Shown here one piece after another: positions 1-34,887 of a stretch of 34,887 bases of DNA. The stretch comes from a virus. The DNA is taken from positions 1 to 34,887 of IMG/VR virus record IMGVR_UViG_3300042691_049967; one strand, written 5' to 3'. Made by a program: the position numbers and the translations under genes. Numbering within the stretch: position 1 is the first letter of the stretch; the number at the start of each line of letters is the position of its first letter. The notes beneath the pieces were generated by a model. The model searched no databases. It had not been told where the DNA came from and saw only the letters and a list, made by a program, of their open reading frames with translations.

Positions 1-346
1 ACCAAACACAGCTCCACTTAAAATCACTGATGGTCTGGTTTCGGAGATATGGAATGACTTTTTCGCCCCAGCCATCTGAGTACCAAATTTGAGAAATCAA
101 ACCCGTGCGAGACATGAGGGCTTCCTTGGAACACCCAGCAGTGTCCTGTGTTCTTTCCTCTAATGGCAATGCATACAGATTCTCAAGAACCTCATGAACA
201 AAATTCCCCATAAGGGTTTCCTGTGTTGGTGGTTCAGCAATCCTGTCAATTCTTGAAAGCTTGAACTTGAGCGGACACTGGCGATACGTGCCGATTGATG
301 ATGGGGATAAATATTCTGGCAACTTCCCAATATTGTCTTCTGACAC
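1..346 (-). CDS. RecB/Cas4-like PD-(D/E)XK nuclease, N-terminal part (cut by window edge)
   Basis: About 115 residues are visible, reading leftwards off the window from a GTG at 346 that directly follows the TAG stop of the RAD52-like gene. Near the N-terminus is L-S-P-S-S-I-G-T-Y-R-Q-C-P-L-K-F, followed by G-N-F-V-H-E-V-L-E. This is the typical opening of RecB-family/Cas4-like nucleases: a Ser-x-Ser-x-(I/L)-x-x-(Y/F)-x-x-C-P helix, then a G-x-x-(V/F)-H-x-x-(L/F)-E helix. In that family these parts precede the catalytic D-E-K core, which would lie outside the window, so activity cannot be judged. The gene sits end to end with an annealing protein, which suggests a phage recombination or DNA-end-processing pair. 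The GTG start is the least certain part; no strong ribosome binding site is visible, so coupling to the upstream gene is likely. Confidence 0.75.
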   Translation of the reverse strand, partial: MSEDNIGKLPEYLSPSSIGTYRQCPLKFKLSRIDRIAEPPTQETLMGNFVHEVLENLYALPLEERTQDTAGCSKEALMSRTGLISQIWYSDGWGEKVIPYLRNQTISDFKWSCVW

Positions 347-1003
347 CTACTTCACCGATTCTGCACTGAATGCAATTGCAACTGCTGATTCATGAAGGAA
401 TGTGGCTTCAGGAAGTGAAACGGTTTCACGTGTTGGAACTGGTGATGAATTAGAAAACTCATTCCAAGCATCACGCAGCTTTGCTTTCTGTTCTTTAGTG
501 AAAGACTTGCTAATCCCAATAAAGTTATCCCAAGCCTGTGCGACCACGTCATTTACCGCGTCTGCCAATTCCTCTAATTCCATTACTTGCTCAATCTCGA
601 TTGCATCTTCGCTTCGAGCAAGATACAAGCCAACACCAAGCGTTTGTGCAGCTTTCTTGAGTGCATCAGAAATCGCGCCTTTGAACTCGTCCCCAAGGTC
701 AACAATCTGTCCCTGCTTGGTACGCTTAATCTTCTGGCCACCAAAACCATCACGCGACACGAACTGTGAAGCATCGTCTCCGTACCAATCAATACGCACA
801 TGAGCGACAACAAAGTCTGGGTCAATCGCATCACGCTCGCAACGAACAATAGTGAATGACCACTTGTCAACACCGAGAACCCTGTTGAGTCGATTGATTA
901 CTTCGCTGACTGGGATATAGACAAGACTTGCCCCACCCTTATTGAGGGTCCGCTGCATTTCATTTGGAAATGGTTCTGAAAGATTTTGGTAAATAGCGCT
1001 CAT
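347..1003 (-). CDS. RAD52-like single-strand annealing protein
   Basis: This 218-aa protein resembles the Rad52/Rad22 family of phage annealing proteins, which coat single-stranded DNA and pair complementary strands during recombination. The supporting features are an N-terminal helix-strand segment, E-V-I-N-R-L-N-R-V-L-G-V-D-K-W-S-F (residues 34-50), a beta-rich centre, and the helix G-D-E-F-K-G-A-I-S-D-A-L-K-K-A-A (104-119) followed by L-G-V-G-L-Y-L. The last block is the usual Rad52 signature, where basic residues contact DNA. The C-terminal 80 residues are variable, as is normal. The ATG at 1003 overlaps the previous stop as ATGA, and an AGGAG ribosome site lies a few bases upstream, so the start is well supported. 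The RecB-like nuclease follows immediately, matching the nuclease plus annealing protein arrangement of many phages. Confidence 0.8.
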   Translation of the reverse strand: MSAIYQNLSEPFPNEMQRTLNKGGASLVYIPVSEVINRLNRVLGVDKWSFTIVRCERDAIDPDFVVAHVRIDWYGDDASQFVSRDGFGGQKIKRTKQGQIVDLGDEFKGAISDALKKAAQTLGVGLYLARSEDAIEIEQVMELEELADAVNDVVAQAWDNFIGISKSFTKEQKAKLRDAWNEFSNSSPVPTRETVSLPEATFLHESAVAIAFSAESVK

Positions 1004-1506
1004 TTTGCTCTCCTAACGATGATACTTGGTTCTGATTCTGTTACTTCACAAAAGTTATCTGCAGAAATGCCGATTTTTGAAAGTTCTTTAACTCTCCAGT
1101 AGGAAACAGCTGCATAATCAAGAAGCTTCGTGACCATGTCCTGTGTGGTCATGACCACCTCTCCAGTTTCCATGTCAATTGCCATGTCGTTCAGACGTGA
1201 TGCGACATTTTTTGCAAGACCATCATGGTCCCATTTCTTGCGGTCTGACCCAGCACGCTTTTCAACTTTCGTCCCATCGGAAAGAGTTACTTCTGGAATC
1301 TGACCAAGAGAGTCAACTGCCATCTTTGAAATATATTCATAGGCAGCAGAAATATCACCTTTAATTAAGTGAAAGTCTGAAATTGCCTCACACACTGTTT
1401 GTGCGTCAGCGCCAGAAAAGTTATCTCTGAAAGCTTGCTCAAGCTCCATGATTGACTTGCGCATTGCCAGAACTGAATCGTCCCATGCCTGATTACCAGT
1501 ACTCAT
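1000..1506 (-). CDS. Hypothetical protein in recombination cluster
   Basis: The 168-aa product is not one I recognise by family. It is mixed helical and charged, with no signal peptide or membrane segment. A central basic stretch reads K-V-E-K-R-A-G-S-D-R-K-K-W-D-H-D (81-96), followed by a helix and a turn with an acidic D-M-E-T-G-E-V-V motif (about 110-118). The start is supported by a good GGAGGGAT site next to ATG 1506. It overlaps the RAD52-like gene by four bases (ATGA), so the two are probably translated together. A DNA-binding accessory protein for recombination would fit the position, but that is inference from context only. Confidence 0.65.
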   Translation of the reverse strand: MSTGNQAWDDSVLAMRKSIMELEQAFRDNFSGADAQTVCEAISDFHLIKGDISAAYEYISKMAVDSLGQIPEVTLSDGTKVEKRAGSDRKKWDHDGLAKNVASRLNDMAIDMETGEVVMTTQDMVTKLLDYAAVSYWRVKELSKIGISADNFCEVTESEPSIIVRRAK

Positions 1507-1536
1507 ATCCCTCCAATTAGTTAGTAATGCTTAGTT

Positions 1537-2841
1537 TTAAATGATTATAGCCATTGGTTTTCTTTGAGGCAACCCCAAACCAGCCAAATATGTAAAAGCC
1601 CCTACAGCAGAGTCAACTTGGTCGTCATGGTCACCAGCTTCAGGGAATGATGAGAATTCATCAAGCCAATCTGTAAGCCAAGCATTTCTAACAACACGCA
1701 CATTCCCATTAGCTACTGCGGCTGAAAATGGTCTCGCACGGGTCAATTTATCTCCAGTTGAACGAATTCCCACAAAGTCATAACCAGGAACAACATATCT
1801 TGCGTACTGGTCAACAAGCGCTTTACCCGAAGAACCAGGTTCTTGCTCCATTCGAATTGAAACAGTATGGCCATCTTCGTAGGCTGTTTGAGCAATTAGC
1901 TGTTCAACCTTCTCATTCTTCACACGGGCTCTCTTGACATCAAGCACATAAGCTATTCCTTGGTCAAAAAGCATTAGGGTCCCAACTGTATAGTCGGGAT
2001 TTGGGTTTGAATAACTTGGCTCCGTTGCCGCCAGGTCCCAGAATCTCACGGCCCGAGCAGATGAACTGACCTGCGGAACTTCTGATTGGTCAATAATCAC
2101 AAAACTGGTTCTATCAAAAATTGTCCCAAGAGAAGTGGCCCACCAGTCACCCATTTCAAGACGTCGACGCTCAATTGGGTCAAGCGCGGAAAGAGCTTGG
2201 CGGTATGATTCAGCATCAATACCAGGGTTGTCAGTAAGCATGGATGGAACAAAAATCCTGTCCGTCTCAGGGCCTTCAACAATAAACCGCTGCCTCACCC
2301 AGTTGGGGGCCGGGTTTGATGCAGAGCGCATTCTTAGTGGAACCTTTGAAAGCTCACCCGTTGATGGCCGACGCAAACGGGAGAAGAGGTACCTATAGTC
2401 GCTTTCGCGTATTTCCGTAACCTCGTCCATGCCGATGAACTGGAATTCAGAACCCTTGTAACGAAGATAGTCGTTTGTGTTATTTAGGTATCCAAATGAA
2501 ATTCTGGCGCCAGAAGGGAATGTAGCGATAAAACTATTTGCGTTCCAATGGACATCATCGTAAAGAGTTATCCAAGAACGAAATCGGTCCATCAAAGCAC
2601 CAGGCAGAGCGAGGTCGGCGTATGTGCGGCGGAAAAGAATTGCCGAATAACCAGGCACATCAACGTACTGCAATGCAGACATGAGTAACGCTGATGACTT
2701 CCCACCACCAGCAGCGCCACCGAACAACCCCTCAAGTGCGTAGCTTCGTAAAAATACCTTCTGAGTCAAAGAGGGCTCTTCAGGGCAGAAGAGTGGAGTC
2801 TTTGGCTCAAGATAGGCGAGTACTTTATTCCAATCGGTCAT
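1537..2841 (-). CDS. terL: Terminase large subunit (TerL), ATPase-nuclease
   Basis: This is the DNA-packaging motor that cuts concatemers and drives DNA into the prohead. Counting from the upstream ATG at 2847 (436 aa), Walker A is G-G-A-A-G-G-G-K-S-S (43-52) and Walker B is F-Q-F-I-G-M-D-E (135-142). The RNase H-like nuclease half has F-W-D-L-A-A-T-E-P with Asp271, M-E-Q-E-P-G-S-S-G with Glu334, and D-H-D-D-Q-V-D-S with acidic residues near 406-409. Length and domain order are normal. I chose ATG 2841 because an AGGA site (2847-2850) lies five bases upstream of it; the ATG at 2847 overlaps that site. A stop is 30 bases from the next gene, so the cluster may be one transcript. TerL is unusual here in being on the opposite strand from the portal; the small terminase was not seen. 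Confidence 0.95.
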   Translation of the reverse strand: MTDWNKVLAYLEPKTPLFCPEEPSLTQKVFLRSYALEGLFGGAAGGGKSSALLMSALQYVDVPGYSAILFRRTYADLALPGALMDRFRSWITLYDDVHWNANSFIATFPSGARISFGYLNNTNDYLRYKGSEFQFIGMDEVTEIRESDYRYLFSRLRRPSTGELSKVPLRMRSASNPAPNWVRQRFIVEGPETDRIFVPSMLTDNPGIDAESYRQALSALDPIERRRLEMGDWWATSLGTIFDRTSFVIIDQSEVPQVSSSARAVRFWDLAATEPSYSNPNPDYTVGTLMLFDQGIAYVLDVKRARVKNEKVEQLIAQTAYEDGHTVSIRMEQEPGSSGKALVDQYARYVVPGYDFVGIRSTGDKLTRARPFSAAVANGNVRVVRNAWLTDWLDEFSSFPEAGDHDDQVDSAVGAFTYLAGLGLPQRKPMAIII

Positions 2842-2909
2842 CGTCATCCTGGCTTAATAAATTTCGTACTAGTATTTAATCACATGCAATCCACAACAAT
2901 GGCGGCAGT
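2842..2909. promoter_or_regulatory. Divergent intergenic region, probable promoters in both directions
   Basis: This AT-rich gap separates the minus-strand recombination/packaging genes from the plus-strand structural genes, so at least one promoter per direction would be expected in or near it. It includes TACTAGTA, an 8-base palindrome, flanked by AT-rich sequence, which could be a regulator site. No good -35/-10 pair could be identified by eye, so the assignment rests on gene orientation. Confidence 0.3.
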
Positions 2910-3077
2910 ATGAAAAAAGTAAAACAATGGTTTACAAGACCCAGAACTGCCAATCTCCTTATGACGTCATTTATAATTATGACTACTACTGGCGCATTTT
3001 TATTTAACCCCGCACTCGGATTTGTCGTTGCAGGGCTGACATGTGGTGCTCTTGGGCTATTACTAGGAATGGATTGA
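2910..3077 (+). CDS. Small two-helix membrane protein (55 aa)
   Basis: A 55-codon reading frame begins at ATG 2910 and ends at TGA 3077, nine bases before the portal gene. The product starts with a basic M-K-K-V-K-Q-W-F-T-R-P-R segment, then has two hydrophobic stretches (about residues 16-32 and 35-53) separated by a short N-P turn. That topology, with positive residues before helix one and both ends probably cytoplasmic, is common in small phage membrane proteins next to packaging genes. Some such proteins are holins, but there is no endolysin nearby, so I do not assign that role. The ribosome site (GGCGG) is weak. Coding is supported by the hydrophobic pattern and by filling the gap exactly. 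Confidence 0.55.
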   Translation: MKKVKQWFTRPRTANLLMTSFIIMTTTGAFLFNPALGFVVAGLTCGALGLLLGMD

Positions 3078-3086
3078 TAGCGAAAC

Positions 3087-5375
3087 ATGGCGTGGAACTC
3101 CCCAACGAATAAGTCTCTCTCTGGAACTCAAGGTAAGTCAATACTGACACCTGGGGCACCAGTTGCTTTTAATGTCAGCAATGCTGGCAAACCATATCGT
3201 GACTCATGGGATATTGAGCGCGCATACAGAGAAGGAATGGCCAAGGTAACTTGGGTAAACAGATGCATTGATGCAATTGCTGGAAACCAAGCACGTCTGC
3301 CTGCAATGTTGAGAAAAGATAATTCTCCAGATGGCAAGATTATTACCGATAATAAAGACAACAAGATTCTTGATTTACTTAATACCAAATCAAACATGGG
3401 TGAGAACTCATTTGTTTTTAGATACCGTCTCTCTTCGCAATTATTGATGTCAACTCGTGGTGCCTTCATTGAGAAGGTAAGAGGAAAAGATGGAAGCATC
3501 ATCGCTTTACAACTTCTTCCACCTCAGTACACAGCTCCAATACCTCATCCTCGTAAATTTGTTTCTGGATTTGAAGTTGACATGCGAAATGGGACAAAAA
3601 TAGTAGTTCCACCAGAAGATGTTATCTGGATTCGCAAGCCGCATCCGCTTGACCCATATCTGTCATTAACACCACTTGAGTCTGCGGGTATCGCTGTAGA
3701 AATTGAGAATCTTTCTAAGATTTACAACCGCAACTTCTTGTTGAATGACGGTCGTCCGGGTGGACTCCTTGTTGTCCGCGGTGAAATAGATGACGATGAT
3801 AAAGATGAATTAAGAAGTAGATTCAGAGGAAATATAAACAGAGCTGGAGCTGTAACTGTAGTTTCTTCAGACGAAGGTGTTGATTATGTTGACACTGGTT
3901 CAAATCCTCGAGATGCAAATTACATTCAAATGCGACAAATTACAAAAGAAGAAATTCTTGCTTCTTTTGGTGTTCCAGAATCCGTTATAGGAAATGCAGC
4001 TGGAAGAACATTTAGCAATGCGGCTGAAGAACATCGTGTTTTCTGGAACGAAACGATGCTCCCACACATGGAACTTATCGGTCGCGGCTTAGATGAGCTT
4101 GATGACGAGTACTATGTTGATTTTGATACTTCAGAAGTTCCAATTCTCATTCTTTACAAACAGGAACGAGAGCGCTATTTGCTTGATGAATTCCAAAACG
4201 GTTTAATCAGTGGCAATGAGTACAGAGCTCAAACTGGCAGAAAAAAAGTTGACTCAGACTTGATGCAAGCGATGTTGGCTAATCCAAACCTTACGCCAAT
4301 TGGTTATACCGACAGAAAGTTTGACTCGCAGGAACAGGCTCAGCAACAACAGGCCGCTGCCATGGCTGCTCAGGGTCAAGCCCCAGGTGTTCCAGGGGCT
4401 CCAGCAGCTGGCGCTCCAATGCCTGAGGGTCAACAGGTACCAGAAGCTGGTCAGCAACAATTACCAGAGATACCAGCGCAAATGGTTGACTTTACAGAAA
4501 AACCACAGACTATGTCTGAAGCGCTAGTAGCTGAACAGATATCTCAATCCACTGGTCCAGCAACACAGTCCTCACCAAGTGCCCTATCTGCATTTGATGA
4601 ATCAATGAGTTTTAAATCTGAAAACAAACAGATTCAAGAATGGGACGAAAAAGCAGAACAAAACAGCAAGCGATGGATTGAGATTTTGGATAGAAATCTT
4701 GAAAGACTTTTTGAAAGACAACAGCGAGTTGTTCTTGAAAAAGCTCTTGGGGCAAAATCCAAGAGGGCAATTAATGCTGGAAGTCTTGAAATTGAATCAA
4801 TCTTTGATATTGATGTCTGGAATAAGCAGGTAGAGGAAGACCTTAGACCTCTTGTGTCTGGAATAACGGCAGATGCTGGTTCTCTCATTTCTGAAACTAC
4901 CTCCATGCCAATTGATATGGAAGAAGATGAGGTGAAAGAATATATTGACGCTCAAGTTTCGCGTATGCAAAAAGTGAATGACACCACAAAAGAAGAACTA
5001 GCTTCAGCAATATTGGTAGCACTTGCCCTAGCAAATGATGAAGACAGGGTTGGAATGCTTAAAGCTGCTATTAGTGCGATTTTTATTAATTTGCTTAGCA
5101 AGAGAAAGCGCACAATAGCTGAGCATGAAGCCCAAACTGCATACAATGCTGGCGTCTACTTCGGTTCTAAACAAATCGGCGCATCATCAAAGACCTGGAT
5201 TTCGTCCAAAGATGCGAAAGTTCGTTCAGAGCACCGCCTGCTTGACGGCAAATCAGTAGCTGTTGGTTCGGTGTTTGACGTAAACGGAGTGGAAATAAGA
5301 TTTCCAGGAGACCCACTTTCTCCACCACAAATGACAATAAATTGCCGATGCAGACTCGGCTTCAATATTGACTAA
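3087..5375 (+). CDS. Portal protein fused to Mu gpF-like head morphogenesis domain
   Basis: The 762-aa protein has two parts. Residues about 30-410 match HK97-type portal proteins, which form the twelve-part ring through which DNA enters the head. Signs are W-V-N-R-C-I-D-A-I-A (56-65), the L-L-P-P segment near 144, and K-E-E-I-L-A-S-F-G-V-P-E-S-V-I-G (287-302) followed by F-S-N-A-A-E-E-H. A Gln/Pro/Ala-rich flexible linker spans about 414-465. The C-terminal part (about 510-762) is Mu gpF-like: a long helical region, R-T-I-A-E-H-E-A-Q-T (675-684), H716, P-G-D-P (740-743) and the family-typical N-C-R-C-R (752-756). MuF proteins are minor head proteins that enter the prohead. Portal-MuF fusions occur in other phages. 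The frame is unbroken, and the ATG at 3087 lacks a clear ribosome site. Confidence 0.9.
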   Translation: MAWNSPTNKSLSGTQGKSILTPGAPVAFNVSNAGKPYRDSWDIERAYREGMAKVTWVNRCIDAIAGNQARLPAMLRKDNSPDGKIITDNKDNKILDLLNTKSNMGENSFVFRYRLSSQLLMSTRGAFIEKVRGKDGSIIALQLLPPQYTAPIPHPRKFVSGFEVDMRNGTKIVVPPEDVIWIRKPHPLDPYLSLTPLESAGIAVEIENLSKIYNRNFLLNDGRPGGLLVVRGEIDDDDKDELRSRFRGNINRAGAVTVVSSDEGVDYVDTGSNPRDANYIQMRQITKEEILASFGVPESVIGNAAGRTFSNAAEEHRVFWNETMLPHMELIGRGLDELDDEYYVDFDTSEVPILILYKQERERYLLDEFQNGLISGNEYRAQTGRKKVDSDLMQAMLANPNLTPIGYTDRKFDSQEQAQQQQAAAMAAQGQAPGVPGAPAAGAPMPEGQQVPEAGQQQLPEIPAQMVDFTEKPQTMSEALVAEQISQSTGPATQSSPSALSAFDESMSFKSENKQIQEWDEKAEQNSKRWIEILDRNLERLFERQQRVVLEKALGAKSKRAINAGSLEIESIFDIDVWNKQVEEDLRPLVSGITADAGSLISETTSMPIDMEEDEVKEYIDAQVSRMQKVNDTTKEELASAILVALALANDEDRVGMLKAAISAIFINLLSKRKRTIAEHEAQTAYNAGVYFGSKQIGASSKTWISSKDAKVRSEHRLLDGKSVAVGSVFDVNGVEIRFPGDPLSPPQMTINCRCRLGFNID

Positions 5376-5407
5376 GACTTTACTAAAACAAAACCAAACG
5401 TAACTCA

Positions 5408-5436
5408 TTGTTGCGCCACAAATAGCTATTTACAGT
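5408..5436 (+). promoter_or_regulatory. Candidate promoter before the protease gene
   Basis: The 98-base gap between the portal and protease genes (5376-5473) contains TTGTTG (5408-5413) and TACAGT (5431-5436), separated by 17 bases. This is a plausible but imperfect sigma-70/sigma-A-like pair. A TCTCGAGA palindrome (5454-5461) and a GAGAAAG ribosome-site candidate lie just before ATG 5474. In an AT-rich gap such a match can arise by chance. Confidence 0.25.
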
Positions 5437-5473
5437 TTATTATTGAAACGTTCTCTCGAGAAAGTCTTTAAAC

Positions 5474-7894
5474 ATGAGCAATATTGCCCAAAACTTTACT
5501 GAAACTCAGTACAAAGCAATGCCTGGCCAAATTTCAACAGATGAGCTTCAGGGCATTGTTGAGTGTTTTGTCGCCGCAATCGGGAACAAGGACAGCGTAG
5601 GAGACATTTGTCTTCCGGGTGCATTTGATGCTTCTCTAAAAAGACGTAAGCCGCGCGTTGTGTGGGGCCACAACTGGAATGAACCAATTGGAAAAGTTCT
5701 TGATATTTACGAAGTGGGTCCAAAAGACCCAAGGCTTCCTGGGAAAATGAGAGCGAATAATGTAGGTGGATTATTTGCTCGTGTCCAATTTAATTTGAAG
5801 TCAGAGCGTGGGCGCGAAGCTTTCACAAACGTTTCATTTTTTGGTGAAGAACAAGAGTGGTCAATCGGCTATAAAACACTTGATGCAGTATTTGACAACA
5901 GCAGACAAGCAAACTTGCTGAAAGAAGTTGAACTTTATGAAGTTAGCCCAGTTCTTCATGGGGCAAACCAGCTAACTGCAACGATTTCAATTAAATCAGA
6001 TTCACAAGAAATGGAAACACCAGAATCATCTTTGGAAGCTGATGAAAAAGGCGAAAAGCTTAGAGACCCAAAGGGCGGTCTTACTGCAGCTGGTCGTGCG
6101 CATTTCAAGCGCACTGAGGGAGCAAACCTTAAGCCAGGCGTAAAAGGGCCTGCCGATACACCAACGAAAATGAGACGCAAAGGCTCGTTCCTGACGCGCT
6201 TCTTCACAAATCCACGTGGGCCGATGAAGGATGAAAAGGGGCGTCCAACACGTCTTGCTTTGTCAGCAGCGGCCTGGGGTGAACCTGTTCCACAGAACGC
6301 GGCAGATGCAGCAAAACTTGCAGCCAAAGGTCGTCGCATGCTTGAGAGATATCAAAACTCCAAGAAGAGCGATGATATGTCAGAAGTCGAAGAAAAAAAT
6401 TATGCAATTTATTCTTCAATGACAAATGAAGAAAATCCAATTACAGGAAAGATGGGCATGCTTGCTCGTCATCTTGGTCGTCACTTTGGTGGAAATGTAA
6501 CAGTACGTGAAGCTGACGAAAATATGGTTATTTTTGACATTGATAGAGATGGAAAACCAGAAACACTCCGTGCTGCATATCACAGCCCAGAACCAGAAAC
6601 ATTTATGTTTGGTGCGTCAGCTCCAGTTAGAGCACAAGTTGTATATGTGCCCATGAATGAAGCACAAACCGGAAGAACGATGATGAGACCTGGAATGGAA
6701 AGTGGCCACGGCCATTACGACGTGCCAAGGTCAGGAATGTCACAAAAGCCAGCTGGCGACTGCGGATGTGGTTGCAAAGGAGCTGGTTCATGCGAAATAG
6801 GAGCAGATATGAAATCTTGGTCAGACTACAAGAACGATACACCTGGCATACACATGTTTGTCAAAACGGTTGATATGGAAATGTTTGCAGCGGTTAACGA
6901 CATTGCAGACGACTACGGTTTTGATGTTGAGCTCCTTAACGATGGTTTTGTTATCCCAAATATTGACTGGCATGGCTCGGACGCACAGAACGAAGTAATA
7001 GGCGTTCTTGAAGGTGTTAGCGAAAAAGGTCTTGCTAGAGGTCTTGCTCGCGGTCTTAGAGGTACGGCACGCCGCGCTGGCCGCTCTTTGAGAGATGGTG
7101 ACGGCGACAATAAAATCACCAACCCGCGCACGGGAAGAGATGACATGCCAATTCCGCCAAAGCCGAAAATGATGCCTCCTCGAGAGATTCCAAAGGAAGT
7201 TCCAGAGAAACAGCCTCAAACTGTTCCAACTAGAACTCCGTCGCGACCAAGCACTCCTTCTCGTCCAGTTCCTTCAACCCCTTCCCGCCCAGCTCCAACA
7301 AGACCGCTTGTCCCAGCTGGTCGTGGAGTAAGTGGTCAAATGGGTAGCAGAAAGAATAGAGAAGCTCTTGGCCAGCACATTTTGCGCCAATTGCGTGAAT
7401 ACGAGTTTGATATTTCAGCACCATCAAAAGCTCCAAAACGAGCAATGGAGATGGCTCTTGATGAAATAGCCGAAAGAAACGCAATGACTAGGAAGCAACT
7501 TGACAAGATTCTCCGCAGATTAATTATGCAGGAACGCAGAGATGCCGTTCTTCGCCGTGCAGGAAGACTCAAATCAGCTGAGACACCGAACATTTATGTT
7601 TCAATCTCTGAGGTGAGCGACCTTGAGGTTAAGTCTGGTCTGCAGGTTGACTCAAAAGAAATTGACACCCTCCTCATTGACGCAGAACCAGAAATGATGT
7701 TTGCTGTTAAGTCTGCAGTTGATTCTATTGGTGAGTTTTACGGGTTTGAGTCTTATGCGACTGATGCTGGAATTCAAATAAAAGATGCTTCGTATCTCCC
7801 TGGTGATGCAATTGAAGCCATTGCAAATGCTTACATGAACGTGTCTGGAGAGTATGACCTTGTTGATTTTGAGTTGAATCGTCTTGCCAGATAA
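5474..7894 (+). CDS. HK97-type prohead protease fused to DUF6321-like and repeat domains
   Basis: Residues 1 to about 175 form an HK97-type prohead protease (peptidase family U35/S78), which matures head proteins inside the prohead. The expected catalytic residues are visible: His66 in V-V-W-G-H-N-W-N, Ser130 in E-W-S-I-G-Y, and Glu153 or Glu156 in E-V-E-L-Y-E-V-S-P-V-L. Residues about 196-295 look like the small family I recall as DUF6321 (G-L-T-A-A-G-R-A-H-F; R-R-K-G-S-F-L-T-R-F; A-A-W-G-E-P-V-P). Further on are a Cys cluster (430, 432, 434, 440), a repeat-like domain (about 459-516), an Arg-rich helix with a D-G-D-G-D-N-K acidic loop, a Pro/Ser/Arg linker, V-S-G-Q-M (619-623), a basic helical stretch and a second repeat copy (about 730-791). 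At 806 aa it is several times the usual length of these proteases (near 200 aa), so the extra parts may be scaffold, decoration or substrates. Confidence 0.88.
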   Translation: MSNIAQNFTETQYKAMPGQISTDELQGIVECFVAAIGNKDSVGDICLPGAFDASLKRRKPRVVWGHNWNEPIGKVLDIYEVGPKDPRLPGKMRANNVGGLFARVQFNLKSERGREAFTNVSFFGEEQEWSIGYKTLDAVFDNSRQANLLKEVELYEVSPVLHGANQLTATISIKSDSQEMETPESSLEADEKGEKLRDPKGGLTAAGRAHFKRTEGANLKPGVKGPADTPTKMRRKGSFLTRFFTNPRGPMKDEKGRPTRLALSAAAWGEPVPQNAADAAKLAAKGRRMLERYQNSKKSDDMSEVEEKNYAIYSSMTNEENPITGKMGMLARHLGRHFGGNVTVREADENMVIFDIDRDGKPETLRAAYHSPEPETFMFGASAPVRAQVVYVPMNEAQTGRTMMRPGMESGHGHYDVPRSGMSQKPAGDCGCGCKGAGSCEIGADMKSWSDYKNDTPGIHMFVKTVDMEMFAAVNDIADDYGFDVELLNDGFVIPNIDWHGSDAQNEVIGVLEGVSEKGLARGLARGLRGTARRAGRSLRDGDGDNKITNPRTGRDDMPIPPKPKMMPPREIPKEVPEKQPQTVPTRTPSRPSTPSRPVPSTPSRPAPTRPLVPAGRGVSGQMGSRKNREALGQHILRQLREYEFDISAPSKAPKRAMEMALDEIAERNAMTRKQLDKILRRLIMQERRDAVLRRAGRLKSAETPNIYVSISEVSDLEVKSGLQVDSKEIDTLLIDAEPEMMFAVKSAVDSIGEFYGFESYATDAGIQIKDASYLPGDAIEAIANAYMNVSGEYDLVDFELNRLAR

Positions 7895-7896
7895 AT

Positions 7897-8286
7897 ATGC
7901 GAGGAGATTACAAACAATCTGTTGACAACTCTTTGCAGTTGAAGATAAAAGCAGTTGATAGAAAAATTGCTGATGCTGCTTTATCTGGTGACTTCAAAAA
8001 AATTGAACTTCTGAACATAAAACTTGATTCACTAGAAGCTCAACTCAAAACGTCAGAACAGTTGACAGAAGAAGTTAAGTCTTCTCGCTTCACTCGCCCT
8101 AAAGCAAGTAACTTTCGCCAAAACAATCCTGTTATGGGTTATGCTAAACCTACAGAACAACGAAAGATTTCACATAAATATCACTGCATGGTGTCAGGCG
8201 AAAAACGCATGAACCCATGTGGTGGTTGCAGCAATCCAAAAGGTTGCTTGTCAAATTCAATGCAGTACAAGGAGCAGGACCAATGA
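7897..8286 (+). CDS. Small coiled-coil protein with C-terminal Cys cluster
   Basis: The 129-aa product starts two bases after the protease stop and has no clear ribosome site, so it is probably translated by coupling. Residues about 8-65 form a charged, heptad-like helix rich in Lys, Asp, Leu and Glu, likely a coiled coil. The C-terminus has four cysteines within H-C-M-V-S-G-E-K-R-M-N-P-C-G-G-C and S-N-P-K-G-C, a pattern that could bind zinc. Its stop TGA overlaps the ATG of the next gene. The family is unknown to me. Position between the protease and an acidic PepSY protein suggests a role in head assembly, which is inference. Confidence 0.65.
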   Translation: MRGDYKQSVDNSLQLKIKAVDRKIADAALSGDFKKIELLNIKLDSLEAQLKTSEQLTEEVKSSRFTRPKASNFRQNNPVMGYAKPTEQRKISHKYHCMVSGEKRMNPCGGCSNPKGCLSNSMQYKEQDQ

Positions 8287-9680
8287 CCGAAAAAGCAGCA
8301 GTTGTCAAGTTGAACGCGGATGGAGAAGTAGTTTCCTGCGCAAAGGGTCTTGACTCCTCGGAGTGCGGCTATGTAGCTGGCGCAAAAGTTTGTGGCAAAT
8401 GTGGAGCAATGGCTACGCAAATGAAAATGAACGGAATGGGAATGATGCCTGACGCTTCAGTTTCTGCACCAAAGCCTGTTAAGAAAAAGAAAAAAATTGC
8501 AGGAATGGTTGCCATGGACTCAGAGATGAAAGAAGACGAGGACATGATGGACGAAGAGGATATGGACATGGAAGAAGAAGACATGGACATGGAAGAAGAG
8601 GACATGGACATGGAGGAAGATGCCGAGGATGAAACCGAAGCAGACATGCCAGAAGACGAAGAAGAAGACGACAGCGAAATGTATGCAAATCAGGCCGCAG
8701 AAAGAAAGAAGATGCGTATGCGTCGACTTTCAACAATGGGTTACAAGTCAGCTGACTTTGACGACGAAGCATTTGTTTGCTCATTTGACCGCAAGGTTTA
8801 CCCAGGTGGTGCAACAGTTTGCGATAGTTGCCCAGGTGGATGCGTTTCCGAAAAGGGAATGCCTGCCCTGATTGAGATTGAAGGCATCGCTGAAGACATG
8901 TTCAGAGGAAAAGTTCTTGACTCTGGCTACTCTGACGAAGCAGACCTATTCGTTGTTGATGTTGAACGCAAAGATGGAAAACCAGTTGAAATATTCTTTG
9001 ATGGTTCAACAGGCGAAGTAATGGGTTGGCATCAACTAACAAATGATGTTCTTCAAGTGAAGTCTGCGCTAGAAAACAAGACAATGATTAGCTTTGGCGA
9101 GGCAGCAGATATTGCTGTCAAGTCGGTTGAAGGTGACATCATTGCAGTTGAGCCAGACGTTTTTGAAGGATTTGATGTTTATGCTGTAGAGATTGATGGC
9201 ATAAACGGTAAGTCTTATGACGTTTTTGTTTCGCTTGATGGAGAGGTCCTCGGCTACGACGAGTACACCCAAGAGGAAGCTTCAGAGATTGAAGCAGAGG
9301 CAGCAGAAATTGCTCTTAAGCGTGCATACACGGAAGAGTCACGTAACGCCATGGCAAAGGCTGGACAAGCATTGCCTGATGGTTCATACCCAATCAAGGA
9401 TGAAGCAGACCTTCGCAATGCAATCCAGGCATACGGCAGAGCAAAAGACAAGACAGCAGCAAAAGCTCATATCATGAAGCGCGCACTTGCACTTGGTCTT
9501 GAAGACCTCATCCCAATGAACTGGGTTTCAAAAGAAGACATGGACAAAGCAAAGAACGAAAGCTCAGAAAAGAGCCTTGAAGGCGCTGTCAAGTCAGAAG
9601 AAACAGAGTTCCTTACCAGCCTCATGGAATTTGAGATGATGGCTGTTGAAGAGGGTCTGAATCAGTCCGAATCGGAGTGA
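8283..9680 (+). CDS. Acidic PepSY-like / DUF6582-like phage protein
   Basis: The 465-aa product starts at ATG 8283, which overlaps the previous stop (ATGA) and has an AAGGAG site upstream; a longer start at 8217 would run through the preceding gene. Order: a four-Cys knuckle (Cys19, 28, 37, 40), a Lys-rich patch (65-71), a strongly acidic region (81-132) made partly of D-M-D-M-E-E-E repeats, a basic patch (141-148), a second Cys group (Cys166, 180, 183, 187) and two PepSY-like domains (about 193-250 and 268-326, each ending in a G-E-V-(M/L)-G turn). A C-terminal block L-P-D-G-S-Y-P-I (364-371) with A-I-Q-A-Y-G-R-A-K-D-K resembles the family I recall as DUF6582, common near phage head genes. 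PepSY domains are known as inhibitors or chaperones of some metallopeptidases. It is not a recognisable capsid protein. Confidence 0.8.
   Translation: MTEKAAVVKLNADGEVVSCAKGLDSSECGYVAGAKVCGKCGAMATQMKMNGMGMMPDASVSAPKPVKKKKKIAGMVAMDSEMKEDEDMMDEEDMDMEEEDMDMEEEDMDMEEDAEDETEADMPEDEEEDDSEMYANQAAERKKMRMRRLSTMGYKSADFDDEAFVCSFDRKVYPGGATVCDSCPGGCVSEKGMPALIEIEGIAEDMFRGKVLDSGYSDEADLFVVDVERKDGKPVEIFFDGSTGEVMGWHQLTNDVLQVKSALENKTMISFGEAADIAVKSVEGDIIAVEPDVFEGFDVYAVEIDGINGKSYDVFVSLDGEVLGYDEYTQEEASEIEAEAAEIALKRAYTEESRNAMAKAGQALPDGSYPIKDEADLRNAIQAYGRAKDKTAAKAHIMKRALALGLEDLIPMNWVSKEDMDKAKNESSEKSLEGAVKSEETEFLTSLMEFEMMAVEEGLNQSESE
8559..8621 (+). repeat. 21-bp tandem repeat encoding D-M-D-M-E-E-E
   Basis: Three near-identical in-frame 21-base units (starting at 8559, 8580 and 8601) encode the acidic heptad D-M-D-M-E-E-E, the last copy ending E-E-D. 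Copies differ only at third codon positions (GAT/GAC, GAA/GAG), so the peptide is preserved. Repeats like this change copy number easily by slippage. The coded segment is a highly acidic, probably disordered stretch. Confidence 0.8.
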
Positions 9681-9687
9681 TGTAACA

Positions 9688-9714
9688 TAGTTGGAGATAT
9701 CCAACTAATTTTTT
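9688..9714 (+). terminator. Rho-independent terminator
   Basis: Eight bases after the PepSY gene stop is a perfect 8-base-pair stem (TAGTTGGA at 9688-9695 with TCCAACTA at 9700-9707) and a GATA loop, followed by AA and six Ts (9709-9714). This is a classic intrinsic terminator for the plus-strand head-gene operon. It would separate those genes from the giant-protein genes, at least partly. Confidence 0.8.
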
Positions 9715-9756
9715 CTAGGGCGTAGTGGATAATTTCATGCGCGCTGGGGGCCTCCA

Positions 9757-12700
9757 GTGACAGATAAAAAACACGATTTTGCTAAATCTGCAATAAGTAA
9801 AGCTGCGTTCAATAAGGACATCTCTTTAGCGACCGCGCCATCTAATTTCAAAGCAGATAAACCAAAATCAAAACCGTCTGTCAAACCTGAAACAGAACAA
9901 GAAGAACCAGAATTTGAAAATCCATTTGACGAGTTTGTAAAAACTTGGCAACAAGGAGACATTCTTCCTTTTATTCCACCTGGAATGACTTTTCACCTTT
10001 GCAAGTACAAGCTGAATAATCTTGATACAGATGCAGAATACCTTGGCCTTGATAGCAAATACAGAAAAAAACCAGATGCGAAGATTAAGAAAAAGTCTTC
10101 CATGTCTGATATTGACATTAAAAATCTTGGTCCAAAACTTCGCAACTCTGTTGAAACTGTCAGACAGAGAGCACTAAGTAGGCGCGGTGGACTCGTGCCA
10201 TGGGTTGACGATAACAACAAACTTCGTTGCCCATCTGGGACGCCAGCGGCAAACCAATTCACCGATGAAATGATGAGCAACTGTTTCATCGTGTCCCCAG
10301 GAACGGTTGCTGGTGCCGGCAGAAGAGCCATCAGGCGTGCTGGCGCAGCTGCGGACATTCTTTCTACTAAACCAGGACAACGTGTTGGCGTTAGTACAGT
10401 TCCTGGAGATATTGATGTAAGTAATGAAGAGGGAATACGCAAGCTTGGGCCAAGTGGCGCTCAAGCACTCATGTCTTCTGGTGGTCGAGTTGGCGTCGAG
10501 CTTGGAATAGCTGGGCAAATGGGTGGAGGATTTGGTTTCCGTGCAGACCCCAAGAAACGTTCAGCATCAAAAGCTTGGCAACTAGGTGTTAAAGAACAGC
10601 TTGAGCGAGGCAGACGAGCAACCTACCTTTCAGATGAACTGCACAAAAGAATGATTAATCCTTCAGCCCCTGGTGGGATACGCCTACCAAGTGGTGCTGC
10701 TGTTGGCGACATTCGCAATAAAGCGAACTTCATGCGAGCAATGACAGAGTTGTTTCCAAATGTGAACCCAGATGAAATTGAGTCGATGTTTGACAATGCT
10801 ATGCCAGACAATTTGACGTATATAGATAAAATCAAGTTCCGCAAATCTTTAGTTGCATTTCATGAAGCATTCATTTTTGAAGCAATAAACGCTCCAGAAA
10901 AAGCAAAATGGATGACGAGAATAGTAATGGACCCAAGCCTTGATGCGGCCATTGAAATAAAACTAGAACCATTTGCTCCTTCAATTACCAGCGGCAACCG
11001 CGTAGCTTCAATAGCATCGCAAACAGCTGCACAAAAAGCAGGAAACCTTGCAAATGGTGGAGTTCATTTCACCATGGCATTCAATCCAATGCAGATGTTT
11101 CTTGCTTCACGCGGTGTAGGGCACACGAGAAATGGTCGTGCAAACGGAATATCGGATTCACAACGTGGCGACATGCATTACATAGCTGTTCACGAATTTG
11201 GGCATATTTCACATTTTGGTTCTGTAATGGAAAGATTGGGTTTTGATAACTCAACATTAAACCGCTATCAAATGACCAGAACGCTCACTCGTGGCGGTGG
11301 TGGACCACCTTCATGGAATCCAAACCAAGAAGTTGGTGGATGGATTATTGACTGGACGCAAGCACAAAATCCGATGAACAGTCCTTCAATAGCTGCACTA
11401 ATTCAGGGTGCTCAAAACTTGCAAACAAGAAACTATAAAGGTGGAAACTACGGACGCGGAATATATGGTTTCACTCGTAAAGACCTTGAAAAAGATTTAA
11501 GTGATTTTTATGACGGTTTAATAGAAGCTGTTCACAACAACATTACAGATACTCCAGACGATGTTGCAATTATGCGCGCCTTTGCTGGTGGTGAATATGC
11601 CGCACTGAATAGCATTGAAGCACGAGCAGAATATTTTGCTGCAAGAAGAATGTTTGGTGAAACTGCAGACAACAGATTGAAAGCCCGTCGAAGAGGGTCG
11701 CTTTATAGGGCGCGAAATCAGGGATATCAAGCAAACTATGTAGAAGATTTTGCCAAAGCATGGTCCACTGGTCCATGGAACCAGCCAGGAGCTGGGGGAA
11801 CAGTTCTTACGCCAAGACAGATTTATGACGACATGGACAGAATCGGTGAAAATATTTCTGGCGTAAAGCCGAATCGATGGAATATCAGTGGAAGAATGTC
11901 AACTTCTACAAGGCCGAGAAAATCTGCACATGCACAAAATGTTGCTAGAGCAGTTCGTTCAACAGAGAGACTCAGCGACCCGAATAGCGCACAGTACAGA
12001 CGTAGGTCTATTTCTGGAAGAATGGCAACTTCCGGCTCTGTCAAGTCACAAAATACGCTCATGCCAACCTACCCATCGTTGGCAGAACCACTAGGAATAA
12101 TTAATCCAGAGCCAAAAGAAGCTAGTCGTTCGGCAAAAATCCTTCAAGATGCATCAAAAGTAAATGGTGTCACTTGGTCAAACCCGGTTCCAGTTGAAGA
12201 GGTAGAGAAGGCTAAGGACTGGGCGAATTCAACGTTGGTGTCAAAGTTTGAATTCCATAAAAAGTCTCTAGAAAATGGTTTGCCAGAGCTAAGCGAATAT
12301 CAAAAAGATTGGCTACAAAAAGTAATTGTTGACGCAAAGAAGGAACTCTCATACGAAGATGCGAGAACAATACTTGGAGACAGTGTAAATGATTACGCCT
12401 CAATGACTTCTTTGCTACGTGAACACGCAAGGCTTAGTAGTGATGATGCCAGAGTACAGCGAATTGATGCGTTCGTAGGAACAATGCAAAGCATGTCAAA
12501 AAATGATTTTGAAGAAATGCTTCCATCACTTTTGTCTTCTAACACATCAAGAGCCGATAAGCGCGTCCACGTGATGATGAATAATCCAACATTGCTGGAG
12601 ACTGCCGGGGAGTATTTAACAATCCACGACAAAGCAGAGAGGGATGCTCTCGGAATTGGGTATACAGGTTTTGCACAAGAAGGATTTACTGCTGATGTAA

Positions 12701-15700
12701 GAAAAGGCGTAGAAACTTGGTTTGGAATACCGTCAACCGACGACGAAGAAGTTCGAAGACTTCGGCCAGCTTCTGGCTTCTTGCCTCATGCTGATTCTGG
12801 ACAAGGAAGAATGGGCAAACTTCGTTCAGAGTATGGTCCTGATGTTCAGATAATGCATCCGTATGCAATGGGTTACGACTCATCAGAAAGTAACGGTGTT
12901 AGAAAATATGGCACCAACATGGTTGTTCTGAGAAGCGAGGTTTCCGAGCGCACAAAGACGCTTAGGGGAGACTCGGCTGCAGATAGAGCAAATAATGGAA
13001 ATGTGATACTTCCAGTAAGTGAAATGCTTAAACCAGAAAATAGCGTTGTTTTACACCAAGATACTGGGGCATCTCTGTTATGGGATGAAATCGTTGGCAG
13101 AGGTGGTTTGAATTCTTCAAATAGTCGTCAAAGCTATAACGAAGCAGTTGTTCTTGGTGCTTTTAACCTTAAAGATGATGTTGAAGCAATGGTTGTTTCG
13201 CCACAAAATTTTGACCTTGATGAAGATGAACTAGCAGAACTTCCACAGGGCATTAATCCAAAATCGGCAAACCCACTAAACATGCCAACAAAACTGGTTA
13301 AAGCTGCAAGATTCCGAGATAGAATGCTGAAAGAGAACGGAATTGACGTCGTTGTTGCAACTCCGTACGACCCAGTTAATCCGTATGGAAAAGAATTTGG
13401 ACTTGATGAAGTTGAGTTGTTTAATCCACAAATGACAAGACAGTGGATGGGGAAGAATTTTCCACAGGCAAACCTAGATGAAGTCATTACAGACGAAAAG
13501 ACAACTCCGTACGAAGCATTTATAAAGCACATATCCAAAGGGGTTGACCCAGAATCCGCATCTGGTCGTATTCTCGCTTCTGAAATAGAAAGACTTGAAG
13601 AACAAAAACTACGTACATACGGAGAGGCCGAGCTTGGTAGAGGCTCTTTAGCAGACCAAATTGACTCACGCGGAATGGAATTACTGCCATCTGTTGCGCG
13701 CCGTTCAGTAAGTGGAAAGATGTCAACCCAGCGTGTCACGCCAGACGAGATGGTTGAAGTTGCAGAGATATCTAAACGAGGTGTTGCCGAGCGTAAGCAA
13801 AAAGCAGACGCCGCAAAAACAAGAGTTGCCAATCTTGAAGAGGCGCTTAGAATTCTTGACGAAACAGGAGAATGGAAAGGCGCAGAACTTGGCGTATCGG
13901 TAGCAATGGTCACTGACCCAACACTTGAAACAATCGATAACCCCAACCTTGTCCCAAATAGTAAAACTAGAGCTGAGCTTGAAGCATCTCCTGGCGGTAT
14001 TCCGGCAGTACGCGAAAAGCTTTTAAGCAAAATTGACCGCGCTAAAAAGGAAGAAGCTCTACAACAATATTTGGCAGATAAAAAGAAAATTAGAGTTTCG
14101 CAAAATGTTCTAGATATTGAAGACATATCTCCAGAAGATGTTGAAATCCTCCGAGAAGAAGCACGAATTATAAAGCAAATGGAAACAACCGATAAAGATG
14201 CTTTCTTGTCTTTGGTTGGCACAAATAAGCCCAGTGAAGAGTTTGCCATCCATGCTGGTTCAGCAGAACTTGATGGAGGTCAGCTAAACGCAGCAAAAAC
14301 AGAGGGTGATGAGTTTGGCGGTTTAGCAAACAATACACAAGCTCTAAACAACACAAACATTCAAATATTCACCTCGGAGAGAGAAGAAAATATTGCACGA
14401 GAGGCAGCTTCTTCTGGATTGATGAAAAAACTTGAATCGATGCAACCTTTCACAATTGACTCAAGGGAAGAACGCGCATTGCTTATCGATATCGGATTCT
14501 CGGAAAAAGAAATGCAGGTTGGTTCAATTTTTGATGCACAAAGCATGTTTGGACAGAATGCAACCGAAACCATGCCTGGTTATATTGATAGACTTCAAAA
14601 AGCTCAGAATTCGTATAGAAACAAAATAAAAGCTGGAGAAAAAGTAGCAAAAGCACTCAAAGATAATCCACGTGGTGGATTTCTTTCTGCATATCCAGCA
14701 AGTAGGGGCAGTTTTGTAACACGTGGATACTTCGGTAGATGGGCATTTAAAGATATACCCAAAGACGTCGCTGAAATACCAACAGACAAGCCTTTTGATG
14801 GCCAAGAACCAAGTGGGAAAACAATAGACCAATTCATGGAAACACGCTGGAGAAACAATCTTCGAGGAACAGCATGGTTGGTGGACGGTTCAAAAAATGC
14901 TGTTGTTACAGACGTTCTTGGGCCAAATGTAGAGCGCCAGATTGTTGGTACAACGAAACCAGTATTTGGTTTGTCTGCAAGAAAAAATGATGCCAACACT
15001 CTTGATGATATTGGATTTGCGGTAATGGCACGAGCCATGCAGCTTCAAAAAGAAGGAAAAGAAGTAACACCGGAAACAGTTCTTTCAACTAGTCTTCAGA
15101 GAACGCTTTCAGGGAAAATGAGTACAGGGGCAAAACCAGTGAGACCAAAATATCCGCGGACTCCAACATATGGCGTTGGTATCGGAGCTGGCGATGGCCT
15201 GTTTGATAAAGCTGCCTCATGGCGTGAGTTTAAAGAAATCTACGAAGACCGCGAAATTGTTTTCCTTGATTATGAGACCACAGGTCTAGTTTTTGACGAG
15301 TTCGGAAAATCGACCTCAAATGGCGCTCCTGTTCAAATTGGTGCTGTGAAAGTAAAGAACGGCAAAGTCGTAGCCAGATTCAATGTGTTCATTAATCCAA
15401 ATGAAAAACTTGGTGAATGGTCTAGGGAAAACCTAAAGGATAGAGACGGAAATCCACTCACCGATGATTGGTTGTCTGGGCAGCCATCAATTGCTGACGC
15501 TCATCGCCAACTTGCAGAATTCGCTGGCCCAGACGCAATCATGGGTGTACAGAACGCGTCGTTTGACAAGAACGTCCTTGAAGATGCACTGAAGAGTTCA
15601 GGTATTGAATGGACTCCAAGTGGCTACATCGACACTAAAGAAATTTCAAGCATGGTCCTCCCAAGATGGACGCCAGAAAACCCAGACGGCCCTGCAAAAA

Positions 15701-16026
15701 TGGGTTCAGATGGTGTGAAGCGTCCGTCAAATGGATTGAAGGAAATCACCGAGTATCTAGGTGTTGAGCTTGGAACCAAGCACCACACAGCTGATGCTGA
15801 CGCCGAAGCCACCGCTGAAGTGATGCAGAAAATCATTGATAAAGCCATAGAGAATGGTTGGAGCGACAGAATCTTTAGTAAATCAACACGCCAGGCACAT
15901 ATTGACAAAGTCAACCAAAAGCATCTCCAAGAAATTGAAGAATTCAAGAAAGCTCGAGATGCATTTTTGGCAGAAGTTGAGCGACTTGCTACTAAGCGAG
16001 ACGATGGAAGCGAAAAAGATAATTAA
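9757..16026 (+). CDS. Giant modular protein (2089 aa): zincin metallopeptidase and DEDDh exonuclease modules
   Basis: The frame opens with GTG 9757 and runs unbroken for 2089 residues. A Cys-x17-Cys module (C158-C176, R-C-P-S-G-T-P...F-T-D) is followed by an Arg-rich helix. A zincin-type metallopeptidase has H479-E480-F-G-H483 and a likely third zinc ligand, Glu625, in E-A-R-A-E-Y-F-A. Four motifs of type I/V/L-S-G-R/K-M lie at residues 710, 752, 1318 and 1784, plus a variant I-A-G-Q-M at 251. Between 752 and 1318 is an uncharacterised domain ending in Y-N-E-A-V-V-L-G-A-F...D-D-V-E-A-M, possibly related to DUF3626/ADP-ribosyltransferase-like folds (weak). Residues 1318-1784 start with coiled coil. 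After the last motif comes a DnaQ-like 3'-5' exonuclease: D1838-Y-E1840, N1933 and D1937, H2010 and D2015. Hypothesis: a polyprotein cut between modules by the prohead protease. Not a tape measure: no long periodic helix. Confidence 0.85.
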   Translation: MTDKKHDFAKSAISKAAFNKDISLATAPSNFKADKPKSKPSVKPETEQEEPEFENPFDEFVKTWQQGDILPFIPPGMTFHLCKYKLNNLDTDAEYLGLDSKYRKKPDAKIKKKSSMSDIDIKNLGPKLRNSVETVRQRALSRRGGLVPWVDDNNKLRCPSGTPAANQFTDEMMSNCFIVSPGTVAGAGRRAIRRAGAAADILSTKPGQRVGVSTVPGDIDVSNEEGIRKLGPSGAQALMSSGGRVGVELGIAGQMGGGFGFRADPKKRSASKAWQLGVKEQLERGRRATYLSDELHKRMINPSAPGGIRLPSGAAVGDIRNKANFMRAMTELFPNVNPDEIESMFDNAMPDNLTYIDKIKFRKSLVAFHEAFIFEAINAPEKAKWMTRIVMDPSLDAAIEIKLEPFAPSITSGNRVASIASQTAAQKAGNLANGGVHFTMAFNPMQMFLASRGVGHTRNGRANGISDSQRGDMHYIAVHEFGHISHFGSVMERLGFDNSTLNRYQMTRTLTRGGGGPPSWNPNQEVGGWIIDWTQAQNPMNSPSIAALIQGAQNLQTRNYKGGNYGRGIYGFTRKDLEKDLSDFYDGLIEAVHNNITDTPDDVAIMRAFAGGEYAALNSIEARAEYFAARRMFGETADNRLKARRRGSLYRARNQGYQANYVEDFAKAWSTGPWNQPGAGGTVLTPRQIYDDMDRIGENISGVKPNRWNISGRMSTSTRPRKSAHAQNVARAVRSTERLSDPNSAQYRRRSISGRMATSGSVKSQNTLMPTYPSLAEPLGIINPEPKEASRSAKILQDASKVNGVTWSNPVPVEEVEKAKDWANSTLVSKFEFHKKSLENGLPELSEYQKDWLQKVIVDAKKELSYEDARTILGDSVNDYASMTSLLREHARLSSDDARVQRIDAFVGTMQSMSKNDFEEMLPSLLSSNTSRADKRVHVMMNNPTLLETAGEYLTIHDKAERDALGIGYTGFAQEGFTADVRKGVETWFGIPSTDDEEVRRLRPASGFLPHADSGQGRMGKLRSEYGPDVQIMHPYAMGYDSSESNGVRKYGTNMVVLRSEVSERTKTLRGDSAADRANNGNVILPVSEMLKPENSVVLHQDTGASLLWDEIVGRGGLNSSNSRQSYNEAVVLGAFNLKDDVEAMVVSPQNFDLDEDELAELPQGINPKSANPLNMPTKLVKAARFRDRMLKENGIDVVVATPYDPVNPYGKEFGLDEVELFNPQMTRQWMGKNFPQANLDEVITDEKTTPYEAFIKHISKGVDPESASGRILASEIERLEEQKLRTYGEAELGRGSLADQIDSRGMELLPSVARRSVSGKMSTQRVTPDEMVEVAEISKRGVAERKQKADAAKTRVANLEEALRILDETGEWKGAELGVSVAMVTDPTLETIDNPNLVPNSKTRAELEASPGGIPAVREKLLSKIDRAKKEEALQQYLADKKKIRVSQNVLDIEDISPEDVEILREEARIIKQMETTDKDAFLSLVGTNKPSEEFAIHAGSAELDGGQLNAAKTEGDEFGGLANNTQALNNTNIQIFTSEREENIAREAASSGLMKKLESMQPFTIDSREERALLIDIGFSEKEMQVGSIFDAQSMFGQNATETMPGYIDRLQKAQNSYRNKIKAGEKVAKALKDNPRGGFLSAYPASRGSFVTRGYFGRWAFKDIPKDVAEIPTDKPFDGQEPSGKTIDQFMETRWRNNLRGTAWLVDGSKNAVVTDVLGPNVERQIVGTTKPVFGLSARKNDANTLDDIGFAVMARAMQLQKEGKEVTPETVLSTSLQRTLSGKMSTGAKPVRPKYPRTPTYGVGIGAGDGLFDKAASWREFKEIYEDREIVFLDYETTGLVFDEFGKSTSNGAPVQIGAVKVKNGKVVARFNVFINPNEKLGEWSRENLKDRDGNPLTDDWLSGQPSIADAHRQLAEFAGPDAIMGVQNASFDKNVLEDALKSSGIEWTPSGYIDTKEISSMVLPRWTPENPDGPAKMGSDGVKRPSNGLKEITEYLGVELGTKHHTADADAEATAEVMQKIIDKAIENGWSDRIFSKSTRQAHIDKVNQKHLQEIEEFKKARDAFLAEVERLATKRDDGSEKDN

Positions 16027-16043
16027 AGGCAACACAACAACCG

Positions 16044-16080
16044 TTGACATTTATTAAAACGCATAATTTATGCGTACAAT
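16044..16080 (+). promoter_or_regulatory. Promoter-like elements with a 17-bp perfect palindrome (possible operator)
   Basis: The 97-base gap 16027-16123 holds a consensus -35 element TTGACA (16044-16049) and a -10-like TACAAT (16075-16080). They are 25 bases apart, too far for a standard pair. Between them, ACGCATAA (16059-16066), T, and TTATGCGT (16068-16075) form a perfect inverted repeat that touches the -10-like box. This is the geometry of a repressor or activator operator. A real -10 could lie inside the palindrome, but no hexamer at the normal spacing fits well. An AGGAG ribosome site follows before ATG 16124. Confidence 0.4.
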
Positions 16081-16123
16081 TGATTCAAAGGGATGTTGCC
16101 ATTAGACACAGCTAGGAGCTGAA

Positions 16124-16774
16124 ATGGACCTGATAAAGCAAATACTTGAGGGCAAAATAGTCATCGCCCAAGAAGATGTAATTGATGAAAAAGCAACACC
16201 AGTTGATGCTATTCCGCAAGAAAGATTCACTGGTGATGTCCTTAAAGGTCGCGGTCCAAGAAGAGGCAATCTTGAGCGCCTTCTACGATACTGGCGCCCA
16301 ATCATGCGCAAGCCTGGTGGATTCCGTCGATGCAGAGTGATTCTTGCAGACCACCCAGAGCTATACCCATTGAACAATATTTGCGCTTGGTTGCACCATG
16401 AGACAACTGGTCTTTGGCCAAATGAAGGTTGCCACCATCCAAACATGAAAAACTGCAGAAAGAAAATGAGAGGCGTTACACGAGGTTCATTGTGGTCTGA
16501 CCAAGAATTTGATGACCGTCTTCGTAAAATAACATCTCGCCAAGGTGGAAAATCAATGCAGTATGTTGGTGCAAGAGCAATTGATGAACCTTTCTCTCCA
16601 GTTATCACAGAAGAAGATTGGGACCATGCATTCAAGGTAATGCAAGACTTTGTTGACATGGAGCCAGATTTTGTAAAAATGCTTGAAGACGATAACAACT
16701 GGGAGCATGAACACGGTTTCAAAGTTGAGTACGGCAAGTTAGGACCAATGGGTGAAGACGACATCTCTATCTAA
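16124..16774 (+). CDS. Conserved phage protein of unknown function (Trp/His/Cys-rich core)
   Basis: The 216-aa product has a clear start, with AGGAG about seven bases before ATG 16124. The core is striking: L-L-R-Y-W-R-P-I-M-R-K-P-G-G-F-R-R-C (53-70), then I-C-A-W-L-H-H-E-T-T-G (86-96), L-W-P-N-E-G-C-H-H-P and a further Cys. I recall similar 'W-R-P-I-M-R-K-P-G-G-F-R-R-C' and 'C-A-W-L-H-H-E' blocks in other actinobacterial phage proteins near head genes, but not a function. The His/Cys pattern (C70, C87, H91, H92, C102, H103, H104, C111) could hold a metal. The C-terminal half is acidic. It overlaps the following GTG start by 23 bases, so the pair is probably co-translated. It is the first gene after the palindrome/promoter region. 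Confidence 0.75.
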   Translation: MDLIKQILEGKIVIAQEDVIDEKATPVDAIPQERFTGDVLKGRGPRRGNLERLLRYWRPIMRKPGGFRRCRVILADHPELYPLNNICAWLHHETTGLWPNEGCHHPNMKNCRKKMRGVTRGSLWSDQEFDDRLRKITSRQGGKSMQYVGARAIDEPFSPVITEEDWDHAFKVMQDFVDMEPDFVKMLEDDNNWEHEHGFKVEYGKLGPMGEDDISI

Positions 16775-18806
16775 TTGCTGCCCAGAAACAGGTCTAAAGC
16801 CAGTAACAAGAGTACGGCACATATCGCCATCTATTGTTATTTCGCGCCCAAACGTATTCCTTGAGCGCCTTCCTTTAAGCGAAAATCGCGAAAAGGCTAT
16901 TGCTTTCAAATGCTCAATGCAAAGAAGCGGTGGAAAAAAAGATTACGAATTCAAAGTTGGGCTAACTGGTTCATCAAGCCGTTTTCTTCAGGGCATACAG
17001 GCAGTTGGTACGAGCATCGCTCCAGGAAATATTTCCGGTGTGAGAAGTCCCGGTCGTTCTACTGTATTTTCTGCAATAACACCTGGAGGTGGAAACCTTC
17101 CAGGTGCACCAGGATTTGGTGCATTGAAACCAGAGCGTGGGTACAGGTGCCCTGAGGGGTATCAGTACGGCGGTCGCTTCACCGACTCAAGATTCTCAAC
17201 TTGCGGAAAACAGTTGTTTGACCTTCCTGGAGCAATCGGGAGAGCGATTGGACGAGCGCTTCAAGCTGCAAATGGAAGAAACATTCGACAGAGCACATCT
17301 GGCCGTGAGGTGGGAGCATTAGCTGTAAGTGGCGACATAATCCAAAGCAGAGCACCGCAAATACCTAAAGTCACAGCAGCTAACCGTGGTAGAAGGGTGT
17401 CGGCTGTTAACGAGCTCGTTTCCCAGCTTGGCTCTGCAGTTGACCCATATACAAGACTGGTGCGTAGAGACGGTTTTATTCTAGAGCCAGTTGTAAGTGC
17501 CGCCGTACTTAGGACAGTTCCAGATAACAGAGACATGGAAGGTGCAACATATATTCTAAGCGCACTGAGTCCTGACTCTATTGGAAATGACGAAATGGGC
17601 CTACTGTCAAATACTGGTGTTGACTCAATTGTTTACGCTCTTAATGGTGGTTCTTCAATATCTCTCAGCAAAGCCAGACCTCTTACTGTTGGAGAGCGAA
17701 GAAAGCTCGGAAAAACAATTAGCGCCGCTGAGAAGATGCAGAAAACAGATGACCCAACCGAAAGATTGCGTTTCATAGCTGATGAGATGGGCGATGGCCT
17801 TCTTTATAGCGAAAAGTTTTCAGGAATATCAAATCCAAACGAGATTGTTAGTGCGAAGATTCCAGGCGGAGAGCGTAAAAAGAATATACGTCGCTGGATG
17901 CTTGAGTCTTTCTATGCAAAAAGAAAAAAGCCGAAAGCTGGAAAACAGACAGATGAACAGATTGAACCAACTGAGAGAATTAAAAATCTCGCAGCAGCTG
18001 TAAGACATTTAAACGCTGGTGGTTCAATTGAGAATGTTGATGCAGTTATCCGCTCTGAAGCAGTTAAAAGAAGCACTCTTTATAAGACTGGAAAGATTAA
18101 AAACGGAGTCATCTTGCACGAACGTGCAGATGGTCAAACAGTATTTGAAATAGAATCTCAAAAAGACTTTGAACAACTTGGTGCAGCGTTTGCATCTGAG
18201 CTACAACGCTCAATGGGGCTTATTGCTCCAAAGGTGAGAATTGCTGGCACTGGGAGAAGACGACCGTACATGCTTGGCGAAACACAAGATATTGAATCGG
18301 AATCAGTTCAACAGCGTGGCACTTCAATTGCCGAATTGCCAGCAGAAGATATTCTTGGAATAGTAATCGCTGATTATCTAACCGATACGACTGGTAGGAA
18401 CCCATCGAATATTTCACCAGTTTCGGTTTCTGGGAAGATGCGAGCTGTATCTTCTATTAACCCGGGCTCTGGTCTTGCTGGAATGAGCCAATCAGAAATC
18501 CGCAACAGACGACAAATGTCGTTAAATGATTTCTTCAATAGAAGACAACGAGCCGCATATGAACAATACTTTGCTAACCTAAAGACTGCACAACGCAAAA
18601 AAGCTCTTGCTTTATATCAACAACTTCTTGACAGAGCTCAGGATTTTGACTTTGCCAGATTCAGGCAAACACTGGCAGTTGATGGTGCTTTAAATGAAGC
18701 AGAAAAAATTCACCTTGAAATAATGGGAACAATATTTAAACAAAGACTAAACACACTGAAGTCATCTTCTGGTGTTTTAAAGAAAATCCTTGGTTTGACT
18801 AAATGA
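16752..18806 (+). CDS. Modular protein with Cys-x17-Cys module and degenerate kinase-like domain
   Basis: The start is GTG 16752, supported by AGGA at 16741-16744 and overlap with the previous gene. The 684-aa product has a G-Y-R-C-P...F-T-D...C module (C133-C151), followed by the amphipathic basic helix I-G-R-A-I-G-R-A-L-Q-A-A, closely matching the next gene's N-terminus. Residues about 450-555 resemble the fold of phage/bacterial HipA- or PI3/4-kinase-like proteins: a beta hairpin, an A-S-E-L helix with G-L-I-A-P-K-V, an R-R-P-Y-M-L-G-E hinge, then D-Y-L-T-D-T-T-G548-R-N550-P-S-N553. Active relatives usually have D-R-H-P-x-N there, so the catalytic Asp and His look replaced and only the last Asn kept. 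V-S-G-K-M (559-563) follows immediately. The last 110 residues are helical. Family assignment of the kinase-like part is tentative; it may be a pseudokinase or an unrelated fold. Confidence 0.75.
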   Translation: MKTTSLSNCCPETGLKPVTRVRHISPSIVISRPNVFLERLPLSENREKAIAFKCSMQRSGGKKDYEFKVGLTGSSSRFLQGIQAVGTSIAPGNISGVRSPGRSTVFSAITPGGGNLPGAPGFGALKPERGYRCPEGYQYGGRFTDSRFSTCGKQLFDLPGAIGRAIGRALQAANGRNIRQSTSGREVGALAVSGDIIQSRAPQIPKVTAANRGRRVSAVNELVSQLGSAVDPYTRLVRRDGFILEPVVSAAVLRTVPDNRDMEGATYILSALSPDSIGNDEMGLLSNTGVDSIVYALNGGSSISLSKARPLTVGERRKLGKTISAAEKMQKTDDPTERLRFIADEMGDGLLYSEKFSGISNPNEIVSAKIPGGERKKNIRRWMLESFYAKRKKPKAGKQTDEQIEPTERIKNLAAAVRHLNAGGSIENVDAVIRSEAVKRSTLYKTGKIKNGVILHERADGQTVFEIESQKDFEQLGAAFASELQRSMGLIAPKVRIAGTGRRRPYMLGETQDIESESVQQRGTSIAELPAEDILGIVIADYLTDTTGRNPSNISPVSVSGKMRAVSSINPGSGLAGMSQSEIRNRRQMSLNDFFNRRQRAAYEQYFANLKTAQRKKALALYQQLLDRAQDFDFARFRQTLAVDGALNEAEKIHLEIMGTIFKQRLNTLKSSSGVLKKILGLTK

Positions 18807-21800
18807 AAAACGTTTCACTCATCGAAGACAGAAAAAACGGCGGAGTATTTGCAGCCGTCGTCGTTGGCCCAAATGGGGTTAAGGCCTACGGTGCAACCGG
18901 TCAGGGTGCCACATGGGCAGCGTGGGTGAATTCTGAAAAGCTTTCAATGCAGGAAATTGAATCAGCACTTGATACAACACTTATTGTCAAAAAACCAAAA
19001 CTTGGGAAGAACATTGATACCGATGATTTTGCTGGCGTGTTTGATGCGGAAACACTAAGTCTTTTTAAATCAGACATCAGTACAAAACAGTTGATTCAAT
19101 TCGTTGAAACAAAATCTGAACCATATGAATCGCGAAACGAAGATTTTGCGTTTGAAATGGAACACATGTTTGCAGAAGAAGAGAACATATCAAATTGGCC
19201 GATTACTGATGTTTCACTAGCAAGTATTGATGTTGCGTACAAGATGCATGCGGTTCAATATAAGGCAAAAGCATTCAATCTTGATAGACGAGCATCATCA
19301 ATGCTTATTCAGATTAAAGGCGCTCGGGCGATATGGGACCCAGATATGCCGGGCGGTGGCGGTTACAGATGCCCAGATGACACACCTAATGGTGGACAGT
19401 TTACAAACCGACTTGGAACTGGTTGCTCGTTTGGTGTTATGCGAAGAATTGGTCGCGGACTTCAAGCTGCAAGCCTCAGGGACATAACACAAGGTGTTCA
19501 AGGTGTTGATAATGAAGCTCAGCAAAGAGCTATTTACAATCTTGGACGAGCACTTGAACAACGTGGGGCAAAAAGACAAGAAGACCTCCAAAGCAAATTC
19601 AAGAGACGCACTGAGCGTAGAGTCCGAAAAATGTCGGCCAAGGATAAGAAGCGCAATGGCGCACCAAGCTTCTCACAGATTTACCAAGCACTTAATCCAG
19701 AAATGGCCAGAAGAGACCGTGCTCGAATAGCTGTAGGAAACGTCCTATCCCGTGTTGGGCAGGATATGTCAAATGCTGGCCATGTTCGTGCGCAATCCAG
19801 ACGTCTTGCAAGAAAAGCAAAAACACCACAAGAACGCCCATGGACAAAGATTCTTGATACGTCAATCACTCCAGAGCAAAGAACATTTGGTGGTCGTCTA
19901 GACACTAATTATGGTGGCATCAAAGATACAAAGAGTCTTGCGACAATGGATTTTGACTCAATGATGATTGGCGAACCAACACTTCGTGCTGCATATGGAG
20001 ACGCTGTTGTTGATGAAGCATTAGCAAACGGCGAAGATATACCACTATTCATAACACCTTCAGAGTTTGCACAACTTTATAGCGCTGATGTGCCAACCAT
20101 AATGAGCTGGAATAAATCTGTAATGGCAAGCAATGCGCTTTCTGATGGCAGAACAGCGGCCGATATTGTTGACTTAACGCGCGCAGAAGTTGATGCATTG
20201 AGAGCAGATAAAGGCGCGTATGTAAACTTCAACTCATTCATTGATGTTGATATACCGACATCCCTGCGCAAACCAGGAAAAAATGGAAGAAGACCAATAC
20301 CAGAATCAATATCAAATCTTGGCCACGTGGTTATTGTTGATGAAAATGGTGGACTAAAGCAATGGTTTAATCTTCAAGAGATGATGCCAATGTCTGCTTT
20401 TGACAAGGGCGAAGACGGAAGCAGCTTTACACAACACCCACTCTCTGACTTGCTTGCTTCAAATGGGAGAAAACTTAAGCCACTACACCCATCGCTAAAA
20501 ACATATCTTTCAAAAAACCCAGATACCCTCCTTGCTCCGCATGAACTTTTAGCTCTTCACGAAACAAATTCGGATGGCAAAAATCTCAACCAAATGGTTG
20601 ATGACTATGTGAATGTCATGAATCCACTGATTGCGCCAGCTAATTTCAAACTGGTTCGAATGACGGATGATGAATTCCGTAAAACTTTTCCTAAAGAATA
20701 CAAGAACCCAAATGCAGATGAACGTGAAAGTCGTTTTTCTCGTTTTGCAAGCACTCTTAGACAAGCTGCAGACAGGGTGATTGACCCGGGTAGCCGCAGA
20801 CAAGCTCGTCGTAGCCGTCAAAGCGCCCAGCAAGCCACTCCACAGGCTACAGCTCAGGCTAGTGCTCCGTCCACAGCGAAAGCACCAAGGCGCTCTACTC
20901 GTGGCAAGGCACCAAAAACCAGCGGAATAATTGAAAGGTTCCGCGAGAATCAAAACGAGCGCTTAAGAAGAAGGACTGTCGCGAAGCGGAGAACAGCAAA
21001 GGGAAGAAAACCAAGCCCAACTGATACAAGAATTGAAAGAGCTGCAAAGCGCTACAGAAGAAGAGCTAACAGGCTTGCAGAAATTCCAGACCAACCAGAG
21101 GATTACACAACATATTCAGCTGGATTACCAGACCCAGCACGAGGTCTAGCTGGATTGGTTCGGCCATCTGGTTCGGACCAGAGTGATATTCCAGAAATGT
21201 TCAGATTGGATAATCCAACGCTAATTGGCGTTCGTTCTAGAGTGCCTGAAATTAATGATGCATTTAGTGCTAATGCAAAACCTGAATCATCAAACGGTGT
21301 CTATGAAGCAATTGAGTTTTTGGACAGAAGAAGTCGCGAGGGAAATGGTGTTGATGGAACGAGACCAAGTGTTGAAAAATTTGACGTTGATTACATGGGC
21401 TTACTTTCAACTGCGGTTGACAATAGCGCTATGCAGATGTCAGACGTCCTGCAAGACGACAGACTTAATGGAACAAATAGACTAAGGCAAGTTACTTTAA
21501 AGCCGAATGTTGAATGGACTTTTGTTGATGGAATTCCTGTAGCAATTGAGGATAAGGCCAATGGCATATATCACCAGTTCAGCATGGATGGGAAAAATCA
21601 CTTATTCACAGTAAGAACAGACACCGACCCGACAACCAACATGGTGACCGACACTGTCGTAGCAAGTGACTTTACGCGCGACCAAATTCTCGGTAGAGGA
21701 AAGCGTGGCTCACTAAGACAACGTCTGCAATCAAGGCGTCGAGTATTTGCGCCTGGTTCCCCAGCGGCCTCACCTGTGACGCCTCTAGGTGGTCAGTCGC

Positions 21801-24800
21801 TTCGAGCAAGAACTAGAACAGTATTGCAAGATAAGACAAACCCTGGATTCCAATTTGGCAAGAATACAACTGGAATAAAACTTCTCCCTAGCTACACACA
21901 GCAACAAATTGATGCATTGATAAATGCCTCAACCATTGAGCTTGATGACCATCTTGATAGATGGAGAAGAAGACTCGGAATAACAGACTTGTCATTGCCA
22001 ATTGATGAAAGCGATGTGCAGAAATATCTCACCACATTGCGTAGCACGGACCCAAAGCGTGCTGCAATGAACGCAAACGACTGGCACAACACACTAATGC
22101 TCTCTGAGGTTATATCTAGAAACGACCATACATTAATTGATTACCTCAAACCACAAGCTAGACAAGCTGTTGTTACTAGAGCTGGAGTTCCGATTGACGG
22201 AACAGTTAATCCAAATAAATCGCGTCCTATCGGTGCTCCTAGCTTTGGAACTGTTACGCCATCTACTCCAACAACTCCACCGAGCACCCCTGGTGGTGGA
22301 ACAAGTGTTCCAAGAGCTCCGCGCGGGCCACGCACTCCTTCAACTCCACCGACACCTGTTGCTCCTGTTTCTCCTGTTGCCCCTGTTACTCCATCGGCTC
22401 CACCAACGCCGAGTGCTCCATCACCAGCACCAGTCTCGCCTGTTCCGACTGCGCCAAGTGCAGTAACTCCAACGGCTGTTCCACAACCATCAGCAATTAG
22501 TCCACTGCCAACACAAGTTGGTCCAGTAAGTGGTCCAATAATTGAACCGGGTGTTGGCAATCCTTCTGCCGGAATAACATTTGTTCCTCAACTTGGAATG
22601 TATTTTGATTCCAACACTGGAGAATATTTGGAAGACCTATCAGGACTTCCAGTTGATGAGTCGGTTGTTGTTCCTGACAAACCAATAGACGAATCAAAGA
22701 CAGATTATCCAAAAGTCAAACTTGCTGGAACTCTTGAACAGTTCATTGTTGCTCCAGGCGTTGATACAAATCCTTTAAGAAAACAAGTCAAGAAACAGCA
22801 AAATCCAACCAGAGCTTACACCGCTGGAATTTTCGATACCTTCAGAAAAGCGGCGAATGCATACAAGCTGGTTGCAAGCGGGCCTCAAATGCCAAGATAC
22901 GAAGCTCACTCAATGCCAAACATTGTGAGAATTGACCTGCGCGAGATGCCAGATAATCCAGCACAGCATGCAGAAGCAATACTCGAGCAAACTCTAAATC
23001 AAATTGAAAGTACAGGTGAAGTACTCGGTCCAAGCATCAGCAATGTTGATGCAATTAGGCAAAAGCTTGCAGACATCCAGTCTGGGACTCTAACCATGAC
23101 TCCAGCAGAAGCAGTGGCATTTATTCACGATAGCCCTTATTCTTCGCCCACATATTACGGACTTTCAGGAGAGGACCCACTTTTCTGGAAAGGTGTTGTC
23201 TATGTTGATGCTGGTGGCTGGCGTGGCAGAGGAAGAGTCATTGACCTTTCCCCATTGAATGAAGCGCTAACAGCAGAGGAAGAATACAGAAGAGAATATC
23301 TAAAGCATAAAAATGATATAGATAATGGAGTCACGCTTGACCCTGTTGTATCTGCGCAACTTGAAAATCTCAAATCTGACGCGGCGGTAGCGTGGGATAA
23401 AGCGGCGAATGAAATCATTCAAAAATATGAGTCATTCGCAAACGCAAGAGACCAAGCTTTAAATTCTTTTAGAATTAAAAAATCAAAAACTGCAAAAGAC
23501 GACTTCATCATAAATGGCTATAAAGCCGAGTTGCTTAAAGCTGTAATTGATAGGGAAATATTGCCAAACCCATTTGCTATGGCGGCCGTTGGTGAAACAA
23601 AACGTGCACAAATGCAAAAACGTGCACGTAACTTCAATCGCCGTCGTAGAGCAGTAAATGCACGACTAGCTTCTGGCGGAAGACGCAATACTGGCTTGTA
23701 CGATAATGACCCAGATGTCCTTGACCCATGGAAATCTGCAACGCCACCACTTGCACCTAGAACATCGGATGTAATTGAAAATCTAAGCAAGACCCATAAG
23801 TCAGAAGGAATATTTGATGACGCCACACAAGGCGTATCACAATTCACTGATGAGCAAATTTTGATGCTTTCTCAAATGGTTGAGCAGATGGACGATGCTG
23901 TCGTTACAGGAAAAGTGAAAGGACCAGCTGGAACCGATATCGAAGAGAAAGAGTATCTTGATACAGGCCAAGCTCATCTTGCAACAATTTGGTATTACAA
24001 CGGATGGGATGCACTTCCAGTTCTCATCAACGAAGAAGAAGCAAGACAGATGCTTTCTAGTACTGATGCCAACGGCAAACCTATGGCTGTTGCTGTTACA
24101 AGAGGTGTGAATGGTACTGCATCTGAACAAATCCAGTATGTAAATGATGCGTTGCGCGGAGACAGGTTTATACCTGGCACTGGCGGAAGCGCAGCGGGAA
24201 GAGGTGAATATTTTACTTCTTCACCCAATTCTTGGAGCCATTACCATGGTGGTAACGGCGGAACAATAATTGGTGTTGTGCCAAAAGATTCAAATATTGT
24301 GTCCCAAGATTCATTCAAGAATTCAATAGACATTGCATTAACACCCGGAACTAAAGAACTTTTTTCAATATTTGGCAATCCGCAAAATGGAAGCAACAGA
24401 GCGGCAGCGATTGACCCATCAAGCAAATTGTTCTCAATGTCAAGCATTACACGCGACCCATCTACTGGCATGTATGACCAAAATGAATTGGCAAAACTTC
24501 AATCTGAAATTGATACCCTCATGCAGGTTGGTAATCCAATTCCAAAGAACACGCCAGGCTCGGATGGCTCGTGGGGTAGGGGCACAATTGAAAGTACTTT
24601 GGCAATAACCGACACAAGGACTGACCTGAAAAACAAACAGGGAATGTTCGCAGAACTTGACCCGCAAGCTACGGTTGAACAAATCCAAGAAGCGGTTGAA
24701 AAGCGCGCTTACTATAACGCCTGGACCAGACAGCATCTTCAATGGATGCTCCAATTAGCTCAAATGCATAGAGATGAATCTGGACAGGATTCAGCATCTG

Positions 24801-25153
24801 CAAAAGAATATAATAAGGGTCTACAGCGTGCAATGAGAATGCTGACGCATATGACCCCAGAGAACCGCGCCTCGCTTATGGGCGTCGACGCGATGTACAT
24901 TGACTCACAACGCTCGGGTACGACTGAATACCTGTTTACGCCGAGTCAAGTATGGAACGGCGATAATATCTCTGGAAGTAATTACACAAACGGTCTTGCA
25001 AATGGAGCAGCAAGCAGAATTTTAGTCCTAAATCGCTCGGCTATGATTTACTTCAATGACCCAGTTAATCACTATAGGGACTGGAAGACAATCCTAAGCT
25101 CCATCACGTATCCTGATGGGACGACAGCGCTAAGACCAGGGATGAATTGGTGA
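18803..25153 (+). CDS. Giant modular protein (2116 aa) with basic and Pro-rich linkers and ADP-ribosyltransferase-like segment
   Basis: ATG 18803 overlaps the previous stop as ATGA, so translation is probably coupled. A small N-terminal domain (about 1-55) precedes a Cys-x17-Cys module (C190-C208) and the helix R-R-I-G-R-G-L-Q-A-A-S, paralogous to the preceding gene. Residues about 660-760 are extremely Arg/Lys-rich, likely disordered and nucleic-acid binding. Residues about 1148-1240 are a Pro/Thr/Ser/Val-rich linker with T-P-S-T-P and A-P-V-S-P-V repeats. Near the C-terminus, V-A-V-T-R1767-G-V, then G-R-G-E-Y-F-T-S1806-S and a T-I-I-G-V-V-P strand resemble the core of ADP-ribosyltransferase-type toxins. 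The final acidic catalytic residue was not identified, so this is tentative. No strict S-G-x-M motif was found, unlike its neighbours. The other domains are not recognised. The frame is intact throughout. Confidence 0.8.
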   Translation: MKNVSLIEDRKNGGVFAAVVVGPNGVKAYGATGQGATWAAWVNSEKLSMQEIESALDTTLIVKKPKLGKNIDTDDFAGVFDAETLSLFKSDISTKQLIQFVETKSEPYESRNEDFAFEMEHMFAEEENISNWPITDVSLASIDVAYKMHAVQYKAKAFNLDRRASSMLIQIKGARAIWDPDMPGGGGYRCPDDTPNGGQFTNRLGTGCSFGVMRRIGRGLQAASLRDITQGVQGVDNEAQQRAIYNLGRALEQRGAKRQEDLQSKFKRRTERRVRKMSAKDKKRNGAPSFSQIYQALNPEMARRDRARIAVGNVLSRVGQDMSNAGHVRAQSRRLARKAKTPQERPWTKILDTSITPEQRTFGGRLDTNYGGIKDTKSLATMDFDSMMIGEPTLRAAYGDAVVDEALANGEDIPLFITPSEFAQLYSADVPTIMSWNKSVMASNALSDGRTAADIVDLTRAEVDALRADKGAYVNFNSFIDVDIPTSLRKPGKNGRRPIPESISNLGHVVIVDENGGLKQWFNLQEMMPMSAFDKGEDGSSFTQHPLSDLLASNGRKLKPLHPSLKTYLSKNPDTLLAPHELLALHETNSDGKNLNQMVDDYVNVMNPLIAPANFKLVRMTDDEFRKTFPKEYKNPNADERESRFSRFASTLRQAADRVIDPGSRRQARRSRQSAQQATPQATAQASAPSTAKAPRRSTRGKAPKTSGIIERFRENQNERLRRRTVAKRRTAKGRKPSPTDTRIERAAKRYRRRANRLAEIPDQPEDYTTYSAGLPDPARGLAGLVRPSGSDQSDIPEMFRLDNPTLIGVRSRVPEINDAFSANAKPESSNGVYEAIEFLDRRSREGNGVDGTRPSVEKFDVDYMGLLSTAVDNSAMQMSDVLQDDRLNGTNRLRQVTLKPNVEWTFVDGIPVAIEDKANGIYHQFSMDGKNHLFTVRTDTDPTTNMVTDTVVASDFTRDQILGRGKRGSLRQRLQSRRRVFAPGSPAASPVTPLGGQSLRARTRTVLQDKTNPGFQFGKNTTGIKLLPSYTQQQIDALINASTIELDDHLDRWRRRLGITDLSLPIDESDVQKYLTTLRSTDPKRAAMNANDWHNTLMLSEVISRNDHTLIDYLKPQARQAVVTRAGVPIDGTVNPNKSRPIGAPSFGTVTPSTPTTPPSTPGGGTSVPRAPRGPRTPSTPPTPVAPVSPVAPVTPSAPPTPSAPSPAPVSPVPTAPSAVTPTAVPQPSAISPLPTQVGPVSGPIIEPGVGNPSAGITFVPQLGMYFDSNTGEYLEDLSGLPVDESVVVPDKPIDESKTDYPKVKLAGTLEQFIVAPGVDTNPLRKQVKKQQNPTRAYTAGIFDTFRKAANAYKLVASGPQMPRYEAHSMPNIVRIDLREMPDNPAQHAEAILEQTLNQIESTGEVLGPSISNVDAIRQKLADIQSGTLTMTPAEAVAFIHDSPYSSPTYYGLSGEDPLFWKGVVYVDAGGWRGRGRVIDLSPLNEALTAEEEYRREYLKHKNDIDNGVTLDPVVSAQLENLKSDAAVAWDKAANEIIQKYESFANARDQALNSFRIKKSKTAKDDFIINGYKAELLKAVIDREILPNPFAMAAVGETKRAQMQKRARNFNRRRRAVNARLASGGRRNTGLYDNDPDVLDPWKSATPPLAPRTSDVIENLSKTHKSEGIFDDATQGVSQFTDEQILMLSQMVEQMDDAVVTGKVKGPAGTDIEEKEYLDTGQAHLATIWYYNGWDALPVLINEEEARQMLSSTDANGKPMAVAVTRGVNGTASEQIQYVNDALRGDRFIPGTGGSAAGRGEYFTSSPNSWSHYHGGNGGTIIGVVPKDSNIVSQDSFKNSIDIALTPGTKELFSIFGNPQNGSNRAAAIDPSSKLFSMSSITRDPSTGMYDQNELAKLQSEIDTLMQVGNPIPKNTPGSDGSWGRGTIESTLAITDTRTDLKNKQGMFAELDPQATVEQIQEAVEKRAYYNAWTRQHLQWMLQLAQMHRDESGQDSASAKEYNKGLQRAMRMLTHMTPENRASLMGVDAMYIDSQRSGTTEYLFTPSQVWNGDNISGSNYTNGLANGAASRILVLNRSAMIYFNDPVNHYRDWKTILSSITYPDGTTALRPGMNW

Positions 25154-25154
25154 C

Positions 25155-25550
25155 ATGAAAAAAAATATGGTTGACATCTACGAGCTTGACCCAGTTTCTT
25201 TTGAGGTACAAGACACTAATTCAAGAATTCTCATTAACGCATTTGACGATTACGCTGCATTAATAAAATTTCCGCCATTTTCTCTTGAAAAGAACATTGA
25301 TAAAGCTAAAGCTTTCATCAAAGACGTTAGAGAAGTTCATTACAAATATTCAGCAGAACCAATTTTTGAAGAAAGTTTTCGCCCATACAAGAGTATTGAA
25401 AAACAGTACTCAGACATGCTCGCAATGGCAAGAAAATATCGTGAAGATTCTGATGGACGAATTGATACAGCGGCAAAAATTTATCAAAACGAAAACCCTG
25501 ACGAGCAACTTTCTGTGGATGAAGCTATCGGTGGACATTTGGAGTTGTGA
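25155..25550 (+). CDS. Hypothetical protein (131 aa)
   Basis: The product is a mostly helical, charged protein with no membrane segment or recognised motif. It begins two bases after the stop of the 2116-aa gene and ends overlapping the next gene as TGATG. Both junctions indicate an operon with coupled translation. The ribosome site before ATG 25155 is weak. It is rich in Tyr and Lys in the middle (Y-K-S-I-E-K-Q-Y), with a Glu/Asp-rich tail. Sitting between two giant proteins, it could be a chaperone or partner for one of them, but the sequence gives no direct evidence of that. Confidence 0.65.
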   Translation: MKKNMVDIYELDPVSFEVQDTNSRILINAFDDYAALIKFPPFSLEKNIDKAKAFIKDVREVHYKYSAEPIFEESFRPYKSIEKQYSDMLAMARKYREDSDGRIDTAAKIYQNENPDEQLSVDEAIGGHLEL

Positions 25551-27724
25551 TGAACTCCATTGGAAAAGAATACGACTTTCTTGTATCAAAACGCAAGAAT
25601 AGAAAAAATAGGCGCAAAATAAAAGGTAGGAATACTGACGCCTGGGAAAAACTACGCGAGCGTGGCGTAATGGGGATTGATACTCTTGGTGATGGAAGTC
25701 TTGTTTCTGCTCCAATAGCTGGAAAAGCTTTGCCGAGAATAGGAAGAAGGATTTTTAGACGGGCTGCAAATTTTGACCCAAATCCAGTTGATGCTGATAA
25801 GGACAAAGTTGTCCAAGAAGGTACTGAGTTTGAGAGACCAGCACCTGTAAGCCAATTACAGCCAAAACGCCAAGTTTATGAAAACAAGACACCTTGGGGT
25901 GGGGCAAAAAATCTCATAAAAGAACAAAGAAGGCAAACAAAAAAATTTCAATCTTGGGCAACGGCAAAAGACTGGAAGCGCTTTCATAAAGAGCACTTTG
26001 ACTGGTGGACATTCCCAATTGATAGAGGAAGTGCTGCATACGGGTATGAATTCACACCCCCACAAGAAGAACTTGAAAAACTCAAAAACAATATTCCATA
26101 TCTAGATTCACTTAGAAGAGCTGCTTCTTTGTACCTCCGCTCAATGGCTTGGGATATGGGTGCTGGAGACTGGATTGATAACCCAGATTTTGATAGAGGA
26201 CAAGAACCACTTGTGAATATCAACCAAGCAAGACTATTTAAAATCGGCAGGTCAATGCAGATTCACGGTCTAAGCAACGAGTTCATCTCTGTACGCAGAA
26301 TGGTGCAATCACTTAGAGATGCTGGCGCAAAAGTGGGAAACGATGAGTATTGGGATAACCCACATGCCTACAAATACGCCCCCCTAAACCCAATCAATTC
26401 AGTGATGCAACAAGCTTTGCCTAATCCAGAATCACCAACGTCTGGAAACGCAATATCTGGATATATGGGGATGAGCTTTAACCCAAAAGTGTTCAGCAGT
26501 ATTGATGGTGGACCTCAGAGATTTGGTCTAGAAAACGAACCAGAATTTAGGAAAAAATACGATGATATGGATGCTGCTGTTGAGGCGGGTTATAACAAGT
26601 ACATGGATAGAAAAAAGGCAGAAGGTGGCGGAACTGTAAAGAATGTAAAAGACGCTATTCGTTATATGATTCTTAATTCCGAAATTGAAAGTTTTTTCTG
26701 GAAAGATGATTTAACAAGAGAGGAACATGCGGCCTTTCTTGAAAGCGGAACGCTTATGCCGAAAACGAACAGCGGTACTGGGAAAAAGCTCCGCGTTTAC
26801 CCTGCTTCAATTGGTGAAAGAAAGAAAGAACGCTCAGGAGTAACAAAAGAGTGGTACAAGGTTGCTCCACTTTTTGAGAGATACCTTGGGTGGATTGGCG
26901 CAACAAAATCTGGATATCCAGCAATATATGACTTATCGCAAGCACTAACCCAGAGTTCTAGTACTGGCAAAAGGGATGATGTAACAACAGCTAACTTAAT
27001 TCAGCAAATGCTTGGGGTGGTTGATAAGTATATAAATCCAACAAACTACACTAAAGCTTTTGAAGAGTGGATTAGAAATCCCCGAATTGTAGCAAAAGAT
27101 AAAAATGGAAAAATTGTTGGAGTTCGACTAGCATTTAACAATGACAGAGAAGAGCTTGTAAAAGAGTTTGATAGAAGAATATCTTTAATTAAAGATAATC
27201 TTGCTGAAATATTTTCTGTAGATAGGTCTCAATTTGACAGAGAGCTACCACCAGACCTATCTGCTAGGAAGTACATAGATGACACTCCGCAACGTATTAG
27301 AGAACAGATAATCCAGCAACTCAATAATGCTATGAGCGGAGATAATTTTAAGCTTGCTACAAATCTGAAGCAAATAGCAGATATAGTTTCGGATAGACTT
27401 GACAGCCTTGGCCTCAATGAAAAAGAACGCGGTTTTAACGCAGAGGCATTGAAGCAACTCCTAGAGCGAAGCGAAAATCTAGCCCTGATGGCCAACATAA
27501 AGAGACTAAAACCACGTCTTTTTGATTCATCTGTTTTTGACGAAATACCAGCAGACGAACTAGCTATGGCGAGACAGCTGATTGACCTTCACGTCATTGA
27601 GCAATTGCTTGAGGACAAGCCAGTAACTGTCGAATCAGCAAGGCAGCTTATAGGTGATGAATACTTTACTGATGAGTTGCTTTCAGCATTAATCGCAGAA
27701 AGACAAACAGCACCAAATAACTAG
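25550..27724 (+). CDS. Modular protein (724 aa) with acidic Asp-loop module and W-W-T-F-P-I motif domain
   Basis: I start it at ATG 25550, five bases after GGAG (25541-25544) and overlapping the previous stop; an in-frame GTG at 25547 is too close to that site. A basic N-terminus leads to the helix I-G-R-R-I-F-R-R-A-A and F-D-P-N-P-V-D-A-D-K-D-K-V-V-Q-E-G-T, an Asp-rich loop resembling an EF-hand-type calcium site. The same module recurs in the next gene. About 30 residues on is D-W-K-R-F-H-K-E-H-F-D-W-W-T-F-P-I, a block I have seen in small uncharacterised bacterial proteins. A motif variant, I-S-G-Y-M, occurs at 26453-26467. The C-terminal third (after about 26990) is helical, with many charged residues. 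No catalytic function is evident. Confidence 0.75.
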   Translation: MNSIGKEYDFLVSKRKNRKNRRKIKGRNTDAWEKLRERGVMGIDTLGDGSLVSAPIAGKALPRIGRRIFRRAANFDPNPVDADKDKVVQEGTEFERPAPVSQLQPKRQVYENKTPWGGAKNLIKEQRRQTKKFQSWATAKDWKRFHKEHFDWWTFPIDRGSAAYGYEFTPPQEELEKLKNNIPYLDSLRRAASLYLRSMAWDMGAGDWIDNPDFDRGQEPLVNINQARLFKIGRSMQIHGLSNEFISVRRMVQSLRDAGAKVGNDEYWDNPHAYKYAPLNPINSVMQQALPNPESPTSGNAISGYMGMSFNPKVFSSIDGGPQRFGLENEPEFRKKYDDMDAAVEAGYNKYMDRKKAEGGGTVKNVKDAIRYMILNSEIESFFWKDDLTREEHAAFLESGTLMPKTNSGTGKKLRVYPASIGERKKERSGVTKEWYKVAPLFERYLGWIGATKSGYPAIYDLSQALTQSSSTGKRDDVTTANLIQQMLGVVDKYINPTNYTKAFEEWIRNPRIVAKDKNGKIVGVRLAFNNDREELVKEFDRRISLIKDNLAEIFSVDRSQFDRELPPDLSARKYIDDTPQRIREQIIQQLNNAMSGDNFKLATNLKQIADIVSDRLDSLGLNEKERGFNAEALKQLLERSENLALMANIKRLKPRLFDSSVFDEIPADELAMARQLIDLHVIEQLLEDKPVTVESARQLIGDEYFTDELLSALIAERQTAPNN

Positions 27725-27739
27725 GATTTGTTTTAAATA

Positions 27740-27771
27740 TTGACAAGCTTTAGCTCATATAACAATACAAT
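27740..27771 (+). promoter_or_regulatory. Promoter-like elements before the last giant gene
   Basis: The 106-base gap 27725-27830 has TTGACA (27740-27745) and TACAAT (27766-27771), 20 bases apart, in an AT-rich stretch. The same two hexamers occur in the gap at 16044-16080, also with long spacing. GGCTC (27789-27793) and GAGCC (27809-27813) could pair in the leader RNA. AAGGGA (27817-27822) is a good ribosome site eight bases before ATG 27831. The spacing is longer than normal for a sigma-70-type promoter, so this is only a candidate. Confidence 0.35.
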
Positions 27772-27830
27772 GGAGTACTATTTATCAAGGCTCCTGATGA
27801 TGTGGTTTGAGCCAATAAGGGATTTACCTG

Positions 27831-30800
27831 ATGGAACCAACTGACCAAAACGAAAATGTAACAGAATTTGGCGAAAAAGCCATGCTCTCGCAGCGCGTTA
27901 TTCGCGCGACTGACCCTGATACATATTCGGACCCAGAATCAGCACGAGTTCGTGCGCGACAATTAGGGTGCATAGGTATTCGTCGTTACATGAACCGTAA
28001 TGGTGGACAGTCGTGGATGCCTTGCACAAATGAATCAGACTATAGAAAATACTCTGGTCAAGGATACTCTGGTCGTAAATTTAGACGCCAAGAAATTGAT
28101 AGAGCAGTAAGAGATTCAATAGGAAGAAACCACGGTCGTACTTTCCGTGAAAAGAGCGCAAACTACACAAAACCAGAATTGCGTGAACGGCTCAAACAGC
28201 GCATTATGTCTGGTTCAAAAGGTGGTCGCCCCGGTCAATGGTCAGCACGCAAAGCTCAATTACTAGCTATTGCATACAGAAAAGCTGGTGGTGGATACAA
28301 GGGAGGCAAATCAAAGAAGCAACGCTCTTTGGTTCGTTGGGGTAAAGAAAAATGGAGAACATCTGACGGGAAGCCAGCAATACGTGGAGCGGTAACCAGA
28401 AGATACCTTCCTGCTAAAGCTTGGTCAAAGTTATCTCCAGCTCAAAGAGCGGCAACAAATCGCAAAAAGATAACTGGTAGTAAGCGCGGAAGTCAGTTTG
28501 TTCCAAATACCGAGGCAGCTGCTTCTGCTAGAAAACGCGTATCCCGCGGAATGAAACACATTGAGTTCTATGAAGAACTTGAAATAAAAGCAATTGGCTC
28601 AAGAGTCGGTGGAAGAATTGGTCGGGCAATTGCTCCAGGCGGAGATAGTGGACCTCGAGTTGGTAGAACTGCACGCCGTGCAAGAATTGCTGGTCGACTA
28701 GACAACGTTGCATTTGACCCAAATCCAATTGACGCTGACGCCGACTTGCAGGTACAAGAAGGAACTCGCTGGGAAAGAACAATAACTCCACAAGCAAGTC
28801 TTGCTTCAAGACTTGGCCGTGGTGCCGTTCAGATGCCTAGAAGACAACCGAAAGAAACGCGTGTAGAACGAGAAATCGTTCGTGGAAGAAGCAAGCCAGA
28901 AGCCCCCATCCGTCGCGTCCAGAAACCACGTGAAACAGTTGGCAGAGAAGTAACCGCAATCCCAGAAGTACGTAAGCCAATAACAACAACACGTACTCCT
29001 GGAAAACGAACAAAGAAACCAACTGAAGCTGTAGCCAAACCATCTATCCTTCGGTCGGATGAAAGACAAGAAGAAGTACGTAGGTCGTTTGAAGACTTAA
29101 GTTCAGTACTTGACCGTGCTGAAAAAGCTCAAATTTATAAATCTTGGGACGAGGGAAGATACACGGTATCCGAACTTGCTGACCAGTTTGATGTCGTTCA
29201 AGATGAAATCAATTCGGTGATTAAGGACCACAGCAAATATAGAGAATCTTCATACAGGTCTTTCCGTAAAGCAAATCCAAAACTTGCGCTAGCAATTGAT
29301 AAGAAATTTGATAAAACAAAAACCAATATTGAGAATGCAATTCGTGATGGAATCATTCGCAACTGGGACAGCTTGCTGAATTACGCACTGCGCTCACCGG
29401 GCGAGAGGTCAATGAAGGACAAAATTACGAAAGAACTTTTTGGTGCATTCAGTAATGGCGCTGACCCAGACGGTAAAGGAAAACTTGTACTTGGGTATAG
29501 GCGTTCACGAAGAAATGGTGTTGATACTGTAGTAAGAGACATTGCCGACAGAAATGCAATGCCTTCAGATTTCAGTACTTTATACCAGTACAGACAAGTC
29601 GCTCCAACTATTGATTCAAGAGCGATATCTGCTCGAGATATGAACGAACGAGCAACACGAGCTCGCGAATTCAGAAAGTATCAAAGAACAATTGATGCTT
29701 CGAACATGTGGGATACGAGCATTAGCGGTCGCATGGCTGCTGGTCCATCGATGACTCCAGAAGACGAAAACAAATGGCGCATGCAGGAGTGGAAGCGTCA
29801 GCAACTAAAGAAGCTTTCTCTTAATCCAGAAGTCGGAAATGGAAAGTTGCCGGCTCTAGCTGGTCTACTTGGAGAAGGCGACTTGGCTCAAGGCATCAAC
29901 TCAATTGATGAGCTTTCGGAAGATGTAGTCAATAGCGTGTGGGATGAAACACTCCAAGATTTGATGAAAAATGGAATGAGAATTCCTAGCTATCGTGCAA
30001 AAAATGCGCCATTAACACCAAAAGAGCTTGCAATAGCAGCTAACGCAAAAAGGCCACTAGTTTCAGCATTCTTGGATGAAGTAAAGAAACTAAACCCAAA
30101 TGGAAACTTTGCACGTATTGACATCGATTCACTAGGTGATAAAGATGTTGAAGACCTATTTAACACATTTATACTTCCTGAACTCACAAACCCTGATACA
30201 CCTTCAATTCAGGATGTACAAATCGCTGCTGGTCTTCCACAGTCTAGAGAAATGGTTTCACTAGCTGATTCTGTTGCATGGCTTGTTCCAGATAAATTCA
30301 AAGACCTTGAAATACGGACACTAATAGCAAAACAGCAGCTCAAAGATGTTGGGATGAGCGAAGATGACCCCGCATTTGACGAGGCTCTTCAAAGATTGAT
30401 TAATGAAGAGTACGATAACGAAGCTACATCTGGAATCAATGATATTGAGAGCTGGCTGCAAGCTGGAGCACCACCAGTTGCTCGTGGTGGTGGCGGAGGG
30501 AAAACACCACCGCCAATTAATCCATCAACCGGAGAACCATTTGATGAAGATTCTTGGCGCGAACAAATAAACAACCTGGTCAGCAAGTATGAAACCGAAT
30601 CAGACAAAGCACGGCAAGAACTTGAAGAAATACTTGGCCAACTATATGACATTGGTCGGGCACAGGGTTGGATAGATGATTCAAATGAGCCGGGTGGAGA
30701 TGGCGACGATGATGAAAGCTATATGCCAGAAGAAATTGGCGACGGAATGCCAACACCATCAATTGAGGACGAGTTTGGTTATCCAGACACAGACGAAGCT

Positions 30801-33800
30801 TGGGAAACACCGTACATAGATGAAAATGGAAATGAAATTCCATATGATGGTTCAGATACACACCCATTGAATGTCAATCCTGAGACAAATCAACCATACA
30901 ACGTTGAAGAAGACAATCAAATGGATGAAGACCTGTATCGCTTCTTTCTTGACCCAAACAATATGCATGTACGAGAATGGATGGACCTTGACAACACCCA
31001 TACCATTGCGCGTTATGCAAAGCCACCAGCAGAACTAGCAAGGCGTTTTTATCAGGGCGACATAGACGACCCAAATCCAGAAAAGATTGACAAGAGAATT
31101 GACTGGAACAGACTTGTTAACTATATACAGAAAGTATCTCCGCACTTTTTCACAAGAGACAAACAAGGTGAACTTGTAGCTGACCTCGCTGAAATTACTC
31201 GTAGTGGAAATTATGATGGAGCAAGTTTCAACCCAACTCCAGACCCTGACGCAGACCCATCTGGATATCAATTCAGACAGCAATTAAGAGAATTCGTAGA
31301 TGCAAAGCGACAAGAAGAGGCGCAACTTGTTGCCTCTAGTGACCAAACTGGAAAAGCTCGTCGCGCAGCCTTATGGAAGTTGCTTGAAACAGATACATTG
31401 ACACCTGATGAAATTGCTTTTGATGAGCAAATGTTTGATGTCGCAAATGTTAACGCAGCGCTTTCACTCTATGCACTAGAGAACAACATATCAAACAATA
31501 AGCTCAGTAGTCTTCTTAAGGTAGCCAAACAGGCAGCTCCATCAAGAGCGGATGACTATGCAAAACGCCGAGTGGAAAGAATTGCTCAACAATTCATCGA
31601 CCAAGGCAAGTCTTCTAGACAGGCTCTTGCTGAAATTGATAGAGCGATTGAGCACCAGATTGAACTGCGTACAAAAGTAGGAATTGAATACGACAATATG
31701 CGCCGCGAACATATGGCTCTTCGCAATATGGTTACATCGCTATTGATGATGCGTCCAAAGAATCGCAAGCAAACATATAACAGAGATGGAAGCGTGCGTC
31801 GTCGTGGGTGGGACCCTAAGAAAGAATCTGCATCGCGCTATCTAAATCGCATGGCCAGATGGGATAGAGAATTCATTGGTCATATTGACAGAAATGGCAA
31901 CTGGAGACCAGGTGTTGTATCACAGCTTGTTAGTCGTTTGCGCCAACTCGAAATAACCACTGGCGCTGTAGCTGGTGGTGGTGCAACATCGGACATATTT
32001 CAGACAGCAGACCAAAATATTGAGCGCTTGAGAGAGATGCGCGAACTAATTGAAGATGCTAGAGGAGAAGCGAGACGCTTCGGTATTAGCGGTTTTATGA
32101 AATCCGGTGGAGCTGACGCCCGTCTTCTTGGAAGAGCAGAAGAGCGTGCGCGCATGTCGGCTCGTAGAGCAGCAAGTGGACACTTCATATTTGCATCTCC
32201 AAGAAATCTCAAGAGATACGACGATTTTGGTTTGCCAATTTCACGTCAAACACGAATATCCGCATCTGGCTTCAATAAGCGACTATCCACATTGACCGAA
32301 GAAGCGACCAGAAGCAAAAACTTTAAATGGTCTGAAAACAGATTCTTCAATCGTCTTCCAGACAGACTTAAAGACATTGTACGTGGGCTTGATGAAACTC
32401 CGTATACATTCTCGAGTCGTGGATTTAAGACAATGTTCCCAGCAAGAACAGCAAGAAGAGGACAGTCTGTCGGTGCTGGTATGGCGAGACCTGAAGACTA
32501 TGAAGCATTTGAATTACTCCCAGCAAATCCAATTTTTGTCGGTAAGAAAACACAACCAAAACGCAGAACAATATCTGGCGCAATGCGTTTATACACTGAC
32601 CAAATTGGTAACGAGTGGTATGTAACAGACAGAAATGGCGACATCGTAGTTAATACCCCATTTAATTCTCACGATGACGCATTGTTCTATGTTCGTCAAG
32701 TACAACAGGGATTTGAAGATAAGCCAGAATTTCAATTTAATGACACTGTCCGTTTTGCTGCCTACAAAAAACGAATTGACACATACCCATATCACGGCGA
32801 AGGCAGAATTCGCGAAATAGCTAGTCAGATGAATACGGAATGGGTTGAAAATCAAGCTCGTGGACCAAAGAAAACAGCAGCTGACTCAATAATCATGCGC
32901 ATGAATCCAGAAACCGGTGAAAAAGAAGTAGCAATGATTCGCCGAGCATTCCCACCATTCTCTGGAGATAGGGATGTAACTCTCCCAGGCGGATTCGTTG
33001 ACCCAACAGACCTCCCTGATGGAAAGACGCAAATTGATGATGATGTGTTTGTGACTACAGCACTTCGAGAACAACTTGAAGAAGTTGGTATTAAAGAAAG
33101 CGATATCCTAAAACAAGAATTTATTGGTGAGCTTGACGAACCAGATTGGGACCCACGATTCCCAAATGGAATGCGTGTTGGTGGTGTTTATTTTGAAGTA
33201 AAACCAGACACACAGCTAGTAGCTGCCGATGACGCAAAAGCAGCATTCTGGGTACCGATTGAAAAACTTGCAAGAGGCGAACAGGCAGTTGGATTCGGTC
33301 ACGCTGGCTTTATCTCGGCAATGCTTTGGAACGATGACGATTCTGATTTAGCAGACAAAATGGCAATTGTTTCACAATTGGCAAGAAGAAGAAATCAAAG
33401 AATCATTCGTGAAGTTAACCGTCAAAGAGCTTTGCGAAATGCAAATAAACCTAAGAGCGAACAAGTTCCACTATTCCCTAAAGATTTGCCAAATCCAGAT
33501 GCTGGTTATATTCCTGGTGGAAAAGCCGCCGAAGAAAGAGCACGTGCAACATATAGACGGCTAACTGGAAGAATGTCGGGAACACCAGTAGATAATACTG
33601 AATTAAATGACAGAGTTCGATATGCGCTTGTTAATTACTCTGGCGATGGTTTTGGCTTGCTAAATCAAATTCTACGAGAAACAAATGGATTGGTTCTTGA
33701 TAGGAATATGATAAATAATCGCGAAGCATTATTAAACGCCATCAACAACAATGACCCAGCAAGTCTTGCAACAAGAATTGGGATGGGTACAGAAAGCTCG

Positions 33801-34887
33801 TACAAGCGTTTAATGAATGAGCTTGAAATATACAGAGATATGAACGACTGGCTAAATGCAGGAACTGTTCCAGAAAATACAGTTTTGTATAGAACACTTG
33901 GACTCTGGAAAGGGATTGAAGACCTCAACGTAGGTGATGAGTTCTATGACGGCGCGTTCCAAAGCACAACATCAAATATTAACCAAGAATTTTTATGGGG
34001 TCCAAGAAATCTTCGTATATTTGTTGGAAGCGGGGTATCTGGGCGTTCACTATCAGAAGGAATTGAATCTAGCCGATTTGCGGAAGACGAATTTATTTTG
34101 CCAGCTGGAGCTAGATACAAAATTCTAAGAAAACCAGACAACTCATCAAGTACAAGAAAAAATAGTGCTGAACGATTCTGGGATGTTGAAATAGTGAGCC
34201 AAGGTGTTTCTGGAGCAATGCGTGGTACTCCTGCATTTCCGTGGAATGTGGACAGCGGCGACATTAGGGCAAGAATAAAGTCATCTAATTCAGATGATTC
34301 GTTGAATGTGGCAATAAAGCGCTCTGTATCAGGGAAAATGGCCATACCACGCACGCTGTTTGTGGGAAGAGATTTTTACGCAGACCTTGACTTGGCACCT
34401 ACGGCTACATTGAAAGAAATCAAAGATTCTTATAGAGAGATTTCAAAGCAATTTGGCACAGATAGAAATCTGGGAAGTAAAATAGCTGCAGAAAAACTTC
34501 GCGCAGCAACGGAAGCATTTGACGTACTATCTGACGCAAAAGAACGCGATTACTACGATTCAACAATCTTTCCAAATATTCAAAAAGATGCTAAAAAATT
34601 GAGCAGTTCACCAGCATCTGGGCCATCTGCACCACCACGTAGAGCAGTTCAGCCAGAAGCAACCAAGGCTCTTCCAAAGCTTAAAAACACACTTGGAAAA
34701 CGTCTCGGCATTTCTATCGAAATAAAAGACAACATCATCCCAGGCCAATCATCATTGAGTAGATATAGAGTGGCTCCAACTGAAAAAGGTGTGGATATAC
34801 CTGGCCCTAGTGGAGTCAAAATCAGAATAGACGAAGATAGATTCTGGGATGTTTATCACAAAATTGCTTCTGGAATCCAAAAAGGCG
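27831..34887 (+). CDS. Giant modular protein (at least 2352 aa, runs off the window): DUF5872-like, Nudix, ADP-ribosyltransferase and J-domain modules
   Basis: Starts at ATG 27831 with an AAGGGA ribosome site; no stop before the window end. Order: a Cys-x17-Cys segment (C47-C65); a basic DUF5872-like domain (about 113-233; G-G-R-P-G-Q-W-S-A-R-K-A-Q and R-Y-L-P-A-K-A-W; name from memory); an Arg-rich helix plus F-D-P-N-P-I-D-A-D-A-D loop (about 294-312); a long helical stretch; an acidic low-complexity region (about 960-1040); a Nudix hydrolase (G-G 1720-1721; R1746-E-Q-L-E-E-V-G-I) with an insertion between the box halves; an ADP-ribosyltransferase with R2021 in L-Y-R, S-T-T-S (2045-2048) and E2085-D-E2087; and a J-domain-like fold (about 2178-2240) whose HPD is G-T-D (2209-2211). 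I/V/L-S/T-G-x-M motifs sit at 631, 1419, 1581, 1911, 2126 and 2166, several flanking these modules. Likely a virion polyprotein, by inference. Confidence 0.85.
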   Translation, partial: MEPTDQNENVTEFGEKAMLSQRVIRATDPDTYSDPESARVRARQLGCIGIRRYMNRNGGQSWMPCTNESDYRKYSGQGYSGRKFRRQEIDRAVRDSIGRNHGRTFREKSANYTKPELRERLKQRIMSGSKGGRPGQWSARKAQLLAIAYRKAGGGYKGGKSKKQRSLVRWGKEKWRTSDGKPAIRGAVTRRYLPAKAWSKLSPAQRAATNRKKITGSKRGSQFVPNTEAAASARKRVSRGMKHIEFYEELEIKAIGSRVGGRIGRAIAPGGDSGPRVGRTARRARIAGRLDNVAFDPNPIDADADLQVQEGTRWERTITPQASLASRLGRGAVQMPRRQPKETRVEREIVRGRSKPEAPIRRVQKPRETVGREVTAIPEVRKPITTTRTPGKRTKKPTEAVAKPSILRSDERQEEVRRSFEDLSSVLDRAEKAQIYKSWDEGRYTVSELADQFDVVQDEINSVIKDHSKYRESSYRSFRKANPKLALAIDKKFDKTKTNIENAIRDGIIRNWDSLLNYALRSPGERSMKDKITKELFGAFSNGADPDGKGKLVLGYRRSRRNGVDTVVRDIADRNAMPSDFSTLYQYRQVAPTIDSRAISARDMNERATRAREFRKYQRTIDASNMWDTSISGRMAAGPSMTPEDENKWRMQEWKRQQLKKLSLNPEVGNGKLPALAGLLGEGDLAQGINSIDELSEDVVNSVWDETLQDLMKNGMRIPSYRAKNAPLTPKELAIAANAKRPLVSAFLDEVKKLNPNGNFARIDIDSLGDKDVEDLFNTFILPELTNPDTPSIQDVQIAAGLPQSREMVSLADSVAWLVPDKFKDLEIRTLIAKQQLKDVGMSEDDPAFDEALQRLINEEYDNEATSGINDIESWLQAGAPPVARGGGGGKTPPPINPSTGEPFDEDSWREQINNLVSKYETESDKARQELEEILGQLYDIGRAQGWIDDSNEPGGDGDDDESYMPEEIGDGMPTPSIEDEFGYPDTDEAWETPYIDENGNEIPYDGSDTHPLNVNPETNQPYNVEEDNQMDEDLYRFFLDPNNMHVREWMDLDNTHTIARYAKPPAELARRFYQGDIDDPNPEKIDKRIDWNRLVNYIQKVSPHFFTRDKQGELVADLAEITRSGNYDGASFNPTPDPDADPSGYQFRQQLREFVDAKRQEEAQLVASSDQTGKARRAALWKLLETDTLTPDEIAFDEQMFDVANVNAALSLYALENNISNNKLSSLLKVAKQAAPSRADDYAKRRVERIAQQFIDQGKSSRQALAEIDRAIEHQIELRTKVGIEYDNMRREHMALRNMVTSLLMMRPKNRKQTYNRDGSVRRRGWDPKKESASRYLNRMARWDREFIGHIDRNGNWRPGVVSQLVSRLRQLEITTGAVAGGGATSDIFQTADQNIERLREMRELIEDARGEARRFGISGFMKSGGADARLLGRAEERARMSARRAASGHFIFASPRNLKRYDDFGLPISRQTRISASGFNKRLSTLTEEATRSKNFKWSENRFFNRLPDRLKDIVRGLDETPYTFSSRGFKTMFPARTARRGQSVGAGMARPEDYEAFELLPANPIFVGKKTQPKRRTISGAMRLYTDQIGNEWYVTDRNGDIVVNTPFNSHDDALFYVRQVQQGFEDKPEFQFNDTVRFAAYKKRIDTYPYHGEGRIREIASQMNTEWVENQARGPKKTAADSIIMRMNPETGEKEVAMIRRAFPPFSGDRDVTLPGGFVDPTDLPDGKTQIDDDVFVTTALREQLEEVGIKESDILKQEFIGELDEPDWDPRFPNGMRVGGVYFEVKPDTQLVAADDAKAAFWVPIEKLARGEQAVGFGHAGFISAMLWNDDDSDLADKMAIVSQLARRRNQRIIREVNRQRALRNANKPKSEQVPLFPKDLPNPDAGYIPGGKAAEERARATYRRLTGRMSGTPVDNTELNDRVRYALVNYSGDGFGLLNQILRETNGLVLDRNMINNREALLNAINNNDPASLATRIGMGTESSYKRLMNELEIYRDMNDWLNAGTVPENTVLYRTLGLWKGIEDLNVGDEFYDGAFQSTTSNINQEFLWGPRNLRIFVGSGVSGRSLSEGIESSRFAEDEFILPAGARYKILRKPDNSSSTRKNSAERFWDVEIVSQGVSGAMRGTPAFPWNVDSGDIRARIKSSNSDDSLNVAIKRSVSGKMAIPRTLFVGRDFYADLDLAPTATLKEIKDSYREISKQFGTDRNLGSKIAAEKLRAATEAFDVLSDAKERDYYDSTIFPNIQKDAKKLSSSPASGPSAPPRRAVQPEATKALPKLKNTLGKRLGISIEIKDNIIPGQSSLSRYRVAPTEKGVDIPGPSGVKIRIDEDRFWDVYHKIASGIQKG

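Follow-up and report, generated by a model that had tools for sequence, protein, structure and literature searches.

A recurrent G-x-M peptide with clade-differing forms at module joints of giant phage head-cluster proteins is a candidate processing site

The giant proteins encoded beside the head genes in a group of uncultured phages carry a short peptide, [IVL][ST]GxM or another form that differs by clade, at many of the joints between their modules. The phage sequence analysed here (the window, meaning the whole stretch of 34,887 bases) is the IMG/VR virus record IMGVR_UViG_3300042691_049967, which is likely a fragment of a genome. We establish below that the peptide is enriched, that it is concentrated in the head-gene cluster, that it lies at joints, that the modules between its copies are shuffled, and that its form differs between clades. 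The motif is best read, from these sequence patterns, as a processing site, and the joints are probably cut by some phage protease. That the large proteins are polyproteins cut at the motif by the S78 prohead protease during head maturation, with release of the enzymes within them, is a more specific proposal that we regard as evenly balanced.

In the window, genes for a portal-MuF fusion protein, a prohead protease and a 487-aa protein are followed on the plus strand by genes for large proteins of 2089, 684, 2116, 725 and at least 2352 aa (Table 1). The terminase gene is on the minus strand, and the capsid gene lies outside the window; in relatives, the capsid gene is positioned downstream of the last large chain. 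A reading of the window made earlier from its letters and open reading frames (the sequence-only reading) had placed an HK97-type protease upstream of the large proteins, and Pfam family PF04586 does identify an S78 domain just ahead of them. The WGHN (from residue 64) and WSIGY (from residue 129) stretches of this domain are invariant in 17/17 aligned rows, and we take the His of the former and the Ser of the latter to be the putative catalytic residues. Matching the S78 domain by sequence to solved structures gave nothing usable. The sequence-only reading had also set recognisable enzymes beside the motif. The exonuclease and the J domain were borne out by Pfam, and a structural model of the exonuclease homologue from relative G004 has DnaQ and RNase T exonucleases as its Foldseek matches. 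The proposed ADP-ribosyltransferase is a weak match; its homologue in G001, the only other aligned record with this module, falls just under the cut-off for PF03496 (E 5.9e-5, 22.9 bits versus 23.4). The N-terminal module of g9757 is a predicted zincin-like metallopeptidase, with HExxH in 21/21 aligned rows, some of them near-identical, and a conserved E..xE stretch further downstream. Chains of relatives also hold a Zeta-toxin-like kinase module. Three of the large proteins share a Cys module, RCPxxxxxxxxxFTxxxxxxC, close to their N-termini (10225-10284, 17145-17204 and 19367-19426); it may be a head-targeting module; RCPxG was the top enriched pattern among the chains tested from clade E, one of the clades described below. 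An acidic module, DPNPxDADxDxxVQEGT, is common to the 725-aa (25775-25825) and 2352-aa (28716-28766) proteins.

Table 1. Genes, domains and motif copies in the window. Joint conservation and flank values refer to aligned genomes; pLDDT values are from AlphaFold2 models.
Feature	Position	Strand	Remark
Portal protein fused to MuF	3087-5375	+	
S78 prohead protease gene with DUF6321	5474-7894	+	
HK97-type (S78) prohead protease domain	5549-6016	+	PF04586, E 2.9e-12
ITGKM, protease gene	6440-6454	+	doubtful joint
VSGQM, joint past Pro-rich linker of protease gene	7328-7342	+	relatives VSGRM, VTGAM, LSGAM or GPVGRM there (matched by eye)
487-aa protein with acidic stretch	8217-9680	+	PepSY match below cut-off
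Zincin active site HEFGH in g9757	11191-11205	+	EARAE downstream at 11617-11631
ISGRM, end of g9757 N-terminal zincin module	11884-11898	+	6/6 aligned genomes; conservation 0.96, flanks 0.54
ISGRM	12010-12024	+	4/6 genomes at column; breakpoints +4, +16 aa
VSGKM, start of 466-aa module	13708-13722	+	module tandemly duplicated in G001, motif at each border
466-aa module flanked by two motif copies	13723-15120	+	464 and 468 aa copies in G001
LSGKM ahead of exonuclease module	15106-15120	+	breakpoints -13, -2, +11 aa
RNase_T (DnaQ-like) exonuclease domain	15259-15822	+	PF00929, E 5.5e-13
VSGKM in 684-aa protein	18426-18440	+	rejected as joint; gap-free conserved stretch
ISGYM in g25547	26453-26467	+	divides g25547 into two segments, each with counterparts in relatives
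ISGRM, end of g27831 N-terminal module	29721-29735	+	6/6 genomes; conservation 0.92, flanks 0.43
ISGFM	32085-32099	+	6/6 genomes; conservation 0.88, flanks 0.54; pLDDT <50
ISGAM ahead of NUDIX module	32571-32585	+	6/6 genomes; conservation 0.88, flanks 0.34; pLDDT <50
NUDIX domain	32901-33275	+	PF00293, E 4.6e-8
LTGRM ahead of ADP-ribosyltransferase-like module	33561-33575	+	kept in G001; pLDDT <50
ADP-ribosyltransferase-like domain (weak)	33612-34127	+	phrog_3895, E 0.009
VSGAM past ADP-ribosyltransferase-like module	34206-34220	+	kept in G001; pLDDT <50
VSGKM ahead of J domain	34326-34340	+	pLDDT <50
DnaJ domain	34371-34559	+	PF00226, E 1.2e-9

The pattern [IVL][ST]GxM occurs 14 times in the 11 plus-strand genes of the window, versus 0.45 copies expected, and none of 1000 residue shuffles reached 14, ruling out chance or composition as its origin. 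The narrower pattern [IVL]SG[KR]M occurs 7 times, versus 0.03 expected from residue shuffles of the same genes. All 13 copies listed in the sequence-only reading start exactly at the coordinates given, in the frames named; the 14th, ITGKM at 6440, was absent from that list. The codons of the motif differ between copies, indicating a protein-level pattern and ruling out a DNA repeat. An excess of NCT codons at the motif (37/71 copies) was considered as a DNA signal and rejected: in other parts of these records, Ser and Thr codons that precede Gly are NCT at frequencies of 0.36-0.55, such that the excess is explained by general codon context before Gly. Translation starting internally from the ATG of the motif was likewise rejected, with a Shine-Dalgarno-like 5-mer preceding 0/89 copies, versus 27/1121 other in-frame ATGs and 12/66 gene starts. 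A profile of 100 copies from six records reads [IVL]-[ST]-G-x-M, in which x is most often R, K or A. Gly, Ser, Asn and Pro are enriched around these copies, and in 87 of them M is followed by Ser, Gly, Arg or Ala. The basic residues reported earlier ahead of the motif proved to be only a mild trend, with Arg about twofold enriched at -2/-3 in the same set.

A scan based on the protease yielded 217 relatives, and the best 80 loci among them were retained; seven relatives were read whole or nearly so (G003 and G008 are nearly identical), and six more whole or partly. The motif occurs 185 times in 81 loci, a set in which some contigs are near-identical and the window is itself represented, versus 18.4 copies expected. 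Counts in the cluster and in the rest of the record were 15/3, 15/2, 18/3, 19/1, 16/0, 4/1 and 15/0 for the seven relatives, and 14/0 for the window; the shuffle expectation for the seven relatives was 0.3-0.7 copies in the protease-to-capsid cluster and 0.2-1.6 outside it. The cluster count stops ahead of the capsid gene. One chain of G010, at 47610, lies past its capsid gene and was counted as a polyprotein in the breakpoint, protein-end and clade-form counts below. Of the 10 copies outside the cluster, 6 lie in a minus-strand protein of 1.6-1.7 kaa. The 1616-aa protein at L087 15098-19945 (minus strand), outside the cluster, has 3 matches in G001; its homologues have 2 in G008, 1 in G004 and none in G006 and G015, and there is no PHROG match.

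Among 50,697 phage records, there was no close relative of g9757 or of the 684-aa protein, and the 16 relatives of g27831 cover at most 6% of it. Searching with the ADP-ribosyltransferase module gave no further relatives, and searching with the exonuclease module gave one locus, which was the G001 record again. For cultured neighbours, one GMA6 protein contains LSGTM, and no copy is present in five further proteins checked from GMA6, Cantare and Chidiebere. Three protease relatives (L167, L168 and L169) are contigs binned in metagenome-assembled genomes (Gammaproteobacteria SP183, Phycisphaerae ETNP2) and are probably phage contigs; they have frames of 1672-2698 aa and no motif.

Homology breakpoints between the large proteins fell within 5 aa of a motif in 33 of 342 cases, versus 6.5 expected and a maximum of 15 in 1000 draws. 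From the side of the motif, 46 of 96 copies had a breakpoint within 20 aa, versus a control mean of 20.1 and a maximum of 33 in 500 draws. The close pairs window/G001 and G004/G006 were omitted from this test, G008 was used and its near-copy G003 was not, and alignments shorter than 80 aa were dropped. Segments between motifs, compared after dropping those shorter than 60 aa, have been duplicated, inserted and relocated whole. The tandem duplication of the 466-aa module in G001 is given in Table 1. The exonuclease module is bordered by a motif and the end of the open reading frame in the window and G001, and lies between two motifs, elsewhere in the chain, in G004, G006, G008 and G015; in some genomes, an open reading frame end stands in place of the motif. 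G006 has two modules between copies at a place where G004 has none. Four joints have the motif in 6/6 genomes, with conservation of 0.88-0.96 versus 0.34-0.54 for the flanks, and a fifth joint column has it in 4/6 genomes (0.62 versus 0.37), although these columns were picked for holding the motif, a choice that favours it. In 5/5 scanned chains that have a J domain, this domain begins 12-14 residues past the motif G.

The motif avoids recognised domains. One of 64 copies in 16 proteins lies inside a Pfam stretch, versus 7.4 expected from the 9.5% coverage (P 0.005); this count covers the window's 5 large proteins and 11 chains of relatives, with the best stretch per family and intervals entered by hand. 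The sole exception, at residue 2651 of the G008 chain, is inside a weak J-domain match. In two AlphaFold2 models, 9/9 copies have pLDDT <50, in a setting of shallow alignments (10 and 8 rows), a mean pLDDT of 57 in both, and 48% and 43% of residues below 50. The best-ordered part of the second model is the exonuclease (residues 70-342), which lies between copies at 60-64 and 344-348. The motif also shuns protein ends, with 2/118 copies within 100 aa of an end versus 12.1 expected; copy-free proteins, the 684-aa type and G003 were omitted from this count (G008 was used), and the open C-terminus of g27831 was not scored. The sequence-only reading had predicted that the motif would be kept at module borders while the flanks vary, and had named copies inside domain cores as the observation that would speak against it. 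The prediction is upheld by the breakpoints, the module shuffling, the joint conservation and the Pfam overlap, and 63/64 copies are outside Pfam stretches.

Twelve of the 14 window copies stand as joint markers. The copy at 18426 had been read as a border past a kinase-like part; we found it within the gap-free conserved fold of the 684-aa protein, where relatives have VEGKM, VRGKM, VGGRM or nothing comparable, and we reject it as a joint. We regard the copy at 6440 with doubt. At this site the window's group keeps G[KR]M, as does the motif-free clade E relative L068 (GRM), and most other clades keep GR without M; a conserved LA..HFGG stretch then follows. The 2116-aa protein has no motif copy, nor do its homologues in G001 and G010; a single copy is present in each homologue from G004, G006, G008 and G015. 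Hence, by the motif test, not every large protein of the window is a polyprotein. The earlier claim that the giant proteins are polyproteins is partly supported, by joints at module borders and by the S78 gene upstream, and this support does not extend to the 684-aa protein, whose copy is in a conserved stretch, or to the 2116-aa protein.

A tree of the S78 domain (FastTree with midpoint rooting, branch support not inspected, clade letters assigned in this analysis) splits groups that use different forms of the motif; the clade patterns were chosen after viewing the same sequences. The form of the window's group is [IVL][ST]GxM, with x mostly K or R in the window, G001, G004, G006 and G015, and more often A or S than K or R in G003 and G008, which belong to the window's clade. 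G009, G019 and G014 use [IVL][ST]G[SA]M, with 10, 11 and 5 copies in the cluster and 0 outside. The clearest departure is that of G013 and its kin (clade C), which use GP[VI]GxM; in G013, all 15 copies of GP[VIAS]GxM lie in the cluster (shuffle mean 0.03), and the three chains have 9, 2 and 11 copies when Ser or Ala is allowed for the first Gly. In clade C, S78 makes up the N-terminal portion of a 3190-aa chain (L161, G013:C1:85085-94657) with 11 copies of [GSA]PxGxM, and a 5345-aa open frame downstream of it in the G013 cluster has 9. G010 has GV[VTI]GxM plus VTGxM, with 8 copies of the V form in the cluster and 2 outside. The correspondence between form and clade is imperfect: past the Pro-rich linker of the protease gene, L005 and L006, from the window's group, read VTGAM, and so does G010. 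In clade E (two records read partly, other loci shorter) and in three marine relatives, an S78 protease and large proteins are present and the motif is at about chance level or absent.

The protease gene itself carries the motif in many relatives. The forms past its Pro-rich linker are VSGQM, VSGRM, ITGRM, VTGAM, LSGAM, ISGSM and GPVGRM, according to the relative. By eye, 17/24 protease proteins have the motif at this linker, and an 18th (L059) has one elsewhere. Among the 24 inspected, those of G008, G015, G004, G006, G018 and G020 have no form of the motif; the protease protein of G003 also has no copy.

Of the large proteins encoded past the portal and protease genes, most are, we propose, polyvalent polyproteins. 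At the N-terminus, a module that in many cases spans 600-750 residues would likely bring the chain into the prohead, and would be followed by enzyme modules (exonuclease, NUDIX, ADP-ribosyltransferase-like and J domain, and in relatives the kinase), with many of the joints formed by flexible linkers containing [IVL][ST]-G-x-M-[SGAR]. The S78 prohead protease would recognise the G-x-M core and cut during head maturation, and the freed enzymes would be small enough to exit with the DNA via the portal. Should cleavage follow the pattern of A-x-E in SPN3US and of I/L-T-E in T4 Alt, it would occur after M, placing G at P3 and M at P1, and the new N-terminus would mostly be S, G, R or A. We favour a processing site because the motif lies at many joints, shuns protein ends, is missing in seven records from the portal and (as a joint) from the 684-aa type, stays steady amid drifting flanks and differs in form by clade. 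S78 is the first candidate for the enzyme because its gene is the neighbour, because the motif occurs in that gene itself, in the window as in many relatives, and because prohead proteases are known to cut at short motifs. The fullest version of this proposal, in which a single capsid protease of clade-shifting site preference breaks chains as long as about 5,300 residues into injected enzymes by cleaving as many as eleven joints in each, and the joint permits cassette-like swaps of modules, we hold more tentatively, as falling slightly short of an even call.

Several observations count against S78. The capsid protein is the expected main substrate of an S78 protease, and it contains neither [IVL][ST]GxM nor [PV][VITA]GxM in any of the 11 records that hold the gene (the window is not among them). 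A stretch in its N-terminal part, G[RKQ]NG[AV]NM (e.g. L090 8828-10246), is kept in 11/11 records, is constant across the clade motifs, and may adjoin the capsid cut site. Clade E and the three marine relatives hold the protease while the motif is near chance or absent, and the differences in form between clades would also be expected from plain descent. Weighing on the same side are the copy-free proteins (the protease proteins of G003, G004, G006, G008 and G015, the 2116-aa protein with its G001 and G010 homologues, and gp48 of Streptomyces phage Gilgamesh), the G008 copy within a weak J-domain match, and the uneven form within the window's clade. The main rival enzyme is the zincin metallopeptidase of the g9757 N-terminal module, which would cut the joints in the head or after injection. 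A zincin cutter would account for the capsid protein not sharing the site, the active site of the g9757 module is conserved as described above, and domain release by embedded metallopeptidases is proposed for polyvalent proteins in excerpts of PMC5512222. We nevertheless consider this cutter unlikely: HExxH proteins are also found in the clade E records G018 and G020, where the motif is at about chance level, in the clade C record G013, BLAST gave no match between the chain of the HExxH protein and the zincin module of the window, and it is the S78 gene that has a motif copy at its own linker. Presence and absence across records fail to separate the two enzymes, as HExxH and S78 are each found in motif-bearing and motif-free records alike.

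Other explanations involve no cutting. The motif could be an inert linker peptide kept as a recombination site, or a remnant left where genes fused at start codons, and the exchange of modules with borders at the motif, as well as the resemblance of modules starting at M to gene starts, would fit this. However, synonymous codons vary, the NCT excess reflects general codon context, the motif ATG lacks the Shine-Dalgarno-like 5-mer, and neither conservation above the flanks at fixed joints nor clade-wide replacement of the form is readily explained by an inert peptide. We judge this explanation slightly less likely than the zincin. Least likely of these, in our estimation, is a docking or packaging tag that binds scaffold, capsid or portal. 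The presence of copies in low-confidence linkers of head-cluster proteins, with few elsewhere, is consistent with such a tag, but tags are expected at protein ends, which the motif avoids, and on proteins such as the portal, which has no copy in 7/7 records. The 684-aa-type protein is similarly without a copy in 4/7 records and has only the in-fold match in the other 3. Clade C portals have one LSGIM match, which is not the form of that clade.

The loading and ejection by phages of proteins of thousands of residues is poorly understood, and the motif offers a practical rule for dividing giant phage proteins into modules for annotation. By predicted domains and genome place, the large proteins are polyvalent proteins: biochemically unlike domains share one chain (NUDIX, ADP-ribosyltransferase-like and J domains in g27831; a zincin-like HExxH module and an exonuclease in g9757), and the neighbourhood is that of head genes, with portal-MuF and S78 upstream and, in relatives, capsid downstream. 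Polyvalent proteins are similarly described in excerpts of PMC5512222 (Iyer et al. 2017) as very large multi-domain phage proteins with ADP-ribosyltransferase, zincin and nucleic-acid enzyme domains; they are compared there with RNA-virus polyproteins, and their release by embedded peptidases is predicted. Those excerpts describe no repeated inter-module peptide, whereas here a chain can have as many as 11 copies, and a separate S78 protease is encoded alongside. Processing of polyvalent proteins was predicted in those excerpts without a cut-site code, and a defined joint peptide makes the prediction directly testable.

Excerpts of PMC5694885 report that the SPN3US prohead protease cuts head and ejection proteins at A-x-E, and excerpts on prohead-protease processing in SPN3US, phiKZ and T4 (PMC5694885, PMC10052503) report that T4 Alt is cut at ITE and LTE. 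Our proposal resembles these systems in having a phage protease and a short motif with two fixed positions; the cuts they describe remove N- or C-terminal propeptides, whereas here the motif parts many modules and has a G-x-M core. The HK97-type capsid maturation protease (Pfam S78) is of the same family as the protease here, with its gene between the portal and capsid genes. Its known substrate in D3 and HK97, according to excerpts of PMC12749128, is the capsid scaffold domain, whereas the capsid protein here is without the motif. Nudix and ADP-ribosyltransferase domains fused to MuF, portal or a capsid-processing serine peptidase are thought to be packaged and injected (PMC9503650); the excerpts of that source mention no recurring peptide at joints, unlike the situation here. 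The Streptomyces phage Gilgamesh also has a giant protein, gp48 (4624 aa; L166 4764-18638), between portal-MuF and a distantly related protease, but gp48 has no motif copy. In the open-licence PubMed Central literature, we found no phage cut-site code of this kind, with clade-differing forms and joints that serve as module borders. Compared with these systems, what appears to be new is a coded joint peptide that takes differing forms across several clades and whose joints are module borders; if our reading is true, tailed DNA phages would run a genuine polyprotein economy, with modules exchanged like cassettes at coded joints.

What the first reader, a model, noticed from the sequence alone, without database searches (positions are those of the whole stretch)
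33840..34140. R-S-ExE ADP-ribosyltransferase module flanked by S/T-G-x-M motifs
R2021 in V-L-Y-R, the S-T-T-S strand (2045-2048) and E2085-D-E2087 in A-E-D-E-F-I-L-P-A-G-A form the full catalytic triad of the arginine-type ADP-ribosyltransferase exoenzymes. T4 packages related Alt enzymes in its head, cuts them with its prohead protease and injects them to modify host RNA polymerase. The motifs at 33561 and 34206 bracket this module, which fits release as a separate enzyme of roughly 210 residues.
Basis: partly seen in the sequence, partly recalled or inferred. Interest (0 to 1): 0.68.

Follow-up and report, generated by a model that had tools for sequence, protein, structure and literature searches.

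The report
Phage polyprotein with ADP-ribosyltransferase module
A phage known only from environmental DNA carries, inside one giant protein, a complete enzyme module that should attach ADP-ribose to host proteins, set between repeated short motifs that probably mark where the giant protein is cut into pieces.

Summary
The finding holds. Residues 1915-2129 of an open-ended 2352-aa ORF (27831-34886, +) form a complete R-S-ExE ADP-ribosyltransferase (ART). Pfam PF03496 (E 3.9e-5, at its cut-off), profile comparison with phage ARTs (97.7%; unrelated modules 1% or less) and an AlphaFold model (pLDDT 84; C3 exoenzyme Z 15.6) agree. One ortholog was found, a 65%-identical polyprotein in an 84-kb contig; it keeps the catalytic residues and both flanking motifs. 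'S/T-G-x-M' is really [ILV]-[ST]-G-x-M: enriched 26-40-fold in polyproteins A, D and E of this phage family and 14-fold in its S78 head protease, absent from capsid protein, terminase and polyprotein C. It sits between domains. The ART is one cassette beside Nudix and DnaJ modules (and a Zeta kinase in the ortholog), in a gene that lies just upstream of the capsid gene in relatives: a 'polyvalent protein'. Packaging, cutting and injection are inferred. The S78 protease is the favoured cutter, but the capsid protein lacks the motif. New here: the motif as a probable module-processing code.

The parts
27831..34886 (+). polyprotein E, 2352 aa, open at the window's end
   Evidence: ortholog of 3284 aa, 65% identical
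33573..34217 (+). ART module, residues 1915-2129, between two motifs
   Evidence: PF03496, PHROG 3895, hhalign 97.7% to phage ARTs, AF2 model pLDDT 84, C3bot Z 15.6
33891..33893 (+). catalytic R2021 (R of R-S-E)
   Evidence: at least 90% conserved among 56 aligned phage ARTs
33963..33974 (+). S-T-T-S 2045-2048 (S of R-S-E)
34083..34091 (+). E2085-D-E2087 (ExE)
   Evidence: ERE in the ortholog; ExE also in three cultured-phage ARTs
33561..33575 (+). LTGRM, motif before the ART module
   Evidence: kept in the ortholog
34206..34220 (+). VSGAM, motif after the ART module
   Evidence: kept in the ortholog
34326..34340 (+). VSGKM, motif before the DnaJ module
   Evidence: VTGQM in the ortholog
29721..29735 (+). 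ISGRM motif in polyprotein E
32085..32099 (+). ISGFM motif in polyprotein E
32571..32585 (+). ISGAM motif in polyprotein E
32901..33275 (+). Nudix domain, residues 1691-1815
   Evidence: PF00293 E 4.6e-8
34371..34559 (+). DnaJ domain, residues 2181-2243
   Evidence: PF00226 E 1.2e-9
5474..7894 (+). S78 prohead protease with a long C-terminal part; linker motif VSGQM at 7328-7342; favoured cutter
   Evidence: PF04586 E 2.9e-12; motif site conserved in many relatives
9757..16026 (+). polyprotein A: four [ILV]SGxM motifs, HEFGH (zincin-like) at 11191-11205, exonuclease domain 15259-15822; alternative source of the cutter
3087..5375 (+). portal-MuF fusion (head context)
   Evidence: PF04860 and PF04233

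Best explanation
Polyprotein E is a phage 'polyvalent' cargo protein made with the head proteins. It is most likely packaged inside the capsid, cut at the [ILV]-[ST]-G-x-M linker motifs into separate enzymes, and injected with the DNA. The module 33573-34217 would then be released as a ~215-residue NAD-dependent mono-ADP-ribosyltransferase with the C3/VIP2 fold and R-S-ExE catalytic residues; ExE predicts modification of arginine in a host protein early in infection. Shown here: ART family and fold, intact catalytic residues, the motif-bounded module and its conservation in one ortholog, and the gene's place just upstream of the capsid gene in relatives. Inferred: packaging, cutting, the cutter (S78 protease favoured over the zincin-like domain of polyprotein A), injection, and the target.
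For: ART. Motif-bounded module and family-wide motif enrichment. The motif is the conserved spot of a variable Pro/Arg-rich linker in the protease. Head context: portal-MuF and S78 protease upstream, capsid-like gene directly downstream in relatives. Precedent: polyvalent proteins and head-packaged ARTs (PMC5512222, PMC9503650); one head protease cutting many internal head proteins at a short motif in SPN3US (PMC10052503).
Against: No protein-level data exist for packaging, cutting or injection. The capsid protein, the usual S78 substrate, lacks the motif, and so does polyprotein C. One motif falls inside a DnaJ domain in G017. The ART was found in only two contigs of the family. The Pfam score only just reaches the cut-off.
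Confidence: 0.6

Rival explanations
1. The ART and its neighbours act as one uncut giant injected protein; the motif is a docking or packaging signal (for example a scaffold- or capsid-binding linear motif repeated along the chain), not a cleavage site.
For: The capsid protein lacks the motif although S78 proteases normally cut it; N4 virion RNA polymerase is packaged unprocessed (PMC5512222).
Against: Many copies per chain, placed between domains, and a copy in the protease's own linker, suit cleavage better; a docking signal would be expected once per protein, and other shared once-per-protein elements exist.
Confidence: 0.22
2. The polyprotein is cut at the motifs, but by a zincin metallopeptidase (as proposed for other polyvalent proteins) rather than by the S78 protease.
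For: Polyprotein A has HEFGH, its G002 counterpart HEVGH, and the ortholog's E ends with HEMFH; Iyer et al. propose MPTase autoprocessing. The capsid protein lacks the motif.
Against: No HExxH in the E proteins of seven other relatives that carry the motifs, though only some of their other genes were read; the S78 protease itself carries the motif in its linker.
Confidence: 0.2
3. The ART module is not released or injected; it works in the producing cell late in infection, or serves against other phages, and its place in E is incidental.
For: Nothing here shows packaging; ARTs also occur as stand-alone late genes in phages, for example Gordonia phage Hanem gp26.
Against: The gene sits between head protease and capsid genes in relatives, the setting of packaged polyvalent proteins (PMC5512222, PMC9503650).
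Confidence: 0.12
4. The motif is an internal translation start (GG six bases before ATG) that yields separate proteins from one gene.
For: Every motif ends in ATG with GG upstream.
Against: Ser is encoded by both AGY and TCN, Thr by ACN, the x codon varies, and a hydrophobic residue precedes; selection is on the protein.
Confidence: 0.03

Closest known systems
Polyvalent proteins of phages (Iyer et al. 2017, PMC5512222; PMC9503650)
   Same: Giant multidomain proteins encoded among head genes; ART, Nudix, Zeta-like kinase and metallopeptidase domains are named there in polyvalent, MuF-fused or other head-associated proteins; packaging and injection predicted.
   Different: The passages read explain processing by a built-in metallopeptidase; here a repeated [ILV][ST]GxM motif lies between modules and in the head protease.
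C3/VIP2-type ADP-ribosyltransferases (Pfam PF03496), including phage MuF-ART and 'VIP2-like' proteins
   Same: Fold, R-S-ExE residues, N-terminal helices.
   Different: Only about 14-31% identical to the phage ARTs aligned here other than its ortholog; embedded in a polyprotein rather than solo or MuF-fused.
Phage T4 Alt with prohead protease gp21
   Same: A head-associated ART in a phage with a head protease (T4 facts from general knowledge and PMC5512222).
   Different: Not a close relative by the searches here; Alt is a stand-alone gene, and cutting here is inferred.
Salmonella phage SPN3US prohead protease gp245 (PMC10052503)
   Same: One head protease cuts many internal head proteins, and itself, at a short motif.
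   Different: Its motif is A-x-E and, apart from self-cleavage, the cuts remove N-terminal propeptides; here [ILV][ST]GxM would split a multidomain protein.

Membership tests
R-S-E class ADP-ribosyltransferase (PF03496) | Profile match to the family | tested here: met
   23.5 bits against a cut-off of 23.4 on the isolated module; PHROG 3895 E 6.1e-5; hhalign 97.7%
R-S-E class ADP-ribosyltransferase (PF03496) | Catalytic R, S-T-S/T and E-x-E in order | tested here: met
   R2021, S2045-T-T, E2085-D-E2087; conserved in the ortholog and aligned with cultured-phage ARTs
R-S-E class ADP-ribosyltransferase (PF03496) | ART fold | tested here: met
   AF2 pLDDT 84; PDB matches are ARTs, C3bot Z 15.6, rmsd 3.0, 162 aligned
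R-S-E class ADP-ribosyltransferase (PF03496) | NAD-dependent transferase activity | not testable with these tools
   needs a biochemical assay
Phage polyvalent protein | Several unrelated effector-type domains in one chain | tested here: met
   Nudix, ART, DnaJ in the window; Zeta_toxin as well in the ortholog
Phage polyvalent protein | Encoded among virion structural genes | tested here: met
   portal-MuF and S78 protease upstream; capsid-like gene downstream in relatives
Phage polyvalent protein | Packaged in the virion and delivered to the host | not testable with these tools
   needs virion proteomics
T4 Alt-type head ART | Sequence or fold specifically Alt-like | tested here: inconclusive
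   An 'RNA polymerase ADP-ribosylase' of an Aeromonas phage matches at E 1.1e-5, below many VIP2-like and MuF-ART entries; no direct comparison with Alt was made
Prohead-protease substrate | Cut at a defined motif by the phage's head protease | not testable with these tools
   motif enrichment in cargo and protease but not in the capsid protein is indirect

The most novel reading that the evidence does not exclude
This phage family uses [ILV]-[ST]-G-x-M as a dedicated processing code: giant head-packaged polyproteins are cut at these sites during head maturation into many injected effectors, and new effectors such as this ART are gained and swapped as cassettes between the sites.
Probability: 0.45. 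Interest if true: 0.7.

Novelty: new variant of a known kind. Interest (0 to 1): 0.45.

Why it matters
Many phages carry giant proteins of unknown processing. A short motif that delimits modules would let one read the individual effectors and their boundaries straight from sequence, and would make this ART and its neighbours testable as separate proteins of defined length.

Tried and rejected
Single-sequence AlphaFold gave pLDDT 37.5 and was discarded. Sequence searches of the PDB found no relative (NUP188 and RadA hits have E 0.075 or worse and are taken as chance). Scans of viral contigs with the window module, whole E, the ortholog's module, the two-sequence alignment or a Microbacterium phage ART found only the one ortholog or nothing; a genome-contig scan with a mixed ART alignment found none. 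The same mixed alignment in viral contigs gave the ortholog and a MuF-ART. An ExE-loop DNA pattern supplied the phage ARTs for the structure alignment (80 of 81 extracted segments match an ART profile); these share the ExE by selection, so their ExE conservation is not independent evidence. PF03496 was sought in 45 related records: the ortholog passes the cut-off, and a partial 16.7-bit match in a 129-aa frame of G004 was taken as chance. The ~210-aa modules before DnaJ in other relatives were suspected to be divergent ARTs; profile comparison gives 0.1-0.8%, rejected. The protease motif at 6440 lies where S/T is not conserved (N-P-x-x-G-R-M-G) and was not counted as a likely processing site. 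An internal translation start was rejected from codon use. Literature searches listed no title or abstract that describes the motif; three papers were read in part, so this is no proof of absence.

Full report
What is there. The window is a whole IMG/VR virus record of 34,887 bases, 42-45% G+C. Right of a leftward terminase it carries, on the + strand, a portal-MuF fusion, an S78 prohead protease with a DUF6321 domain, a protein with a weak PepSY match, and several large ORFs: A (2089 aa), B (684), C (2116), D (725) and E (2352, open at the window's end). The finding lies in E.

Check of the observation. R2021, S2045-T-T-S and E2085-D-E2087 are at the stated residues, and LTGRM (33561) and VSGAM (34206) flank them. 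The isolated module matches Pfam PF03496 ADPrib_exo_Tox at 23.5 bits (cut-off 23.4, E 3.9e-5) and PHROG 3895 at E 6.1e-5. Scanned within the full-length chain, PF03496 is not reported for the window, whereas it is for the ortholog at E 5.9e-5.

The one ortholog. Among relatives found through the protease, only IMGVR_UViG_3300020161_003640 (G002, 84 kb) matches E along its whole length, 65% identical. Over the ART module identity is 54-57%; R, S-T-T, E-x-E and both bracketing motifs are kept. Its later part, beyond where the window ends, has a Zeta_toxin kinase domain and a HEMFH sequence.

Homology and fold. A two-sequence profile of the module aligns with four phage ART proteins at 97.7% probability, E 2.5e-12, with S-T-T and E-x-E in register and R close to the template's R. 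As a control, motif-bounded segments of 150-900 residues from nine polyproteins were compared with the same ART profile: the ART segments of window and ortholog gave 97.4% and 92.4%, all others 1.0% or less. A MuF-ART protein in another contig (L136), which matches PF03496 at E 1e-32, is a sequence bridge (tblastn E 1e-5 to the window within that scan). AlphaFold2 on 56 aligned phage sequences gave pLDDT 84 and pTM 0.81, with lower confidence at both ends and in a few loops. Foldseek's listed PDB matches are ARTs; VIA-align gives C3bot Z 15.6 over 162 residues, rmsd 3.0; viral matches include VIP2-like and head-protein ARTs. The alignment is made of ARTs, so the model supports the sequence result but is not independent of it.

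The motif. [ST]GxM occurs 15 times in the window's ORFs against 2.7 expected. With a hydrophobic residue in front, observed/expected in dereplicated family proteins are: E 53/1.3, A 46/1.8, D 7/0.2, protease 22/1.6, B 3/0.5, portal-MuF 2/0.8, PepSY protein 1/1.1, and none in C, terminase, g6 or the capsid protein. The consensus is [IVL]-[ST]-G-[RSAK]-M-[SGAR]. Serine uses both codon families and x varies, so selection is on the protein. The protease's second site is the conserved spot of a variable Pro/Arg-rich linker in many relatives. In seven polyproteins with 49 motifs and 38 listed domains, one crossing is seen (a DnaJ domain of G017) against 7.25 expected for motifs placed at random (P 0.004). 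The domains were picked by me from the Pfam tables, plus the fold extent of the ART, so this is a rough test.

Modularity. Segment lengths between motifs agree among several divergent relatives: about 600-634 first, later about 145-162, then a Nudix segment. After Nudix, the window and its ortholog have the ART (about 215) and a 36-40-residue piece before DnaJ; G008, G014 and G017 have other segments there, with sigma-70-region-4-like matches in G017. The ART therefore looks like a cassette of one lineage. An ART profile finds it nowhere else in the family sequence held, though most of those records are fragments.

How it probably works. In relatives E sits immediately upstream of a capsid-like gene; its identity as major capsid protein rests on my reading of the sequence. 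Multidomain proteins in such a setting are the 'polyvalent proteins', predicted to be packaged and injected, with ARTs described as their commonest macromolecule-modifying enzymes (PMC5512222, PMC9503650). The simplest reading is synthesis with the head, packaging, cutting at the motifs, injection, and ADP-ribosylation of host protein, by family knowledge on arginine because of ExE. SPN3US shows that a head protease can cut many internal head proteins at one short motif, A-x-E (PMC10052503). The S78 protease is the favoured cutter because its own linker carries the motif. Against it, the capsid protein does not carry the motif, and the zincin-like site in A is an alternative. Cultured actinophages with related portal and protease lack the motif in the proteins checked, so as far as seen it belongs to this uncultured family.

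Verdict. As an ART this is a new member of a known kind; the motif-delimited architecture is a new variant of polyvalent proteins.

Noticed in passing
window D residues ~76-97 and E residues ~295-316 (28713-28778); L040, L045, L059, L082 and others: A shared element F-D-P-N-x-x-D-A-D-x-D-x-x-V-Q-E-G-T-x-x-E-R after a basic stretch occurs once in each of several different proteins, including the C-terminal part of the S78 protease in relatives; a candidate capsid-targeting tag.
   Followed up: partly
window A residue 157, B residue 132, C residue 189: A shared R-C-P-...-F-T-[DN]-...-C element occurs once in the N-terminal part of A, B and C, and in 46 loci of relatives; another possible tag.
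   Followed up: partly
window 18803-25153: Polyprotein C (2116 aa) has no Pfam match at E 0.1 and none of the motifs, unlike its neighbours.
   Followed up: no
window 15259-15822: The C-terminal part of polyprotein A is an exonuclease domain (PF00929 E 5.5e-13; PHROG 192) after the last motif of A.
   Followed up: no
window 34371-34559: The DnaJ domain appears to lack the usual H-P-D (F-G-T-D in the window, F-S-P-D in the ortholog), so it may not activate a DnaK.
   Followed up: no
window E residues 108-236: This N-terminal region has relatives in Pelagibacter, Roseobacter, Methylophilales and Synechococcus phages, in separate hypothetical genes.
   Followed up: no
L239 20697-34571 (Streptomyces phage Gilgamesh gp48): A cultured relative by portal and protease has a 4624-aa hypothetical protein between its portal-MuF and capsid genes, with only 2 S/T-G-x-M and none with the hydrophobic residue.
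   Followed up: partly
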